Origin: Indolivaga capnocytophagoides DSM 22835
GTDB taxonomy: Bacteria; Bacteroidota; Bacteroidia; Bacteroidales; Dysgonomonadaceae
Direction: 5' to 3'
NCBI RefSeq assembly: GCF_000426485.1
Contig: NZ_KE384529.1
Span: 758,422 to 822,421 of the forward strand
Length of the DNA: 64,000 nt
How positions within the stretch are numbered: position 1 is the first letter of the stretch; each line of letters begins with the position of its first letter. The translations under genes were made by a program, and so were the position numbers. The notes below the pieces were generated by a model. The model searched no databases. It saw nothing but the letters and a program-made list of their open reading frames with translations, and had not been told where the DNA came from. This document shows positions 1 through 64,000 of the stretch, piece by piece.

Positions 1-55
1 TATTTTCCATAAATCATATCTTTAAAGACAAAAGTAATAAAAAGCCGCGATATAC

Positions 56-721
56 TTATTGATTCTGAACAGAACCAACGCACTTGGATTTCAGCATCTG
101 CAAAAATTCTTCACCCCAATGAGGAGTAATTGAATTACGATCTTCTGTTTTATACAATTCCTCGGCTTTCGACAATTCGGCACACAAATCTTTTCCTTGT
201 TGCATGAAGGCGGGTAGATTAGTTTTGAAGAAAGCCAGTAAAAACAAAGGACGAGGATTCTGCTCATTTTGGGCTATAGCCTCTTTATAAAAAGAAATTA
301 CCTGCCCGAAATATTTTGCACCATTGGTTTGCGGATCCAGAGATATAAAAGCTGTATAATAATATCCCCATAAGGTATTAATTTCCGATTTGTCTATATC
401 CTGAAACTTGTCCAGTCCTGACAATTTTTCTTTTGCCTCATCTAATAATATAGCGTTTCCATCTGCTTTCGGGTTCATATATACACTCTGAATATTGCAG
501 AATGCAGAATAATAAACAGGCAGCCATTCTTTTGTATACTTAGATGCTATACGATCGAACTGATTTTTTTGCTGTCTGAGCAATGGAACAGTATAACTCG
601 AATCTAACTTAGCCACAGTTTTCGTCATGGCTTGCACATAAACAGCATCTGCTGTTTGAGCCGAAACAAAACCATAACAGATAGTAAAAGATAAAGAAAT
701 AATGATCATTAAGGTTTTCAT
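56..721 (-). CDS. Small secreted protein paired with TonB-dependent receptor
   Basis: A 221-residue exported protein. Residues 1-22 form a signal peptide ending in SAQ, and the rest is helical with TPR-like spacing (paired helices around residues 30-80 and 125-205). It lies 34 bp downstream of the TonB-dependent receptor gene on the same strand, so the two are probably co-transcribed. Small helical periplasmic proteins are often found beside such receptors in Bacteroidota, but I cannot name the family or substrate. No cysteine lipobox is visible, so it is likely soluble in the periplasm. Function unknown; the gene itself is secure from its length, signal peptide and operon position. Confidence 0.8.
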   Translation of the reverse strand: MKTLMIIISLSFTICYGFVSAQTADAVYVQAMTKTVAKLDSSYTVPLLRQQKNQFDRIASKYTKEWLPVYYSAFCNIQSVYMNPKADGNAILLDEAKEKLSGLDKFQDIDKSEINTLWGYYYTAFISLDPQTNGAKYFGQVISFYKEAIAQNEQNPRPLFLLAFFKTNLPAFMQQGKDLCAELSKAEELYKTEDRNSITPHWGEEFLQMLKSKCVGSVQNQ

Positions 722-755
722 AATACATATATTTTAATTGTTTATATTTTGAGTT

Positions 756-2900
756 TTAGAAATTGGATGGATTATAAGCGTCTTTCCCTCCTATTGTCAG
801 AAAAAATCCGACCAGAAAGAATTGATTTTGATAAGGTACCTTTGCTATACGATCAAATTTCCCATTCCTATTTTCTTGTGCCGAATATTGGTAACCATAC
901 ACATTAGTTCGGTTCAGAATATTAGAGACCGATGTATAAACAATAAATCGGGGATGCAATAAAAACGTAGCACAAAGGTCTAAAGCGTAATAAGGCTTTG
1001 TTTCGGCATTCATTACTCCGCTTTTGTTCGGATCATGATAGGGACGCCCGCTTGCAAACCTATTAGTGACACCCAAAAAGGTTTTGTATTGAAATAAATC
1101 ATATTTTAAGACTACCGCTGCATTATGTTTAGTTGAATAAGTAGGCGATACCATTTCATTATAATCACTATACATCCGTTTCGAATTATTGTAAGAATAT
1201 GAAATCATATACTCCCACCTTTTCAGAAATTTGCGATCATTGACGAAAACATCAATACCATTACTAAACCCCTTTCCTCCTGACTGATACCGATAATTAT
1301 TTCCTGTAGTAAGATTATCATAATTTTTATGATACAACTCAATTCTGAAAGTACGTGCACCATCCCGATAATACGCACCGGCTACAAATTGCTCGCATTC
1401 CGTCGCATCTAACTTGTGATTAAATAATAAATAATCCTTATCCGCTAATTGCTGATATTTACCATAAGCTGCTAATAATGTCAATCCATTTGACTCATAG
1501 TTAAGAGCTACTCGAGGTAAAATATTCCATGACTTATTAATAGAAGTATATTCACCACGTACCGAAGCATTTACATAAAAGTTTGATGTTATAATAAAAT
1601 CATTCGACACATATGCTCCTGTAATTGTATGATTCATATTATCTTTAAATAAAGTAGTATCCCGATACGAAAAATCGTACTTATTAATGAAAGTTTCGAT
1701 ACCGCCTTCGAGTTTATATAAAGAACTGAAACGTTTTCCCAGTTTTGATTTCAGATGTATTTCCGACTCTTTTATGCCTACTTTGTCATAAGCCACACGT
1801 CCTCCTTTAATAGTCTGGTTATTATACGAGAAAGCCCCTCCTATAAAAAAATTTATTCCGTCGTCAGTTCTGGTTTTAAGTGTCGAATTCAAATATAAAT
1901 TGTCTTCATTCATATTTAAATCCCGCTTCGAATCCGAAAAAGCGTCTTTTTCCAACATATTAAATGTCGTTTTCGCATACGTAGCATATGTCTTCAAGGT
2001 CGTATATTTGCCTAATGAAAAGCGAAACTGATTTTGTCCTGCAAAAGAACGATAAGGCTTAGTCCATCTGTTATTTCGTTCCTTCGGATAAAACACATCA
2101 TTGTATGGTCCCATATCCGTATAGTCGAAATTAAAAGAAGTCGATGCATCTTTCCAAGCCTTAGTACCACCCGAACCTAGTCCAACAGTCAGTATCTGGG
2201 CTCCTATTTTAGTATCTAAACTTTTATCTTTTGTAGTAAGAGGTAATACGCTCGATAATCCCTGAGAATATTCGGAAGAATATGCACCTTGTTCAAAACT
2301 CATACCTTCGAAAAGAAATGGAGAATAACGTGACCTTGACGATACATTTTCGGGCATAGTCGTATATGCATTCATTACATGCATACCATCTATATAAGTC
2401 TGTGATTCGCGGCTATCTCCTCCCCTTACCAGAAGTTTACCGTCTGTCCCTGAAACCTGAACTCCAGAAAGCATTCCCAGTGATTTAAACAAGTCTCCCT
2501 CCGAACCGGCAACAGTTACAAGTTCTACAGCATTCTTCTGTTCCATGCTGGAACCTCCTTTCAATCGAAAACCTCCTGAAGATATTGTGACTTCCTTCAA
2601 TGCTTGTATACTCTGTTTTAGAATAATATGAAGCGAATCTTTATAGGGTAAGCTTATCGTCTGCTTATATTCATCATACCCAAGCATGGTCACTTTTAAT
2701 ACAACAGTTCCTTTTTCGGATGTTTCAAGAGCAAATTTTCCATCCTCCTCGGAAGTCGTACCATCTATTGTTCCTTCGATAGAGATATTCGCATATGCAA
2801 ACGGACTGTTATGTGCATCAGTCACAATCCCTTTAATCATCATCTGAGGATATAGACTTAAAGAAACTAACATTAAAATTATCAATATTATATTTTTCAT
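756..2900 (-). CDS. TonB-dependent receptor with carboxypeptidase-like regulatory domain
   Basis: A 714-residue outer-membrane receptor importing an unknown ligand with TonB energy. Residues 1-19 are a signal peptide. Residues about 22-105 form a CarboxypepD_reg-like beta-sandwich (IKGIVTDAHNSPFAYANISI, then DGKFAL and VTMLGYDE), followed by the plug (about 115-220, with VSGTDGKLLVRGGDSRE) and a beta-barrel to the C-terminus, which ends in Phe as barrel proteins usually do. It is shorter than SusC-type receptors (about 1000 residues) and has no SusD partner, so a siderophore, metal or cofactor ligand is more likely than a glycan. A TATATTTG promoter box lies just upstream on the same strand. 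The gene for a small exported protein follows it. Confidence 0.93.
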   Translation of the reverse strand: MKNIILIILMLVSLSLYPQMMIKGIVTDAHNSPFAYANISIEGTIDGTTSEEDGKFALETSEKGTVVLKVTMLGYDEYKQTISLPYKDSLHIILKQSIQALKEVTISSGGFRLKGGSSMEQKNAVELVTVAGSEGDLFKSLGMLSGVQVSGTDGKLLVRGGDSRESQTYIDGMHVMNAYTTMPENVSSRSRYSPFLFEGMSFEQGAYSSEYSQGLSSVLPLTTKDKSLDTKIGAQILTVGLGSGGTKAWKDASTSFNFDYTDMGPYNDVFYPKERNNRWTKPYRSFAGQNQFRFSLGKYTTLKTYATYAKTTFNMLEKDAFSDSKRDLNMNEDNLYLNSTLKTRTDDGINFFIGGAFSYNNQTIKGGRVAYDKVGIKESEIHLKSKLGKRFSSLYKLEGGIETFINKYDFSYRDTTLFKDNMNHTITGAYVSNDFIITSNFYVNASVRGEYTSINKSWNILPRVALNYESNGLTLLAAYGKYQQLADKDYLLFNHKLDATECEQFVAGAYYRDGARTFRIELYHKNYDNLTTGNNYRYQSGGKGFSNGIDVFVNDRKFLKRWEYMISYSYNNSKRMYSDYNEMVSPTYSTKHNAAVVLKYDLFQYKTFLGVTNRFASGRPYHDPNKSGVMNAETKPYYALDLCATFLLHPRFIVYTSVSNILNRTNVYGYQYSAQENRNGKFDRIAKVPYQNQFFLVGFFLTIGGKDAYNPSNF

Positions 2901-2916
2901 TTCTTCTATTTTTCGA

Positions 2917-2924
2917 CAAATATA
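2917..2924 (-). promoter_or_regulatory. -7 promoter box of TonB receptor operon
   Basis: On the minus strand this reads TATATTTG, matching the Bacteroidota -7 consensus TAnnTTTG, 17 bp before the receptor start codon. The leader would be very short. No firm -33 TTTG box was identified. Confidence 0.5.
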
Positions 2925-3013
2925 AATTAGTTTATAATATAAACCAAATCATATTATAAATAATTTTATTTTGTATAATTTAAATGTTTTTGATTTTATC
3001 TATAACTAAAAAG

Positions 3014-3589
3014 ATGAACAAGAATATTATTACAGGAATAGAAAAACATACGGGATATAACACCGGAGGTATTTCGAACATCTTTCTGCTGGATATTCGG
3101 AGTTTTATAGCTTATCGTTTCACCGATGACATGCTGTTTGATGAATGTTTTGTTGAATCGGTCAGAATCTCTGATTACAACTACATGGAAGTTGAAACCA
3201 TAGAATCTTCGAAATTTCAAGAATCGATGGATAATGGCATCTATAAACAACAGCTAACCACTTTTGTCCGAAAATTAGAAGCAGCTAAAACTTCGAATTT
3301 ACTGAAAACCAACACAACAAAATATTTAGTTATGTTCAAAACTTACGAGAACAAATATTTTTGCTTTGGTTCAGATGGAGGAGCCACAGTTTCTTTTTCT
3401 CAGATATCAGGAGAAATCGGCGGGTCATCGGGCTATAACCTCACGATCAACAAAAGCTCAGTATATCCTCTTTTTCAGATCAACTTCAACAATAGAATTA
3501 TAGAATCACTATTGACAACCGAAAACAATCAACTAATCACAACCGAAGACAATTACTTCATACCAATATTAGAATTATGGAAAAAATAA
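3014..3589 (+). CDS. Phage tail-region protein, unknown function
   Basis: A 191-residue protein with no signal peptide. An in-frame ATG lies 30 bp further upstream, but the ATG at 3014 (MNKNIITGIE) is preferred because the upstream codons form an odd extension. The C-terminal half contains GSDGGATVSFSQISGEIGG, a Gly/Ser-rich stretch typical of virion structural proteins. It overlaps the following fibre gene by 13 bp, which ties it to the phage cassette 3014-7426. It may be a tail or baseplate protein; I cannot assign a named family. It is the first gene of the cassette and has no phage gene upstream in this window. Confidence 0.7.
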   Translation: MNKNIITGIEKHTGYNTGGISNIFLLDIRSFIAYRFTDDMLFDECFVESVRISDYNYMEVETIESSKFQESMDNGIYKQQLTTFVRKLEAAKTSNLLKTNTTKYLVMFKTYENKYFCFGSDGGATVSFSQISGEIGGSSGYNLTINKSSVYPLFQINFNNRIIESLLTTENNQLITTEDNYFIPILELWKK

Positions 3590-6183
3590 ACAAAAAGAAA
3601 GTTTCGCAATTACCCGAAGCAACAACAATCGACGGATTTTATGCACTTGGCACAGATAACAATAATAACTCAGTCAGGGTATCAGTTGATCTTCTGAAAG
3701 GGAATAAAGGCGAACAAGGAGAGAAAGGCGAGCCCGGTAAAGATGGAACAAGCGGAGGTATCCAGATTGTATCGGATGGACAAACCATCTCTAATGATGG
3801 CAAATACCTCATAATATCAGAAGGCACAATCACCCTATCAACCAAAGTCGATAATATCTCAGAATCAGCATTAAGCATTGTCGGAGCACTGCTGCCCAAT
3901 GGAACATTCAATACAACATCAGGATATTGGCATACACCTATAACAGCTATTCCGGCAGGAAAAACAAAAATGCAGGTTGTACCTTTGCCTGACAATTTGG
4001 GTGGTAGGTCACTGGCATTTTATACAAGTACCGGAGGATTTATATCTACGATACCCAATACAGTCGCAGACACACCCGTATTAGTAGATATACCTAGCAA
4101 TGCAACACAATATGCACTTTGCCGGGCTTCATCCCGTGAATACTTTGCCGGATTTGTATCAGACGGAACACAGACCTACACCAATACAGACAAGATAGTA
4201 TCAATTAAAATAATTAATGGTGCAGCTCAGATAAACGAGCTTCGTGACCTTATAGATTATGATAAATTGCAGATGCTATCCAATAATGACACTATACAAA
4301 TGGATGGACAATATCTGTTTCTTGAAAATGGTAATGCGAAATTTATAAACGAAGTTGACGGAATTGCCTTTGAGAAAATATATCCTAGAAGTGACATCTC
4401 AATAGCGGGATATATATCAGATACAGGCACTTTCGTATCAAATAGTCTCTATTCAAGAACCGACAAGTTAAGTATACCTACAGGTGCGTCAGAGATAGAG
4501 TTATATTCCAATGGTAATGCTTCTCTTGCTAAGGTTCTGGCATTTTATGATGGTGCAGGTGCATTTATCTCATCCCCTCCAAACGTAGGAGCTGAGACAC
4601 TGGTCACCATACCTATACCTGCCGGAGCTAAGATGTATGCAGTTTGTCAGGGTAATGCCATGACTACAGGATATACAATAAGAGCTTATACTGAGGTGAA
4701 TGTACCATCAAGCGCACTATCCGTCAGTTCTTCTTATATTAATTATGACGGGCAATTTTTACCCTCCAGCTATGGTTATGTAAGAAGTCCTTTAACTGAT
4801 ATTCCGAATGGAGCATCTGAATTTAAGGTAACTTCTTTTGATGATGGCACTTCGGCTAGAGTTTTAGCGTTTTACGATATTAACGATGTGTTCATATCTG
4901 CTCCGGATAACACAACTGCCGAAGCATTACTTATAGTAAAAAGACCTTCGAATGCAGCTAAATATGCGTTGTGCAGGAGAACCTCGGTTGCTACGTTCCA
5001 ATGCACTATAAAAATAATGGGAACTAAATATGAACTAACCAACAAAGATCAGATATGTCTTGTAACAAAAAAAGGGGACGTTGTTTCAAAGAAAGTATTA
5101 CGTGATTTTTCTAAACTCTCAATAGATATACCTAAAAGACCTAAAGCGTTTTTGAAGGATTTTAAACTCAATAATTCTGCCATAACGACCAATACAGTCA
5201 ATGTTGTAGGTCGTGGTATTGACACAGCATCCCAGTTAACGTATAAAGCCTATATGTCTACTGAGAATCTAGCTTTTGATGTACTATTCAAAGCTAATTC
5301 CGATTCCAGTATTCGTATTGGCAGGTCTGAGGGTGGATCTTTTAAATTGAAAGGGAATACCCTCACAGTATACACCTATCAAAATGTTCTATTTGATACA
5401 CAGACACTTCCTTTTTCTATAGTTTCGGGTAATAGCTATACTGTTACTTTAGATAAGCCGGATGCTCTTAATTTGAGATTCACCCTGTCTTCTGACACTG
5501 GAGATACTTTTACAATTAATTATGATAAACTTACCGCATCAGGCACAACAACATCTTGGGGTGTTCCATTCTTTGGTGTTGTATCCGGAGATGTCACAGT
5601 GAGAAATGCTGTTCTATCCTTCAAATATGACTACAATACTATTGTAAGCATTTTTGGAGATTCTTATATTGAGGGTAACAGTCTTCTCACTTCGGGCGGT
5701 GTTTACAATAAGTGGAGTAGTTTATTGGCAGACGAAACAGGAACCTCTTTTGTACACATATCCGGTAAAGGAGGTGAATTAGCCAACGCAGCTTTCGTTA
5801 GTCGTTTTAAAATTGAGAATAGTTTATTTAAGTCTCCTTATGTATTTCTGGCACTAGGAACCAACCACAGCAGCCTTTCTTCATATACTCCATACATGCA
5901 GCAATTGATAGATGAATGTAAGGATAATAATCAAATACCGATACTACAAACCATCCCTCCACGTCAAGGTATAAATTATGACAATGTAACTAAAGCTATA
6001 AACGACTGGGTAAAAGCATCGGGTGAACTGTATGTTGATTTTTCATCTGCACTCACCAAACCGGATAATGAGACATTATGGAAAAGTGGCTATGTAATGT
6101 CTGATGGCGTGCATCCGACCGTTGTCGGACATGCAGCTATGTTCGAACAGGTGAAAAGGGATTTGAATTTTTTAATCGGCTAA
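3577..6183 (+). CDS. Phage fibre with collagen-like segment and C-terminal SGNH hydrolase
   Basis: An 868-residue protein with three visible parts. Residues about 45-60 carry a short collagen-like Gly-X-Y run (GEQGEKGEPGKDG). Residues about 65-500 contain three similar modules of 130-150 residues, each with an xLAFYxxxGxFIS core followed by a YALCR-like or YAVCQ segment. Residues about 685-868 form an SGNH/GDSL hydrolase: GDSYIEG (block I), a Gly in the GKGGE region (block II), GTNH (block III) and DGVHP (block V, Asp-x-x-His). The protein is probably a trimeric receptor-binding fibre whose esterase domain deacylates surface polysaccharide. It overlaps its upstream neighbour by 13 bp. Module similarity was seen by eye. 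Confidence 0.85.
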   Translation: MEKINKKKVSQLPEATTIDGFYALGTDNNNNSVRVSVDLLKGNKGEQGEKGEPGKDGTSGGIQIVSDGQTISNDGKYLIISEGTITLSTKVDNISESALSIVGALLPNGTFNTTSGYWHTPITAIPAGKTKMQVVPLPDNLGGRSLAFYTSTGGFISTIPNTVADTPVLVDIPSNATQYALCRASSREYFAGFVSDGTQTYTNTDKIVSIKIINGAAQINELRDLIDYDKLQMLSNNDTIQMDGQYLFLENGNAKFINEVDGIAFEKIYPRSDISIAGYISDTGTFVSNSLYSRTDKLSIPTGASEIELYSNGNASLAKVLAFYDGAGAFISSPPNVGAETLVTIPIPAGAKMYAVCQGNAMTTGYTIRAYTEVNVPSSALSVSSSYINYDGQFLPSSYGYVRSPLTDIPNGASEFKVTSFDDGTSARVLAFYDINDVFISAPDNTTAEALLIVKRPSNAAKYALCRRTSVATFQCTIKIMGTKYELTNKDQICLVTKKGDVVSKKVLRDFSKLSIDIPKRPKAFLKDFKLNNSAITTNTVNVVGRGIDTASQLTYKAYMSTENLAFDVLFKANSDSSIRIGRSEGGSFKLKGNTLTVYTYQNVLFDTQTLPFSIVSGNSYTVTLDKPDALNLRFTLSSDTGDTFTINYDKLTASGTTTSWGVPFFGVVSGDVTVRNAVLSFKYDYNTIVSIFGDSYIEGNSLLTSGGVYNKWSSLLADETGTSFVHISGKGGELANAAFVSRFKIENSLFKSPYVFLALGTNHSSLSSYTPYMQQLIDECKDNNQIPILQTIPPRQGINYDNVTKAINDWVKASGELYVDFSSALTKPDNETLWKSGYVMSDGVHPTVVGHAAMFEQVKRDLNFLIG

Positions 6184-6207
6184 TATACCTAAAATAAAAA
6201 AACAACT

Positions 6208-6501
6208 ATGACCGAATTTTTATCAACATACTTAGAACCGATTTTGGCTTTTGTATCAGGCGGAGGGCTGTTTACTTTAGTTTCTATGAAATATAGCAAA
6301 AAACAAGCAGAAGCCAATGCCATGAAGGCTGTACAGGAAGTATATCAAAGCACCATAAAAGATTTGCGAGACACCAACGATTACTTAAAAGCTGAAATAT
6401 CAACTCTCCGTGAAACAGTATCCCAAAACACAAAAGATATTTCTCAGCTACAGCGATACAAATGTACTGTACTAGAATGCAGCTTACGCAAAACCGAATA
6501 A
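6208..6501 (+). CDS. Membrane-anchored coiled-coil phage protein (holin-region)
   Basis: A 97-residue protein with one hydrophobic segment (about residues 9-28) followed by a long charged coiled coil (about 30-80). It sits between the fibre gene and the endolysin, and its stop codon overlaps the endolysin start (TAATG). This place in the lysis cassette suggests a holin or holin accessory. A single N-terminal membrane segment with a cytoplasmic coiled coil is compatible with a small holin-like protein, but no diagnostic motif is present. The role is inferred from context. Confidence 0.72.
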   Translation: MTEFLSTYLEPILAFVSGGGLFTLVSMKYSKKQAEANAMKAVQEVYQSTIKDLRDTNDYLKAEISTLRETVSQNTKDISQLQRYKCTVLECSLRKTE

Positions 6502-7034
6502 TGATGAAAATAACAAACGAACAATTAAAGCAAATCTACACATATTCTACACAAGCAAACAGGGATAAATATTTGCCATATATCAATCAGTTTTCTTCTG
6601 AATACAATATGGACACATACGAAGCCATGTGTGCCTTTCTCGCTCAGATCGGACATGAATCCGGTCAGTTGAGATATGTAGAAGAAATAGCTTCCGGGCA
6701 AGCTTACGAAAATCGTAAAGATCTCGGGAATATATATAAAGGAGATGGAATTATGTATAAAGGGCGTGGACTTATACAAATAACAGGACGTGCCAATTAT
6801 ACATCTTTATCGAAAAACCTGAAAATCGATTTCATAACCAATCCTTATTTATTAAAAGAACCGCTATATGCTGTACTCTCGGCGTTTTGGTACTGGGATA
6901 AACGAAAACTTAACAAATATTCGACATTGAATGAAACCGATTTTATCACCCTGACTAAAAGAATAAACGGCGGTCTTAACGGTTACAAAGACCGCTTTCG
7001 AATATGGAATCTAGCAAAACAAATTTTACAATGA
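6501..7034 (+). CDS. GH19 chitinase-type phage endolysin
   Basis: A 177-residue peptidoglycan hydrolase of the glycoside hydrolase family 19 fold, used by many phages to break the host wall. IGHESGQLRYVEE carries the expected catalytic Glu, and GRGLIQITGRANY is the family's signature core. RINGGLNGYKDR near the C-terminus matches the conserved NGG region. There is no signal peptide, so export needs a holin. The start at 6501 overlaps the preceding stop by one base; an ATG at 6504 is equally possible. The C-terminal TGA overlaps the next gene's ATG (ATGA), giving a tightly coupled lysis operon. Confidence 0.9.
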   Translation: MMKITNEQLKQIYTYSTQANRDKYLPYINQFSSEYNMDTYEAMCAFLAQIGHESGQLRYVEEIASGQAYENRKDLGNIYKGDGIMYKGRGLIQITGRANYTSLSKNLKIDFITNPYLLKEPLYAVLSAFWYWDKRKLNKYSTLNETDFITLTKRINGGLNGYKDRFRIWNLAKQILQ

Positions 7035-7426
7035 ACAAAATAACAATCAAACTAATATCGATCTGCATTATATTGACCTTTCCGGCATGTAAAAGTAACA
7101 AAACTTATGTACCTGTAGAAAGCAGCAGAACCGAATATATAAATACGATACAACGAGATTCAGTACATTTGTACGACTCCGTATTTATTAAAGAAAAGAA
7201 TGACTCTGTATTCTACTCTAAATATAAATTCCTGTACCGCAATAAATTTATAACAGACACCATTATTAAGTCCGACTCAATACGTGTCCCCTATCCAGTA
7301 ATACAAACTGTCGAGATCAATAAGCTGACTTGGTATCAGAAAGCCTGTATATGGGTTATAGGGATCATTCTTGGAGGACTGTTATTCTACTTATTTTTCA
7401 AATACAGGAAACTATTCACAAAGTAA
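7031..7426 (+). CDS. Probable unimolecular spanin (lipoprotein with C-terminal TM)
   Basis: A 131-residue protein. The N-terminus is a lipoprotein signal with lipobox FPAC (mature Cys near residue 20). The centre is hydrophilic, rich in beta-prone and Ser/Asp/Tyr residues. Near the C-terminus (about 100-122) lies one transmembrane helix (ACIWVIGIILGGLLFYLFF), followed by a short basic tail. An outer-membrane lipid anchor and an inner-membrane C-terminal helix in one chain are the defining architecture of u-spanins such as phage T1 gp11. It follows the GH19 endolysin with an ATGA overlap, the usual spanin position. No sequence similarity to known spanins was tested. An upstream in-frame start at 7004 is less likely because it would destroy the signal peptide. 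Confidence 0.75.
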   Translation: MNKITIKLISICIILTFPACKSNKTYVPVESSRTEYINTIQRDSVHLYDSVFIKEKNDSVFYSKYKFLYRNKFITDTIIKSDSIRVPYPVIQTVEINKLTWYQKACIWVIGIILGGLLFYLFFKYRKLFTK

Positions 7427-7444
7427 AGAGTCTAAAAATTAAGT

Positions 7445-7538
7445 ATATAAGCAATAGAAAGCATTTAATGATATACTTTTAGTTTATAACAGACCTTGGT
7501 TGTTAAATTATTAAAGCAATAAATAGATCTGAAACCTT
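7445..7538 (-). repeat. Dispersed intergenic element, full-length copy 1
   Basis: On the minus strand this runs from a degenerate palindrome (GGTTTCAGATC) to the other terminal motif. On the plus strand it reads GCATTTAATGATATACTTTT, then GTTTATAACAGACC and a T/A-rich tail. It aligns along its whole length with the copies at 13154, 21378 and 58508. Confidence 0.75.
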
Positions 7539-7540
7539 AA

Positions 7541-7569
7541 ATAGCCGTTTATCCAAAGTAAGCGGCTAT
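7541..7569. other. GC hairpin followed by A-tract
   Basis: ATAGCCG pairs with CGGCTAT (7563-7569), and ten A residues follow on the plus strand. It lies between the phage cassette and the antiporter gene. It has no T-tract in a useful orientation, so it is not a standard terminator on either strand. Confidence 0.4.
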
Positions 7570-7660
7570 TAAAAAAAAAACACAATAAATAACAAATAGC
7601 TTTGAGACCTTATTTCTAGCTGTTTGCTATAATTAATTCGATTTTTCGTCTTTTTTTCGT

Positions 7661-7668
7661 TATATTTG
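7661..7668 (+). promoter_or_regulatory. -7 promoter box of antiporter gene
   Basis: TATATTTG matches the Bacteroidota -7 consensus TAnnTTTG, 53 bp upstream of the antiporter start. It separates transcription of the antiporter from the phage lysis cassette. Confidence 0.55.
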
Positions 7669-7721
7669 CCAAAAAGCGATTCTGCTTTAATCAAACTGTC
7701 AAAAAAAATAAAACAAATTAT

Positions 7722-9989
7722 ATGTCACACCTACCACCTTTAGTAAGTGATCTGGCTCTTATTCTCATAACCGCCGGAGTAGTAACCATCATATTCAAAT
7801 TACTCAAGCAACCGGTTGTACTGGGCTATATAGTTGCCGGATTTCTGATTAGTCCACACTTTGGACTGTTGCCTAATATCGTTGAAATGTCAAATATTTC
7901 GGCATGGGCTGAGATCGGGGTAATATTCCTCTTATTTGCATTAGGTCTCGAATTTAGCTTCAAAAAACTGATGGATGTAGGCGGTACAGCATCAATCGCA
8001 ACCCTGGTCAATATGGGTTCGATGATTGTTATCGGATATATCATCGGACAAATGATGAATTGGACTCAAATGGAAAGTGTATTCCTTGGGGGAATGCTGT
8101 CTATGTCTTCGACAACCATCATCATCAAAGCTTTTAACGACATGGGATTGCAAAAGAAAAAATTTGCAGGAATTGTCTTCGGTATGCTTATAGTAGAGGA
8201 TCTTGCAGCCATATTGATGATGGTACTGCTGTCAACTGTTGCCGCAAGCAATCATATAGAAGGAGCAGGATTGCTGGAAAGTGTTTTACGTTTGGGATTC
8301 TTTATGGTTATCTGGTTTGTTGTCGGGATATATCTGATCCCGAGTTTCCTGAAAAAGTTTAAAAAACACCTGAATGACGAAACAATGCTTATCGTGGCTG
8401 TTGGACTATGTCTGGGTATGGTGCTATTTGCTGATTCTGTTGGTTTTTCGGCTGCACTAGGTGCATTTATCATGGGTTCTATTCTAGCAGAAACAATTGA
8501 ATCGAAACATATCGAACATGTAATAGAATCAATCAAAAACCTGTTCGGAGCAGTATTCTTCGTTTCTGTAGGTATGATGATCGCCCCCGAAATTGTAGTA
8601 GAATATATCGTTCCCATTATATTATTAACAATAGTAGTGTTGGTCGGACGTGTTATTTTTGCCACTCTGGGAGTTGTAGCTTCGGGAGAAGGCCTAAAAG
8701 TATCATTACAGGCAGGGTTCAGCCTTGCTCAAATCGGTGAATTTTCATTTATCATCGCCACACTGGGGATGCAGCTAGGAGTGATTAGTGATTTCATATA
8801 CCCTATCATCGTAGCAGTGTCGGTTATTACTACATTTACAACCCCCTATTTTATCAAAATATCAGAACCGATATATCATGCCTTAGAAAAAGTTATTCCG
8901 GACAAATGGGGAAAACTGATTACCGGTTATGCCGAATCGAACAGAAAAACGGTTAATCATCAAACCGACTGGAATATTTTATTGAAAAACGTACTGTCTA
9001 CTGTAGCCATATACTTCACTTTGTCTTTAGCGGTCTACTTTTTTGCGAAAAATTTCATCATATCTTACGTAACAGACTATATTCCGGGTATTTGGGGTGC
9101 TATCAGTGCGGCTCTGATAACATTATTACTAATGGCTCCATTCATGCGTTCGATTATGCGACGTAAAAGCAGGTCTGCCGAAGCTAAAAAACTTTGGAAA
9201 GACAGCAATTTCAACAAAGGTGCACTAATTGCATTAGATACACTTCGCATAGCATTGTGTGTTGTTCTAATACTAATGGTATTAATACCCTTATTTCCCA
9301 GAGCAACAGGCATTTTATTATTAGCTTCGGGAGTTATAGCAACAGCTATTATATTTACAAACGGGTTCAAAACTCAATCGAAAAAGATGGAAAACCAGTT
9401 TTTCCGTAATCTGAACGATAAAGAAATTGCAGAAGAGAGCCAAAAAGCTGTCGCTAAAAATGCAAAATCTAAGCTGTTGAGTAAAAATATACATATCGAA
9501 AAAATTAGCGTACCTCAAAATTCACCGAGAGTAGGTAAAACACTGTCCGAACTCAACTTTAAACAATCGACCGGTGTAGATATCGTAAGTATTATCAGAG
9601 GGGATGAAAGAATCAATATTCCGGATGGCAACATCAGGCTTTACCCTTTCGACAAATTGGTAGTGGCAGGTACGGACGAAGAACTTCAAAAGCTAATTAC
9701 AGCTCTAGATGAAAAACAGAAAGAATACGACAATCAAGAACATGTAAATATTGCACAGCAAATAGTTGTTTCTCAATACGAATTAGATGAAAATTCGCCT
9801 CTCATCGGAATCTTAATTAAGAACTCGGGAATCAAAGACAAAACCGACTGCATGATTATCAGTATTGACAGAGAAGGAGAAGCAATGGCAAGCTTCGGAG
9901 CCGACACTGTATTACAAATCGGAGACGTTCTTTGGCTTGCAGGAGAGAAAGAGAAACTAGAAAAGTTTGAGGAAAACATATCTAAATAA
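7722..9989 (+). CDS. CPA2-family cation:proton antiporter (KefB-like) with TrkA-C domains
   Basis: A 755-residue inner-membrane antiporter of the monovalent cation:proton antiporter-2 family, exchanging K+ or Na+ for H+. Residues about 8-390 are the Na+/H+ exchanger domain with 11-13 membrane spans (LLFALGLEFSF, MLSMSSTTIIIKA, IVEDLAAILMMVLL, AALGAFIMGSILA). Residues 415-545 add a second hydrophobic block of about four spans. The soluble C-terminus has two TrkA-C-like ligand-sensing domains (about 588-660 and 680-755), without the NAD-binding TrkA-N domain found in classic KefB/KefC. It stands alone with its own promoter and ends before a gap of 150 bp. The exact transported ion cannot be read from the sequence. 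Confidence 0.92.
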   Translation: MSHLPPLVSDLALILITAGVVTIIFKLLKQPVVLGYIVAGFLISPHFGLLPNIVEMSNISAWAEIGVIFLLFALGLEFSFKKLMDVGGTASIATLVNMGSMIVIGYIIGQMMNWTQMESVFLGGMLSMSSTTIIIKAFNDMGLQKKKFAGIVFGMLIVEDLAAILMMVLLSTVAASNHIEGAGLLESVLRLGFFMVIWFVVGIYLIPSFLKKFKKHLNDETMLIVAVGLCLGMVLFADSVGFSAALGAFIMGSILAETIESKHIEHVIESIKNLFGAVFFVSVGMMIAPEIVVEYIVPIILLTIVVLVGRVIFATLGVVASGEGLKVSLQAGFSLAQIGEFSFIIATLGMQLGVISDFIYPIIVAVSVITTFTTPYFIKISEPIYHALEKVIPDKWGKLITGYAESNRKTVNHQTDWNILLKNVLSTVAIYFTLSLAVYFFAKNFIISYVTDYIPGIWGAISAALITLLLMAPFMRSIMRRKSRSAEAKKLWKDSNFNKGALIALDTLRIALCVVLILMVLIPLFPRATGILLLASGVIATAIIFTNGFKTQSKKMENQFFRNLNDKEIAEESQKAVAKNAKSKLLSKNIHIEKISVPQNSPRVGKTLSELNFKQSTGVDIVSIIRGDERINIPDGNIRLYPFDKLVVAGTDEELQKLITALDEKQKEYDNQEHVNIAQQIVVSQYELDENSPLIGILIKNSGIKDKTDCMIISIDREGEAMASFGADTVLQIGDVLWLAGEKEKLEKFEENISK

Positions 9990-10110
9990 TAATCAAATAA
10001 TTGCCATTATACATTTTATTTTTCCGAGAAAAAAGATTTTTCATAAAATATTATTTTACTAATCACGACTTCATTAATAGAAAGGCATAAATTTTGCTAA
10101 TAAAAAAAGA

Positions 10111-10126
10111 AAGGTTCAAAGACCTT
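10111..10126 (+). repeat. Intergenic palindrome copy (degenerate)
   Basis: AAGGTTCAAAGACCTT is a 16-bp near-palindrome ending 13 bp before the start codon at 10140. It is a variant of the GGTCTnAGACC family. Confidence 0.6.
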
Positions 10127-10139
10127 AATACAACAAATA

Positions 10140-10529
10140 ATGAAAAAAAAGAAGTCTATCGGTAAATGTATATTAAAGGGTGTAGCATTTGTAGCTATAG
10201 CTCTCGTTGTAATAGCTGTTGTCATGCTATTGTGGAATGCCATTATACCCCAAGTTATAGGCTGGTCGTCAATCACATATTGTCAGGCAGCCGGGATATT
10301 TATTCTGGCACGTCTCCTTTTCGGAAAATTTGGACGTCCGGGGGACTGCCGCAAATGCTGCAGTAAAGAAAAAGAACATAAGCAAGGACAAATTCAGGAA
10401 AAACTACAGCATATGTCACCCGAAGAAAGGCGCGAATATATACGCAGCCAAATGTCCAGACATAAGAAATATTGGTGTAACGATATTGAATGTGAAGACT
10501 TAGAAGATGGAGCAGATATTACAAAATAA
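10140..10529 (+). CDS. Cys-rich small membrane protein upstream of sigma factor
   Basis: A 129-residue protein with a basic N-terminus and two hydrophobic segments (about 10-32 and 42-60). A cytoplasmic tail follows, with a Cys cluster (DCRKCCSKEKEHK, about 77-89), a Glu/Arg-rich helix containing MSPEERREYIRSQM, and a final CNDIECEDLED. The closely placed Cys and His residues could bind a metal. The gene overlaps the ECF sigma gene by 23 bp, so translation is probably coupled and the protein may tether or regulate the sigma factor, though it lacks a recognisable anti-sigma domain. A palindromic repeat lies 13-29 bp upstream. Family not recognised. Confidence 0.82.
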   Translation: MKKKKSIGKCILKGVAFVAIALVVIAVVMLLWNAIIPQVIGWSSITYCQAAGIFILARLLFGKFGRPGDCRKCCSKEKEHKQGQIQEKLQHMSPEERREYIRSQMSRHKKYWCNDIECEDLEDGADITK

Positions 10530-11094
10530 TATGAGTGCAGGTTTACCCGAATCACTCAATGTATCGGAAGTCTTTACTAAATATCAGGCACAACTAAGGG
10601 GTTTTATCTCAAAGCGGGTAGTATCGAAAGAAGACAGTGAAGATATATTGCAGAATGTATTTTATCAACTGTCGAAAGTAGATCCTCTGGTCAATCCTAT
10701 TAACCAGATTTCGGGTTGGTTATACGCCGTAACCCGTAATCAGATTGCAGAATGGGGCAGAAGGCAAAAAAACGAAGAAATGCCAACCTATTCCAAGAAT
10801 GAAGAGAATGACTTTCTGACAGAAGTGACAGAAGTACTTTTGGCTGACAATGCTTCTCCCGAAACATCTTATCTCCGTTCTATGGTGTGGACAGAACTAG
10901 ACACTGCTCTGGAAGAATTACCTCCCCTGCAGCGAGAGATATTCGAATTAACCGAATTACAAGGTTTTTCTTTTAAGGAAATTTCGGAATCAACAGGTAT
11001 TCCTATAAATACCTTATTGTCGAGAAAACGATATGCAGTGCTGTATCTGAGAGATAAATTGAAAAACCTATACGAAGATTTGTTAGGTGAGTAA
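10507..11094 (+). CDS. ECF-type RNA polymerase sigma factor
   Basis: A 195-residue sigma-70 family factor that directs RNA polymerase to a specific promoter set. Region 2 is at about 20-85 (RGFISKRVVSKEDSEDILQN, then ISGWLYAVTRNQIAEWGRR). Region 4 is at about 135-185 (ALEELPPLQREIFELTE, then GFSFKEISESTGIPINTLLSRKRYAVLYLR, a helix-turn-helix). There is no region 3, as expected for ECF factors. The start at 10507 overlaps the upstream membrane-protein gene; an ATG at 10531 directly after that gene's stop is an equal alternative. No separate anti-sigma gene follows; a bidirectional terminator does. Target genes unknown. Confidence 0.92.
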   Translation: MEQILQNNMSAGLPESLNVSEVFTKYQAQLRGFISKRVVSKEDSEDILQNVFYQLSKVDPLVNPINQISGWLYAVTRNQIAEWGRRQKNEEMPTYSKNEENDFLTEVTEVLLADNASPETSYLRSMVWTELDTALEELPPLQREIFELTELQGFSFKEISESTGIPINTLLSRKRYAVLYLRDKLKNLYEDLLGE

Positions 11095-11135
11095 GATATC
11101 TGAGTTTAGTATCATAATATAGTAATTTTCAATAG

Positions 11136-11165
11136 AAAAAGCCCGGCAGTTTTACCGGGCTTTTT
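11136..11165. terminator. Bidirectional rho-independent terminator
   Basis: AAAAAGCCCGG pairs with CCGGGCTTTTT (11155-11165) around an 8-base loop. A-runs and T-runs on both sides let it end the plus-strand sigma gene and the minus-strand phosphatase gene, which converge here. Confidence 0.9.
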
Positions 11166-11188
11166 CTATTTTTATATGGATTAGATCA

Positions 11189-12829
11189 TTATTTGTTCAA
11201 TAAATCTACAATAGGCTTTCCTATCGATCCGCTTGGCATTTGTATATGCAACATAGCTGCCACTGTAGGTGCAATATCGGTCATATATACTTCGGTATTA
11301 GAAACGCCATGTTTAACTCCCCATCCCATCCAAACAAGAGGAATGTGTGCATCATAAGGATTCCAAGCCCCGTGCGTAGCACCTTTCATATTACTCATGC
11401 TATACCATCCGGGTTTTAATATGATTTGTATTTCGCCGCACAACTCCCGATTATAACCATTTATAATTTTTTCTTTTATGGCAGAAGGAATAGAAGCTTC
11501 CGATACTTTGTCTGTCACCACAGCGTAAGCTATAGACGGAATAGTTTCCAGATACGATATACTGGCGGCTCTCAAATCGTCCATATTAATAGCCGGAGTT
11601 ATCTGAGAATAATTGAAGTTGACCTGATAATTATACAGACTGCGAACAAGTTGAGCAACCCCGAATTTCTGCTGTAAATATTTATTCAGATCATTTCTTA
11701 TTTGTTTTTCATCCCAGTTTCCACCTTCGATCTTATTATCGTTAAGAAACTGTCCGTTATGACCTCCTCCATGATCGGCAGTCAGAAATACAACATAATT
11801 GCCTTTTCCTACTTTAAGATCAAGAAAGTAGAAGAAATCACTCAAATCTTTATCTAAGCGGAGGTAGGTATCTTCAGTTTTTACTGAATTAGGACTGAAC
11901 TGATGACCTACATAATCGGTCGAAGATAAGCTTATAGCCAAAAAGTCTGTCACATTATGTGAACCAAGTTTTTCATTTTCGAGAGCCAGTTTAGCGACAT
12001 CCAATGTCAGGGTATTACCATAAGGAGTAGATCGGATTAACCCCAGAGTATTATCTTTAATGAGCTTCGATGTCAGAATAGGGAAAGTCACTTTATCCAC
12101 CCCTTTATAAGTATCTTCATACACATTATCGTCTTTTGTACTCTGCACATAAGTATCTATCGGATACAATGTATTCCAGTCTTGTTCCAGATATTTCTGA
12201 GCTTGTTTTTTATTATTAAAGTCAACCAGCCATTTTGGCAATTGCTGCATATACCATGTACTACTTATCCAGTTGCCTGATTCTCCATCGAACCAATAAG
12301 CCGCATCAGCACTATGTCCGGCAGGAAGAATACTTCCTCGATCTTTTATGGATACGCCGATAACTTTTGACCTGAAATTTGTTGCTAATTTCAACTCATC
12401 GGTTATAGTCGTTGCTTTCAAATTGAAGGGCGACATTTTTCCGGCTTTTGCATTCTTATCTGCAGTTCCAACACTTTGCACATTATCATCCTGTGTACAA
12501 TAAAGAGATTGTCCGGTTGCCTGCACCGTAAAATCATTACCCGCTATACCATGTATCGACGGAACAGATCCTGTGTAAATAGTGCTATGCCCTATCGCCG
12601 TATAAGACGGCACATAATTGAGCATCGTATTTTCGCACGAGAATCCCTCGTTTAGCAAACGTTTAAACCCTCCGTTGTTATAACGGTCGTAATATCTGTA
12701 TAAGTAGTCCCATCTCATTTGATCTACTACTATCCCCACAACCAGTTTCGGACGATCCATCCGGCTCTGGCTAAATAAACTAAGGGACATCAAAAAAAGT
12801 AAAAGTGATGATAATCTTCTAATATTCAT
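11189..12829 (-). CDS. pafA: PafA-type alkaline phosphatase (phosphate-irrepressible family)
   Basis: A 546-residue exported phosphomonoesterase of the alkaline phosphatase superfamily. Residues 1-20 are a signal peptide. Metal and catalytic positions match Elizabethkingia PafA: Asp36 in GIVVDQMRWD, nucleophile Thr77 in VPSYTAIGHSTIYTG, Asn98 in HGIAGND, and the PafA-specific Lys162 and Arg164 in SIKDRGS. TADHGGGHNG supplies further metal ligands, and GATHGAWNPYDAHIP the C-terminal His ligand. Bacteroidota PafA enzymes work constitutively in the periplasm, releasing phosphate from organic esters whatever the phosphate level. The gene stands alone, facing the sigma gene across a terminator, with a palindromic repeat 32 bp before its start. 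The match to known catalytic residues makes the call strong. Confidence 0.93.
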   Translation of the reverse strand: MNIRRLSSLLLFLMSLSLFSQSRMDRPKLVVGIVVDQMRWDYLYRYYDRYNNGGFKRLLNEGFSCENTMLNYVPSYTAIGHSTIYTGSVPSIHGIAGNDFTVQATGQSLYCTQDDNVQSVGTADKNAKAGKMSPFNLKATTITDELKLATNFRSKVIGVSIKDRGSILPAGHSADAAYWFDGESGNWISSTWYMQQLPKWLVDFNNKKQAQKYLEQDWNTLYPIDTYVQSTKDDNVYEDTYKGVDKVTFPILTSKLIKDNTLGLIRSTPYGNTLTLDVAKLALENEKLGSHNVTDFLAISLSSTDYVGHQFSPNSVKTEDTYLRLDKDLSDFFYFLDLKVGKGNYVVFLTADHGGGHNGQFLNDNKIEGGNWDEKQIRNDLNKYLQQKFGVAQLVRSLYNYQVNFNYSQITPAINMDDLRAASISYLETIPSIAYAVVTDKVSEASIPSAIKEKIINGYNRELCGEIQIILKPGWYSMSNMKGATHGAWNPYDAHIPLVWMGWGVKHGVSNTEVYMTDIAPTVAAMLHIQMPSGSIGKPIVDLLNK

Positions 12830-12858
12830 AACTTTTTCGAATTATATATGAAGTAAGT

Positions 12859-12873
12859 AAGGTCTCAGACCTT
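12859..12873 (-). repeat. Intergenic palindrome copy (exact)
   Basis: Contains GGTCTCAGACC with flanking AA/TT, 32 bp before the pafA start. On the gene strand it reads GGTCTGAGACC. Confidence 0.8.
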
Positions 12874-13096
12874 TTTGTTATTATTAAAAATCAAAGCTTC
12901 AGACTTTAAAATTACAGAAAAATGCAAAAAGGGCATCATCTTTGCTAATGAAAAAATAATGAATATCCGGTGAATAATCTGACATACAAAATGGCTTAAG
13001 CGGATCTTAATAATCACAAGGGAGTAACAGAAAGTATTGAACAATGTATTTCAGAGTAATAACTATCTGTTGATGTTATGATTGCAAAGTCAGTAA
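12874..13096. other. Intergenic stretch between pafA and MFS gene
   Basis: No gene, RNA or terminator was recognised. The stretch is AT-rich; both ends carry palindromic repeats, and the promoter and leader of the MFS gene follow. Confidence 0.5.
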
Positions 13097-13111
13097 AAGG
13101 TCTGAGACCTT
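13097..13111 (+). repeat. Intergenic palindrome copy (exact)
   Basis: AAGGTCTGAGACCTT, a perfect 15-bp palindrome around one central base, placed 23 bp upstream of the TATCTTTG promoter box of the MFS gene. Confidence 0.8.
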
Positions 13112-13133
13112 ATTTTCTTCGGATAAAAAGCAG

Positions 13134-13141
13134 TATCTTTG
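13134..13141 (+). promoter_or_regulatory. -7 promoter box of MFS gene
   Basis: TATCTTTG fits TAnnTTTG. The start codon is 110 bp downstream, so the leader RNA would contain the whole repeat element at 13154-13246. Confidence 0.55.
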
Positions 13142-13153
13142 TATCCCTTTTTT

Positions 13154-13246
13154 AAGGTCACAAACCTATTTATCCTTTGGCAAGTATAACAACCAGAACC
13201 TGTTATAGCTTGAATATATATATCATTAAATACTTTCATTTACTTA
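13154..13246 (+). repeat. Dispersed intergenic element, full-length copy 2
   Basis: Starts with AAGGTCACAAACCTATTTAT, continues through AACAACCAGAACCTGTTATA and ends with TATCATTAAATACTTTCATT. It ends four bases before the MFS start codon and fills the leader. Confidence 0.8.
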
Positions 13247-13250
13247 TTTT

Positions 13251-14495
13251 ATGAATAATTGGAAAAAAACATTTGCCATAATATGGTCGGGGCAATTCTT
13301 CTCGACTCTCACAAGTTCTATCGTAGGGTACGCCGTTGTATTCTGGTTGAGTCTTCATACTAAATCCGCCACAGTTTTGGCCTATGCAATGATAGCATCA
13401 TTATTGCCTCAGTTGGTTCTGGGTTTATTCACCGGAGTATTTGTTGACAGGTGGAGCCGTAAACGTACCATGATACTAGCCGATTCATTTATTGCAGCGT
13501 GTACAGGAATTCTCTGTTTGATGTTTTATCTGGGTAAAGTCGATGTCTGGCAAATATACATTTTACTGGCCTTACGTTCGGCTGGAAGTGCCTTTCATAC
13601 ACCGGCTATGCAGGCGAGTATACCTCTGCTTGCTCCCGAAACTGAGTTAATGCGTATCTCGGGGGTTAATCAAATGATTTACTCGATAAGCAGCATTACA
13701 GGTCCTGCTATCGCAGCTTTACTGATCAATTTATTCGACATGACTTATGTATTGATGCTTGATGTCATTGGAGCGGCTATAGCCTGTACATCACTATTAT
13801 TTGTCTTTATCCCCAATCCGGAAAAACCCGAAAACACGGAGCGAAATATTCTCAAAGAAGTAAAAGTAGGGCTACATGCTATATTCTCCAAAAGAGGTTT
13901 GGCGTGGCTTTTCCTTTGCGAAGTTGTTGTTATGTTTTTCATCCTACCCATATCAGCTTTATTTCCTCTGTTTACTATCGAATATTTTATGGGAGGTTCG
14001 TACGAAATGAGCATTGTGGAAATAGCCTGGGGAATAGGTATGCTGCTTGGCGGAGCATTATTAGGAATAAAAATGATGAAACAATTCAACAAAGTAATAC
14101 TAATAGCTATCACATGTATTATTGTAGGACTTACTTTTCTGTTCTCCGGGGTGCTTCCCTCAAACGGATTCATTGCATTTGCAGTCTTAACGGGTATCGG
14201 AGGAATAGCTGTTGCGATCTGGAGCGGCTCATTCACGGTAATTCTCCAAACCAAAATAGATCAGTCTGTTTTGGGACGTGCTTTTTCAATATACGACAGC
14301 CTTACATTGATGCCGTCCATACCCGGACTACTGGCTACCGGATTTATAGCTGAGGCAATAGGGTTGACTAATGCGTTCATCTATTCAGGGATAGCAGTAT
14401 GCATGGTCGGGGTCGTTTTATTCTTCATCCCCTCAACAGTAAGACTGGGAAGATCAACTATAGAAATAGATAAAATAAAATCTGATGAGGCTTAA
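13251..14495 (+). CDS. MFS efflux transporter (MFS_3/Mef-like)
   Basis: A 414-residue inner-membrane transporter with 12 predicted spans. The N-terminal half has the pattern of MFS_3 exporters such as EntS and macrolide-efflux proteins: WSGQFFSTLTSSIVGYAVVFWL in span 1, and the loop motif GVFVDRWSRKRTMILAD between spans 2 and 3. LRSAGSAFHTPAMQASIPLL in span 4 is also typical. It probably exports a drug, siderophore or other small hydrophobic compound by proton antiport. It converges with the SUFU-domain gene, overlapping it by 4 bp. The leader holds one complete repeat element. Substrate unknown. Confidence 0.9.
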   Translation: MNNWKKTFAIIWSGQFFSTLTSSIVGYAVVFWLSLHTKSATVLAYAMIASLLPQLVLGLFTGVFVDRWSRKRTMILADSFIAACTGILCLMFYLGKVDVWQIYILLALRSAGSAFHTPAMQASIPLLAPETELMRISGVNQMIYSISSITGPAIAALLINLFDMTYVLMLDVIGAAIACTSLLFVFIPNPEKPENTERNILKEVKVGLHAIFSKRGLAWLFLCEVVVMFFILPISALFPLFTIEYFMGGSYEMSIVEIAWGIGMLLGGALLGIKMMKQFNKVILIAITCIIVGLTFLFSGVLPSNGFIAFAVLTGIGGIAVAIWSGSFTVILQTKIDQSVLGRAFSIYDSLTLMPSIPGLLATGFIAEAIGLTNAFIYSGIAVCMVGVVLFFIPSTVRLGRSTIEIDKIKSDEA

Positions 14496-15148
14496 CGTCT
14501 CATCAGATCAGTTATTAAAAGTGGATTTTCAATTCTCAATTCATTTAAAAATTTTTCAACTTCATCTGTTTTCGGATTTTCTTTTAAGCGCTCTATCTCA
14601 TTGGCTGTCAGACCAACCATTTGCAAAAAGGTTATTTCGCCGTTAGGAGTCTGTATAGTTCCCAATTCAGGATCAGGAGTGAAAGCCACTCCAACAATAC
14701 CTATATCGGCTTTTGATTCTAATCGTATGGGACCATTAGCCGGTATAAAATGGTTCGGTTCAAACCATTTACCACTTTCAAACACATAACGAGCCAGATT
14801 ATTCATCAGATTAATCACCCAAATAGGATCTTCTCCATCTTCGTCAAAAGGTTTCAACCTGAATGTAAATTCAAATCCCCATTTACTAAATTCGGCTCCG
14901 GCAGCATCTTCATTGTAATACAATTCGGACATTCCATAACTTATAAAATGACGATGAAACTCCTGTTTCTGCGAATCATATATACTCGTCCCGTCTAATG
15001 GATCCTGACCGCCCAATATATAATGGAGAGGAGGTGCATAATGTCTTGGCTTCTGATCTCCATACAATTGTTCTACTTTTTTATCGATGGCCAGCCAACC
15101 GACAGCATCGTCTTCGTCGAATTGTTCTTTATATTCTTTCTTTGTCAT
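14492..15148 (-). CDS. SUFU (suppressor of fused) domain protein
   Basis: A 218-residue cytoplasmic protein whose whole length resembles the bacterial suppressor-of-fused domain: WLAIDKKVEQLYG, HYAPPLHYILGGQDPLDG, then EFTFRLK, NNLARYVFESGKWF and GVAFTPDPELG. In bacteria the family is widespread but has no fixed role; some members act as immunity proteins in contact-dependent toxin systems. No toxin gene is adjacent here. The ATG at 15148 was chosen over 15247 because a TAACTTTG promoter box lies at 15245-15252 and the longer N-terminus is not SUFU-like. The 3' end overlaps the converging MFS gene by 4 bp. Confidence 0.85.
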   Translation of the reverse strand: MTKKEYKEQFDEDDAVGWLAIDKKVEQLYGDQKPRHYAPPLHYILGGQDPLDGTSIYDSQKQEFHRHFISYGMSELYYNEDAAGAEFSKWGFEFTFRLKPFDEDGEDPIWVINLMNNLARYVFESGKWFEPNHFIPANGPIRLESKADIGIVGVAFTPDPELGTIQTPNGEITFLQMVGLTANEIERLKENPKTDEVEKFLNELRIENPLLITDLMRR

Positions 15149-15204
15149 TTTAAGTCGGAAATTAAATCTATCAAGACCATAAACAATTATTAAGGTTATG
15201 GTTC

Positions 15205-15225
15205 TAAAGTCTGGAATAAGACCTG
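15205..15225 (-). repeat. Degenerate intergenic palindrome in SUFU leader
   Basis: AATAAGACCTGAAATCTTATT is a near-palindrome in the leader between promoter and start codon. It resembles the GGTCTnAGACC family only loosely. Confidence 0.35.
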
Positions 15226-15244
15226 AAATCTTATTCCTATAAGG

Positions 15245-15252
15245 CAAAGTTA
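15245..15252 (-). promoter_or_regulatory. -7 promoter box of SUFU gene
   Basis: On the minus strand TAACTTTG, about 97 bp before the ATG at 15148. Its position rules against the longer reading frame start. Confidence 0.5.
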
Positions 15253-15331
15253 CATTTTATTTCAATACAGGACTATTACCATTTTTTGATTCATAAGTAT
15301 ATCTTTAATAGGTTACTAAAAATAAGTTTAT

Positions 15332-15339
15332 TACTTTTG
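15332..15339 (+). promoter_or_regulatory. -7 promoter box of HxlR regulator
   Basis: TACTTTTG fits TAnnTTTG and lies 26 bp upstream of the start codon at 15366. Confidence 0.6.
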
Positions 15340-15365
15340 TATGCTAAGGAAATACAAATAAACAA

Positions 15366-15728
15366 ATGGAAGAAACTGAAAAAAAAGATTTCTGTCCCAT
15401 AAGGGATATTATTTCACGACTAAGCGACAAATGGTCTCTTTTGGTTATCATGACCTTAAGCTGGAACGGTACTATGCGTTTCAATGAAATACACAGATCA
15501 ATGGACGATATTTCGCAACGCATGCTTACAGTAACACTCCGTTCACTTGAAGCAGACGGATTGATAAGCAGACAAATATATCCGGAAGTTCCTCCCCGTG
15601 TCGAGTATAAGTTAACATCTATCGGAGAAAGCCTATTGCCTGCGTTGGAAGTTTTGGTAAATTGGGCAAAAACAAATACGGATGTTATTTTTAAGTCAAG
15701 AGATAAATTTGAGATGGCTGAAAAATAG
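15366..15728 (+). CDS. HxlR-family transcriptional regulator
   Basis: A 120-residue winged-helix DNA-binding protein. The family signature is complete: CPIRDIISRLSDKWSLLVIMTL with the conserved N-terminal Cys (residue 10), then MRFNEIHRSMDDISQRMLTVTLRSLEADGLI (recognition helix) and the wing PPRVEYKLTSIGESL. HxlR proteins often sense electrophiles or redox change through that Cys and control a neighbouring gene. Here the neighbour is the divergent SUFU gene. The promoter box at 15332 supports the start. Target and signal are unknown. Confidence 0.93.
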   Translation: MEETEKKDFCPIRDIISRLSDKWSLLVIMTLSWNGTMRFNEIHRSMDDISQRMLTVTLRSLEADGLISRQIYPEVPPRVEYKLTSIGESLLPALEVLVNWAKTNTDVIFKSRDKFEMAEK

Positions 15729-15742
15729 ACGCCTCCGTTTTA

Positions 15743-15955
15743 TCAATAAAACAAGACATAAATACCTGTACATACAGCCGAAAGTATAATGAAGGACAAG
15801 TAGATGCGAATAGCACGCCTGAGTCCTTCTTTTTTCGTTTTTGTATACGAGAAAATAATCAATGCAGTCAAAGGTAATGACACATACCAGTAATGGATTA
15901 AAACCATAAACAGAGGAACAAAAAAAGATAGAAAACCTTCTACTGTTTCAGACAT
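15743..15955 (-). CDS. Small membrane protein
   Basis: A 70-residue protein with two or three hydrophobic segments (about 6-22, 24-38 and 50-68) separated by a basic loop (TKTKKEGLRRAIR). The ATG at 15955 was chosen because a TATCTTTG promoter box at 15979-15986 would exclude the upstream start at 16000. It stands alone between the HxlR gene and the phage portal fragment. No family recognised. Confidence 0.65.
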   Translation of the reverse strand: MSETVEGFLSFFVPLFMVLIHYWYVSLPLTALIIFSYTKTKKEGLRRAIRIYLSFIILSAVCTGIYVLFY

Positions 15956-15978
15956 ACTATACTTCTTTAATTTTAGGT

Positions 15979-15986
15979 CAAAGATA
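15979..15986 (-). promoter_or_regulatory. -7 promoter box of small membrane protein gene
   Basis: Minus strand TATCTTTG, 23 bp before the start at 15955. Confidence 0.5.
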
Positions 15987-16023
15987 AAAAAAGCAGACAA
16001 GCTTATAAATCCTGTCTGCCTTA
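15986..16023 (-). terminator. Terminator of portal/DUF6712 unit
   Basis: On the minus strand AAGGCAGACAGG pairs with the later TTGTCTGCTT and is followed by a T-run. It ends the phage pair just after the stop at 16029. Confidence 0.75.
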
Positions 16024-16028
16024 TTTTT

Positions 16029-16544
16029 CTATTTCGAGGGGAAATAAAATCCGCTATCGAAAGGCTTTACCGAACCAGAATCTGTATGACTGCATCCGTA
16101 AGGAATTTTCCACAGAGGATAATCGCTTCGCCGTAAGTAAAGATAATCAACCAATAATTTTACAAATATTTCCGCATCATCTTTAATCCATCGTCTCAAC
16201 TGAGCGACATCATTTATATCTACGCCCTTACTGTTTTCGCTATCCCGTATAGTAATTCCTTTGTTTACAATGCTCGCCCAATGAAAAGGCAATCCCTGAT
16301 AAACGGCAAAAAAAGAAAGAGCAGGAGCGATCTTTATCAGCAATTCACTATTCAGATCAGAAAGACTATTCGAGGCAATCTGATCTTTCAGCTCACTAAT
16401 CAAAGATTCCCCTAAAACGGGAGTAATATATAACTCTTGGGCAATAGACAGATAAGGTATAAATTCGGTCAGATCTGCATTACTTGTTACAGGAGAATGT
16501 TGTTTAAATAATTGCTCGTTTATTAACGCTATAGGTGTGTACAT
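16029..16544 (-). CDS. DUF6712-like phage head-completion protein
   Basis: A 171-residue soluble helical protein. FIPYLSIAQELYITPVLGESLISELKDQI matches the opening of the DUF6712 family of Bacteroidota phages and prophages, which occupies the head-tail connector or adaptor position. RRWIKDDAEIFVKLLVDYL and YPLWK in the C-terminal half are also typical. It follows the portal gene after 40 bp. No capsid, protease or terminase gene is nearby, so this is part of a phage remnant or a reused pair. The family call is from pattern recognition and was not searched. Confidence 0.75.
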   Translation of the reverse strand: MYTPIALINEQLFKQHSPVTSNADLTEFIPYLSIAQELYITPVLGESLISELKDQIASNSLSDLNSELLIKIAPALSFFAVYQGLPFHWASIVNKGITIRDSENSKGVDINDVAQLRRWIKDDAEIFVKLLVDYLYLRRSDYPLWKIPYGCSHTDSGSVKPFDSGFYFPSK

Positions 16545-16570
16545 ATTATTTTTATTAAAAGTTAGAATTC

Positions 16571-16587
16571 AAAGACCTATGACCTTA
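16571..16587 (-). repeat. Degenerate copy of palindrome between phage genes
   Basis: On the minus strand AAGGTCATAGGTCTTT precedes the DUF6712 gene start by 27 bp. It overlaps the end of the portal gene. It is a changed member of the family (arms partly direct rather than inverted). Confidence 0.45.
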
Positions 16588-17706
16588 TTTATTTTCGTAA
16601 GCCTGTATCTGTTTGATTACTTCCAGTTCTTTAATTACTAAGTTACCATAGCCATTATTTACAGAAAACACATTCAGCGTATCAAGCAGTTTACGGCGCA
16701 ACTTATGAATAACCGTGTAGTTATAAAGAATAAAGGAATTGATTATTTCACCTGCATTCCCGCTCAGGTTGCCTGTACCCGACAATCCGGCTAAAGTAGG
16801 AGAAGATAAACGGTGAGCCGAAATTATTTTCTGAAAGATAACATCATTGACATTATTATACAGATCGGCGTTATCACTTGCCACAAAGGGTGTCACTTCG
16901 GGTTTAATATCGTGACTCTCTCCATACAAAACAACAATTGAGTTGGCTCCATTAGTCCCAGAAAACGAAGCTTGCATATCCTTATTGAATTGAGCCTTGG
17001 CTTCATCAGCCGGATTACTTGGTATGGTTATTATTACTGAAGGAGCAAAGCCGTTATTAATAGAATTTCGATAAAACCGGCCGAGCAATCCGTCAGCTTC
17101 AATATAATTTAATGCTGAATAATAATGAGGAACAGGATAATAATCCAATCCCGGTTCATAATCTTTATAAAAATAAAGATAAGGTTCTCCATGCTTCAAA
17201 TCCTCTGTTCCATATGCTTTTATCTCAACAGGAGCATATTGTCCGGAAGTCTTCTTCCAATCATTCGAAATAAAAAAACTGATCGGAGTGCCATAATCAT
17301 CAGTCTCCCCCACCCTTACCTTACTAAAATCGGTATGAAACAAACTTCTGCTTGCACCGTTTTCGTTGACTATCACCTGAAAACAAAATCCTCCGAAGGT
17401 TACATAATCCTTTGCCAGCTTTTCTATTAAGCAATCCCAATCTTCAATGGTATTAGGTCTCCCACAATACGTACTGTCATCAATACCTGCTCCACAAATA
17501 TAAGTTACCTTATTTTCAATGATCGACTTATTCACAGGCGATTCATTATTAAGATCAATAATCCGTTGAGGAAGATTATTTTCTTCGCCGTAATTAATCC
17601 AACCTCTGTTATGACGAGTAAATCGAGGATAAGACGGTACATTTGCAGCCAGATTAATCACAGAATATTTCATTTTATCTGATGCTTTTTTTAATCTCTT
17701 TTTCAT
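16585..17706 (-). CDS. Phage portal protein
   Basis: A 373-residue protein resembling Bacteroidota phage portals, the dodecameric ring through which DNA enters the head. The opening NRGWINYGEENNLPQRIIDLNNESPVNKSIIENKVTYICGAGID is characteristic. Later SAHRLSSPTLAGLSG and IINSFILYNYTVIHKLRRKLL match the conserved clip and stem region. There is no frameshift or early stop, so the gene is intact although terminase and capsid genes are absent from the window. ATGs at 17706 and 17673 are both possible. It is co-directional with the DUF6712 gene, and a short inverted repeat (ATCTATAC/GTATAGAT, 17709-17737) lies directly upstream. Confidence 0.82.
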   Translation of the reverse strand: MKKRLKKASDKMKYSVINLAANVPSYPRFTRHNRGWINYGEENNLPQRIIDLNNESPVNKSIIENKVTYICGAGIDDSTYCGRPNTIEDWDCLIEKLAKDYVTFGGFCFQVIVNENGASRSLFHTDFSKVRVGETDDYGTPISFFISNDWKKTSGQYAPVEIKAYGTEDLKHGEPYLYFYKDYEPGLDYYPVPHYYSALNYIEADGLLGRFYRNSINNGFAPSVIITIPSNPADEAKAQFNKDMQASFSGTNGANSIVVLYGESHDIKPEVTPFVASDNADLYNNVNDVIFQKIISAHRLSSPTLAGLSGTGNLSGNAGEIINSFILYNYTVIHKLRRKLLDTLNVFSVNNGYGNLVIKELEVIKQIQAYENK

Positions 17707-17708
17707 AA

Positions 17709-17737
17709 TCTATACTTTTAAGTTTTCTGTATAGATA
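17709..17737. other. Inverted repeat upstream of portal gene
   Basis: ATCTATAC and GTATAGAT flank a 13-base spacer just before the portal start codon. It could be an operator or leader hairpin. No other information. Confidence 0.35.
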
Positions 17738-17873
17738 AAAAAAGAATAAAGTCATTTTGAAAAAGTTGTGAAGAGATAACATTGTTTCGATCGAAATTAT
17801 ATAACTTAACAGTCGGATTGCAATTGGTTAATAATTACGTAACAAGTATCAGAACAAACATTTTATATTTATC

Positions 17874-18920
17874 ATGTTTTTCTTCCGGCTAATATCTTTT
17901 TTCATATTTTCTTCGGTATTTCTGCATACATCATGCAGAAAAGAAACGGCTGTCAACGGATATAAGTCTTCTCATTACTTTTATTCTGTCGATCGTACCA
18001 AGATATTATACGACGTCATCCCTTCGACCTCTTTAGAAAGCCTTTGGAGACAGCAATATGTAGAAATTCCCGCCGATGTACACTCATTCAAGGTATTAAG
18101 TACAGAATTTGCAAAAGACAAGAAGCATGTTTTCTATACTTATAAGATACTTATGAATGTAGACCGTCAATCTTTTTATTGGGATTCGATCAACGAATTG
18201 CCTAAAGACCGCAGACATGTATATCTGCCAACTACTAAAACAGACCGACTTGAAATTATAAAATATGCAGATCCGAAGACATACGAACGGGTAAAGCTAC
18301 CTATAGCATGCCAGAAATGGTATAAAGATAAGCGGCATTATTTCTTTAAGCATGAAAAGACAAATGCTAATGTTCAATCAATGAAATTCGACAGTCCGTA
18401 TCTCCCTTATGATAGCAGGTATATTTTTTATGAAAAGGATAATGATATATACACACTTCCCTATAAAGGCAAAATTACAGTTGTTAATGAAAAAATGATC
18501 TATGATGACAGACACATGTTGTATACTTCGGGATGCGACAGTTCCGCTACAATAATAGATTATAAGGACATCAACACTCTACGTTTTTACGACAATGATT
18601 ATCAGGCATTCAGTATAGACAGTGCTGTTTATATCATGGGTCAAAAGATCAATGATAATAATGTTGATGCAGCAAGTTTCGAGATCGTACAATTTCCTTA
18701 TTACAAGGATAAGAATCAGGTATATTACAAAGATACACCTCTTTATAGTTCTGATCCGTCAAGTTTCGTAATTCTTGACGAAAGATATGCCAAAGACAAG
18801 AAGCATGTTTACAGCAAAGGAAAAATACTTCCGGGATATACTTCGGAAAAGTTTGTTGCTGATCAATGGGGACGTTATCCGCCGGATTTCAATTATGGAA
18901 AAGATCCGTCCGAGAACTAG
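17874..18920 (+). CDS. DKNYY-repeat lipoprotein
   Basis: A 348-residue lipoprotein. The signal peptide ends at HTSC (Cys near residue 21). The body holds several copies of the DKNYY pattern (FAKDKKHVFY, LPKDRRHVYL, YKDKRHYFF, YKDKNQVYYK, YAKDKKHVYS), each followed by a D-x-x-S/T-F strand such as VDRQSFYWD. DKNYY proteins are found in many bacteria as surface or periplasmic proteins with no fixed role. It stands alone; its 3' end overlaps the converging membrane-protein gene by 32 bp. Confidence 0.85.
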   Translation: MFFFRLISFFIFSSVFLHTSCRKETAVNGYKSSHYFYSVDRTKILYDVIPSTSLESLWRQQYVEIPADVHSFKVLSTEFAKDKKHVFYTYKILMNVDRQSFYWDSINELPKDRRHVYLPTTKTDRLEIIKYADPKTYERVKLPIACQKWYKDKRHYFFKHEKTNANVQSMKFDSPYLPYDSRYIFYEKDNDIYTLPYKGKITVVNEKMIYDDRHMLYTSGCDSSATIIDYKDINTLRFYDNDYQAFSIDSAVYIMGQKINDNNVDAASFEIVQFPYYKDKNQVYYKDTPLYSSDPSSFVILDERYAKDKKHVYSKGKILPGYTSEKFVADQWGRYPPDFNYGKDPSEN

Positions 18921-19332
18921 AGGTCACATTATTTCGATAAAAAAGTAAGAGAAAAAAATTAGCTAACCCCATTGCTAAAGTCAGTGGAAACATCAGCATA
19001 TTACCTAATATTCCCATAACAATCCCGACAAGTATATCCACAACAAAATCTTCAATAGAAACAATTTTTTCTATAGAGGTTAAAGTAGATGCAATAAAGC
19101 AGCCAATCAATTCAATAATAATACATGTCAATATCGACAATAATAAAATAACGGGAACCGATCTTCGTTCTACAAGAACAAAGTAAAACAATACGGCATA
19201 GCAAATTACACAAGCGATAGACATTCCTATCATCAAAAAATAATTGGGTGAATTTGGCACAAAAAACAAAATAGAGTTACCTACTAATAAATTTAGGGTA
19301 ACACAAATTGCAAATATCGAAAATCGGCTCAT
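18889..19332 (-). CDS. Four-span membrane protein, unknown
   Basis: A 147-residue protein with four predicted spans (about 5-25, 33-52, 58-80 and 95-130). It is 10 bp downstream of the rhomboid protease gene and probably transcribed with it and with cobC and cobS. No conserved polar motif suggests activity. Its 3' end overlaps the DKNYY gene on the other strand. Family not recognised. Confidence 0.75.
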   Translation of the reverse strand: MSRFSIFAICVTLNLLVGNSILFFVPNSPNYFLMIGMSIACVICYAVLFYFVLVERRSVPVILLLSILTCIIIELIGCFIASTLTSIEKIVSIEDFVVDILVGIVMGILGNMLMFPLTLAMGLANFFLLLFYRNNVTSSSRTDLFHN

Positions 19333-19342
19333 AATAATCCAC

Positions 19343-19915
19343 TTATAAAGACTTCAACCGAAGACTTTTTCTACATAAATAAGCCCATAGAATACCGCTT
19401 ATAGCTCCGGATAAATGACCTTCCCATGAAACTTGTTCGTCCTGAGGAAACACCCCCCAGACCAAACCAGAATACATAAAAGCGACTAACACCGATAACA
19501 ATATAAGTTTTACGTTTTGACTCATTATACCTCCAAAAACCAAAAATGAAGCCAAAGCATAAATAATTCCACTAGCTCCGATATGCCAAGCCGGACGTCC
19601 TATAATCCATGTAAGAATTCCGGTAGTAACCCACAAAAGGATCAAATACATTATGGCATTGCGTTTATAGAATGTCAATAACATTGTACACAAGACAAAA
19701 AATGGCAGCGTATTAGCCATTAAGTGCTCCCAATTACCATGAATAAAAGGAGCCGTAAGAATACCAATCAAACCCGCCTGCATACGAGGAAGAATACCCC
19801 AATTACTGAGATCGAGTCCAAGATACTGAACACCTTCTACAGTCCAGAATATCAGGACGAAAACAAAGGAGTACTTCAAAGCTTGTAACAGGCTATTTTT
19901 CTTATAACGATCCAT
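19343..19915 (-). CDS. Rhomboid-family intramembrane serine protease
   Basis: A 190-residue integral membrane protease. The catalytic pair is visible: Ser115 in WHIGASGIIYALA (GxSG motif) and His167 in EGHLSGAISG. The loop 1 pattern HGNWEHLMANTLPFF, with its oxyanion-site His and Asn, is also present. Six spans are predicted, the compact bacterial form without extra domains. Rhomboids cut membrane-anchored substrates within the lipid bilayer; substrate unknown here. The gene lies in a minus-strand series after cobS and cobC, with one palindromic repeat 22-35 bp before the start. Confidence 0.93.
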   Translation of the reverse strand: MDRYKKNSLLQALKYSFVFVLIFWTVEGVQYLGLDLSNWGILPRMQAGLIGILTAPFIHGNWEHLMANTLPFFVLCTMLLTFYKRNAIMYLILLWVTTGILTWIIGRPAWHIGASGIIYALASFLVFGGIMSQNVKLILLSVLVAFMYSGLVWGVFPQDEQVSWEGHLSGAISGILWAYLCRKSLRLKSL

Positions 19916-19936
19916 ACTACACTATTTTTACAAATT

Positions 19937-19950
19937 AAGGTCTCAGACCT
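19937..19950 (-). repeat. Intergenic palindrome copy (exact)
   Basis: AAGGTCTCAGACCT between the cobC stop and the rhomboid start, 24 bp before the latter (measured from the core at 19939). Confidence 0.8.
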
Positions 19951-19965
19951 CTTACATATCCCCGA

Positions 19966-20496
19966 TTATATTTCCAAACAAACTATTTCTCCATAAGTAG
20001 GAGTAGACTCAAATAATTTATCCAGCGTAGCAACTCCTGCATATACCTTTGCACAGTTAATTACTCCACCATGAGCGAATATTACAACATTTTCATAATC
20101 CTGATTTTTCAACTCATCAAGAAACGATACAACCCTATTATAAAAGATCCGGAATGATTCACCTCCATCAGTTGGTTCTTCTACCCAATTATCATACCAC
20201 TTCGAGATTTTTTCACCGGAAATATCATCCCATCTCTTCATCTCCCAATTTCCAAAATACATCTCTTTGAGGCGATCAACCAATACCATGCGGTCTTCAA
20301 AACCACAATATCTAGCCAATTTACGACAACGGCTCAAAGGACTCGAATATACAGCTTCAAATTGCAAACCTTCCAGATTTGTCTTAACCTGCTCTGCTTC
20401 CTGTTCAAAGGTTTCGCGCACAGGTACATTAGACTGTCCATAACATACACCTTGAGGAACATCTACCGAAGTATGTCTTATAAAATATAGTTTCAT
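19966..20496 (-). CDS. cobC: Histidine phosphatase, probable alpha-ribazole phosphatase
   Basis: A 176-residue member of the histidine phosphatase superfamily. The N-terminal RHTSVDVPQGVCYGQ carries the phospho-accepting His8. YSSPLSRCRKLA, LKEMYFGNWEMKRWDDI with the conserved Glu, and FAHGGVINCA with the second catalytic His complete the family pattern. The SVDVPQGVCYGQSNVPV segment is typical of CobC, which dephosphorylates alpha-ribazole 5'-phosphate in cobalamin nucleotide-loop assembly. The adjacent cobS supports the assignment. The gap to cobS is 46 bp. Confidence 0.88.
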   Translation of the reverse strand: MKLYFIRHTSVDVPQGVCYGQSNVPVRETFEQEAEQVKTNLEGLQFEAVYSSPLSRCRKLARYCGFEDRMVLVDRLKEMYFGNWEMKRWDDISGEKISKWYDNWVEEPTDGGESFRIFYNRVVSFLDELKNQDYENVVIFAHGGVINCAKVYAGVATLDKLFESTPTYGEIVCLEI

Positions 20497-20542
20497 CGTT
20501 AATCATTTTACAGAAAATGTACATCTTCTTTTAGCTACTTAA

Positions 20543-21298
20543 TCATACCCAACCGTTATCAATGACAATAACACTACCTATATAAAAAGCCAGTTCGCAA
20601 AGGAGAAATAAAGCTCCACAGCAATCGCCTGTATATCCCTGAATCTTTTTTCCCATCAACCAAGTCAATCCGAAAAAAACGGCCAAAGGCAGTACTACAA
20701 TCCACCATGCAATCGAAGGTATAAAGAACAATATAGGCAATAATCCGAAAACGGCTGATATAATCAAAGGAAATAATGACATTTTATTGTATACTACTTT
20801 CGCCTTGCTGGTATCTTCATAACGTGCGTAAGTCAGCCGGAGAGTTATCAATGAGCCTATAAATTTACAACAAGGATCGGCTGCAAGTATGGTTATACAG
20901 GCCCAATACAAAGGCATGGAGTACAAAAGCATAAACATCAGAAGGAAATAAAAGATAAGACCTACCACACCATAAGTCCCAATATGAGAGTCCTTCATTA
21001 TAGCAAGAATACGCTCTTTGATTGTTCCTCCTCCAAAACCATCAAAAAAATCGGCTAAACCATCCTCATGCAAAGCTCCGGTAATTAGTAAACGGCTAAG
21101 AATAGCTAGAACTATAGCGACCTGAACCGGTAGTATTTGAGCCGTTAACCACAGTGTACCAGCCATAACAGGAGCCGTAAGCCAGCCCACAACAGCCCAA
21201 TAATTAATCACTTGCTTAAAATATTCGTTAGGAACCGAGAAGATACGCCAAAAAGGTAATCGTGTAAAAAATATAAGTGCAGCAGCCAGATTATTCAT
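20543..21298 (-). CDS. cobS: Adenosylcobinamide-GDP ribazoletransferase
   Basis: A 251-residue membrane enzyme joining adenosylcobinamide-GDP to alpha-ribazole to form adenosylcobalamin. The N-terminus FFTRLPFW and the core GALHEDGLADFFDGFGGG, followed by ILAIMKDSHIGTYGVVGL, are the CobS signature. About six spans are predicted. cobU and cobT, usual partners, are not in the window, so they must be elsewhere or absent. The TATCTTTG box upstream gives it its own promoter, and cobC follows directly. No cobalamin riboswitch precedes it; the only one in the window is 7 kb away. Confidence 0.94.
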   Translation of the reverse strand: MNNLAAALIFFTRLPFWRIFSVPNEYFKQVINYWAVVGWLTAPVMAGTLWLTAQILPVQVAIVLAILSRLLITGALHEDGLADFFDGFGGGTIKERILAIMKDSHIGTYGVVGLIFYFLLMFMLLYSMPLYWACITILAADPCCKFIGSLITLRLTYARYEDTSKAKVVYNKMSLFPLIISAVFGLLPILFFIPSIAWWIVVLPLAVFFGLTWLMGKKIQGYTGDCCGALFLLCELAFYIGSVIVIDNGWV

Positions 21299-21327
21299 AA
21301 CAGATTTTAAAAGATCAGATGTTTCCG

Positions 21328-21335
21328 CAAAGATA
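21328..21335 (-). promoter_or_regulatory. -7 promoter box of cobS operon
   Basis: Minus strand TATCTTTG, 30 bp upstream of the cobS start. Confidence 0.55.
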
Positions 21336-21377
21336 CAATATTATGACATTCCACTATCAAGCTATATCTGAACATTT

Positions 21378-21469
21378 AAAATCACAGACCTATTTATTAC
21401 TTTAATAATTAAACAACCAAAGTCTGTTATAAACTAAAAATATATCATTAAATACTTTCATTTACTTAA
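21378..21469 (+). repeat. Dispersed intergenic element, full-length copy 3
   Basis: Begins AAATCACAGACCTATTTATT, continues AACAACCAAAGTCTGTTATA and ends TATCATTAAATACTTTCATT. It is nearly collinear with the copies at 13154 (plus) and 7445 (minus). It lies between the divergent cobS and lipoprotein genes. Confidence 0.85.
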
Positions 21470-21536
21470 CAGCATTCACCGAATTTGTACGAATCACTAA
21501 AAAAATGTATCATTGCATCTCCTTAACCAGTTTCTC

Positions 21537-22328
21537 ATGAGAATATTCACTATACTGCTAAGCACTATACTATTCGGCACATCGTGTTCCGCAACCTACT
21601 TCTATTCAACAATAAATACAAACGACCCATATACATATAAAACAGCAGACGGAATATTCGTACAAGAAGGAGACAGCCTTGATGTTACATATAGTTTCTT
21701 TGGCGAAAATGCACCAATCACAATAGGAATAGTAAACAAGATGTCACGTCCGGTATATATAGATTGGCGCAAGTCGGGAGTCATTATTGACAGTATTGTT
21801 TCTCCTTTTGTGGGAAGACCTGATAATATTCAATACGATGAAGAAGTTGACTTCAATAGATATATGAATAATCCACAGGGTATAAGCTATATACGCCCCT
21901 ACTCTAAATACGAAAGACAGGTTATGGAATTAGCCAATTTTAATTTCGATAAGATCAACAAAGATTATTTTGCATCTCAACACACCGAAGCCGACAGAAA
22001 AGGTCGTAACAGACAATTAAACAGCATACAATATACAGAAAATGAGAGTCCTCTTTTAATGAAAACATATCTATCAGTGTATGAAGGATCTTCTCAGATA
22101 TATGATCCACTGATTTTTGAATCGGATTTTTATATCTCCGAATTGATCAAAGGAGGAAAACACTCAGGAATACAATCATTTAAAGACAAACAAGGAGATA
22201 TTTTCTTTGTCAGATATGAAAAAGGAAAATTATTTAAGAAAATAGGAGAAAGCACTTTAAAAGTAACAACAGTAGCTGTTAGCAATATTACATCATGGGC
22301 AGTAGAAGGAGCTATAAGAAATGATTAA
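21537..22328 (+). CDS. Hypothetical lipoprotein
   Basis: A 263-residue lipoprotein starting at the ATG at 21537 (MRIFTILLSTILFGTSC; lipobox FGTSC). The first in-frame start is a TTG at 21513 and would spoil the signal peptide. The central part (about 45-75) has an Ig-like beta pattern with VYIDWRKSGVII, seen in other Bacteroidota lipoproteins of unknown role. A longer repeat element precedes it. Function unknown. Confidence 0.8.
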   Translation: MRIFTILLSTILFGTSCSATYFYSTINTNDPYTYKTADGIFVQEGDSLDVTYSFFGENAPITIGIVNKMSRPVYIDWRKSGVIIDSIVSPFVGRPDNIQYDEEVDFNRYMNNPQGISYIRPYSKYERQVMELANFNFDKINKDYFASQHTEADRKGRNRQLNSIQYTENESPLLMKTYLSVYEGSSQIYDPLIFESDFYISELIKGGKHSGIQSFKDKQGDIFFVRYEKGKLFKKIGESTLKVTTVAVSNITSWAVEGAIRND

Positions 22329-22341
22329 AGGCCTCACACCT
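22326..22341 (+). repeat. Degenerate palindrome copy at gene end
   Basis: AAAGGCCTCACACCTG begins at the last codon of the lipoprotein gene. It is a changed copy of the palindrome family. Confidence 0.4.
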
Positions 22342-22409
22342 GATTACTTTGCAAACACAAAAAAACAGCCAGCACCCTCTAGTTAAACACATTAAACACA
22401 TTCTGTCGC

Positions 22410-22919
22410 TTAATTAATGACCTTAGACATCAATACTACATCCTGATACTTTCCGTTTTTCTTTGCTACTTCTTTTAAAATTCCTTCAGTCTCAAAGCCT
22501 TGTTTCTCATGTAAGGCAATACTTCCAAAATTAGTCGCAGTTATTACACTTACGATTTTATGCAATCTATTTTTAGAACGAGCAAAGTCTTCAATATATT
22601 TCATCATCGCCGACGCAACCCCCATCCTATAATAGCAGTCTGAAACATACACAGATAATTCTGCTGATATATCATACCCATCTATTAATCTAAAATTAGA
22701 TAAAGATACCCATCCTGCTGCAGTACCATCAACTTCTGCAATAAAGATGGCATACAAATCACTATTTTGATGTTCATCATACCATTGGCGAATATATCCA
22801 TCAGATTTAGGGTATTCACTAAGGTAAAAATCATGATTAGTGATAACTTCATTAAGAACTTCTTTTACAAATTCTAAATCACGAAGTTCAATTGAACGTA
22901 TATTGATTTTATTGCACAT
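22410..22919 (-). CDS. GNAT-family N-acetyltransferase
   Basis: A 169-residue acetyl-CoA-dependent acetyltransferase. The acetyl-CoA loop is YRMGVASAMMKYIEDFAR (Arg/x-x-Gly-x-Ala) and the late segment ALHEKQGFETEGILKEVAKKNGKYQDVVLM matches the phosphinothricin/RimJ-like subgroup. The substrate cannot be told. It begins 12 bp after the CDF transporter gene on the same strand, so the two are probably one transcript. Confidence 0.9.
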   Translation of the reverse strand: MCNKINIRSIELRDLEFVKEVLNEVITNHDFYLSEYPKSDGYIRQWYDEHQNSDLYAIFIAEVDGTAAGWVSLSNFRLIDGYDISAELSVYVSDCYYRMGVASAMMKYIEDFARSKNRLHKIVSVITATNFGSIALHEKQGFETEGILKEVAKKNGKYQDVVLMSKVIN

Positions 22920-22931
22920 AAAATAAGCAAA

Positions 22932-23801
22932 TCACCATGAAGGTTCTACATGTATGAGTATATCTGCAATCTCGGGCATATCTTCCTTGATTTTATCTTT
23001 CAGATTATGAGCTATATCATGTCCTTGTTTGACTGTTATATTCTTATCGACAATAATATGCAGATCAATATAATAGGTCATACCTGTTTTTCTGACATGA
23101 CATTTATCCGTATTTAAAACTCCGTCTATTGTCCGTGCAAATTTACAAACATCCTGTTCCATATCTCCATACATATCCTTATCCATAATCTCGCCTAAAG
23201 CAGGTTTCAGAATACGATAACTATTGTAAAGTATAATAAACGCAGCCAGCAATGCAGCCCAATCATCAGCAGATTCATAACCATCTCCCATGATTAAAGC
23301 GATTGAAATACCAATAAAAGCAGCAACAGAGGTTATCGCATCGCTTCTATGATGCCACGCATCAGCTTGCAATGCTGTACTTTTGGTTAACTTAGCCTTA
23401 CGCATAACCAAATGATACGAAATTTCTTTCCAAATAATAATTGCTCCCAGAATATAAAGGGTAAAAGCCTTAGGCGCCTCATGAGGTGTCCGGATATTAT
23501 CAACACTCTCGTAAGCTATAACTGTAGCCGAGACAATAAGGAAACCAACTACAACAAATGTCACCAAGGGCTCTATACGTCCATGCCCGTAAGGATGATT
23601 TTTATCAGCAGGCTTGTTTGCATATTTGATACCTAACAGAACAAAAATAGAGGAAAAAATATCGGCTGTAGATTCGATAGCATCTGCAATTAAAGCATAC
23701 GAATTTCCAAAATAACCCGCCAACCATTTTATTATAGCCAATGCCGTATTACCGACAATACTGATTTGAGTTGCCCGTACGGCAGTCTTTTCTTTTGTCA
23801 T
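22932..23801 (-). CDS. Cation diffusion facilitator (CDF) transporter
   Basis: A 289-residue inner-membrane efflux protein for divalent metals (Zn, Fe, Mn or Co). Six spans are present. Metal-site motifs are ALIADAIESTAD in span 2 and ALQADAWHHRSDAITS in span 5 (His-x-x-x-Asp). HPYGHGRIEPL in the loop is the family hallmark. The C-terminal cytoplasmic domain (about 205-289) has the usual ferredoxin-like fold with late His residues (YIDLHIIVD, LIHVEPS). A TATCTTTG promoter box lies 27 bp upstream of the start. The metal is not identifiable from the sequence alone. Confidence 0.93.
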   Translation of the reverse strand: MTKEKTAVRATQISIVGNTALAIIKWLAGYFGNSYALIADAIESTADIFSSIFVLLGIKYANKPADKNHPYGHGRIEPLVTFVVVGFLIVSATVIAYESVDNIRTPHEAPKAFTLYILGAIIIWKEISYHLVMRKAKLTKSTALQADAWHHRSDAITSVAAFIGISIALIMGDGYESADDWAALLAAFIILYNSYRILKPALGEIMDKDMYGDMEQDVCKFARTIDGVLNTDKCHVRKTGMTYYIDLHIIVDKNITVKQGHDIAHNLKDKIKEDMPEIADILIHVEPSW

Positions 23802-23827
23802 AAAGAATATTCATTGAGAATATACTA

Positions 23828-23835
23828 CAAAGATA
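23828..23835 (-). promoter_or_regulatory. -7 promoter box of CDF gene
   Basis: Minus strand TATCTTTG, 27 bp before the CDF start codon. Confidence 0.55.
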
Positions 23836-23872
23836 TATTTAAAAATTAAGTATAGCCAAAACAAACAAAACA

Positions 23873-23903
23873 AAAGCGATGCCTAAAATTTAGACATCGC
23901 TTT
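23873..23903 (-). terminator. Terminator of NAD(P)-binding protein gene
   Basis: AAAGCGATG pairs with CATCGCTTT around an internal CTAAAATTTAG. On the minus strand a T-rich run follows, ending the gene at 23960-24610. Confidence 0.8.
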
Positions 23904-23959
23904 CGACTATATAACTCCAAGATTTCGTTTTTCAGCAAAACAGCAGACCTCACTGCAAC

Positions 23960-24610
23960 TTAGTATCCTATAGTAAATCGTTCCTGATGGTGCTGTGGAT
24001 TTTCCAGCTCATCAATCATAGCCTTGGCATAATCTTCTACTGAAATTTTACTTTCGCCATTTATATCCACGACCAGATCATCTTTACCCAGCCTGTATTT
24101 TGCAGTTCTTTCTCCAGGTTCAATAGTTCCTGCAGGGGAGAAAAATACCCAATCGAGATTCTTCTCATTTTTCAAATCTTCTTTCAAAACCTTAGCTAAA
24201 GCAAGTACTCCCGGCAAAATAGCATCGGGAATAACTCCCGAATCGACAACAGTTTTACCCGGAGCAACAAATAAACTGCCCGCTCCTCCTACAATCTGTA
24301 ATCTTTTAATATTAGCAAGCTTAGTTGCCGCAATAATAGATTTATACCCTTTGTCGGTATCAACAGCAATATTAGGATTACTCCAACCGGGATTATAAGC
24401 ACTGATAACTGCATCAGCTCCTGATAACACATCAGCTAACTTGGAAACATCCATTACATCAGTTTTAACTAATTCTAGATTAGAGTTTTTATCTGAGATC
24501 TTTTCAGGATGCCTAACGATCGCCTTCACAAAATATCCCCGTCCTAACGCTTCTTTCAAAATTGCTGATCCGACAAATCCGCTGGCTCCTATTAATACAA
24601 TCTTTTTCAT
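23960..24610 (-). CDS. NAD(P)-dependent epimerase/reductase-like protein
   Basis: A 216-residue Rossmann-fold protein of the NAD(P)H-binding (NmrA/YwnB-like) group. GASGFVGSAILKEALGRG is the nucleotide-binding Gly motif; VVDINGESKISVEDYAKAMIDELE near the C-terminus is typical of YwnB-like proteins. There is no classic Tyr-x-x-x-Lys pair, so the family may be a sensor or quinone-type reductase rather than an epimerase. It stands alone with its own terminator. Substrate unknown. Confidence 0.9.
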   Translation of the reverse strand: MKKIVLIGASGFVGSAILKEALGRGYFVKAIVRHPEKISDKNSNLELVKTDVMDVSKLADVLSGADAVISAYNPGWSNPNIAVDTDKGYKSIIAATKLANIKRLQIVGGAGSLFVAPGKTVVDSGVIPDAILPGVLALAKVLKEDLKNEKNLDWVFFSPAGTIEPGERTAKYRLGKDDLVVDINGESKISVEDYAKAMIDELENPQHHQERFTIGY

Positions 24611-24626
24611 ATGCTTTAAATTATAA

Positions 24627-25393
24627 TTTACAATAGTATATTTTTGTAAGTTTATTACTTTTACACCCTAAAGATAAATAGATATATATTAATAACCAAT
24701 AAGTTACATATTTGTTCTATACGAACAAAATGATAACCAAGACTGATTATCAAGCAAATAAAAAAAATGTGAGTAAATAAAAAGTGAAGAATCAGAAAAA
24801 TACCCAAAATTGAAATATGGGTATTTTCTGATTTTTCTATTGCATTAGCTATGCAGAGTGTTGTTCGGCGATTTGCAAGGCAAACCAATGCAATCCAAAT
24901 GCTTTAACAGTGAATGTTAGTGTGTTTGAAGAAAGCATTTATATATAAGATGCTAAATACAAATATTCGTTGCATACATCTTTTCTTTTTTTATTAAAAC
25001 TGGATAAAAAAGAATAAAATAGTTATTTAATTCTTTTTTCAACAAAGGGTAAACAATAGACCACCAAAACAGAATACCAAGTAAACACACAAGCACAAAA
25101 CACCATCAATCTAGAATAAATAAAAACAAAGAAAGAAACAGAAAATCGCGAAGAAAGAATACAAACATACTAAATATCAACAACATAAAAAGTATCAAAG
25201 AAACATTATCCTTCAAAATCCATTTAAAACAATCTTAAGATAATCTTAAATAAAAACGTCAATTTCAAACAGATAAAATACTTATTAAGAGAAATAATAT
25301 GATAAAAAAAAGCCGCTTATTCCATTAATGGAAATATTCCTTACAACACATAATAAAGCAAAAGAAACTATGTGCAAATGAATTCAGAATTAG
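24627..25393. other. Gene-free AT-rich stretch
   Basis: Nearly 800 bp without a credible gene. It holds a strong hairpin at 24790-24833 and a small palindrome (TTCCATTAATGGAA, 25320-25333). I saw no RNA gene, mobile element or coding remnant. Confidence 0.5.
24790..24840 (+). terminator. Isolated terminator-like hairpin
   Basis: AATCAGAAAAATACCC pairs with GGGTATTTTCTGATT (24819-24833) and a short T-run follows on the plus strand. No plus-strand gene lies immediately upstream, so it may end an unseen small RNA, or act on the other strand. Confidence 0.55.
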
Positions 25394-25401
25394 TACTTTT
25401 G
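25394..25401 (+). promoter_or_regulatory. -7 promoter box of MFS gene
   Basis: TACTTTTG fits TAnnTTTG, 28 bp before the start at 25430. Confidence 0.6.
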
Positions 25402-25429
25402 TGCAATTTTTAATTTAAAGTACTTAATA

Positions 25430-26626
25430 ATGACAAATAACTTAAACGGCTACTCTAAAGAAAAGATAAGATTAGGAGTCTTGACTTTTTTTCTCCTGCA
25501 AGGATTATGCTTTGCCAGTTGGGCTAGCCGTATTCCCGATATAAAAGACCATCTGGGGATAACCGATACTCGCATCTGGGGATTGATTCTATTTTTAATT
25601 CCTGTTGGTAAATTTCTGGCTATACCTCTAGCTGGCTATAGTGTTTCGAAATTCGGAAGCCGTATCATGGTACAAATAAGCATACTTGGCTATGGCCTAG
25701 CGTTATTTCTAATCGGGCTCAGTGCAAACATCTATATACTGGGAGGATGTCTTGTATTATTCGGTATATTTTGGAATCTTACAGATATATCACTAAACAC
25801 TCAGGGGATTGGTATAGAAAAATTGTTTGGAAAAACAATTATGGCTACTTTTCATGGTACATGGAGTCTTGCCGCTTGTTTAGGAGCTTTGATCGGCTTT
25901 GCGATGATAAACTTCGAAGTTATTCAGACTTATCACTTCGCGATCATATTTGCTGTAATTGTGCTCGTATGGGCTATAAATAAAAAATACTTACAAGAAG
26001 ACGAGGTAGAAAATATCAAACCCGAAGAAGTAAAAGAAACCATACAAGTAAAAGATAAGAAGTTTAAAATGCCTGAAATGGTCTTACTGCAACTCGGACT
26101 CATTGGTCTTTTTGCCCTCATAGTAGAAAGTGCCATGTTTGACTGGAGCAGTATATATTTCGAATCGATAGTTCAGGCTCCCCCATCTCTAAGAGTAGGA
26201 TTTCTGGTATTTATGGTCATGATGACAGCAGGACGTTTCCTTACAAACTTCGCATACAACAAATTCGGCAAGAAAAGGACAATACAAATCGCCGGATGTT
26301 TTATCTTCATCGGAATGTTTGTTTCAGGATTATTCCCAAGTGTCATTCCTTGCTCTATCGGTTTTATGCTCGTAGGAATGGGGATTTCTTGCATAGTTCC
26401 GACTATATACAGTGTGGTTGGAGAGAAGTCAAAGACAAAGACCAGTATAGCCTTAACTATATTATCGACAATAAGTTTTGTAGGATCACTGATAGCTCCA
26501 TTACTGATAGGCTACATATCACATTTCCGTGACATGAAATATGCATATATGGTTATAGGTGTTGTAGGTGCTTTAATTGTAGTTGTTACAACTACAACCA
26601 AAGCCATGAATCAAGAAAAGAAATAG
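25430..26626 (+). CDS. MFS transporter (YbjJ-like)
   Basis: A 398-residue transporter with 12 predicted spans. The N-terminus FFLLQGLCFASWASRIPDIKDHLGI resembles the YbjJ group of the fucose-permease-like MFS family. Span 4-5 has DISLNTQGIGIEKLFGKTIMATFHGTWSLAACLGALIG, also typical. A charged cytoplasmic loop (about 185-210) separates the halves. Substrate unknown; a sugar or small metabolite is possible. It has its own promoter and a strong terminator. Confidence 0.9.
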   Translation: MTNNLNGYSKEKIRLGVLTFFLLQGLCFASWASRIPDIKDHLGITDTRIWGLILFLIPVGKFLAIPLAGYSVSKFGSRIMVQISILGYGLALFLIGLSANIYILGGCLVLFGIFWNLTDISLNTQGIGIEKLFGKTIMATFHGTWSLAACLGALIGFAMINFEVIQTYHFAIIFAVIVLVWAINKKYLQEDEVENIKPEEVKETIQVKDKKFKMPEMVLLQLGLIGLFALIVESAMFDWSSIYFESIVQAPPSLRVGFLVFMVMMTAGRFLTNFAYNKFGKKRTIQIAGCFIFIGMFVSGLFPSVIPCSIGFMLVGMGISCIVPTIYSVVGEKSKTKTSIALTILSTISFVGSLIAPLLIGYISHFRDMKYAYMVIGVVGALIVVVTTTTKAMNQEKK

Positions 26627-26645
26627 AAGATACTTCATATAAAAT

Positions 26646-26680
26646 AAAATAGGACTGAATGTTAATTCAGTCCTATTTTT
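26646..26680 (+). terminator. Terminator of MFS gene
   Basis: AAAATAGGACTGAAT pairs with ATTCAGTCCTATTTT (26665 on), with a T-run. It works on both strands and separates the MFS gene from the converging sugar-kinase gene. Confidence 0.85.
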
Positions 26681-26685
26681 ATTCT

Positions 26686-26705
26686 AAGGTCACAAACAAC
26701 CTTTA
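26686..26705 (+). repeat. Degenerate palindrome copy
   Basis: AAGGTCACAAACAACCTTTA, with a 4-base enlarged centre, between the terminator and the kinase gene end. Confidence 0.45.
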
Positions 26706-26736
26706 TTGATTTATAAGTATAAAAACAATTTATATA

Positions 26737-27654
26737 TCAGATTTCTAATGAAGCTAAGATATCTTCCGTTGGAATGCTTATTTCTCGTTTTTCCATAGCA
26801 GTCTGAACATCTTCTTCAGTTCCTGTAAAAGGACCGAAAGCCTCAATCTTTATAGTGGCCATAGCTGCCGCAAATCTAGCAGCTTCCTCCACACTTTCTC
26901 CTTTTGCTCTTTTATATAGATAACCTGCCATATATGTGTCTCCACAACCTGTAGCATCTACAACTTCAGCTTTGAAAGCAGGGATCATAGTAAAATTCTC
27001 ACCATCATACAAAACAGACCCCATACTACCCAATGTTAACAACACCTCTTTCACTCCCCAACTATTCAGTAATCGGGCAGCCTTATAAACATCAGAAGTA
27101 CCTGTTAGAACTTTCATTTCCATTTCGTTAGCTTTCAGTACATCCACAAATTTCAGGACTTCCAATTTATCAGCCCAATCTACAGGATACACTTTGTCAC
27201 CCCTTACTTCACGAAGATATCCCTGACAATCTATTGATATTTTACCTCTTTTAGATAATTCTTCAACAAACTCATTCGAAAAATCATCGGCAAGCAATGC
27301 CCCAATATGAAAATAGTTAGCCTGAATATTATTCATTGCTGCCATAACAAACGGATCAGCCTTTGCAAGTACTCGCTGAGTTCGGTTATCTTGATTCTCG
27401 CCATATGTATTTTCAAAATAAACACTATTCTTGCATAGCATTACATCCACTTTTATACCTTTAGCCCTCAAATCTTCAACGGCCTGCAATTCGGATTCGG
27501 CAAGACCTGCAACCAAAATATAATCCGAATTTAGTTTACTGACAGCATGAGAAAAATAAAAAGAAGCACCACCCGACATATATACCGTTTCCTTAGGTGT
27601 AACTATTTTGTCGAGAGTTAAATGCCCGACACAGCAAATTTCATAATTATGCAT
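26737..27654 (-). CDS. PfkB-family carbohydrate kinase
   Basis: A 305-residue sugar or nucleoside kinase of the ribokinase fold. The C-terminal signature EVVDATGCGDTYMAGYLYKRAKGESVEEAARFAAAMA contains the catalytic Asp and anion-hole Gly residues. The N-terminal half carries the usual GGASFYFSHAVSKL and a lid. The phosphoryl acceptor is not identifiable. It has a promoter box at 27784 and a palindrome in the leader at 27740. It stands alone. Confidence 0.9.
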   Translation of the reverse strand: MHNYEICCVGHLTLDKIVTPKETVYMSGGASFYFSHAVSKLNSDYILVAGLAESELQAVEDLRAKGIKVDVMLCKNSVYFENTYGENQDNRTQRVLAKADPFVMAAMNNIQANYFHIGALLADDFSNEFVEELSKRGKISIDCQGYLREVRGDKVYPVDWADKLEVLKFVDVLKANEMEMKVLTGTSDVYKAARLLNSWGVKEVLLTLGSMGSVLYDGENFTMIPAFKAEVVDATGCGDTYMAGYLYKRAKGESVEEAARFAAAMATIKIEAFGPFTGTEEDVQTAMEKREISIPTEDILASLEI

Positions 27655-27739
27655 TGGTAATAAGTAATAGATAAAATTTCATGAAACATTTGCAGAACAT
27701 AATTGGCTTTGAATTTTTGCGTTTTCAAAGCATCCTAAA

Positions 27740-27755
27740 AAGGTCTTAGACCCTT
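27740..27755 (-). repeat. Intergenic palindrome copy (exact core)
   Basis: AAGGTCTTAGACCCTT-type copy (core GGTCTTAGACC at 27742-27752) in the leader of the kinase gene, downstream of its promoter. Confidence 0.75.
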
Positions 27756-27783
27756 TTTTATATTTCTTCAAAAAAATTGAGTT

Positions 27784-27791
27784 CAAAGATA
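27784..27791 (-). promoter_or_regulatory. -7 promoter box of PfkB kinase gene
   Basis: Minus strand TATCTTTG, 130 bp before the start codon, giving a leader that includes the palindrome at 27740. Confidence 0.5.
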
Positions 27792-28069
27792 CATTAATCA
27801 AATAAAAAACACACGATTAAAAAGAGCTTTCTTTTAATTGTGCCATATATCAGACAAAAATGCAAGAACAGAAAAAAGTTTAACATTTACGAAACACTCA
27901 TGATTATCAAGACCATAAGCATTATTCAATAAAACATTTCGTTTTGAGGTGAACAAAAAACATGAAATACAAGTTATTTGAATATAAACACGTTTTAACC
28001 TGTATTATAAACAGTTAAAAAAAACGCACAAAGAACGAATTTAATTCTTCAAAAACAGAATAAAGATAG

Positions 28070-28087
28070 AAAGGTCAAAAGACCTTT
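28070..28087 (+). repeat. Palindrome copy (centre enlarged)
   Basis: AAAGGTCAAAAGACCTTT, an 18-bp perfect inverted repeat, upstream of the hairpin at 28128. Confidence 0.65.
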
Positions 28088-28127
28088 ACTAATTTCCATA
28101 GTAGTATAAATTTCTACATCTCCTTAG

Positions 28128-28162
28128 AATTCCTGAGCTGCGACTGTTCGGGAATTTTTTTT
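28128..28162 (+). terminator. Terminator without an upstream gene
   Basis: AATTCCTGA pairs with TCGGGAATT (28148-28156, one G-U pair) and eight T residues follow. No plus-strand gene precedes it in 470 bp, so it may end a small RNA. Confidence 0.65.
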
Positions 28163-28223
28163 ATCAATCATATTTGATCAAAACATTGTTTTTTATCTAA
28201 AAAATAATAATCTTTGTCATCAG

Positions 28224-28404
28224 TTATGGTGGTGAATTTATACATCTATAAATTTACTGAAAAGGGAATCAGGTGAAAATCCTGAACAGACCCGCTGCTG
28301 TAATCTCTAATGAAAGTCTGGAACACTACTTAATTCCACTGTTTATCAAAACATGAAACGGGAAGGATGTTCTAAGATAGAGAAAGTCAGAAGACCTGCC
28401 ATAG
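28224..28404 (+). ncRNA. Cobalamin riboswitch (orphan)
   Basis: The cobalamin aptamer is clear. TATGG (28225-28229) and CCATA (28399-28403) close the outer stem. The core reads GGGAATCAGGTGAAAATCC and ACAGACCCGCTGCTGTAAT, and the B12 box is AGTCAGAAGACCTGCC (28385-28400). A possible expression platform is CTTTCGGGAA (28420-28429) with TTCCCGAAG (28529-28537). Such riboswitches normally sit just before a B12 transporter or synthesis gene. Here no gene follows until 29063, and a terminator at 28697 intervenes. Confidence 0.9.
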
Positions 28405-28613
28405 ATACAATGTTCGATGCTTTCGGGAAATAAAGCTGATGACGCCAAAACTATAGATAAGCAAATACTACCAGTTTGTAAAATTGAGACAATAATGTCT
28501 TCAATAATCTGTTTTCGCATCTACCCTATTCCCGAAGTTTAATTATTAAGCTGTTTTCGAGATAAGCTTACATATAACAAATACAACCTGTTATATCTTA
28601 TTAAGACTAAAAA

Positions 28614-28628
28614 AAGGTTTTAGACCTT
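28614..28628 (+). repeat. Palindrome copy (degenerate)
   Basis: AAGGTTTTAGACCTT, one change from the exact core, 210 bp after the riboswitch. Confidence 0.6.
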
Positions 28629-28696
28629 GATTTATATAAAAAACGGAGGAATATCCACTAAGAAAAATATTCCGACATGGTGTTTTAGTATTCGGG

Positions 28697-28726
28697 AAAC
28701 CCTAAGCAGAGAGTGCTTGGGGTTTT
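28697..28726 (+). terminator. Terminator downstream of riboswitch
   Basis: AAACCCTAAGCA pairs with TGCTTGGGGTTT (28714-28725) and T residues follow. It ends any transcript that starts at the riboswitch. Confidence 0.8.
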
Positions 28727-29017
28727 TCAATTGCCCATATATCTGAAAATCAAAATACATAAATGTCCGATTAATCTAACGAAGCATGTTCATTTTCAAA
28801 ACAGAAACTGTTTTATAGCTTAACAAATACAACAACTACATCTAAAAGACTGATTTAGTATTGGTATGCAAAATACTTAAAATAGAAACATTCTAAACAA
28901 AACAGCACAAATATAGATATAAGTTATATTTAATAGAAAAATACTATCACATAGTTTAGGTATAGAGCATTATATATTTCATTATTACTAGGTATTGCAA
29001 CAGCTTTTCACCTCATG
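28727..29017. other. Gene-free stretch before porin
   Basis: AT-rich, no gene or structure recognised apart from the porin promoter at its end. Confidence 0.5.
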
Positions 29018-29025
29018 TAATTTTG
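29018..29025 (+). promoter_or_regulatory. -7 promoter box of porin operon
   Basis: TAATTTTG fits TAnnTTTG, 37 bp before the porin start. Confidence 0.55.
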
Positions 29026-29062
29026 CAATGTTTAAATCTTTTTAACTAAACACTATAGAACT

Positions 29063-30412
29063 ATGAAAAGAATCAAGCTATTGCTTTTATTCTGCCTATC
29101 AACCATTTACTCGATCAACATGTTCTCCCAAAATCAAGAAGACAGCATAAATATAAAGTTGGCATCTCTTGATCAGAAAACTCTTGCCAACATCGGAAAA
29201 TTATCAAATACCCTTTCGCGTCTAAGTCTCGGAGGCTATGGAGAAATAGCCATGAGCCGTAATTTTTACAGCGATAATATTAACAGATACAGCCATGCAG
29301 AGAATTATAAAGACGACAAAAGTCATGGAAGGTTCGATATACCACACGTGACTTTTTTTGTAGGATATGAGTTTGGCAAAGGATGGCGCATGAATGCAGA
29401 GATAGAATTCGAACACGGAGGAACCGAATCGGCAGTGGAACTTGAAGCCGAAGAAGCCGGAGAATATGAAAAAGAAATAGAAAGAGGTGGAGAAGTAGCC
29501 TTAGAACAATTCTGGATTGAAAAAACATTTTCACGAGCACTTAATCTCCGCATGGGACATATAATCGTTCCCGTAGGACTAACTAACGGTAATCACTTGC
29601 CTACTGAGTTTTTTTCGGTATACAGACCTGAAGGTGAAAATACTATTCTTCCATGTACATGGCATGAAACAGGTGTAAGTCTTTGGGGACACTTAGGAAA
29701 ATGGCGCTATGAGGCACAACTTATACCCGGACTTGATTCAGACCTTTTCAGCCGCCAGAACTGGATACAAGGCGGTTCAGCATCTCCATACGAATTCAAA
29801 GTAGCCAATAATTATGCAGGAGTCCTTCGTATCGACAACTATTCGATCTCCGGACTGCGCCTTGGTGTAAGCGGATATTACGGACACAGTTTCAAAAACA
29901 GTATACAGCCAGCAACAGGAGCAAAATATGATAATGTAAAGGGAGCCGTAACTATCGGCTCGTTCGATTTCGAATACAGAGGTCACAACCTTATTGCACG
30001 AGGCTATTTCGATTATGGACATCTGGGTGATGCAGATATTATCTCTAAATATAATAAGAATCTGAGTAAAAATTCAACATCTCCTCGAACCAATGTAGCT
30101 TCGGACGCTTTATGTACAGGTATAGAAGCGGGATATGATATTTTCTCTCAGATACCTAAAATGGCAAATCAGAAACAAAAGATGTACGTATTTGGTCGCT
30201 ACGAATATTACGACTCCATGTATAAAGTTCCGGCCGATATCAGCAAGAACGATTGGTGCCAACGCCAACGCATTGTGGGAGGGCTCAACTATTATCCTAT
30301 TAAAGACGTAGTAATCAAAGCTGAATATTCAGCAGGGCTTCTTAAAAGTCCCTACAATAATGAGAACAGCATATCAATAGGCATTGCATATGCAGGATTC
30401 TTCACAAAATAA
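29063..30412 (+). CDS. Phosphate-selective porin O/P-like outer-membrane protein
   Basis: A 449-residue beta-barrel. After a signal peptide (about 1-22) and a short helical region (about 25-52) the barrel begins with LSLGGYGEIAMSRNF and proceeds through RFDIPHVTFFVGYEFGKGWRMNAEIEFEHGG. The Glu-rich segment (VELEAEEAGEYEKEIERGG, about 125-144) is a likely extracellular or pore loop. The C-terminus ends in aromatic strands (SISIGIAYAGFFTK). Family members form selective channels; with imelysin downstream, iron or a metal complex is as likely as phosphate. It begins the operon 29063-35587. Confidence 0.85.
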   Translation: MKRIKLLLLFCLSTIYSINMFSQNQEDSINIKLASLDQKTLANIGKLSNTLSRLSLGGYGEIAMSRNFYSDNINRYSHAENYKDDKSHGRFDIPHVTFFVGYEFGKGWRMNAEIEFEHGGTESAVELEAEEAGEYEKEIERGGEVALEQFWIEKTFSRALNLRMGHIIVPVGLTNGNHLPTEFFSVYRPEGENTILPCTWHETGVSLWGHLGKWRYEAQLIPGLDSDLFSRQNWIQGGSASPYEFKVANNYAGVLRIDNYSISGLRLGVSGYYGHSFKNSIQPATGAKYDNVKGAVTIGSFDFEYRGHNLIARGYFDYGHLGDADIISKYNKNLSKNSTSPRTNVASDALCTGIEAGYDIFSQIPKMANQKQKMYVFGRYEYYDSMYKVPADISKNDWCQRQRIVGGLNYYPIKDVVIKAEYSAGLLKSPYNNENSISIGIAYAGFFTK

Positions 30413-30449
30413 CACATATAAACACATTGAAAATTTATCTGAACTAATT

Positions 30450-31637
30450 ATGAAAAAAATCTTAAGATTTCCTTTACTCATGGCTGTTTCGGTAGTAATA
30501 GGACTAAGCGCAACTTCGTGCAGCGACAGCAACAACAACGGTACCGAAGAGGATACTAAAGAAGTAGAGTTGGCTCCTGTTGTAAAACAATATGTAAATA
30601 ATACAGTAATAACCACATACAAATCTTTAGCAGACGAATCTATTGTATTATATAATGCATTAGTAGCTCTCAAAAAAGATAAAACAGATGCAAATGTAAA
30701 AGCAGCTGCTGATAGCTGGATAAAAGCCCGAAACTATTGGGAGCTAAGCGAGGCATTCTTATTCGGACCAGCTGACGACTTTGGTATTGACCCACATATT
30801 GACACTTGGCCTTTAGCTAAAGATGCTCTTATTGCAGAGCTCAAGAATAAAGACCACTTAGCTAAAATGGCTCAGGAAAATGGAGATATCTGGGTTGGAG
30901 AAACATTCGAAGAAGGTCTTTTCGGATTTCACGGAATCGAATATATATTATTTGAAGAAGGCCAGGCTAAAAGCGCCAGTAAAATAACTGACGATGAACT
31001 GATATATGTCGTGGCTGTTGCCGGAGACCTAAGAAATCAATGTTTCAGGCTCGAAGCATCATGGGCAGGCATAAATAATGTCACAGCAGAAAAGAAAGCT
31101 AAACTTATAGCTATGGATGCAGCAATCACATATGGTTCAGGAGACGACAGCAAAAACAATGATACCAATTACTCTTATGGAGAATGTATGCTGAATCCCG
31201 GACTTACCGCATTTAGTAATTCAAATGTTGATGCTTGCGAAACAATACTTGACGGATGCCAAACTATTGCAGACGAAGTCGGTGCCATGAAAATAGGCAA
31301 ACCTCATACCGGAGACGATATTAATTACATAGAATCACCTTACAGTTACAATTCTAAAATAGACTTTATAGGTAATATAGAAAGCATCAGAAACGCTTAT
31401 CTAGGTGGCGCCGATTCTAAAAACAGAGGTGCATCTGTTGCCGATTATGTAAAAAAAGTAGACCCAAGCCTACATGCAGAAGTAATAGCTGCCATAGACA
31501 ATGCTGTTGCTAAAATAACAGCAATTCCTTTTCCTTTTGCAAAAAACTATACCAGTACACAAGCAGGAGAAGCTATGGTCGCATGCAATGAATTAGCAGA
31601 TGTATTAACTAAAGCTAAACTGACTATCAGGAAATAA
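30450..31637 (+). CDS. Imelysin-family lipoprotein
   Basis: A 395-residue lipoprotein of the imelysin/IrpA/EfeO superfamily, linked to iron uptake or heme processing. The ATG at 30450 opens a signal peptide with lipobox ATSC (Cys near residue 24). The family motif GFHGIEYILFEE (Gly-x-His-x-x-Glu) is present near residue 155. The N-terminal half is a four-helix bundle (AADSWIKARNYWELSEAFLFGPADDFGIDPHIDTWPL). The gene lies between porin and di-heme oxidoreductase. Imelysin next to di-heme oxidoreductases is a recurrent pairing in other phyla. A hairpin with no clear T-run follows it (31663-31694). Confidence 0.92.
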   Translation: MKKILRFPLLMAVSVVIGLSATSCSDSNNNGTEEDTKEVELAPVVKQYVNNTVITTYKSLADESIVLYNALVALKKDKTDANVKAAADSWIKARNYWELSEAFLFGPADDFGIDPHIDTWPLAKDALIAELKNKDHLAKMAQENGDIWVGETFEEGLFGFHGIEYILFEEGQAKSASKITDDELIYVVAVAGDLRNQCFRLEASWAGINNVTAEKKAKLIAMDAAITYGSGDDSKNNDTNYSYGECMLNPGLTAFSNSNVDACETILDGCQTIADEVGAMKIGKPHTGDDINYIESPYSYNSKIDFIGNIESIRNAYLGGADSKNRGASVADYVKKVDPSLHAEVIAAIDNAVAKITAIPFPFAKNYTSTQAGEAMVACNELADVLTKAKLTIRK

Positions 31638-31662
31638 TATATAAGATCCTTTATATCTAAAT

Positions 31663-31694
31663 AAAGAGAATACTTCTCGGGAAGTATTCTCTTT
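31663..31694 (+). terminator. Hairpin between imelysin and di-heme genes
   Basis: AAAGAGAATACTTC and GAAGTATTCTCTTT pair perfectly around TCGG. The lack of a T-run means attenuation or mRNA processing is as likely as full termination. Confidence 0.6.
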
Positions 31695-31772
31695 GATAGA
31701 TTAAAACAGCATTATCAACTATTCATTATATGGATATAACATACTGACACTTTCATTAAATGTATGATCAAC

Positions 31773-33281
31773 ATGAAAAAATCAAATCTCTTCTACACCG
31801 GATTATTCCTATCGGCACTACTACTAAGTTGTAGTGATGATAATAAAGATGAAAATGGTGGAGGCAAAACAGACGATCTGGCCGAAGAATATTATTCCGG
31901 AGGTAAACTAGGAACAACCTTTAGTACTACAACCTTTGCGTATGAACAACCCACTCCGGTTGTTGATGAAGATCCGGAAATGTCGCTTCAATTCAAATAC
32001 GGAGAAGCGTTTTTCGAAAAAGAGTTTACATCAAACACATCTGGAGTACGCCATGGATTAGGACCGGCATTTGTCCGCAGTTCATGTATCACGTGCCACC
32101 CCGGATACGGACACGGAAAACGTATGGATCGTTATAGAGCGAAAGATCATGGAAACGGCTATCTGCTGGTGGTTACTGATGAAAATGACAACTTCGTACC
32201 TCAGCTTACCGGTATGCCCCAAACTCAGGCAATAGCCCCATTCCTGCCTCCGATAGACGAATCCGGCATTAAAATAGAATGGAAAGAATATACCGATGAG
32301 TTTGGAAATAAGTTTCCTGATGGAGAAACATACAGCCTTATCTACCCTGAAGTAACAATCGATCGGTCTGCATTCAATGTTCCAATGCCCGACTTTTATA
32401 AAGTACGTTTAGAGGCAACTATAGGTATTTATGGAACAGGGCTTCTTGATGCTATCCCCGATGATTCATTACTTGCTCAATATGAAAAAGAGAAAAAACT
32501 GGGATATAAGCTTAACGATGCAAAGTATCAGCCGGAGAATTTCATCAAAGAAGCAGATGGAACTTCTCACCCAGGCCGTTATACTTATGGATTGACGCGC
32601 GGAACTTTGCAAAATGGTCCCGGATCTAATGCTATCTGGAATATCACCAATGTAACTCGTTCCGATAGAAGATATCATTATGTTACAGAAGCATATGCTG
32701 TAGCTATGTCTCAAAATAAAGATATACAGAAAAGCTTGGGCAAGACAGAAAAGGAAATTTACGATTACCTGATGTCTAAAGAACTGACACCCGAACTTTC
32801 GGACGAAGATTATATCAATTTCATGGTATGGCACAGAGGATTAGCTGTTCCGGCTGCCCGTGATTTGGATAATGATCAGGTGAAAAGAGGTAAAGAAATG
32901 TTCTATTCAATAGGATGTACAAGCTGCCACCGTCCAACTTGGACAACAGGTGCTGACGACTACAAGGGTGATGACAAAGTTAAAGGAAAGCTCCCGAGAT
33001 ATCCTCATCAAAAAATATGGCCATATACCGATCTGCTTCAACACCGCCTCGAAATGGTGAACAATATCCGCACAGGATGGTGCCGTACCACTCCACTTTG
33101 GGGACGAGGCTTATCTGAGAAATGTACCGGAGCCGGAGATCATTTGCACGATATGCGTGCCCGTAATTACAACGAGGCTATTATGTGGCATGGAGGAGAC
33201 GGTAAATATGCAAGAGAAAAATATCGTAATCTGTCTAAAGAAGACAGAGCGGCTCTTATCAAATTTCTGGAATCTATCTAA
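31773..33281 (+). CDS. Di-heme oxidoreductase (DUF1111) lipoprotein
   Basis: A 502-residue lipoprotein c-type cytochrome. The signal ends at LLSC. Two heme-binding motifs are visible: CITCH (near residue 107) and CTSCH (near residue 390). HxxxxGxxxxR and WHRGLAVPAARDLDND regions match the di-heme oxidoreductase (thiol-oxidoreductase-like) family. It would be exported unfolded and need cytochrome c assembly, which fits the CcsA-type gene 3 bp downstream. Its electron donor and substrate are not known. An ATG at 31764 is also possible. Confidence 0.9.
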   Translation: MKKSNLFYTGLFLSALLLSCSDDNKDENGGGKTDDLAEEYYSGGKLGTTFSTTTFAYEQPTPVVDEDPEMSLQFKYGEAFFEKEFTSNTSGVRHGLGPAFVRSSCITCHPGYGHGKRMDRYRAKDHGNGYLLVVTDENDNFVPQLTGMPQTQAIAPFLPPIDESGIKIEWKEYTDEFGNKFPDGETYSLIYPEVTIDRSAFNVPMPDFYKVRLEATIGIYGTGLLDAIPDDSLLAQYEKEKKLGYKLNDAKYQPENFIKEADGTSHPGRYTYGLTRGTLQNGPGSNAIWNITNVTRSDRRYHYVTEAYAVAMSQNKDIQKSLGKTEKEIYDYLMSKELTPELSDEDYINFMVWHRGLAVPAARDLDNDQVKRGKEMFYSIGCTSCHRPTWTTGADDYKGDDKVKGKLPRYPHQKIWPYTDLLQHRLEMVNNIRTGWCRTTPLWGRGLSEKCTGAGDHLHDMRARNYNEAIMWHGGDGKYAREKYRNLSKEDRAALIKFLESI

Positions 33282-33284
33282 AGT

Positions 33285-34424
33285 ATGATCAGTAAATCTT
33301 TGAAACGAATAGCATTCGGACTACTAATTACAATATTGGTAGTCCTTGCTTTTGCAACAGTTATAGAAAAACTAAATGGGACAGAGTTTGTCTCCATAAA
33401 CATTTATGGTTCATGGTGGTTTGTTGTACTGTGGATCGCTTTCGGCATAAGTTCTTTTGCCTACATTATAGTCCGGAGTGCTTACAAACAAAAGCCAAGC
33501 TTTTGCCTCCATTGCTCATTGGGTATCATACTGATAGGTGCATTAGTTACATATCTTACAGCCGAGAGAGGATATATACACCTTAGGCAGGGAAAGCCCC
33601 TGAATGAATATGTTACTGAGGATGGAATGACAAAAAAAGCCCTTCCGTTTGAAGTGAAACTTGTATTATTTGAGATCGAATATCATGGAGAGAGTGACAA
33701 GCCTTCTGATTTCATGAGTTTTTTACGTGTCGATGGCGAAATGTGCAAGGTATCCATGAATAAAATATACACCAAAGACAATTACCGCCTTTACCAGCTG
33801 TCATACGATTCGGATGAAATGGGTACGGTATTATTGGTCAATCACGATCCCTGGGGAATAGGAATTACTTACACCGGATATATCCTGCTTGCCCTCTCTA
33901 TGCTTTGGATACTTTGGATACGTATCGGATGGAAAGGCTTAACAGCAATGCTGATTCCTATAGCTTGTCTTTGGTATTATATATCTCAGATCAACCCGAT
34001 GACACCGATTCTGCGTACCCCAATGCTCGCAGTGCACGTTTCTATCATTATATTTTCATATATACTATTCCTTATTATTACAGTCTTGGCAATAATAGGA
34101 GTCAGTTCATCGAAACAAAACGAAAAAATGTACCAGTGGAGTCAGCAAATGTTATACCCCGCTCTTTTTGCTTTGGCAGCAGGTATATTTATAGGAGCCG
34201 TATGGGCCAATATATCGTGGGGAAGGTATTGGGGCTGGGATGCGAAAGAGACTTGGGCTCTTATCACATTTCTAGTCTATTCGATACCACTTCACAAGAA
34301 AAGCTTTCCTGCATTTCAGCAACCGTTTAAGTACCATTGTTTTTGTATATTTGCTTTCCTAACCATACTGATGACTTTCTTAGGAGTAAGCTTTCTTCTG
34401 GGCGGCATACATAGCTATGTATGA
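33285..34424 (+). CDS. CcsA/ResC-type cytochrome c biogenesis protein with short ResB-like N-domain
   Basis: A 379-residue membrane protein. Residues 1-190 contain two spans and a periplasmic beta domain (EVKLVLFEIEYHGESDKPSDFMSFLRV), the ResB-like part. Residues 190-379 have six or so spans with the tryptophan-rich heme-handling motif SWGRYWGWDAKETWALITF. Full ResB-ResC fusions are about twice this size, so the N-domain is shortened. It would ligate heme to apocytochrome, most simply the di-heme protein before it. The 3' end overlaps the next gene by 4 bp (ATGA). Confidence 0.87.
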   Translation: MISKSLKRIAFGLLITILVVLAFATVIEKLNGTEFVSINIYGSWWFVVLWIAFGISSFAYIIVRSAYKQKPSFCLHCSLGIILIGALVTYLTAERGYIHLRQGKPLNEYVTEDGMTKKALPFEVKLVLFEIEYHGESDKPSDFMSFLRVDGEMCKVSMNKIYTKDNYRLYQLSYDSDEMGTVLLVNHDPWGIGITYTGYILLALSMLWILWIRIGWKGLTAMLIPIACLWYYISQINPMTPILRTPMLAVHVSIIIFSYILFLIITVLAIIGVSSSKQNEKMYQWSQQMLYPALFALAAGIFIGAVWANISWGRYWGWDAKETWALITFLVYSIPLHKKSFPAFQQPFKYHCFCIFAFLTILMTFLGVSFLLGGIHSYV

Positions 34425-35587
34425 AACAGGCTCTAAATCACAGGAAACATTATTGTTTAAAATTAAAAAGTACAGATACAGTGAAATACATTTTAGATAC
34501 AGTCCGTATACCGGAATATCATATAAGCCTGAAACCCCTTTCGGCTAACACTTTCGAAGAAGAACTCAACAGCTTATACCAACAGTATATCAATACAACT
34601 AAAGAGTTAAATGTTTCAACCCGCAACTTAATCTTCGCCAAAGTATTTATGGCAGATTACATCAACCGGAAAAAGGAATTTGAGACTCACCCGATAATAA
34701 CGGAAATCACCGACAGTAATTGCCCGGTCTCTATTATAGAACAGCCGCCATTAGACGGAAACAAAATAAATATACTGCTCATTTTCATTGAAGCAGACCA
34801 CATAGAAAAATACAAGGACAATGAAGTTTACTTTTGCCAGATAAATGAGCAAAAACATATTTATCAGAATGTTATATCGTTTCCGTTATCTGTGAATACA
34901 GTATATGATCAGAGCATCTACGCATTCAGAAAGCATATAGATCTTCTTGAACAAAACAAGATGAATCTGAAAGACAATTGTGTCCGCACATGGATATATT
35001 CGCGTGATGTCGACAAAGACTACTCTCACATAGTTAAAGCTCGAAATGACATATTCGAAGAACAGGATCTGACGACATCGACACACTTTATAGCCTCAAC
35101 CGGAATCGAAGGTAAAGGATTATATCCTCAATCAAACATAAATATCGATTTCTATTCCATCGCCAATATTGATAAATACGAAATCCGATATCTTCAGGCT
35201 TTGGAGTACCTTAATAATACGGCTGAATACGGAGTCGCTTTCGAAAGAGGAACAAGCATTACATATCAGGACAAAAAACATATTTTCATTTCGGGTACTG
35301 CCAGCATAGACAAATACGGAGAATGCCTATTTAGGAACAATGTACTAAAACAATCCGAACGATTATTCGTCAATATAAGCATGTTATTGAAGGATGCCGA
35401 AGCGGAGATGAAACACATTGCACAAATGATCGTATATCTCCGAAATGTATCAGACTATACAATAATAAACAAATACATACAGAATAATTATCCCGATACG
35501 CCTTTCGTTATAGTAGCAGGCAGAGTGTGCCGCCCCGAATGGCTTATAGAAGTAGAATGTATAGCCGTTCTGAATACTGAGAAGTGA
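34421..35587 (+). CDS. Rid/chorismatase-fold protein (YjgF-like)
   Basis: A 388-residue soluble protein resembling chorismatases (FkbO/Hyg5/XanB2), which have two YjgF/Rid-type domains. CVRTWIYSRDVDKDYSHIVKARNDIFEE, FIASTGIEGKG, and HIFISGTASIDKYGE are the recognisable parts. XanB2-like members turn chorismate into hydroxybenzoates; whether this copy has the catalytic residues is uncertain. It is translationally coupled to CcsA. A role in making a redox or iron-binding aromatic compound is possible but inferred from place only. No secretion signal is present. Confidence 0.72.
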   Translation: MKQALNHRKHYCLKLKSTDTVKYILDTVRIPEYHISLKPLSANTFEEELNSLYQQYINTTKELNVSTRNLIFAKVFMADYINRKKEFETHPIITEITDSNCPVSIIEQPPLDGNKINILLIFIEADHIEKYKDNEVYFCQINEQKHIYQNVISFPLSVNTVYDQSIYAFRKHIDLLEQNKMNLKDNCVRTWIYSRDVDKDYSHIVKARNDIFEEQDLTTSTHFIASTGIEGKGLYPQSNINIDFYSIANIDKYEIRYLQALEYLNNTAEYGVAFERGTSITYQDKKHIFISGTASIDKYGECLFRNNVLKQSERLFVNISMLLKDAEAEMKHIAQMIVYLRNVSDYTIINKYIQNNYPDTPFVIVAGRVCRPEWLIEVECIAVLNTEK

Positions 35588-35608
35588 TATTAAATCAGGT
35601 TTCAATAA

Positions 35609-35646
35609 AACAAGGAGAAGACACAGCATGAAGTCTTCTCCTTGTT
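35609..35646 (+). terminator. Bidirectional terminator
   Basis: AACAAGGAGAAGAC pairs with GTCTTCTCCTTGTT (35633-35646). It ends the imelysin operon and, from the other side, the fimbrial-like cluster. Confidence 0.85.
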
Positions 35647-35681
35647 GGTTTAGATAATGAACAAGTGAATGCTAACAAGAT

Positions 35682-36362
35682 TTATTTTTTCCAGTTTTTG
35701 GCACGTTTGCGTAACTGATCCAAAGAGTTCACTTCAGGTTCGGGCTTAACGTGTTCTTTTTGAGGAGCGGGTGCTCCCTGAATAGTAGGCGAAGACTTAA
35801 CTTCTTTTTTCGGAGTTAGTTTCGGAGCAATAGTCGACTGATAATGATTAAAAGCTTCTTTCAAATGTTCCGCTTCTTCCTTGTTCAAAGATATGGTCTG
35901 ATAGCCCTGAGCATAATGAACTACAAAATTTTCGACCAGATTATCTTTCAGAAAAGATAAATCTCCGGAAAATAAAACCCTGATATCAGCAGTCTTCTGC
36001 ACAACTGTATTCATACGGCGAGCCTTGGCATAACGAACGGCATTTAGCTCATACTTCCCGTTAGATGTGGCAAATTCGATCTTCTGATTTTTAAAATACT
36101 CTACAGGAACCGCTTCTTCAAATACAGCGTCGGTAAACATATATTTCAACGATAGATTGAAGTAAGATTTTCCATCTTCATTCATAAAGCGTACCGAAAT
36201 CATAGGTTCTTTGAACCGGGGTTTCTTTTGAAGTTTACCTAAAGAGATGGTTTTCCAATCGGTAGAAACCGCATCCTTCGAATCCTGATCATCAGACTGA
36301 GCAAAAATGCTCAGTCCGGTAAACATACATACAGATAATAACAAATATTTTATATACTTCAT
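35682..36362 (-). CDS. Secreted protein at end of surface cluster
   Basis: A 226-residue protein with signal peptide (1-21). The body is beta-rich (about 35-170, e.g. EPMISVRFMNEDGKSYFNLSLKYMFTDAVF), and the C-terminus is a Pro/Lys-rich linker (about 175-215) ending RAKNWKK. It is the last gene of the minus-strand cluster. An exact palindrome lies 17 bp before its start. Family not recognised. Confidence 0.75.
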   Translation of the reverse strand: MKYIKYLLLSVCMFTGLSIFAQSDDQDSKDAVSTDWKTISLGKLQKKPRFKEPMISVRFMNEDGKSYFNLSLKYMFTDAVFEEAVPVEYFKNQKIEFATSNGKYELNAVRYAKARRMNTVVQKTADIRVLFSGDLSFLKDNLVENFVVHYAQGYQTISLNKEEAEHLKEAFNHYQSTIAPKLTPKKEVKSSPTIQGAPAPQKEHVKPEPEVNSLDQLRKRAKNWKK

Positions 36363-36376
36363 AATCTTTACTTTTT

Positions 36377-36483
36377 TAGGTCTAAGACCTTTTTTAATTA
36401 ATATTTATTCTCCACACTCCCTTTTTCAACGTCTTATGGATATTAAGGTCTATTACAGCACTAAATACTTTCTATAACTTAAA
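36377..36483 (+). repeat. Dispersed element copy with altered middle
   Basis: Exact palindrome GGTCTAAGACC (36379-36389) at one end and CACTAAATACTTTCTATAAC near the other, flanking an unrelated centre. It fills the gap between the 226-residue and 760-residue genes. Confidence 0.65.
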
Positions 36484-36496
36484 AGCATCCAAACTC

Positions 36497-38779
36497 TTAA
36501 TCCCTGTGAAGTTTCGACCAAAGACTAAGCCTGTTAGCCAATCCTGTAACTTCCGAATCGAGACTTACTCTATTATATAAATTCGGATCTAGTTCGCACG
36601 CCTTTATAAGGTGTCCCGAAGCCTTTTGATCGTCATTCTTCCTTACCGCTATTATTGCCAGCAGATATTCATTTTTAGCAGCCTGAGGCAATTTGTTTAA
36701 CAAATCCTCTGCTTTATCATTGTATCCCATACAAGCCAGACAAAGAGCAGCATTAAAGTCAGGATAGTTTGCCAATACTTCAAGAGCAGGCATATACTCT
36801 CCGTTTCTCAATAATTTGATAGCCTCCGCATAATCTTCACGGAAAGTTTCTCTCACAGTATCTTTCTCGATATCAGGACGGCTTATCTCTACTCTGAAAT
36901 CAATACGTTCCAACTTGGGGTATATCTCATTTTTTATGATTTTATAATCTTCCGGAAAATCCTTTTTGATATCCTCTTCCGTCTGATCTGGATAAGTTGC
37001 CGTAGTAAGCCTGCTGATTATCTCTTGTCCATTAGGCATATCACTGCGCAACTGTATTTCTTTGACCAGCGTATTCCAGTCTTCGCCTTTTGGTGTCACG
37101 GCAAAGTGGACAGGCATTTTAGATCTCAGGTATTCTATAACCGATTCCGCCCGATGTTGAGATAAAGCATAATTACTGTCCCAGTCTCCGGATAAGTCAA
37201 CTGAGCTTTGTATAGTTATACTGTCTACTGCGAGTCCTTCCTTGGATGAATATACTTTATATGCCTCTAGCAGTTTATCGAATATACCGGAATTGGAACT
37301 TTCATCAAACTTCGAAACCTTCTTCGATTTGTACTTCGGATAAACGGTTATCTTATCAAACATAAATTTATGAAGCTGTACACGCTCGGTAGCCAATGAA
37401 TTTTCGGCAAGCTGAGACAATGACGCAATGTAATAAGTGAGTGTATCCGAAGGTGGAAATTCAAACACGGTACGATCCATAGCCTCCACCTTGGAAGTTA
37501 ACACCACTTTGAGATTCTTCATTCCGGGTCTTACCTTCCATGGCTGCCTGTATGTATAAACCATGTTTTCTTCGGCTGTGATAACTGTATCTGTCCTGAT
37601 TCCTTTTGTGTCGGTACGATACGGAAACTGCACTATTTCTTTGAATATATCGTCCTTGCGGTTCATATTCATCTCATTCAAAACGATTTCGTCTATAAGA
37701 TAATGATGCTTTGCTATTTTCACCGAATCTTCCGCCGTAAAAGGTTTTGCTTTCAGATCCCTGATGGTCAATCCTTTTGCATAAAGATTGCGGTACTTTC
37801 GCGGAATATGGCTGCGTTTCAGCACACTGTCTTTTTGTGCATGTATATTCATATCCACCGACACGGTATCGACCCAATGTAAAGAGAACCGGTCTTTAAG
37901 AAAACGCACATAATCTTTTTCGTACTTCTGTACATACTTCGAATGATAATCTTCAGGCTCCTTCTGTTTCCTCACATTCTTATCGGTCAGATTCTCTGCT
38001 TTCCTCCAGTACTTTTCATACATATGGCGTTTATGACGCATCACAATCGCTTCCATACTGAGAAACTCCATTTCGTTCATTTTCTTCCAGTTCTCATAAT
38101 CCATCATCAGATCATACTGAGCCCTGAAATCGTTATAGTTGCGTTTCTGTACTTTATGAATTTCTTTATCAAGCCCTTTCCAATCGACAAACAATGAATC
38201 GTACGCCGAAGGCGAAACTATAGTAGATAAAAAATCGCTGTAAGCCTCATAGTCACCAACCTGTTTATCCTTAAAGCTATCTCCTGTAAGAATTACTGTA
38301 TCAAGCGGACAAATGCTATCTCCGTCTATTATTCTGGGAGTCAATACCAATCGCCAATTCGGATCTAATACATCGACCGGAGCCAAAATATCAAAATCGA
38401 TATTCACCTTACCATCACGTTCGGGGGCAAAGTGAGATTTAACTTTCACAACTACCTCGTTAAGCTTGTATACTTTGGTCGTGTCCAATTTTACGGCATC
38501 GCTTGCAAAAACCTCTCCTTCCTGAAGAGATTGCTGTTCACCACGATTCGAAAACGAAACCTCTTCAGAAACAGTCCGGGGTCCATCCTTACCTTCGAGA
38601 CCTCCACCTTTAACAAAGTCTATCTCGGGTTTAGCAGTCTGCATAAAAAGTCTTTCTATATCCAACCGATTATACTGCTTGCGTGATCCGCACGACGAAA
38701 AAGCAAAAACGACGGTCAATAACGAAAGGAGTAATAAAAAACTAATAAAAATAGTCAGGATGTTTCTTTTCATATCCAT
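36497..38779 (-). CDS. Large OmpA-like/TPR lipoprotein
   Basis: A 760-residue lipoprotein (SSCGS lipobox near residue 30). Residues about 90-480 are a long region of unknown fold with beta and charged helical parts. Residues about 500-650 look like an OmpA-type peptidoglycan-binding fold (ITIQSSVDLSGDWDSNYALSQHRAESVIEYL), interrupted by a long insert. Residues 660-750 hold TPR-like helices. Proteins of this layout occur with DUF3868/fimbrial clusters of Bacteroidota, where they are thought to anchor assembly to the wall. The role here is inferred. Confidence 0.78.
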   Translation of the reverse strand: MDMKRNILTIFISFLLLLSLLTVVFAFSSCGSRKQYNRLDIERLFMQTAKPEIDFVKGGGLEGKDGPRTVSEEVSFSNRGEQQSLQEGEVFASDAVKLDTTKVYKLNEVVVKVKSHFAPERDGKVNIDFDILAPVDVLDPNWRLVLTPRIIDGDSICPLDTVILTGDSFKDKQVGDYEAYSDFLSTIVSPSAYDSLFVDWKGLDKEIHKVQKRNYNDFRAQYDLMMDYENWKKMNEMEFLSMEAIVMRHKRHMYEKYWRKAENLTDKNVRKQKEPEDYHSKYVQKYEKDYVRFLKDRFSLHWVDTVSVDMNIHAQKDSVLKRSHIPRKYRNLYAKGLTIRDLKAKPFTAEDSVKIAKHHYLIDEIVLNEMNMNRKDDIFKEIVQFPYRTDTKGIRTDTVITAEENMVYTYRQPWKVRPGMKNLKVVLTSKVEAMDRTVFEFPPSDTLTYYIASLSQLAENSLATERVQLHKFMFDKITVYPKYKSKKVSKFDESSNSGIFDKLLEAYKVYSSKEGLAVDSITIQSSVDLSGDWDSNYALSQHRAESVIEYLRSKMPVHFAVTPKGEDWNTLVKEIQLRSDMPNGQEIISRLTTATYPDQTEEDIKKDFPEDYKIIKNEIYPKLERIDFRVEISRPDIEKDTVRETFREDYAEAIKLLRNGEYMPALEVLANYPDFNAALCLACMGYNDKAEDLLNKLPQAAKNEYLLAIIAVRKNDDQKASGHLIKACELDPNLYNRVSLDSEVTGLANRLSLWSKLHRD

Positions 38780-38791
38780 GTTGTTCCAATT

Positions 38792-38838
38792 TAGGTCACA
38801 GACCTATTTATATCATTAAATACTTTCTTTTACTTAAT
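38792..38838 (+). repeat. Compact copy of dispersed element (middle missing)
   Basis: GGTCACAGACC (38794-38804) is followed directly by TATTTATATCATTAAATACT and TTC. The two ends of the larger element are fused. It lies 13 bp before the 760-residue gene. Confidence 0.8.
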
Positions 38839-39570
38839 ACGTGTTATGCTAAGCCTCAGCCGGGGGATTTTGATATGTAACATATCGCTCCGGCTCATAG
38901 CGGAATATCCTAGTTTAATTTCAGTCAATACAGGAACAGCATCTTTATATGTATATTCGGGATCACACATATATTGCTCTTCTACAATCCAATCCTGACC
39001 TATCCCTTTAGGTTTATCAGTCTGTTCAGTCTTATTTTTCTTATATAAGGTATATTTTCCTTGCAATTCTCCGGCATCATTGATCTTTCCGGTAGCTTCA
39101 TATCTATAGTTTCCCAGTTCGAAATTAAAAACATCACACAGTGTGTCATTTTTCACCACTAACTTGAGGTTATTCGCTCTGTAAACTTCATCTTCAACTA
39201 ACTTCACTTCGCGTCCGCCTCCTTTCACAACCTCGTTCTTGCGCTTCCACTTCCGCTTATCGCAGTTAATAACAACTAAACCATTCAGCCGGCCATCGAC
39301 AAAAGTAGCGGTTATCATCTCCTGTCCTGACCAATTACTCGGATGCCCTTTAGGCAACGACCACTGTCTTCTGTATTTTCCGTGAGGGATTTTCCTTCCA
39401 TCCGGAGTTTTGTAATACTCATAGGTCTCCATGCAATCGGTACGCCTATCCCTGAACTCTTCGACAAATATCGTTCGGCCATCTTTTTCTTTTCCCTTAT
39501 TTTTATCTTTTGATATTACGGGAATTGCAGAAGCCAAACACAACAGCAACAAAATGAATTTATTCTTCAT
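38830..39570 (-). CDS. Exported protein with MORN-like turn repeats
   Basis: A 246-residue protein with signal peptide (1-20). ETYEYYKTPDGRKIPHGKYRRQW and DGRLNGLVVI, GELQGKYTLYKK have the Gly-containing strand-turn pattern of MORN-like or toxin-antitoxin YwqK-like repeats. Family call is weak. It is in the cluster between the bactofilin side and the OmpA/TPR lipoprotein; a palindrome lies 21 bp before its start. Confidence 0.75.
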   Translation of the reverse strand: MKNKFILLLLCLASAIPVISKDKNKGKEKDGRTIFVEEFRDRRTDCMETYEYYKTPDGRKIPHGKYRRQWSLPKGHPSNWSGQEMITATFVDGRLNGLVVINCDKRKWKRKNEVVKGGGREVKLVEDEVYRANNLKLVVKNDTLCDVFNFELGNYRYEATGKINDAGELQGKYTLYKKNKTEQTDKPKGIGQDWIVEEQYMCDPEYTYKDAVPVLTEIKLGYSAMSRSDMLHIKIPRLRLSITRIK

Positions 39571-39588
39571 ATACTTATATTATTTATG

Positions 39589-39603
39589 AAGGTCTGCCGA
39601 CCT
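39589..39603 (-). repeat. Palindrome copy (enlarged centre)
   Basis: AAGGTCTGCCGACCT, arms GGTC/GACC with a 4-base centre, 21 bp before the start at 39570. Confidence 0.6.
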
Positions 39604-39799
39604 ACTTACATTATCATTCAACCTTGATTTATCCATTATCCAGATATCCAACCCTTTCCGCAATCTCTCCTGATTTCTCAGGAAAGATTGACTCGAAAGG
39701 TATCATACGAACTTCCCAGTCAGTATAATAGAGGATTGAACAAAACGATATTAGTTATCTTCTTTTCTTCAATGAATAATTAAGGGGATTATATCTTTT

Positions 39800-39814
39800 A
39801 GGTCTCAAACCTTT
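39800..39814 (-). repeat. Palindrome copy (one change)
   Basis: AGGTCTCAAACCTTT (core GGTCTCAAACC at 39801-39811), between the 128-residue and 246-residue genes. Confidence 0.6.
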
Positions 39815-39868
39815 TTGTTATTTCTTTCAATACACTGATTTATATTTTCTGTCAGCTGATAGTTTGTG

Positions 39869-40255
39869 TCATAAATCGCATTGAGCCTGAAGCCATTTCT
39901 CTCCATTCCACACATACACACCCTGAGGCATCTTACTCCCTTGATTGCCTGTATGCAATACCATCAATCCGATCAGAGACTTTTTCGTATCATTGTAGCC
40001 TTTATCTTCGGGATCGGCAAAAGGTTCCAGATTATTCACACCCTTTAATTCGACCTTGGTCAACTGTATCGAATTGTGCTGCATATCTACTTTTGAAGAT
40101 ACCAATGAAGCAGGCAGGCTTTTGTTTTGAGCGACTGTTTTTCCTGATAACGGATGTACACTCTGAGGGTGAACAGCCATTGCCGTAAAGCAGTTTAATA
40201 ATATGACACTTAAATAAATAAAGGTTGCATGCCTTCTTATTTTTTCAGTAAACAT
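39869..40255 (-). CDS. Small secreted protein
   Basis: A 128-residue protein with signal peptide (about 1-28). The rest is hydrophilic and ends GVYVWNGEKWLQAQC, a pattern seen at the ends of Bacteroidota surface proteins that carry a short receptor or tail motif. It is part of the surface cluster. No family recognised; a single late Cys is unusual for an exported protein. Confidence 0.65.
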   Translation of the reverse strand: MFTEKIRRHATFIYLSVILLNCFTAMAVHPQSVHPLSGKTVAQNKSLPASLVSSKVDMQHNSIQLTKVELKGVNNLEPFADPEDKGYNDTKKSLIGLMVLHTGNQGSKMPQGVYVWNGEKWLQAQCDL

Positions 40256-40347
40256 ATAAATATCAATTATTTATAATTATACAATAGCCGGTAGGGGCTG
40301 AAGTTTCATTCCATTCGGAAACGATCAGACACCTGTCATGAAGTGTA

Positions 40348-40719
40348 TTATACGGGAACATTCTCCATCTTACAATTTCCGCAAAAACTGGCTCCGGCTT
40401 CAATCTCCAGATTGGCAGCAATAAGATCACCGTTACAAAAAGACGAAGCTCTTAGAATAGCTATCTCCGATACAATAATATCACCATATATCTTCCCTAC
40501 CAGTTCCACCGACTTACTTCTGATAGTACCTGTTACACATCCTCCCAAGCCAACGATTACCCGTCCCTGACTGTTTATATTTCCCGATACATTACCATCT
40601 ATCCTAAGGTCATCATCAATATTTATCTCCCCCCTGATAGTTGCTGCATTAGAAAGAATACTCAGGCTATCGGAAATAGTTAAGGGAGAATACTCTTTCT
40701 TCTTATTTTTGTTTAACAT
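40348..40719 (-). CDS. Bactofilin
   Basis: A 123-residue cytoskeletal protein. Residues about 20-110 are a right-handed beta-helix with regular Gly-rich turns (IRGEINIDDDLRIDGNVSGNINSQGRVIVG, then GTIRSKSVELVGKIYGDI), the bactofilin fold. Bactofilins polymerise without nucleotide and place wall or appendage enzymes. The ATG at 40719 was chosen; an upstream ATG overlaps the outer-membrane gene. The beta-helix lies within a surface-appendage cluster, an unusual place. Function inferred from family. Confidence 0.88.
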   Translation of the reverse strand: MLNKNKKKEYSPLTISDSLSILSNAATIRGEINIDDDLRIDGNVSGNINSQGRVIVGLGGCVTGTIRSKSVELVGKIYGDIIVSEIAILRASSFCNGDLIAANLEIEAGASFCGNCKMENVPV

Positions 40720-40747
40720 GATATATACTAATCGTTTGTGTTTATTA

Positions 40748-41353
40748 TTAAAAAACATATGCCAGACTAACGGTGCAACCTCTGTCTCTAAGTGAAATTT
40801 CTCGATCACCCAACAATAAGTGATTCTCGGAAAAGCTCAAATTATAGTCGGCATCAAGTCTCAGATAGGGTAATAAATAAACGCCGGCTCCGAAAACAAC
40901 ACCGTTTCGAAACTTATCCGAGCCTTTACGGTACTTGAGGGATTCAGAACTTTCATTATCCTTTATTTCTCCCGAAAACACATAAGATGAATATACTCCG
41001 GCCTTAACCAACGGTTTAAACTTGAACTGATTCCATGTTTTCTGAAAAACAATTGGGAGTTCGATAAAATTCTCGGAAAAATAATAGGAAATTCCGGTGG
41101 TATTATCCAGGTTATGGCGTAACGAAAACTCCCGGTAACGATACATCAATCCTACATTTACGGACAAGTCTTCGGCAAACAAATTCGTTTCGTAATACAA
41201 TCCGACTTTACAACCGATCTTCTGACTAAGTCCCACGCCCTGATATTTTATAGACGAGCCATCGAAATTTAAACCTGCGAGGATACCAAATCTTTGAGCC
41301 TGACACACAATTCCACTAACAAACAAAAAAACAGAAAGAACAAAAATCTTCAT
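40748..41353 (-). CDS. Outer-membrane beta-barrel protein (PorT-like)
   Basis: A 201-residue protein with signal peptide (1-19) and eight or so amphipathic strands, beginning RFGILAGLNFDGSSIKYQG and ending with TVSLAYVF (aromatic C-terminus). The pattern is that of the small PorT/OMP_b-brl family. It overlaps the upstream gene by 4 bp (41350-41353). The role in the cluster is unknown. Confidence 0.8.
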   Translation of the reverse strand: MKIFVLSVFLFVSGIVCQAQRFGILAGLNFDGSSIKYQGVGLSQKIGCKVGLYYETNLFAEDLSVNVGLMYRYREFSLRHNLDNTTGISYYFSENFIELPIVFQKTWNQFKFKPLVKAGVYSSYVFSGEIKDNESSESLKYRKGSDKFRNGVVFGAGVYLLPYLRLDADYNLSFSENHLLLGDREISLRDRGCTVSLAYVF

Positions 41354-41757
41354 AAGTCAACTACCGGATATAAAGTCTTAATACTATGATACAAATTTCG
41401 GGTCTGGGCATACAAGTTAGATGGCATGATAGTAGTGAGGCTGTTTTTCCAAAGGGAGAAACCTTTGCATCTTACAGCACAACCAACAATAATCTCCGAT
41501 TCGGATTCTTGTATTATATCCAGATAAGGATTATTTGATTTCATTCTGTTTACATCTTTTAAAGCAGCAAAAAGAATTGCACTATCGCCTTTTAGATACT
41601 GAACTTTTAATACAGTATCAACTGAACTTGTTGAAAATAAATAAAATGCAGACCGCTCAAATGCGAACCAATAATTATCAATTTTATACAGATGGATAAA
41701 ACTGTTATTATCCTGTTCTCTCTGCCAAATTTGTTTTATATCACCCATAACCATCAT
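41350..41757 (-). CDS. Cytoplasmic protein of surface cluster, unknown
   Basis: A 135-residue protein without a signal peptide. ATGs at 41757, 41754 and 41748 are all in frame; the last would give the palindrome the same 17-bp spacing seen at other cluster genes. No family recognised. A 4-bp overlap couples it to the barrel gene that follows. Confidence 0.65.
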   Translation of the reverse strand: MMVMGDIKQIWQREQDNNSFIHLYKIDNYWFAFERSAFYLFSTSSVDTVLKVQYLKGDSAILFAALKDVNRMKSNNPYLDIIQESESEIIVGCAVRCKGFSLWKNSLTTIMPSNLYAQTRNLYHSIKTLYPVVDL

Positions 41758-41763
41758 ATTTTG

Positions 41764-41776
41764 AGGTCTCAGACCT
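41764..41776 (-). repeat. Intergenic palindrome copy (exact)
   Basis: Core GGTCTCAGACC at 41765-41775, 17 bp before the likely start at 41748. Confidence 0.8.
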
Positions 41777-41813
41777 GTTATCGTTGCTTACTCACTTCAC
41801 AGACAAACAGTAT

Positions 41814-43130
41814 TTACGGTTGTTGTTCTACAGTTATTGTCCTTACCAGATTTCCGGCTCTTACAATTATATTGCCTTGACGTGCAGACGGCGCAGCCAG
41901 GAGCGATCCCGAAAGAATATACCTGTTACCCGACCCCGAAAACGAAAGTCCTGTAATCCAGTCCACATCAGCAACCGCAGTTAATGTCACCGCTGTATTT
42001 GTACTCAATACGGTTCCGATGGTTTTCGTTCCGCTTCCACTGAATGAAACCCTATTGGAAGAAACTCCCAGTTCGTACTTTGCATCAACAACAATATCTG
42101 TTATGTCATCATTATTATCTATTATTTCAAAAAATATATCCGCAGTATAATCGGCAGCTACAGCTTCTTGGAGTGTAAGGTATCCTGAACCCGAAACCCG
42201 TGATATACGAGTCAGATAACGGTGATTGCGAACAGGACTTACAGGCTCTTTATTTCCATCCGTCAGCCATATCTTATAATAACCGTCAACACCTTTATAT
42301 TTTCCTCTGATTATCACCGAAATACCCGTATTATCCAAGATGTTGCTGCGTTCATACAAATAAATATCGGATGTGACATTAGATGAAGCTAAATTCCAAA
42401 CTCCGGCTCCCTCCGTATTTACATAATTAATATAGTGTATTCCAGAAGGTAAACTAACCGATGCAGGCAAAGAATTAGATGAGGTATAATCTGAAGGAAT
42501 TACCTTTCCGAAAGCCGATGATTGCAGCAGAGTAAAACCTGTCAATGAAAAATCGGCAAGACCATTTTCTTCGGTCGGAGTTTCACACTCCATTTTCATG
42601 GCAGCCACCATCCTTATCATGTTTATATTATTGATGGTTGTCCCCGATCTTACCTCTGTAAGGTCTGCTCTGCCCCACATAATCAAAGGACATTGAGGAG
42701 AAGTATAAGCATAGAGTGATGTTGTTTTCAACAACTGAGCAACAGACTCCATGCTCAGACCTGAAGATAGTTCACTGAAATTGATTATATCATTGCCCGA
42801 AAGATCACGTCCATTGGCGATTACATATATAGACCGAGCCGAGCCGGTAGGCAATATACGAGCCGAAAAAGTGCGGGTATCTCCTGAATTTTCGATCGAA
42901 TTGACTTGTATACGCTCCATAAAAGCCTGATGTTCATCAAAGACCAACAGATCAACACAACGGATAGATGAGTCGTCATACGAAGATGATCTCAATAACG
43001 ATACAGATGTATTTTCCTGTATATTCATCGAAAATGCAATCTCTACTCCGTCTTCGGATGTTGGTAAGTCATCTGCTGTTGAACAAGCAACCAACAACAG
43101 AGCCATTATATTGATAATAAAATACTTCAT
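41814..43130 (-). CDS. Fimbrillin-like lipoprotein with C-terminal BACON-type domain
   Basis: A 438-residue lipoprotein (LLVACS lipobox). Residues about 25-330 have the Mfa/FimB-like two-domain beta-sandwich pattern (IRCVDLLVFDEHQAF, then NMIRMVAAMKME and the NHRYLTRISRV). The last 90 residues (YELGVSSNRVSFSGSG to RTITVEQQP) look like a BACON domain, which binds mucin or carbohydrate. It is 4 bp after the 893-residue gene stop, with no gap for a promoter. Probably a tip or accessory subunit. Confidence 0.8.
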   Translation of the reverse strand: MKYFIINIMALLLVACSTADDLPTSEDGVEIAFSMNIQENTSVSLLRSSSYDDSSIRCVDLLVFDEHQAFMERIQVNSIENSGDTRTFSARILPTGSARSIYVIANGRDLSGNDIINFSELSSGLSMESVAQLLKTTSLYAYTSPQCPLIMWGRADLTEVRSGTTINNINMIRMVAAMKMECETPTEENGLADFSLTGFTLLQSSAFGKVIPSDYTSSNSLPASVSLPSGIHYINYVNTEGAGVWNLASSNVTSDIYLYERSNILDNTGISVIIRGKYKGVDGYYKIWLTDGNKEPVSPVRNHRYLTRISRVSGSGYLTLQEAVAADYTADIFFEIIDNNDDITDIVVDAKYELGVSSNRVSFSGSGTKTIGTVLSTNTAVTLTAVADVDWITGLSFSGSGNRYILSGSLLAAPSARQGNIIVRAGNLVRTITVEQQP

Positions 43131-43134
43131 TTTA

Positions 43135-45816
43135 CTATTTCTTATTTTTGTAATACAATTCTACTCTTTTAGAATAGTCGGTCTTCGATTCTCCAATTCT
43201 TTGAGCAGGCATATCAGCCATCGAACTTCTCAACAGAACCGAAGACGCCGAAGATGCAGCCGAACTGGTGTATATTTCAATACTTGCCGATCGTTTTATT
43301 TTATCGAATGTGACCCGTCCTACTTTATCGAATAGAGTACGATAATTATTAAAAGCCTGTGTTTGTTTATTCACAATAACTCGTGTTGCGGGTGAGCTTG
43401 AATTACTATAAACGACCTCTCCCGTATTATTATAAAAATTCTTTCTCAAGCTTGAATCGTTATAAGTATCAGCATATCGCTGCATTGTTCCACCTTTATA
43501 TGCAGTAAGCAATATCTTAATCGGAGTAGATGAACTTGTACTCCACCAAATGGCATATAAGTCAATATAAACATATCGAGGTAACACATCGTAATTGTTT
43601 GATGAGCAAAGATTCTTCACATCAATATAAAGGCTTTCCCCTGCATTCTGGTTGGTATTATCTCCACCCCAGACCAAAACACTTTTTCCTGCAGAATCAG
43701 TAATTTGTCCTCCATTACCTGCAGTAGCCGAAGTACCAGTGTTACCTGCTTCGCTAGCAGTAGATCCGTTAGCCAAACCTATTGTTCCACCATACAACCC
43801 ATACCCCAAAGGTCTCGAGTCAACCTTGGTCAGTCCTGTATTCATAAATTCAGTGGCTGTATCCAAATCCTGTCCTCCTGTTCCTGTCCAATCGTATTTG
43901 AATACAAGGAACTCAAATTCGGGAATGGTTATTATTATATGATCAAGCTGTGTTACTGTTATTGTTTTAGTATAATTCGGATCATTTGCATGAGCTATAA
44001 TTATAGAACCAGTACGCCTTTGTTCATCAGGTCCGGCCTCGGCTTTTATTCTCAATACTCCATCAACATTGGTTACGACCATCCACGAATCGGAAACACT
44101 TTTCACTACCCATTTCTGATCACCGCCTAATGCTTTCAGATCGGTAAAATCGGTTGTACCTTCCTGTCCTCCTATTTCCACCGAAGACGGAACTTCGAGA
44201 TGAAGGTTGCAGACTTTGATACTGTCGTATTCCATAGTATTAAGATTAGCAAACTTATAGTATGTATTACCATATGATGATCCGGCGGTAAAAGTCAGTG
44301 AAGCATTTCCTGCACCACTGCTTGCATTACAAGTTGCATTTGCCGTATTTCCTCCGGTCTGTAGCCAACGTGAAGTTTCAGGGGATACTTGTAACGATAC
44401 ATTTTTTGAAGGTGCAGCTTCCGACAAATAAAGCGTACGGGGAGTCAGGTATATAGAACCATCCTGCACAGGAAAAGGATACTGATTTACAGTTATCATC
44501 TTTGTAAGGTTCTTTACTTTCAACTTCAAAACTCCCGATCGGGGGGTTGTATAATCATCCGAAGCAGCTGTTATCTTTATCTGGTTAGATGACGTAAATG
44601 ATGCTGTCAACCACGAAGACTCCGATGTCAACGAACATTCGGAAGGTAAAGCATTTGTAGTGAATGTGAAATTCTTCTCTACACCGATTTTGGTTATCGT
44701 TTCCTGTATAGACAGAAAGGTTTGAGACAAATCCGACGTAATTGTATTTTCATTCCATGGCAATACATTCAGTGTACCCTTGATCAGCACAGCAGAAGCA
44801 TCAGTCTCACCTCCGGGTGAAACAATGGTAGCCGTTATATCATAAATTGTATTGCGGTTGATGAGGTAACCATTATCACTGTTGACAAGTATCTTATAAT
44901 AATTATTGTAATTTATTTGCCCGTTGAGCCTTTTATAAGGAACTCTTATCACCAAAGTTGTAATATCGGATTCGGACGAGTACGATCTTTTGAGATTCTC
45001 GTTCACATAAGCATGAGTAACGAACAAAGCCGATTCCGTACCGCTTCTCGACTCGGCTGCAATATACTTCTCCGCACCGTTAAAATAATTCAAGGTCGAT
45101 GGGCTCAACTCCTTTGACACCAGATACGATCTGTCTGCCTGATTGATCACCTTAAATACCATGGATGAAGTATCGGGTACGAGATAAATATCTTCTCCCC
45201 CGAACGTAAACTTCTTGGCAGTCAATGTCAATTTGATCTTCGCAACATTACGAACCAATGAAACCGTAACCTGCGAATCTTCCTTAAAATTATGACCGGA
45301 TACAGCACCATGCATCACCAGAGGTTTATCTGCATCGGGTTGAGAAATATTCTGTTCTATCTTTTGGGTAATTATTGTATCAAGTTGTGTTTCGGTTGTA
45401 ATATAAGATAGATCCGATGTATAATTGGCAACAATCTGTATATCTCTCGATTTGTTGAGGTCGGCAAGAATACCACCATCCAATACCGTGATGATCTGTT
45501 CGTTGAGCCAGTTACTCATATCGACCTCAGACGAAGCCGCAACCGCGGGAAGAATATCAATGTGTGTGGAGAACTCTTTCTCTCCGGTCTCCGAATCAAA
45601 TATAAACAGAGTCAAATCCTTTATAATAGATTCACTTAGGACTTCGGTATTCAGAGAAGACGCATCCTCCGCACTTATCGGCAGCTGCAAGGCAATCTGC
45701 ACCTTACCGTCTGACCTGGGAGCAGTCTCTGTAGTATCTTCTATTTCGGCCGAGCAGGCTGAAAACAGAAGAAGCACAGATATGAAACTTATTATAGAAA
45801 AATATTTATTAATCAC
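43135..45816 (-). CDS. Large fimbrial tip-like lipoprotein with three BACON-type domains
   Basis: An 893-residue lipoprotein (FSACS lipobox). It starts at GTG (45814-45816), with no in-frame ATG nearby. Residues about 30-350 are Mfa/FimB-like. Residues 360-620 hold three BACON-type repeats (ETITKIGVEKNFTFTTNALP; VSLQVSPETSRWLQ; SSVEIGGQEGTTDFTDL), each ending in a tITVxQ strand. Residues 620-893 form a unique end domain (GGQDLDTATEFMNTG, WGGDNTNQNAGESLY) with no recognised relative and a charged tail. It may be a fimbrial tip adhesin. An exact palindrome is 17 bp before the start. Confidence 0.8.
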   Translation of the reverse strand: MINKYFSIISFISVLLLFSACSAEIEDTTETAPRSDGKVQIALQLPISAEDASSLNTEVLSESIIKDLTLFIFDSETGEKEFSTHIDILPAVAASSEVDMSNWLNEQIITVLDGGILADLNKSRDIQIVANYTSDLSYITTETQLDTIITQKIEQNISQPDADKPLVMHGAVSGHNFKEDSQVTVSLVRNVAKIKLTLTAKKFTFGGEDIYLVPDTSSMVFKVINQADRSYLVSKELSPSTLNYFNGAEKYIAAESRSGTESALFVTHAYVNENLKRSYSSESDITTLVIRVPYKRLNGQINYNNYYKILVNSDNGYLINRNTIYDITATIVSPGGETDASAVLIKGTLNVLPWNENTITSDLSQTFLSIQETITKIGVEKNFTFTTNALPSECSLTSESSWLTASFTSSNQIKITAASDDYTTPRSGVLKLKVKNLTKMITVNQYPFPVQDGSIYLTPRTLYLSEAAPSKNVSLQVSPETSRWLQTGGNTANATCNASSGAGNASLTFTAGSSYGNTYYKFANLNTMEYDSIKVCNLHLEVPSSVEIGGQEGTTDFTDLKALGGDQKWVVKSVSDSWMVVTNVDGVLRIKAEAGPDEQRRTGSIIIAHANDPNYTKTITVTQLDHIIITIPEFEFLVFKYDWTGTGGQDLDTATEFMNTGLTKVDSRPLGYGLYGGTIGLANGSTASEAGNTGTSATAGNGGQITDSAGKSVLVWGGDNTNQNAGESLYIDVKNLCSSNNYDVLPRYVYIDLYAIWWSTSSSTPIKILLTAYKGGTMQRYADTYNDSSLRKNFYNNTGEVVYSNSSSPATRVIVNKQTQAFNNYRTLFDKVGRVTFDKIKRSASIEIYTSSAASSASSVLLRSSMADMPAQRIGESKTDYSKRVELYYKNKK

Positions 45817-45830
45817 ACCATATATATTTT

Positions 45831-45844
45831 AAGGTCTCAGACCG
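45831..45844 (-). repeat. Intergenic palindrome copy (exact)
   Basis: AAGGTCTCAGACCG, core 45833-45843, 17 bp before the GTG start of the 893-residue gene. Confidence 0.8.
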
Positions 45845-45850
45845 ATTGAT

Positions 45851-47059
45851 TTATTTATACAAGTCCGTTACATCATATTGCTGGTACAGCCCATCGAATC
45901 CTGCAATAATGAGATTGAGTTTGGTAGACATCGCAGCCCCTCCCGTTTTGCGTCTTACTTGTATATTTACGGGAGAAGCTGTGAATTGTCCTAAAGTCAC
46001 CGCGTCATCAACAAATTCAAAGTTCTGAGTATCTTCCAACGTCATCCACCAGTTACGCTCCTGTTTCATATTCATTTGATATGAAGCAATCGTTCCGTTA
46101 TTCTCAAGTAATGAAAAATCAAACATTTGCAGATCTATATGGGACGACACCGTATTCCAGTCCTGAATATTTACCTTTATATCCATTCGTCCATTTGCAA
46201 TAAGAGATAGCAGTAATATAGAATTACTCTTAGGAACAGTTTCTATCACTACTTCTTTGCTGAAAGCATATCCTGACGATCTTTCAAAATTTACCGCCAA
46301 TGTTATTTTGTGTGTCGAAATATCAACAGGTGATACCGATTTATGAGCCGGTATTATAAAGTCGACCGTATCACTCTTGAGATGCCCTTGTTCGGACGAT
46401 TCGGAAAACGTGATAGCTTTAGTCATAGGAACTGAACTTACAACCGGATTGTCTTTATCCGGATATAAGCCTCCGTTCCAAGACAAGCTGGTAGGCACGT
46501 TCTTCAATGATACGGTATGCCCATTACCTCTCGTAAAGCCTACACCGTCTTCGAGTACCACTCTCACTTTAGCAACATTACGTATCAGCGAGGCAGATGT
46601 AGTGTGTGTTTGGTCGGCATTGATAGTCAGATTGTCAATGAGAGCCGTTCTTATCTCGGGAACATCAGGCAACAACCCTCCTTCGGGCTGAGTCTGCCAC
46701 ATAAGAAGACCTGACCTTTCTGCTGAAAACACCGGAAAAGTAAGCAGTGAACTAATATCCGATTCGCTGCATCCAACCAGCACAAGATTCCATATTCCTG
46801 AGGGCATACTCATCTTTACATATCCCGGAGCTCGTTCTACATTCAATGCTTTGTGATGGAAATAGCCGGCATTAGAGCCTGATGCATTAAATACATATAC
46901 ATCTGTATTATCGCCGATATTAGAGGAAATCGTATCTATCCTCAGATAAAGAGCACTAGACAGGCTTTCTTCTGTATTTACCTGATTGGTTTCGGAACAC
47001 GAAACACAGACAAAAGCCAAAAAGAAAACTGAAATAATATATTTAATACATGCAATCAT
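45851..47059 (-). CDS. FimB/Mfa2-like fimbrial lipoprotein
   Basis: A 402-residue lipoprotein (VSCS lipobox). Two beta-sandwich domains are suggested: about 30-175 (LYLRIDTISSNIGDNTDVYVFNASG, MPSGIWNLVLVGC) and 175-330 (SASLIRNVAKVRVVL, IKVNIQDWNTVSSHIDL). The late domain has the KVNIxDW pattern of the family. The end (about 340-402) is an extra extension. It could be an anchor or accessory subunit. It shares the cluster with two related lipoproteins. A palindrome (one change) is 17 bp before the start. Confidence 0.82.
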   Translation of the reverse strand: MIACIKYIISVFFLAFVCVSCSETNQVNTEESLSSALYLRIDTISSNIGDNTDVYVFNASGSNAGYFHHKALNVERAPGYVKMSMPSGIWNLVLVGCSESDISSLLTFPVFSAERSGLLMWQTQPEGGLLPDVPEIRTALIDNLTINADQTHTTSASLIRNVAKVRVVLEDGVGFTRGNGHTVSLKNVPTSLSWNGGLYPDKDNPVVSSVPMTKAITFSESSEQGHLKSDTVDFIIPAHKSVSPVDISTHKITLAVNFERSSGYAFSKEVVIETVPKSNSILLLSLIANGRMDIKVNIQDWNTVSSHIDLQMFDFSLLENNGTIASYQMNMKQERNWWMTLEDTQNFEFVDDAVTLGQFTASPVNIQVRRKTGGAAMSTKLNLIIAGFDGLYQQYDVTDLYK

Positions 47060-47073
47060 ATCCTAAATATTAT

Positions 47074-47120
47074 AAGGTCTCAAACCTATTTTTGATTTAC
47101 GAAGCGTAACAACAAGTTAT
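47074..47120 (+). repeat. Partial copy of dispersed element
   Basis: GGTCTCAAACC (47076-47086) is followed by TATTTTTGATTTACGAAGCG and TAACAACAAG, matching the first half of the copy at 13154. The second half is lost. Confidence 0.55.
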
Positions 47121-47213
47121 CTTTATCCAAGACCTATTGTTGATTCATACCTTACATAACCCGTATAGAATCGGGCTTTACCACAATTAATATTTGACAG
47201 TTACACAACTCTT

Positions 47214-47702
47214 TTACTGAAAGATGTAATGAATATTACACCATGCAATTCCGGTATTCAGACCTTTTAAAGAATGGATAGAGGACAAGCCGGCATAATC
47301 CAACACTCTCGATTCGGTTTCGTCATAATTGACGATCCGACGTTTATGATTATCAAGACACGACAGTCCGAGTTTTAATACCACCTTTAGCCCATCGGTA
47401 TAAGCAAAAGGTATCCAGCACGAATGATCATGACTATAGATTTTAATAATCCGGTTTTCCAATCTGTAACTGAAAGAGTAGTTATATGGCAATATGCTGA
47501 GTTTGGCATCATCAACAAAAATCAACAACATTTCTTTATAAAAACTATCTTTACGGGTTATCTCTTCCGCCCACAGATCTTGCGGCCTAAGGTGTGACGT
47601 ATCACATACTTTAGCCTTGTCTTTTTCTCCTGTGTACATTCTGAATTCTTTCACTTCAGAATAACGGAACGATAGTACCAATGGTGTATCCATACATTTC
47701 AT
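47214..47702 (-). CDS. Cytoplasmic protein of surface cluster, unknown
   Basis: A 162-residue protein without a signal peptide. The body shows alternating strands and Cys/His-containing loops (SHDHSCWIPF). It resembles, in size and placement, the 135-residue protein at 41350, but I cannot show sequence similarity by eye. ATGs at 47702 and 47693 are possible. Function unknown. Confidence 0.6.
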   Translation of the reverse strand: MKCMDTPLVLSFRYSEVKEFRMYTGEKDKAKVCDTSHLRPQDLWAEEITRKDSFYKEMLLIFVDDAKLSILPYNYSFSYRLENRIIKIYSHDHSCWIPFAYTDGLKVVLKLGLSCLDNHKRRIVNYDETESRVLDYAGLSSIHSLKGLNTGIAWCNIHYIFQ

Positions 47703-47751
47703 ACCTTTCTTGTATTATGGGATTTACGGAAAACCGGATATCAAGCAAATC

Positions 47752-50211
47752 TTATTCGGTGATAGCGAATCCGGCAGATGCCTCGGTAGTCGATATCAAT
47801 ATATCCGGTGCATTATCGGGTTTACTTACCGAATCGATGCCTACTACTAACTTTTTGTTTCCTGCTTTTTCCTGATTAAATAGGATAATACCGTTTAAGT
47901 TTACCGCACTTCGGTTGCCATCTCCCCAAATTCTCAGATCGTGACGATTGGTAAACGCAAAGTCTTTTCCTTCTTCGGCTGTAGTCTGAGGAAGTACCGA
48001 ACACGATACTTTGATATCTCCTCCGGTTGCATTGGTAAGTAAAGCCCCATCGGATGCCCTGACCAAAGACACTTTGAAAAATCCGGAGACGATATTGTTC
48101 ATGCGGCCGTGATCTCCCAGCGATGCGATATTTACCATAGCCGGCTGGTCTATAATAGTGCCGATACAGCTTAGATTTGTACTTTCGAAGTTGATGCGGG
48201 CATCATTTATCGCATATATTTTATTAAAGTCGACGACAACCTTTTTGGGCAGTTCATAACGGGTATCAGAGAATGTTTTCACATTGAATTTACCGTTAGA
48301 TGCTCCACGTCCGACTACCAAACGAGGGCTCACACCCATATCAAAATCGTGATTGTCTGCTGTACCTTTGCCGTACACTCCTTCGATAACGATATCCGAA
48401 CCGGTAGCATTGATCAGTTTTTCTCCATTGGTTTTGAAAATCCCCAATTCGTAAACAACGTCATGCATACCCTCAAGTCCATCCTGAGTATTAATCATTT
48501 TCACTAATACTTCCTGATCTTCGATATCTCCGACACCTGCCGATTTTACAAGATAACTCTGCTCTACATTTGCCAGACACAGTTCAAACATTTTACGCCC
48601 TTCCATCAGGTTATTGGCTTTTACAGGCACTTCCACATCCTGTTTAATCATATAGCGGGCAGTTCCGTCATTAGAAGGAACAAACGATAAACTACCTTTT
48701 ACCGAAGTATAATTGTCTACCTGATTGGCAGTTCCGTCTTTTGTAAAATATTCAACTCTTACAGGGATAGGCGCACCTTGATTAGTTACCGGATAACCTG
48801 TCAACGTTACTGTAAATACAGCTGTAGTATAGCCATTTACAGGTTTATTTATTTTGACATCTGATACATAAATACCATGCCCCAGTTTGATCAAACGGTT
48901 TTTCATTCCTTTAAACAGAATATCACCGTTTTCGGTAAATACGATCTCATCGAACATCTTCTTATCATCTTCGATAGCATAACGGTCAAACAACAGATCG
49001 CCGCTGTTCGAGAGCATACATACCCGTCCTGTAGAATTCCCAGCCAGAAATATTCCGGCTGTTGACATATGTACCTGATCGAAGTTGCCATCCGTTGCCT
49101 TTTGGTATATCTGGCGTCCGTCTTTCGACAAGCCTGTTATCATACCACGGCTTCTTTCGGTATCGAAACCAACAATTACAGATTCGCCGCTTTCGGCATT
49201 CATCCCCATACCCGAAACTGTTCCGGAGGTAACATATCTCTGTAAGTCAGTACCATCGTTACGCAAAAGCGAGTAATAACATTTTCCGCCGCCATTACCT
49301 CCGACCAATACATTTCCGTTTTTGGCTAAAGACAGATATTCAAGCGATACACCCTGTGCGGCAGGTATTATTTCTTTACTGAATATGATATCGCCCTCGG
49401 GACGAAGTTTTATAACCCTTCCCCCGGCAAGCGCACTGTTGCCTATCAGGAAGATATGATCATCGGAAGCGGTAACCATTTTCATAATTTGGAATTCGGG
49501 TTCCGGTAATTTTGTTACAAATACGGTTTTACCGTTACTGTCTAACCGTACTATCACAGATGCAGTTCCGTCTTCTCCGGTAAATGCCGCATGTACATAC
49601 TCTCGAACACTACCCAATACATCAAAGCCGATGCAGGGACCGCCTTCATCCGATACATATTTATAGATGACTTTACCTGTCGCATCCACTTTTGACAACA
49701 TTCCGGCACGTACGTTTCCTGAACGTGACTCATACCCGCCGACTACAAAACTTCCGTCGGGCAGACGTTGTCCGCAAAACAATTCGCTGCCTGCTTCACC
49801 AACACAAACATCAGTCAGAATAACACCCGATTTGTCAGTCACCACAAAACGCCCGTAAAGATTTTTGTCTTTTCTCTTGGGTGAAGAATCGTAAGATTGA
49901 CCGATAATCAACAATTTCTGTTCTCCTACATGATACACGTTATTGACCGAAACAAATCCTTTCGGAAACGAATGTGAAGCCTGTACTTCTCCATCCCTTT
50001 TGATCCACGAAACGGTCAGCACACCATCGTTATTAGCGACAAGTGCAACTTCGCCATTCGAAACCGGGCACGTATGTTGATAGGGTATCCCATCTCCATA
50101 CGTCCGGTCATAAACCACTGGCATATATTGACCTTTGACTTTTACCGGCAATCCGAAGAAAGCCAGTACCAACATGACTAAACCAACATACAAACTACTC
50201 TTAAACTGCAT
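47752..50211 (-). CDS. Secreted beta-propeller/Calx-beta protein
   Basis: An 819-residue exported protein (signal peptide 1-27). Residues about 30-440 show repeated short strands with G-D-G and F-VV-G-Y turns, as in a WD40-like or six/seven-blade propeller (SFVVGGYESRSG; NVLVGGNGGG). Residues about 450-570 look like a Calx-beta domain (VRVEYFTKDGTANQVDNYTS, then ELCLANVEQS), and two or more related sandwiches follow to the end (DIVIEGVYGKGTADNHDFD; DIKVSCSVLPQTTAEEGKDF). No C-terminal sorting tail for type IX secretion is evident. The architecture is unusual in fimbrial clusters. Confidence 0.72.
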   Translation of the reverse strand: MQFKSSLYVGLVMLVLAFFGLPVKVKGQYMPVVYDRTYGDGIPYQHTCPVSNGEVALVANNDGVLTVSWIKRDGEVQASHSFPKGFVSVNNVYHVGEQKLLIIGQSYDSSPKRKDKNLYGRFVVTDKSGVILTDVCVGEAGSELFCGQRLPDGSFVVGGYESRSGNVRAGMLSKVDATGKVIYKYVSDEGGPCIGFDVLGSVREYVHAAFTGEDGTASVIVRLDSNGKTVFVTKLPEPEFQIMKMVTASDDHIFLIGNSALAGGRVIKLRPEGDIIFSKEIIPAAQGVSLEYLSLAKNGNVLVGGNGGGKCYYSLLRNDGTDLQRYVTSGTVSGMGMNAESGESVIVGFDTERSRGMITGLSKDGRQIYQKATDGNFDQVHMSTAGIFLAGNSTGRVCMLSNSGDLLFDRYAIEDDKKMFDEIVFTENGDILFKGMKNRLIKLGHGIYVSDVKINKPVNGYTTAVFTVTLTGYPVTNQGAPIPVRVEYFTKDGTANQVDNYTSVKGSLSFVPSNDGTARYMIKQDVEVPVKANNLMEGRKMFELCLANVEQSYLVKSAGVGDIEDQEVLVKMINTQDGLEGMHDVVYELGIFKTNGEKLINATGSDIVIEGVYGKGTADNHDFDMGVSPRLVVGRGASNGKFNVKTFSDTRYELPKKVVVDFNKIYAINDARINFESTNLSCIGTIIDQPAMVNIASLGDHGRMNNIVSGFFKVSLVRASDGALLTNATGGDIKVSCSVLPQTTAEEGKDFAFTNRHDLRIWGDGNRSAVNLNGIILFNQEKAGNKKLVVGIDSVSKPDNAPDILISTTEASAGFAITE

Positions 50212-50246
50212 CTCGTTAAAATATTTATTTTATTATTCTTACATCT

Positions 50247-52124
50247 TCATCTTGTTACCGCCTTGATATCCACACGCCTGTACACCTTATTCTTAATTAT
50301 CTTATCCGATAAGTCTCCTATCCGGGCATATGAAGACAATTCTTTTCCCATTTCAAAGGCTGCAGGCTCTGGTATATTGTTTTCGGACAATATTTTGCCC
50401 TTTCCTTCTATCAGAAATACCCTGTCGACACCTCTTCTTCCGAGCCAGAAAGCTGTTTCCTGTGCCCGTTTGACCGAAAGATTATAATTGTATTCTTCAG
50501 AACCCATCTCGTCGGCATACCCTTCAACGATAAGCGTGTCGATCCGGTTGAAATCGGTTATTTTATACCAGTTTTCGAGTTCCAACTTTGCTTCGTCACT
50601 CAGGGCATAATGGTCGAAATCGAAGTATAAGGTCAGAGCCTCTTGTATAATATGATCGGGGAGAATTATTTTTTCGTTTCGAGGCTGTGTGTTGGCGTCA
50701 GCTTTACCAAGTAGATTGATCGAACCGGAAGAAATGGCTTTAGCCTCCGATATGCCGAACAACGATCCGCTGTTTTGCGATATTGCTTTATTTTTTTCGA
50801 AATAGAATATATCGTCTTTGCTTTCCTGATTTCTGTCTGATACGAAATATCCTCTGTTTTCATCTATATAAAGCAGGTTAAAGTCATTCATCACCGTATT
50901 TACAGGATAAGAAAAATGATGCAGGCTTCCTGTTACAGCCTGTCCCTGCTCGTAACTGACAGAATAAATATCATAGCCACCGAATCCGATATGTCCGTTC
51001 GATGAAAAAATCAGCATATTGTTGAACAGTACCGGAGAAATTTCGTCACCTTGGGTATTTACCTGCGCCCCCAGATTAACGGGGATACCCCATGCTTTAA
51101 GATTATTATCCCAATGAGTTATATAAATATCATAGCCACCGAATCCGCCGGGTATATCCGAAGAGAATAACAATGATTTTCCGTTATCTATAAGACAGGG
51201 ATGAGAATACGAATAGCCTTCCTTCTGAGGAAAGACCTCTTTGAACGCCGACCATTTCTTTCGTTTCGAATTATAATCCGACTGATATAATCTGGAATAA
51301 AAAGCATTTGTCTGCTGTTTATCGGCATCTTTTACCTTCTTGGCATAAGCCGCTTGCGTCACAACCATTTTAGACATATCATCTGAAAATGTCACAGGAC
51401 CGCTTTGCAGGTTTTTAGGAATCATATTCAAGAACTTTCCATTGCCAGATTTGGCGTTAGCTGCACTAAGCAAATGGTAGTTGCTGTTGTAATAGAATTT
51501 TTTATTGGGATCGTGAAAACGGCTGGCACTTGCTGCATAAAAATATTCGCCATCCTTCACTCCTACCCAATATTCCGAATTGGATGTATTCACCCCTTCA
51601 ACGGATTCTACGCTGAATTCGGCACTGCCGACAGGCATAAATCCATCTGAATAATCAAGAGCCTGCAATATATTCTGATACCTCTGGTCTTTGCTATAAA
51701 CATCTCTGAACGAATATTTTCGAGCAAGAGTCACCGCCTTCATTTTTTGCCCCGAAAACCGCAATGCGTCGAGATAATTACAAACATCTCCGGCAGTAAA
51801 CATCTGATCCGAAATAGCCATTGCAGCGTCGTAATGCGGTACAGACTCATTGTAGTCGGACAAGGAAGAAAACAAACGACCAACTTTGAGGTGCAACGAA
51901 GCCAAATACTCCGAACTGAGCGGGTATTTAAATGCGGTTTCGTATATCTTCATCGCCTTATCGAAATCCTGTTGAATAAATTTCCGGTCTCCCTTCGATT
52001 CTATTCCCCGTGCCTTTCTGTCCTTCATGCCATCAGACCAGGGATCACTCTGAGCCTGTGTCAATACGGGAATGGCGACAATGCCGATAAGTATCAATTT
52101 TGATCGTAATATTTTATAAATCAT
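50247..52124 (-). CDS. OmpA-family protein with TPR and PD40 propeller
   Basis: A 625-residue exported protein. A signal peptide (1-24) is followed by TPR-type helices (about 45-165), a PD40/WD40-like propeller (about 175-450; repeated GGYDIY and IFSSDIPGGFGG-type blades), and a C-terminal OmpA domain (about 500-620) with LYFDFDHYALSDEAKLELENW and the peptidoglycan-binding helix NLSVKRAQETAFWL. This three-part arrangement is also that of PorE-type wall-anchoring proteins. It would link the cell-surface machine to peptidoglycan. Confidence 0.88.
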   Translation of the reverse strand: MIYKILRSKLILIGIVAIPVLTQAQSDPWSDGMKDRKARGIESKGDRKFIQQDFDKAMKIYETAFKYPLSSEYLASLHLKVGRLFSSLSDYNESVPHYDAAMAISDQMFTAGDVCNYLDALRFSGQKMKAVTLARKYSFRDVYSKDQRYQNILQALDYSDGFMPVGSAEFSVESVEGVNTSNSEYWVGVKDGEYFYAASASRFHDPNKKFYYNSNYHLLSAANAKSGNGKFLNMIPKNLQSGPVTFSDDMSKMVVTQAAYAKKVKDADKQQTNAFYSRLYQSDYNSKRKKWSAFKEVFPQKEGYSYSHPCLIDNGKSLLFSSDIPGGFGGYDIYITHWDNNLKAWGIPVNLGAQVNTQGDEISPVLFNNMLIFSSNGHIGFGGYDIYSVSYEQGQAVTGSLHHFSYPVNTVMNDFNLLYIDENRGYFVSDRNQESKDDIFYFEKNKAISQNSGSLFGISEAKAISSGSINLLGKADANTQPRNEKIILPDHIIQEALTLYFDFDHYALSDEAKLELENWYKITDFNRIDTLIVEGYADEMGSEEYNYNLSVKRAQETAFWLGRRGVDRVFLIEGKGKILSENNIPEPAAFEMGKELSSYARIGDLSDKIIKNKVYRRVDIKAVTR

Positions 52125-52161
52125 ATCTTATAAATAAATATTTGCAATAAGGAAGAAGCCC

Positions 52162-52770
52162 TTATCTGAATATGTTATATACTAGAGAAACTCCTATCTT
52201 GGTAGGCCCTACATAGCCTTTTGTTTTTTTACTTTCGAGCTTGAAATCAGCATATTCACCACCCAGCTGATACTTGTCATACTGCAAATTGGCATAGCCT
52301 ATACAAATATTGGCGTCTATACGGAAACGGCTCGATAAGTAAAACTTATACCCTCCCGTCAGTCCTGCTGATATACCCCAGCCTTTGCGTCGATAGCTTG
52401 TTTTTTCGGGATCTTTATCTTTCAACCCTATATTGAAATTTCCCATCATACCATAAGGCCCTATATAAAATCCGTCCCAAAGGTCATTTGTGTAGTAGTA
52501 TTTGGGATTGACATAATACCTGAAATCAATAGACCCGATTAACGCCCTGAATACTTCTTCGTCTTTTTTGAAAAGGTAAGGCAGCCACATAGCATCCACG
52601 TTGAGTGTGAGCTGACGCCCTACTGACCACTCTATCCCGAAATTGGGACTCCCCACCAATGTAAAAGGCACATTTGTTTTCAAAGCCTGTCCTTTGGCTT
52701 GCGGACTAAAAGCCAAGAACAACAAAGCCATCACTATCATTGGAATATATTGCATCAACCGTCTCATCAA
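52162..52770 (-). CDS. DUF3575-family outer-membrane barrel
   Basis: A 202-residue protein with signal peptide (about 1-28). LKTNVPFTLVGSPNFGIEWSVGRQLTLNVDAMW is the opening of the DUF3575 family, and FRYYVNP with FYIGPYGMMGNFNIG are its later strands. The family is found beside fimbrial and Mfa clusters of Bacteroidota and is thought to help assembly. It follows the FimB-like gene and precedes the OmpA gene. Confidence 0.9.
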   Translation of the reverse strand: MMRRLMQYIPMIVMALLFLAFSPQAKGQALKTNVPFTLVGSPNFGIEWSVGRQLTLNVDAMWLPYLFKKDEEVFRALIGSIDFRYYVNPKYYYTNDLWDGFYIGPYGMMGNFNIGLKDKDPEKTSYRRKGWGISAGLTGGYKFYLSSRFRIDANICIGYANLQYDKYQLGGEYADFKLESKKTKGYVGPTKIGVSLVYNIFR

Positions 52771-52811
52771 ATCAATCTTATTTAAGCGTATTTATTATTT
52801 CTAATGCGTCA

Positions 52812-53819
52812 TTAAAGTTCAATGCCATTACCGTTTCCGGGACTTGAGTTCCCTCCCGATTCGATATTAGGCGACCACTCTTTTATGTTAGCCAAACGCA
52901 ATACCTGAACGTCATTACCATCAACCTCTACAATAAGAGTTTCATTCATGTGTAAGATCATCGGAATTGAGTTTTTGTCTGTAATCTCGGCATCGAGCGA
53001 ATACAGTATATTATTATCAGCCCCGATGAGGTCTATGGTAAGTATCATCGGTTCGTTCGAATTATCTTCATTTTGTGGCGACGGGAAATAATTATTGCGG
53101 AATCCAAAATCAAAATCTTTATATGGATTTTTATATAATGCTGCTTCCAGTTTCATCATATCCCCTGCATCAGACCGCTTAGAGCGAGTAGTGATACTGT
53201 CGGTTATTTGCGCCAGATTCTGAACAGTGCCAACTCCTCTGGCCAGGATTTTGACTTTCTTTATATTATCGAATGTAAGAGACTCCGATATCTTAGTCAG
53301 TCGTTTGAATACGACACAGATACTGCCCACATATTGTTTATCGAATTGTATTGTATCCCTTACTACAGGCCCCGGATAATGTATATAAGGAGCTGCTGTT
53401 TCGGAATATATACAGGGAGGTTCGGGATAATACCCGTCCGACATCTTTTTTAATGCAAATGCAGCTGTACTGAAAGATGATAAGTTGCTGAATTCGATGT
53501 TTTGCATATTGGTAAAGCAAAAAACAGAATGCTCTCCCGGATAAAGCCTGAAATTGAAGTTTCCTTCCTGACTTCGGGCATTTTCGGTAAACGGATAATT
53601 CGAATACTTTTCTTTTTCGATTTCTGTTTTGAAAACAAGAATGCTCAGGTCTTCTATTTTATATGAATCTGTCCTGATACTTTTATCTGCCTTAGGAACA
53701 TATACGACATAGTTTGTCTCATCCTCAAAGTAATCGTATGTGCAGGAGCTCATACCCGAAAACAAGCAGATAACGATGATCAAAAAACAAAGTCTCAAAA
53801 AATTATATTCTTGTATCAT
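52812..53819 (-). CDS. FimB/Mfa2-like anchor lipoprotein
   Basis: A 335-residue lipoprotein with lipobox SSCTY (Cys near residue 25). The ATG at 53819 (MIQEYNFLRL) is chosen; a further ATG at 53837 is also in frame. The sequence after the Cys (IEDLSILVFKTEIEK, then FRLYPGEHSVFCFTNM) and the ending LRLANIKEWSPNIESGG match the FimB/Mfa2 anchor type. Anchors fix the base of the fimbria and limit its length. It follows the major fimbrillin-like gene. Confidence 0.85.
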   Translation of the reverse strand: MIQEYNFLRLCFLIIVICLFSGMSSCTYDYFEDETNYVVYVPKADKSIRTDSYKIEDLSILVFKTEIEKEKYSNYPFTENARSQEGNFNFRLYPGEHSVFCFTNMQNIEFSNLSSFSTAAFALKKMSDGYYPEPPCIYSETAAPYIHYPGPVVRDTIQFDKQYVGSICVVFKRLTKISESLTFDNIKKVKILARGVGTVQNLAQITDSITTRSKRSDAGDMMKLEAALYKNPYKDFDFGFRNNYFPSPQNEDNSNEPMILTIDLIGADNNILYSLDAEITDKNSIPMILHMNETLIVEVDGNDVQVLRLANIKEWSPNIESGGNSSPGNGNGIEL

Positions 53820-53841
53820 ATGTTCTAATAAAAACATGAGT

Positions 53842-53855
53842 TAGGTCTCAGACCT
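53842..53855 (-). repeat. Intergenic palindrome copy (exact)
   Basis: Core GGTCTCAGACC at 53844-53854, 25 bp before the start at 53819. Confidence 0.8.
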
Positions 53856-53949
53856 ATTTTATATACCGGTTCGAAGTTGTAGTCTGACCCTTCCGGCAAT
53901 ACTTTCGTTCTGACGGAAAGCATTGCCGAATAACATAAGGCCAGTAACT

Positions 53950-54046
53950 AAGGTCTCAGACCTCTTCATTTATCAACTAAGCACGAAACGACAGGAGAGC
54001 ATCTCTCCGTAATGTCATTAAATACTTATTACTGTTATTTTACTAT
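53950..54046 (+). repeat. Dispersed element copy with altered middle
   Basis: Exact palindrome GGTCTCAGACC (53952-53962) at one end and GTCATTAAATACTTATTACT at the other, with an unrelated centre containing a hairpin (GGAGAGCATCTCTCC). It lies between fimbrillin-like and anchor genes. Confidence 0.7.
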
Positions 54047-54089
54047 TTTGATTTTCGGTAAGATATACCTGCTCTAAGAAAGTTCTAAG

Positions 54090-55328
54090 CTATAGCTCAA
54101 TAGTTTCCCTTTCGATATGATCCCATTGTTGAGGAGCACCGATACTGATGATAAGACCACCTTCCGATCCGGGATTTTCGGGATTTTCGGGTAATCCGCT
54201 TGATGACAGTTTCAGATTCACTTCACGTATTACGTTTGGAGAGAAAACACCGTTAACTGTACCATACCAATATACAGGTTGTGGAGATGAAGCAGTAGTT
54301 CCGTCAGCATACTTATAGCCGGCAGGAGCCAAAGCTGCAACTACGATAAAGTATTTTCTGGCAACTGCTGCATCAGAACTTGATGATAATCCGTCTGCTT
54401 TAGTTGCATTCGGCCATACAAGAATATCTTTCCATAGAGTATAATCACTACCCAGAATAGTTGTTGGCTGGTAATCATCAGCCGAAGGATCAGCATCGTT
54501 ATATGTAGTAGTTCCTGTTGAGCCAATTAAAATACGGTTAGAATCCGAATTGTTAGGTAAAAGACCTCCGGCAAACGTTCCCAGTTTGAAACCCATCCCC
54601 ACAGGCAGGTTGTGGACTGCGATAAAGCTGCTCGCACTGTTGAATGTTACTGTACTCAAGGCCGGAGCGGTAGGATTTTTATCTGTTTTATCGATTCTTA
54701 CACGCATCAACGAAACTTCTCTCTGCAATTCTAAAGTAGTTCCGCTCAAATCGGTAGTTTCACCCCTGGTGATTGTCACACCGCTTCTGTAAGCGGTAAA
54801 TACCTCCGATGTAGGAGTATAAGCAACGTCTCCGGCTTCAAATGTATGTCCGGATGGGAATGTAGATTTCTTCCAGTCAACAAAAATATTAGTATTCAGC
54901 TTTTTGCCTCTTACATTATAAGCATCGAAAGCTGTCCATGCCGAACCTCCGTCGAGAGTAGTAGCAATATTATCCGATGCAGAATTAACATTGGCAACCA
55001 ATGCCAGATCATATGTTCCTTCGGGCACATTGGTCCACTTGAATATTTTATCTGTTGATGTCGAAGGATCAAATACCGCAGAAAAAGCAACCTTACCATC
55101 TGTGGCATCATACAGAAACATCTGTAATTGTTTTACATTGCTCCAACTGGTTTTAGGTATCGCTGTTGATTCAGAAGAGGACGCCCTGAGGACAGCCGAT
55201 TGTTCAAAGGTAATTTTTGCCACCAATTCGCCTTCTTCGGACGCACCTGTAACCACATTATCATCGCTTCCACACGACGAGAAAAGCAGTCCTGTAATAG
55301 TAAGTAAACTGAGAAATACTTTTTTCAT
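54090..55328 (-). CDS. Major fimbrillin-like lipoprotein (FimA/Mfa1 type)
   Basis: A 412-residue lipoprotein precursor (FSSCG lipobox). The N-domain holds WSNVKQLQMFLYDATDGK and VPEGTYDLALVANVNSA, and the C-domain ELQREVSLMRVRIDKTDKN and KYFIVVAALAPAG, matching the FimA/Mfa1 fimbrillin pattern. Fimbrillins polymerise after cleavage of the N-domain by an arginine- or lysine-specific protease. The end IGAPQQWDHIERETIEL is typical of the C-terminal donor-strand region. It is the first structural gene of the cluster. Confidence 0.88.
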   Translation of the reverse strand: MKKVFLSLLTITGLLFSSCGSDDNVVTGASEEGELVAKITFEQSAVLRASSSESTAIPKTSWSNVKQLQMFLYDATDGKVAFSAVFDPSTSTDKIFKWTNVPEGTYDLALVANVNSASDNIATTLDGGSAWTAFDAYNVRGKKLNTNIFVDWKKSTFPSGHTFEAGDVAYTPTSEVFTAYRSGVTITRGETTDLSGTTLELQREVSLMRVRIDKTDKNPTAPALSTVTFNSASSFIAVHNLPVGMGFKLGTFAGGLLPNNSDSNRILIGSTGTTTYNDADPSADDYQPTTILGSDYTLWKDILVWPNATKADGLSSSSDAAVARKYFIVVAALAPAGYKYADGTTASSPQPVYWYGTVNGVFSPNVIREVNLKLSSSGLPENPENPGSEGGLIISIGAPQQWDHIERETIEL

Positions 55329-55682
55329 TTTTAATTTTATTAATTATCTAATCTGTTCTGAACATTTTTTCACTCAGAAGAAAGGAAAGTAATCTGATCA
55401 TCCGAACCACCGGCCGCTACTGACAAATACTTATCCAACCAACACATTTATAACCATTTGCCTTTTATAAATTCTATCTCCAAACACTATTTTCAGAGCA
55501 TAAGAAGAACCCTCACCCGAAATAAGCTTTCAGGTAATATTAAATCTTTTTCTGATTGAAAAATATCACATTCAGGTTGTTTTCAACTCTACTCTTCCTA
55601 TCGGAAGCCTTTGTTTCTTTGAGAACAGTCAATTTTGGATATACATACTTTTCTCTGTTTTTGTTTGTAAAATTTTGCTTCA

Positions 55683-55696
55683 AGGTCTCAGACCTG
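55683..55696 (-). repeat. Intergenic palindrome copy (exact)
   Basis: Core GGTCTCAGACC at 55684-55694, 356 bp before the fimbrillin start, within the leader. Confidence 0.8.
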
Positions 55697-55877
55697 TTTA
55701 TAGACTTTCATCTGACTCTTAGAGATCAAATAGTATTCGAAAAAATCGTTGTACTAGTTGCGGGAACCAAAACCATGTAATTAGATATTAGGCCGATACA
55801 CATTTATTACTACATTATGCCCACTCGATTATCAAACACTTTACAACACAAGAGTTACATCTACTATTTATTTGTTA

Positions 55878-55885
55878 CAAATATA
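55878..55885 (-). promoter_or_regulatory. Possible -7 promoter box of fimbrillin cluster
   Basis: Minus strand TATATTTG, 550 bp before the fimbrillin start. No clear -33 box was found, so support is weak. Confidence 0.3.
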
Positions 55886-55921
55886 AATTACATACATCGA
55901 TTTAGGGTTCTCCATTTTTTC

Positions 55922-56815
55922 CTACTTGTTCTTCAAACTTTCCGGATGCACAAAATTTCGTCTTATCTCCCCCGGAGTCTTACCCATATGTCGCTTGCAG
56001 AAGTCATTCAGAGTAGATTTGGAAGAGAATCCGAAGTCCTCGCTAATCTCTTTAAAGTTAGAATCGCTGGAACAGATTGCATGGAAAATCTTCTTTACCT
56101 TCTGTTCAGTCATCCACTTATAGCCCGAAGTACCAAATACCTTCTTGAAACGTTTTTCGATGCCTGAGACAGTCATATTCATAGAATCTGCCAGATCAGT
56201 TAACGATTGATACTTGTGGCTGTTTTGAATAACATGATGCGAAAAATTAGAATCGTAACTCAACGCTTTTTTAAAGAATCTCGATAAATCTTCTTTAGGA
56301 TAAAATGCACCCAGCAGATAAAACAGTTCTCTTATCTTAAGGGTAAAGAAACCCTCGCAGCGCAAACCGCTCTCGATACTTTTAAGCAACTGCAGTACGT
56401 AATCGTTCAGTATATCATTTGCTGCCAACATAAAAGGCGTTTTTATATCGACCTGAAAAACAGACCCATGCCTATTATCTTTAGTAGTAAATATCAGGTC
56501 TTCTAACCGGTAACGATCACAAAACTGAATTTTCTGATGTAATTTGAGAAACAGTAGAGTTGACTGTATCTCTGTTTTATAGGTAAATTTATAGTTCGCA
56601 GGTAAATACAAAAACTGCCCCTCCAACATGGTGCAGTCTACATAAGAACCCCAGAAGTATGATATTTTACCTTTGGGCAAAAACAATATCGTATTGAATG
56701 CCGAAAATTCTTCATGCAGACAACTCTCAGCCATTTCTTTGACTTGAATACTCGAATCTGATTCACCATTATAGTTTATACACTTCATCTGCTCACAAAG
56801 GTGTAGAAAACTCAT
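55922..56815 (-). CDS. AraC-family transcriptional regulator
   Basis: A 297-residue regulator. The ATG at 56815 (MSFLHLCEQM) is preferred over 56902. Residues about 1-185 form an unrelated ligand-sensing domain. Residues 200-297 are the double helix-turn-helix AraC domain: YQSLTDLADSMNMTVSGIEKRFKKVFGTSGYKWM and FKEISEDFGFSSKSTLNDFCKRHMGKTPGEIRR. It lies directly upstream of the fimbrillin leader on the same strand and is the best candidate regulator for the cluster. Confidence 0.92.
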   Translation of the reverse strand: MSFLHLCEQMKCINYNGESDSSIQVKEMAESCLHEEFSAFNTILFLPKGKISYFWGSYVDCTMLEGQFLYLPANYKFTYKTEIQSTLLFLKLHQKIQFCDRYRLEDLIFTTKDNRHGSVFQVDIKTPFMLAANDILNDYVLQLLKSIESGLRCEGFFTLKIRELFYLLGAFYPKEDLSRFFKKALSYDSNFSHHVIQNSHKYQSLTDLADSMNMTVSGIEKRFKKVFGTSGYKWMTEQKVKKIFHAICSSDSNFKEISEDFGFSSKSTLNDFCKRHMGKTPGEIRRNFVHPESLKNK

Positions 56816-57240
56816 ATTATTTTTTTTTGATAGATTAAATTTTGTATATGGTATAATAAACAGGAGGGAACCGTAATGTGGTGTAATATTGGGAAGAATC
56901 AAAGCCTAAGGGCAAACAAAACAGACTTAGGCAAACCTGTTTTATTTGTCTGACAATTGGTGTTGAGAAAAGCAGCTATGGCAATAAGACATGCGACTGT
57001 GTGTTTAGTCACTAAACACAAGTGTCTTCATACAGCATTGATGCTGTAATACAAATATCATTGCTTCAGCAGGGGTGAAGTATAGTAATTATAATGTTTA
57101 TGTACCTTGCCTGATCTAGTCCACAAATATAGATTAATAGTTTTTAATAAAACAATAAAAGATATATATTTTTGCTCAAAAAATGTATAAATATACAATT
57201 TGCATATATTTTTAATCTCATTTTCAACAAATTGCATTTA
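56816..57240. other. Gene-free stretch upstream of AraC regulator
   Basis: No gene seen. A minus-strand TATATTTG box at 57124-57131 could start the AraC transcript about 310 bp before its start codon. The rest is AT-rich. Confidence 0.45.
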
Positions 57241-57250
57241 AATCAAAAAA

Positions 57251-57277
57251 AAAGCCTTACATCATAATGTAAGACTT
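57251..57277 (-). terminator. Terminator of AraC-VOC operon
   Basis: AAGCCTTACAT pairs with ATGTAAGACTT; on the minus strand a long T-run follows. It ends the genes at 57304-58494. Confidence 0.85.
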
Positions 57278-57303
57278 TTACGAAAAAGCAGCGTAAATTT
57301 TCT

Positions 57304-57702
57304 TTATTTGATACAGTTTTTATATTCGTCGGAAGGTTTTATTTCCGAATAAACATATAAACGATTACCCAATGGATCGGACAAGATAAACGACCGGTCT
57401 CCCCAAGGGTTAGATGTCAAATCTCGGATTGGTTGAAGTTTCTTCACTTCCACCAACTCGTTATAGACTTTATCTACATCATTAACCATAAAATTGAGAG
57501 TAACTCCCCCCTTTCCATACAAAGGTGTTTCATCCTGAGGAGTCATAAAACAGAGCGAAAACTGCTTAAGTTTGTCCACATGCAACACTATATACCACTC
57601 GGAGTCGAAAGTCACAACCGCATCCAGATTATTCACATAGAAATCCTTACACTCAGCTATTTTTTGAGTATGAAAGCATACCGACAAATTTGTTGTTTCC
57701 AT
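57304..57702 (-). CDS. VOC-family (glyoxalase-like) protein
   Basis: A 132-residue protein of the vicinal oxygen chelate fold. The pattern SVCFHTQKIAECKDFYVNNL at the start, GVTLNFMVNDVDKVYNEL in the middle and DPLGNRLYVYSE near the end is the paired beta-alpha-beta fold. A metal ligand pair is possible at His7 and Glu127. It follows the AraC gene after 30 bp on the same strand, so it may be its target. Substrate unknown. Confidence 0.9.
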   Translation of the reverse strand: METTNLSVCFHTQKIAECKDFYVNNLDAVVTFDSEWYIVLHVDKLKQFSLCFMTPQDETPLYGKGGVTLNFMVNDVDKVYNELVEVKKLQPIRDLTSNPWGDRSFILSDPLGNRLYVYSEIKPSDEYKNCIK

Positions 57703-57732
57703 TAATACTTTGTTTTAAAATTTCAGGTAAAA

Positions 57733-58494
57733 CTAATCTTTTCCAAAATCGAAGTATTGTAAAAATCGGACATTATTTCCAAATTCAAAATCAGATGGGA
57801 TAATTCCTGTATATGCTTTGAAGTTCTTGATAAAGTGAGACTGATCAAAGTAAGCATCATAACGTGTTTTATCGGTCTTGAGCAATTTCATTGTCTTTTT
57901 AAAACGAACAATGTTTGCATATTCTTTCACTCCGATGCCTATCAGTTCGTTCATACGACGTCTCATCTGCCTGTCACACATTCCGGATAAGGAAGATAAA
58001 TCTTTTACTGAAATAATTCCGTTTGTATTTTCGATAAGGTTAAATACAGAGAGTAACCTCTTATCTTCTGATTTATCATCGACCTTTTTCAGAAAAAGAT
58101 CATTCCAATAACCAACAAGAGTCTCAGGAGGTGACGTAAGAACAATGTCTGAATTGATACCCCAATCCCAAAGGTTAAAAGAAGTCCCCGTATTAAGCAA
58201 ATCAGCAATCCTCAGATTCAACAGCCCAAGAAGAGCGTATGGCTTAAACCTGATGCCTATCTGTCTGCATACCGATGAATGTACTGCTATACGGCTGTTC
58301 CATATACCTACAAGACGACAATTGGTTATACATCCATGATTACAGGTTATCACAAGATCAAAATAGCCATCGGGAAGAATATCAAACTGCTGCTGAACAA
58401 GTTCTTCCGAGCTGAAAAACCAATATGCACAGATATAGTTTTCCAACGCTTTGAGAGGGGCAAACTGAGTATATGTAATTAATGATGCATCCAT
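57733..58494 (-). CDS. AraC-family regulator (DUF6597-type N-domain)
   Basis: A 253-residue regulator. The N-terminal ENYICAYWFF and FDILPDGYFDLVI, then RQIGIRFKPYALLGLL are the DUF6597 domain found in one AraC group. The C-terminal helix-turn-helix segments include ISVKDLSSLSGMCDRQMRRRMNELIGIG and YFDQSHFIKNFKAYTGIIPSDF. It probably controls the VOC gene beside it. A degenerate repeat copy lies 17 bp before its start. Confidence 0.9.
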   Translation of the reverse strand: MDASLITYTQFAPLKALENYICAYWFFSSEELVQQQFDILPDGYFDLVITCNHGCITNCRLVGIWNSRIAVHSSVCRQIGIRFKPYALLGLLNLRIADLLNTGTSFNLWDWGINSDIVLTSPPETLVGYWNDLFLKKVDDKSEDKRLLSVFNLIENTNGIISVKDLSSLSGMCDRQMRRRMNELIGIGVKEYANIVRFKKTMKLLKTDKTRYDAYFDQSHFIKNFKAYTGIIPSDFEFGNNVRFLQYFDFGKD

Positions 58495-58507
58495 ATTTTA
58501 GAGCTAC

Positions 58508-58600
58508 TTAAGACATCAGATCTATTTATTACTTTGATAAATAAATCAACCAAAGCCTTTTATAAATTAAAAGTATATCACTAAAAAATTCTCGTCACTT
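58508..58600 (+). repeat. Dispersed intergenic element, full-length copy 4
   Basis: TAAGACATCAGATCTATTTA, then AATCAACCAAAGCC and TTTTATAAATTAAAAGTATA, ending TATATCACTAAA. It is the most diverged full-length copy but is collinear with that at 21378. Confidence 0.65.
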
Positions 58601-58656
58601 AAAAGTAATCTTTTAGTAATTCTCACGAAAATAATTTGCAGAAATAAAAATTTAAA

Positions 58657-58664
58657 TAACTTTG
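58657..58664 (+). promoter_or_regulatory. -7 promoter box of radical SAM gene
   Basis: TAACTTTG fits TAnnTTTG, 62 bp before the start at 58727. Confidence 0.5.
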
Positions 58665-58726
58665 TAATTCAAAGTTCTTTTTATAACATAATCAAAGAAT
58701 AAAATAACACTATAAATCAGACAGAT

Positions 58727-60133
58727 ATGAAAGTAAAAATGATTCTTCCGGCATTAACAGAAGCAGAAAGTCCATTCTGGCGTCCGATTAAATACTCTTT
58801 ATTTCCTCCACTAGGGTTGGCTACACTTGCCGCATATCTTTCTCCCGATGACGAAATAGATCTTCAGGATCAGCACATCGAAAAACTAAACTTGGATGAC
58901 GAACCCGATCTGGTAGTCATTCAGGTCTACATAACCAATGCATACAGAGCCTACCGCATCGCAGACCATTACAGAGACAAAGGAGCTTATGTGATTCTGG
59001 GAGGATTACACGTCACGGCTCTTCCGGATGAGGCCGCACTCCATGCCAACAGTATCTTTTTGGGCCCTGCCGAAGAATCATTTCCCCGATTTCTAAAAGA
59101 TTTCAGGAACAAAACACCACAAAAGATTTACCGTTCATCAATACGTACCTTACAAAACATGCCTGTCGTTAGACGGGATCTTATTAAACGCCACAAATAC
59201 CTGGTTCCTAATTCGATAGTTGTGACCCGAGGATGTCCTCATCACTGCGACTTTTGTTATAAAGATGCTTTTTACGAAGGAGGTAAATCTTTTTATACAC
59301 AATTGGTAGATGATGCTCTAGCCGAGATAGACCGCCTACCGGGCAGGCATTTATATTTTCTGGACGATCATCTGCTGGGCAATAAAAAATTCGCTTCTGA
59401 ATTGTTCGAAGGGATGCGGGGTATGAACCGTGTATTTCAAGGAGCGGCAACTATTGCGTCTATTCTCGATGGCAACCTGATAGAAAAGGCTGCCGAAGCA
59501 GGTCTCAGGAGTGTATTCGTGGGCTTTGAGACTTTTTCACCGGAAAATCTCAAAATGAGCAACAAAAAGCAAAATCTGGCAAGAGACTACTCCGAAGCTG
59601 TCAAACGCCTGCATTCATTAGGCATAATGATAAACGGCAGCTTTGTATTCGGACTCGACCACGACAATAAAGATGTATTCAAACGTACCGTGGATTGGGG
59701 GGTACAAAACGCAATTACTACTTCAACCTTCCACATACTGACCCCCTACCCCGGTACACGCCTGTTCAGCGATATGGAACAGGCACGGCGCATTACATCC
59801 CGCAACTGGGATCTGTACGATACCCGTCATGTGGTATACCGTACTACAAACCTTTCGACCCGAGAATTGGAAGAAGGATACAACTGGGCATACAACGAAT
59901 TTTATTCATGGTCGAATATATTCGAAGCATCATGGAAACACGATTTGATAAAGCACAAACTCAAACATCTGTTTTATACGGGAGGATGGAAAAAGTTCGA
60001 ACCTCTATGGAATTTTCTGATCAAAACAGGAGGACTTAATCATATGCTGCCTTTGCTGGAATCTATATTATCGAAAGTTAATCTGAATGAAAGGCGAGAA
60101 ATGACAGTTTCTCAACCGGCTATTATTCAATAA
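58727..60133 (+). CDS. B12-binding-domain radical SAM protein
   Basis: A 468-residue enzyme. Residues about 1-130 resemble a cobalamin-binding Rossmann domain (LFPPLGLATLAAYL, VVIQVYITN, VILGGLHVTALPDEA), though the His-containing cobalamin loop (DQHIEK) is not a perfect match to DxHxxG. The radical SAM cluster is Cys170-x3-Cys174-x2-Cys177 (RGCPHHCDFCY). GFETFSPENLKMSNK and HILTPYPGTRLF are typical of the B12-radical SAM group, which includes methyltransferases and ring-forming enzymes. Substrate unknown. It precedes an MFS transporter on the same strand; export of its product is possible. Confidence 0.9.
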   Translation: MKVKMILPALTEAESPFWRPIKYSLFPPLGLATLAAYLSPDDEIDLQDQHIEKLNLDDEPDLVVIQVYITNAYRAYRIADHYRDKGAYVILGGLHVTALPDEAALHANSIFLGPAEESFPRFLKDFRNKTPQKIYRSSIRTLQNMPVVRRDLIKRHKYLVPNSIVVTRGCPHHCDFCYKDAFYEGGKSFYTQLVDDALAEIDRLPGRHLYFLDDHLLGNKKFASELFEGMRGMNRVFQGAATIASILDGNLIEKAAEAGLRSVFVGFETFSPENLKMSNKKQNLARDYSEAVKRLHSLGIMINGSFVFGLDHDNKDVFKRTVDWGVQNAITTSTFHILTPYPGTRLFSDMEQARRITSRNWDLYDTRHVVYRTTNLSTRELEEGYNWAYNEFYSWSNIFEASWKHDLIKHKLKHLFYTGGWKKFEPLWNFLIKTGGLNHMLPLLESILSKVNLNERREMTVSQPAIIQ

Positions 60134-60299
60134 ACAAAAGATGATGATCCAGAGGTAATCCAAATCTGAAACTCTCTTAATTTTACTTAACAATATAAGT
60201 TTACTTAACCAAGGAAAACAAATAGGGAAAAGATAAAAAGTTGTAATTTTACACTTTATATCAAAGAAGATTGTTTTAAATAAGTTAAGAGAAACAGAA

Positions 60300-61508
60300 A
60301 TGATGACACAAAAAGGATCTCCGATGCCCAATAAAATAAGCAGGTCATTGGTCGGATATGTAATACTCACATTCTTTGGCTATACAATTATAGGATTACC
60401 TCTTGCAGTATTGCCATTCTTCATCAATAAAGTATTAGGATATAATACAATAATAGCAGGATTAGTAATAAGCCTGCAATACCTCACAACTTTTGCCATG
60501 AGGGGGTATTCAGGAAATATTACAGATAAGAAAGGCCCTAAACCGGCTGTTCTTATCAGTATGGGTAGCTTTTTATTGAGTGGTATTCTTCTCTGGATAG
60601 CTTACGAATGCAAAGGCATTCCTCACATCAGTTTGGCTATATTGGTTATAACACGCCTGATTACCGGATGCGGAGAAGGAATGATCGGTGCAAGCCCTAT
60701 CAACTGGGCAATGCTGGCACTAGGAGATCAACATACAGGTACAGCTATATCATTCAACGGAATAGCCAGTTACGGTGGATTGGCTATCGGAGCTCCTCTA
60801 GGTGTATATCTCGAAAAATTTATCGGAATAGAAGGTGTTGCCATCATCATTATGGCAATAGCAGTAACAGGTTATCTGGTTGCACACCGAAAAAAAGCAT
60901 ACCGGAACGAAATTATCGAAAACCGCCAGCCGTTTATGAAAGTACTAGCCAAAGTATCTCCTTACGGGATATGCCTTGCATTAGGCGGACTCGGATTCGG
61001 GACATTATCGACTTTCATCACGTTATATTACGATTATATGCACTGGACAAACGGGGCATTGTGCCTTACCGTATTTGGTGCTACATTTATACTCACCCGG
61101 GTTGTTTTCAGTAATGCCATAAAAACTTATGGCGGCATCAAAGTAAGTATAGCATCTTTTGCAGTCGAAGCCATCGGTTTGGCAATTCTGGCTTATGCAC
61201 CCAATGTATGGCTGGCATTGCTCGGTGCAGGTATCACCGGATGCGGTTTTGCTCTTGTATTTCCAGCTTTGGGAGTAGAAGCGGTCAATCTGGTCTCTGC
61301 ATCCAACAAAGGTTCGGCTTTAGCCGGTTATGGCTTGTTTATCGACATATCTCTAGGGATAACAGGCCCTTTGGTTGGTGCTGTCGGAGAGCATTGGGGC
61401 ATGGATAAAATATTCCCTTTCAGTATGTTCGTAGTAGTTATCGGACTTCTCCTCTCTATCTATCTGGGTAAAAAACGGGCTGTAACCATAAGCCCATCGG
61501 GTAATTGA
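60300..61508 (+). CDS. MFS transporter (YfcJ/YhhS-like)
   Basis: A 402-residue transporter with 12 spans. Loop 2-3 is MRGYSGNITDKKGPKPAVLISMGSF; SPINWAMLALGDQHTGTAISFNGIASYGGLAIGAPLG is typical of the arabinose-efflux-type YhhS/YfcJ group. It may start at 60300 or 60303. It follows the radical SAM gene after 166 bp and could export its product, but no direct evidence links them. Substrate unknown. Confidence 0.9.
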   Translation: MMTQKGSPMPNKISRSLVGYVILTFFGYTIIGLPLAVLPFFINKVLGYNTIIAGLVISLQYLTTFAMRGYSGNITDKKGPKPAVLISMGSFLLSGILLWIAYECKGIPHISLAILVITRLITGCGEGMIGASPINWAMLALGDQHTGTAISFNGIASYGGLAIGAPLGVYLEKFIGIEGVAIIIMAIAVTGYLVAHRKKAYRNEIIENRQPFMKVLAKVSPYGICLALGGLGFGTLSTFITLYYDYMHWTNGALCLTVFGATFILTRVVFSNAIKTYGGIKVSIASFAVEAIGLAILAYAPNVWLALLGAGITGCGFALVFPALGVEAVNLVSASNKGSALAGYGLFIDISLGITGPLVGAVGEHWGMDKIFPFSMFVVVIGLLLSIYLGKKRAVTISPSGN

Positions 61509-61600
61509 ATTATTAACACAACATAAAATACACAACACAGTACACAGTTTTTAAGGATAGATAAAATTTTCCAGATATTTTCGGAGAAATCTTTATTATA

Positions 61601-61647
61601 AAGTAACTGAAAGTATTTAATGACATAAAAAAGGTCTATGACCGTCT
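61601..61647 (-). repeat. Compact copy of dispersed element (middle missing)
   Basis: On the plus strand GTAACTGAAAGTATTTAATG is followed by ACATAAAAAAGGTCTATGAC. It is the reverse of the compact copy at 38792. It lies between convergent genes. Confidence 0.75.
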
Positions 61648-61751
61648 TACTTTACTTTTATTTTTTTCCCTTTTATTTACTTTACTTTGTGTATTATTGG
61701 AGGAATTAACTGAGTTAATGACGTCAAAAACCCAACTACCTATCTAGCGAA

Positions 61752-62471
61752 TCAGAAGAAATGTTTACTCAAAAACTCCATAAAACGATCTTTGTATGAG
61801 TCTGATACAGGAATGTATTCTTTACCGAAAACAATACAATTACGCTCTATGGTTTTTACCTTATCCAGATTAACAATAAACGAACGATGCACCCGCATAA
61901 ACTGACGCGATGACAGTTTTTCTTCGAGAGACTGCATACTCATCAACGAGCTGACAGGCTCTGCTATACCTTCGAGATGAAATTTGACATAATCTTTCTG
62001 ATTTTCGATATATAAGATCTGATCCAGATTGATCTTCTCCATTCTGTATCCCGACTTGATAAATATGCTTGAGGAAGACGATTCCAGCGACTTATCTTTC
62101 ACCGAAGATGTCAATTTAAACCACTCCTCTGCTTTATTCGATGCTGCCAGAAATTCGGGATAACTGATCGGTTTCAGCAGATAATCCAAAGCATTCAATC
62201 TGAATCCTTCTATTGCATACTGATCGTAAGCTGTAGTAAATATAACCCGTGTACTCTGTGGCAGAGTCTTCGAGAATTCAAGCCCTGTGATCTGCGGCAT
62301 ATTCACATCGAGATACAAGAGGTCGATATTTCCGGTACGGATAACCTCCAACGCCTCCAACGGATTCTCGAATGCAGCAACCAATTCAAGATAAGGGGTT
62401 TGATTTACATAAGATTTCAGCAGATCGATAGCCAAAGGCTCATCATCTATTATTACACATCTTAGTTTCAT
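61752..62471 (-). CDS. LytTR-type response regulator
   Basis: A 239-residue two-component response regulator. Residues 1-115 are a receiver domain (IIDDEPLAIDLL, phospho-acceptor Asp55 in LLYLDVNMPQ, TAYDQYAIEGF, LLKPI). Residues about 140-239 are a LytTR DNA-binding domain (YIENQKDYVKFHLEG, RQFMRVHRSFIVNLDKVKTIER). It is 12 bp after the LytS-like kinase gene, its obvious partner. Confidence 0.95.
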   Translation of the reverse strand: MKLRCVIIDDEPLAIDLLKSYVNQTPYLELVAAFENPLEALEVIRTGNIDLLYLDVNMPQITGLEFSKTLPQSTRVIFTTAYDQYAIEGFRLNALDYLLKPISYPEFLAASNKAEEWFKLTSSVKDKSLESSSSSIFIKSGYRMEKINLDQILYIENQKDYVKFHLEGIAEPVSSLMSMQSLEEKLSSRQFMRVHRSFIVNLDKVKTIERNCIVFGKEYIPVSDSYKDRFMEFLSKHFF

Positions 62472-62483
62472 AGTCAGCTATTT

Positions 62484-63536
62484 TCAGGTAAAATCAATTC
62501 GCAGCAAAGTAAAAAAACTATCCGGACGATGCTCGACAATAAATTCATGCTTGCCGGGATATATCAACTCCAAACGCTTAGTAAGATTTGCAAGCCCTAT
62601 ACCCGAATTTTTAGCCTCTATCCGGGTATCGACATCAGGCAGGCTGTTTTCTACCGTACACAGTACTCCGGTTTCTTTTTCGACCAGAATCTTAATATCT
62701 ATAAAACATTCACCCTTGCTTGTGAGTCCATGCTTAAAAGCATTCTCTATCAACGTCATAAACATGAGAGAAGCAATCATATCATTACTTCCTTTATTTT
62801 CGATCATAACATTGAGTCTTACATTCGAACTTACCCTCAATTTCATCAAATCGATATAATTCCGGGTAAATTCGAGTTCTTTTTCTATCGGAACCAGCTT
62901 ACGGTCATTGTCATACAACACATAACGGAGCAAATTGCTCAACCGATGTACCGAATCCTGAGCTTTGATCTGGTCTATCGCTATCAGCGAATAAATATTA
63001 TTAAGCGTATTGAACAGGAAATGCGGATTAAGCTGACTCCGTAAATTACGGAGATCGGCCTCCAACTGACCGCTTTTAGCCTGTTCGAACTTGATAGAGT
63101 CTGCATACCAACGGATAGTCATTTTCATAGCAACACTCAGTCCCAAAACAAAAAATATCAGCAGATAGTCCGAAAAAATTCTCATAGCGAAAGGAGGTCC
63201 GGGATGCCTGCCCTCTTTCCGTTCGGTCATCTCGCGTTGAAAAAATTCCGGATGAGGCATCAACAAATCAAGTAATAAAGTCTGCACAAGTAATAATGCG
63301 GTTATCAAAATTATATTTGCCACGAGATATCTTATTACCTGTTTGTTGAATAAAAATTTATCTATAAGATACAGGTAATTGACATAAAACAACACAGCAA
63401 AAATACCCGTTCTCACCATGTACGAAATGTAAGGCCCACTATCGAAAGTACCTTCTTTAGACATGATATAGATAGGTACTAACAATATAATACACCAAAC
63501 AAGAATATGAGAAAATATCTTTATAAAGTTTTTCAT
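62484..63536 (-). CDS. LytS/YehU-type sensor histidine kinase
   Basis: A 350-residue membrane kinase. Four spans (about 5-125, the second pair near residues 60-125) sense a signal in the membrane. The dimerisation/phospho-acceptor segment is LRSQLNPHFLFNTLNNIYSL. The ATP-binding part has ENAFKHGLTSKGE (N-box) and NSGIGLANLTKRLELIY (G-box). It starts at 63536. It forms a pair with the LytTR regulator behind it, and the MacB-type permease gene precedes it by 45 bp. Confidence 0.93.
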   Translation of the reverse strand: MKNFIKIFSHILVWCIILLVPIYIMSKEGTFDSGPYISYMVRTGIFAVLFYVNYLYLIDKFLFNKQVIRYLVANIILITALLLVQTLLLDLLMPHPEFFQREMTERKEGRHPGPPFAMRIFSDYLLIFFVLGLSVAMKMTIRWYADSIKFEQAKSGQLEADLRNLRSQLNPHFLFNTLNNIYSLIAIDQIKAQDSVHRLSNLLRYVLYDNDRKLVPIEKELEFTRNYIDLMKLRVSSNVRLNVMIENKGSNDMIASLMFMTLIENAFKHGLTSKGECFIDIKILVEKETGVLCTVENSLPDVDTRIEAKNSGIGLANLTKRLELIYPGKHEFIVEHRPDSFFTLLRIDFT

Positions 63537-63581
63537 TATTATGCTTCTTTTGCTCGTTACAGACAAAGGATCATGTTCTTT

Positions 63582-64000
63582 TTATTCGTACCGCAAAGCA
63601 TCGATAGGATCAAGATCGGCAGCCTTTTTGGCAGGATACCATCCGAAGAATATCCCTGTAGCCGTACATACGATAAACGACAAAACTACTGTATAAACTT
63701 CAATATCGATAGGCCATGACAAAATATTTTTCACTAAAAACGAACTACCTATGCCCAATATAACACCAATCACACCGCCCGTCACACTCAAAAGGATGGC
63801 TTCTATCAGAAACTGCATCAGTATATCCACTCCTTTCGCACCGATGGACATACGCAGCCCGATCTCACGTGTACGTTCTGTTACAGACACATACATAATA
63901 TTCATGATACCGATACCTCCTACCAGAAGAGATATTCCGGCGATACACGCCAGCAACACAGTCATCATTTCGGTAGTAGAACTCATCATGGTGATCAGTT
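63582..64000 (-). CDS. MacB-type ABC transporter permease (partial, cut by window end)
   Basis: Only the C-terminal 139 or so residues lie in the window; the frame stays open to the edge. The FtsX-like domain is clear: TVLLACIAGISLLVGGIGIMNIMYVSVTERTREIGLRMSIGAKGVDI, then LSVTGGVIGVILGIG and FGWYPAKKAADLDPIDALRYE. MacB-type permeases use ATP to drive export from the periplasm, often of antibiotics, toxins or lipids. It is adjacent and co-directional with the LytTR pair, which may regulate it. Confidence 0.93.
   Translation of the reverse strand, partial: LITMMSSTTEMMTVLLACIAGISLLVGGIGIMNIMYVSVTERTREIGLRMSIGAKGVDILMQFLIEAILLSVTGGVIGVILGIGSSFLVKNILSWPIDIEVYTVVLSFIVCTATGIFFGWYPAKKAADLDPIDALRYE

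Follow-up and report, generated by a model that had tools for sequence, protein, structure and literature searches.

The palindrome GGTCTnAGACC, which the earlier note had described as a dispersed intergenic family, turns out, more often than not, to be the right-end hairpin of a dispersed element of about 92 bp. This element probably is MITE-like, targets TA, is of the IS630 type and has unequal ends; we estimate the probability that it is a non-autonomous, MITE-like element of the IS630/Tc1-mariner type, with GGTCTnAGACC as its right-end hairpin, at about 0.8. Dysgonomonas genomes carry it in the hundreds, inserted at TA between genes. What appears to be a genome-wide regulatory palindrome for the most part marks a mobile element, and should therefore not be called a regulon when Dysgonomonas and related genomes are scanned for motifs.

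All ten exact sites claimed for the window (the whole stretch of 64,000 nucleotides that was analysed) are present where the earlier note placed them, compared with a mean of 0.03 expected from 100 dinucleotide shuffles. The whole genome contains 320 sites, and the same pattern read backwards has none. The palindrome is indeed intergenic: 61 of the 62 exact sites in 462 kb of this genome (the window plus 20 further stretches) are outside called ORFs, two of the 61 being at a stretch edge, and the single internal site lies near the 5' end, about 34-44 bases into a 206-codon ORF whose coding score is low. The reported preference for G at the centre on the gene strand was likewise seen, in 24 of 31 sites located at most 60 nt from a start and read in gene orientation; all distances to starts are approximate, because the simple ORF caller recognises no start codon other than ATG. 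The list of close variants held up in part. Those at 13156, 47076 and 61633 fall in matches to the 92-bp element, those at 28616, 38794, 39801 and 10113 (found at 10114) have one or two mismatches and lie outside any such match, and those claimed at 28073 and 39591 differ from the motif at more than two positions. Because the window contains 28 matches at up to two mismatches against 14.05 expected, part of this list may be due to chance.

The element has the consensus TAAGTAACAGAAAGTATTTAAT...AATAAATAGGTCTGAGACCTTA with the right-end hairpin AGGTC-TGN-GACCT. Its ends are fixed, TAAGTA... on the left and ...TAAATAGGTCTnAGACCTTA on the right, and its length from start to end is 92 in 86 cases and 89-93 in 143 (some loci counted twice). 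Exact palindromes fall within a match to the element in 45 of 75 sampled cases in this genome and in 28 of 34 in G002; the other 30 of the 75 cannot be assigned to a recognisable copy and are explained only in part. At a threshold of 28 bits, 862 kb yielded 98 copies, from which a total of about 500 per genome can be extrapolated. Matches number from at least 95 to at least 101 in each of five genomes (this one, G001, G002, G004 and G005), and the first model found none in reversed sequence at E 0.01. The midpoints of all 72 copies (72/72) fall outside called genes. The copies in this genome are old, with a median identity of 78% to the consensus, and the palindrome is retained at 9.2-10.9 of 12 positions while the rest of the copy decays (baseline 5.96). 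Among 133 right ends, the stem AGGTC TGA GACCT is found 29 times, AGGTC TGT GACCT 10 times and AGGTC TGC GACCT 6 times; the last two are imperfect palindromes. Being short, non-coding, dispersed and of fixed length (92-bp mode), the element has features of a MITE. Its terminal inverted repeats consist only of TAAG/CTTA (AG/CT beyond the TA), the remaining end sequence being different at the two ends, which departs from the MITE pattern; repeats of this size are short for a MITE and speak against that assignment. A search of 2.58 Mb for a longer version with the same ends yielded only scattered, distant pairs of half-matches.

Near-full copies with an exact palindrome are found in the window at 13023..13112 (+; 60.2 bits, model 4-94; right end formed by the palindrome at 13099), 27661..27754 (+; 32.1 bits; palindrome at 27742) and 53949..54031 (-; 30.3 bits, model 9-94; palindrome at 53952). 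A profile search revealed four near-full copies without one: 7448..7539 (+; 53.5 bits, model 2-94; palindrome decayed to GATCTGAAACC; used in an alignment of copies), 13153..13246 (-; 59.2 bits, model 2-94; right end GGTTTGTGACC, the variant at 13156), 21382..21468 (-; 49.8 bits; GGTCTGTGA...) and 58511..58601 (-; 38.8 bits; palindrome decayed). The first reading had missed the larger unit, including these copies. Right-end parts with the exact palindromes at 12861 and 55684 lie at 12858..12884 (-; 18.3 bits, model 68-94) and 55682..55707 (-; 16.8 bits), and the right half of a copy, with GGTTTGAGACC (the variant at 47076), at 47073..47117 (-; 21.8 bits, model 49-94). The partial copy at 61601..61648 (+; 16.3 bits, model 3-50) represents the left part of the model and has GGTCTATGACC, the variant at 61633, close behind it. 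Four exact palindromes on the minus strand are solo, with no model match (E 0.01 for the first): 19939..19949, 23 nt upstream of the start of 19343..19915(-); 41765..41775, 7 nt upstream of that of 41350..41757(-); 45833..45843, 16 nt upstream of the GTG start of ORF 43135..45816(-); and 53844..53854, 6 nt upstream of the start of 52812..53837(-). The exact palindrome at 36379..36389 (-) is either solo or part of a heavily decayed copy, as the final model has no match there and an earlier model gave a weak full-length one (36378-36482, 17.9 bits).

Presence and absence at orthologous sites, as expected for a MITE, were observed. In 101 conserved gene pairs of this genome and D. alginatilytica, the element is present on both sides in 4, only in this genome in 8 and only in the other in 13; weak hits are left aside in these counts, so that 21 pairs combine a strong match in one genome with no match in the other. 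In 37 gene pairs of G002 and G001 it is one-sided in 5 and 2 and never present in both, and at the orthologous gap G001, G002 and G004 all lack the copies that this genome carries at 500046 and 500926. Sixteen comparisons of filled and empty sites represent nine loci, L098 and L153 showing the same place twice, as do L106 and this genome; two of the sixteen compare L098 with L153, so that a filled site is set against itself there, and at one locus the same target was used twice. TA was the unique best of 17 fillers of the empty site in 6 of the 9 filled loci, from which we conclude that the element inserts at TA and duplicates it; the clearest loci have identities of 93%, 91%, 82% and 82%. Both the target site duplication of MITEs and the TA target of the IS630/Tc1-mariner type are therefore found, with three of the nine loci in which TA was not the unique best filler. 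By eye, TA is lacking at G002 171264 compared with this genome and at 500926 of this genome compared with G004. A flank correlation test, which is blind to a constant TA, gave no signal of target duplication. Viral contigs contained no exact match to a 22-base pattern of the element, and a blastn search with one copy found no match in plasmid and phage collections. A search for related loci that started from a flanking protein likewise gave no result.

Comparison with other genomes suggests that an IS630-family transposase would have acted in trans. No match to an IS630 transposase was found in this genome, so the candidate mobiliser comes from other genomes; a remnant is present in one congener only. 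The right-end pattern occurs in 9 of 393 Bacteroidales genomes, with a backwards control of 0 for each, and the element class is patchily distributed across at least six Bacteroidales families. Sister elements in other families, also patchy, have the same ends and different interiors; their left-end pattern, at up to one mismatch, has 817 matches in G040 and 223 in G093. In G040, TAAGTACTATTACAAAAGTTTTTCG starts 156 bases ahead of the start of an IS630 transposase gene (DDE_3, E 3.8e-23), and these same 25 bases are shared by the sister left end and a degenerate copy of the IS630-family transposon. Three further IS630 ends are similar to the sister left end. The left end of the element studied here agrees with the IS630 remnant ends of G001 and G196 at 17/27 and 16/27 bases, a level that 11 and 14 of 1197 control TAAGTA sites also attain; for G040 and G093 the agreement with the IS630 ends is 8/27 and 12/27, no better than many controls (729 and 112 of the 1197). 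The IS630 copies with such ends are either degenerate or truncated where a contig stops, the two G093 matches score under the family cut-off, and no IS630 copy with a hairpin right end was seen.

Cardinium belongs to the Bacteroidota. Its MITECca01 is derived from IS982 and present in 169 copies, mostly intergenic or in mobile elements; it offers a precedent for an abundant MITE in a relative, but has another parent IS family, and that parent is still there (PMC9769881). The repeat unit of pneumococcus, RUP (107 bp, 108 copies, related to IS630-Spn1), is likewise short, intergenic and present in many copies, with TA at both ends, target duplication and a link to IS630 ends; in contrast to RUP, which has 9-bp terminal inverted repeats and well conserved copies, the element described here has an inverted part limited to TAAG/CTTA, a hairpin at one end and old copies (PMC2229807). 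ERIC, Correia-NEMIS and CIR elements, compared by description, share the size class and TA termini, but the long stem-loops of NEMIS RNA are without a counterpart in the consensus fold of this element (PMC2229807). IS630/Tc1-mariner elements such as ISY100 share the duplicated TA target, and a degenerate Bacteroidales IS630 copy has the left end of the sister elements; these insertion sequences move autonomously and have inverted repeats that resemble each other (in ISY100 they measure 24 bp), whereas this element is non-coding and has unequal ends (PMC2170065). Judged from titles, the literature searched contains no earlier description of this element class, and the papers with the motif letters among the matches listed are on unrelated subjects. 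No literature was found for Dysgonomonas combined with repeat, palindrome and intergenic, or with insertion sequence and IS630, and for Dysgonomonas and MITE no title among the matches listed concerned transposable elements.

The two ends of the element differ in their relation to genes, as judged from matches of at least 28 bits in stretches of this genome, G002, G004 and G001 (of 156 such matches, 140 were kept in a looser and 133 in a stricter set, rows being dropped when the right end was not reached or recognised or there was no neighbouring gene). The TAA of the element is the stop codon of the neighbouring gene at 29 of 60 right ends and 3 of 50 left ends (p 5.7e-7; 30/62 and 4/53 in the looser set). 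The base ahead of the left TA is readable in 22 of the 29 stop copies and 89 of the 104 others. Since both ends start with TAAG, a gene hit at its stop codon would keep a TAA. Read from the gene, the right end further adds the hairpin and, on that strand, a T-rich stretch (5.10 versus 3.20 T in 8), and a ready-made stop combined with a predicted terminator may, somewhat more speculatively, be the reason why the right end abuts stop codons far more than the left one. This strong one-end bias is a testable case of a mobile repeat supplying gene 3' ends. It is conceivable, if on balance doubtful, that an entire IS630-type class in several Bacteroidales families has a right end made of TAA, a hairpin with an exchangeable stem and a T-rich run, and inserts right-end-first into TAA stop codons, where it would provide a new stop and terminator, with hundreds of copies tolerated and gene 3' ends rewritten.

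Compatible with the IS630-type mobile element, and rather unlikely, is the view that it was once mobile and that copies near starts and stops are now kept for function, as a leader hairpin or a putative transcription terminator. The stop bias of the right end, the T-rich run and the upkeep of the palindrome would fit this, as would the clustering of solo palindromes near starts (17/36 versus 12/49 in full copies, p 0.038), but hairpins at stop codons are kept no better than elsewhere (13/29 versus 54/104, p 0.53), the hairpin has no wobble bias and few sites are common to different species. The terminator reading is weakened by the same result on hairpin upkeep and by the lack of a difference between the two ends in how close they lie to start codons (p 0.31).

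The earlier note had also proposed an operator for a widespread regulator. Such an operator, or a nucleoid- or chromosome-organising site, recognised by a widespread DNA-binding protein and having arisen locally at many genes, would account for a palindromic, intergenic motif that is often 4-35 nt upstream of start codons, and for the solo palindromes being commoner there; some of these may have a function. As a general explanation we consider it very improbable, because most exact palindromes in this genome and G002 are within a unit of 92 bp that is itself conserved among copies, imperfect stems with TGT and TGC stand alongside TGA, a sister family has exchanged the stem sequence while retaining the hairpin, and positions are hardly shared across congeners: whole-element counts at orthologous promoters are those of the 101 pairs given above, with 4 shared and 21 one-sided.

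The suggestion of a REP-like repeat is apt if the term is taken broadly, for mobile repeats that are dispersed between genes and end in a hairpin, and fails for a strict REP. A REP/RAYT-type or other single-strand (HUH) element would explain the one-sided hairpin and the intergenic placement, and GTAG/CGTC-tag REPs also have terminal hairpins with compensated stems and an end that often gives a stop codon, as GTAG REPs do (PMC3733652). It is nevertheless extremely unlikely, since TA is duplicated on insertion, the unit has about 92 bp and not 20-40 bp, and no match to the Y1 (RAYT) transposase PF01797 was found in this genome; the consensus AATAGGTC...GACCTTA has neither a GTAG nor a CGTC tag at its hairpin, so that REPs are set apart by the size of the unit, by the tag, by target duplication and, in the GTAG case, by the transposase (PMC3733652). 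IS200/605, RAYT and IS91-like readings, raised by the one-sided hairpin, were dropped on account of the TA duplication.

In the window, Rfam at gathering score detected only a cobalamin riboswitch and nothing for the element. A structured RNA leader or regulatory RNA at mRNA 5' ends, to which the many copies 10-30 nt ahead of start codons and a weak complementarity between the internal loop and the downstream tail (-4.39 observed versus -3.77 permuted, sd 0.155 kcal/mol, 153 copies) might point, can hardly be credited, as that signal falls to about 2 sd under nearest-neighbour permutation, RNAalifold found 0 pairs in 45 copies, changes of G.U and A.C type in the hairpin are equally frequent (by hand sum 34 of each in 159 copies; 33 and 32 in 133) and the orientation of copies to genes is mixed. 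Covariation among copies is dominated by subfamilies.

The earlier note had placed ten exact GGTCTnAGACC palindromes in the window, and all ten are at the coordinates it gave, as against 0.03 expected by chance. A search of the entire Indolivaga capnocytophagoides genome (4,377,988 bases, 38 contigs) yielded 320 sites and none of the same pattern written backwards. Other genomes of the genus contain 144, 291, 1, 45 and 146 palindromes (the single one in a 62% complete assembly), and other genera of the family 0 to 4 per genome; G040, a genome from another family of the order, has 51, and the 15 remaining genomes of the order have 0 or 1 each. The palindrome is a real, strongly non-random feature. 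The claim that none lies inside a gene is true of 61 of the 62 exact sites in the window and 20 further stretches (462 kb), which fall outside called ORFs; one lies inside.

When the sites were aligned in gene orientation, many had about 80 upstream bases in common, and a profile made from 15 copies recovered an element of ~92 bp (consensus over 45 copies, TAAGTAACAGAAAGTATTTAATGATATATTTTnAAnTnATAACnnnCTnTTGnTGTTATACTTGCnAAAnCAATAAATAGGTCTGAGACCTTA) with the palindrome at its right end. In own sequence, 862 kb in all, this element gave 98 matches that scored 28 bits or more, which scales to about 500 copies per genome; the first model gave 95 matches in own sequence and none at E 0.01 in reversed sequence. 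Measured from start to end, 86 instances are 92 bases long and 143 fall between 89 and 93, counted over 2.58 Mb of fetched sequence that includes some loci twice. Five of the ten exact palindromes of the window lie within profile matches (three near-full, two right-end parts), and the window also contains copies without an exact palindrome. At least 95 to 101 matches were found in each of G000 (this genome), G001, G002, G004 and G005, and fewer in G019 (32), G023 (11), G010 and G017 (5 each), G018 (4) and G003 (1); the remaining 30 of 41 genomes searched, G040 included, had none. The 22-base right-end pattern occurs in at least 89 stretches of genome_contigs, of which the 80 listed belong to Dysgonomonas species or to MAGs that bear the names Prevotella sp. 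or Bacteroidales bacterium.

The element works like a TA-targeting, MITE-like repeat of the IS630 type. The two flanks of a filled site were joined, with each dinucleotide or nothing as filler (17 options, ties checked), and scored against the empty site. TA was the sole best filler in six of nine filled loci (93%, 91%, 82%, 82%, 81% and 76% identity), by one point only at the 81% locus, the own copy at ~500045; at the other three (77-78%, 74% and 75%) it was level with all other fillers or lower, and two comparisons inspected by eye showed no TA. The six loci define the element as AG...CT flanked by a duplicated TA. TA is the target that IS630 transposases duplicate on insertion, as described for ISY100 (PMC2170065). 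Classical MITEs have terminal inverted repeats, whereas the ends of the element do not qualify as such; because of this it is not a classical MITE and hence a variant form of a known kind of mobile repeat. The comparison systems come from PMC2229807, PMC3733652, PMC9769881 and PMC2170065, and no earlier description of the element was found in the literature searched, at the level of titles.

Across 101 conserved adjacent gene pairs shared with D. alginatilytica (G002; 73% median protein identity), both gaps carry the element in 4, the own gap alone in 8 and the G002 gap alone in 13; 59 have not even a weak match in either genome, and the remaining 17 involve weak matches. Between G002 and its congener G001 (37 pairs, 79%) it is one-sided in 5 and 2 and never two-sided. 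Orthologous gaps sometimes differ by about one element length (125 against 27, 112 against 18). The copies at C1:~500046 and C1:500926 have no counterpart at the orthologous place in G001, G002 or G004; a gain on the window genome's lineage is the simplest account. Median identity to the consensus is 0.78 (159 copies, all sources) and the best own pair reaches 0.89; the own copies are old. G002 has pairs at 0.98 identity, which may be segmental duplications. Four copies in D. alginatilytica (L158:3189-3316, L158:7427-7554, L187:2903-3030 and L201:4717-4844) are exactly 127 bp long, with a GTAGGGGCAGACC...CACCCCTAC hairpin nested mid-element, apparently a GTAG-type REP that entered the element and later spread along with it.

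Several palindromes in G040 terminate a different element of ~105 bp, which shares both ends (TAAGTA... and ...TAAATAGGTCTAAGACCTTA) and has another interior. The right-end pattern is present in 9 of 393 Bacteroidales genomes (7 genera, 6 families, own included). The left end of these sister elements, TAAGTANNNNTACAAAAGTTTTT with at most one mismatch, occurs 817 times in G040, 223 in G093, 20 in G196, 7 in G107, 4 in G281 and 0 in G183, against one occurrence of its backwards control over all those genomes.

The probable link to IS630 comes from gene remnants. A degenerate transposase gene of the IS630 family in G040 (DDE_3, E 3.8e-23) begins 156 bases behind the first base of a 25-base stretch that is identical to a sister element's left end; in G093 the 3' end of an IS630-type gene (a match below the family cut-off) is followed by sequence resembling an inverted left end, with 20 of 30 bases in common with the G040 IS630 end. 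Further remnants end in TAAGCACC... (G196) and TAAGTACTCA... (G001). The left end of the 92-bp element shares 16 and 17 of 27 bases with these; 1197 control sites have a mean of 8.35, and 14 and 11 of them, respectively, scored as well; with the G040 and G093 IS630 ends it agrees at only 8 and 12. A PF13358 search of G000, G001, G002, G004 and G005 gave no match, and the G001 remnant came up only when a protein was the query (E 2.2e-4, 30% identity); the parent has therefore either disappeared from these genomes or gone unsampled. At a contig edge in G093 (C335, L348:1-149) a short element borders the 3' portion of a gene for an IS630 transposase, in the manner of an insertion into that gene; RUP elements are reported to have inserted into transposase genes of IS elements (PMC2229807).

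For the palindrome, hairpin is the better name: a stem AGGTC/GACCT closes a loop of three bases, and among 133 whole right ends the commonest loop is TGA (29), with TGT in 10 and TGC in 6. Compensated stem exchanges occur in G107 (AGCAC/GTGCT; L302, L312) and in 6 of 67 fully paired Dysgonomonas hairpins (AGCTC/GAGCT, AGTTC/GAACT, AGGCC/GGCCT). Other hairpins in right-end-like surroundings in G040 (L258 and L261: GGCTCGAAGAGCC, GGTTCTTCGAACC, GACTCTTCGAGTC) suggest yet more stem variants.

The most striking result is a stop-codon bias at one end. The element's TAA is the gene's own stop in 29 of 60 genes ending at the right end and in 3 of 50 at the left (p 5.7e-7). T precedes the far TA in 17 of 22 readable stop copies against 39 of 89 others, as expected of a split TAA stop. 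Inward from outside the right end come TAA, the hairpin and a T-rich run, with 5.10 T in 8 bases where the opposite strand has 3.20, and a putative terminator function of this end would explain the bias. Hairpins are not better kept at stops (13/29) than elsewhere (54/104), and starts within 35 nt do not differ between right (41/73) and left ends (36/83; p 0.31).

The proposal that the palindrome is an operator for a widespread regulator was not supported. An RNA function of the element has little support, since neither a consensus structure among copies nor a wobble bias in hairpin changes was found. Exact palindromes outside any profile match make up 30 of 75 in own sequence and 6 of 34 in G002. 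Most own solos look like element remnants because their flanks still resemble the right end (6.4/9, against 4.0/9 at random intergenic places); the palindrome survives longer than the rest of the element. Solos have a modest excess of nearby starts over full copies (17/36 against 12/49, p 0.038), and some of them may have acquired a use.

Two more repeats of ~90-110 bp adjoin a sister element in G093; among the matches listed, with 40 candidates scored per genome, that at L282:1254-1354 has many in G093 and G196, and that at L282:1393-1502 has several in G093 plus a single partial one in G196. The sole Rfam match at gathering score within the window is a cobalamin riboswitch at 28210-28417 on the + strand (RF00174, 98.5 bits).
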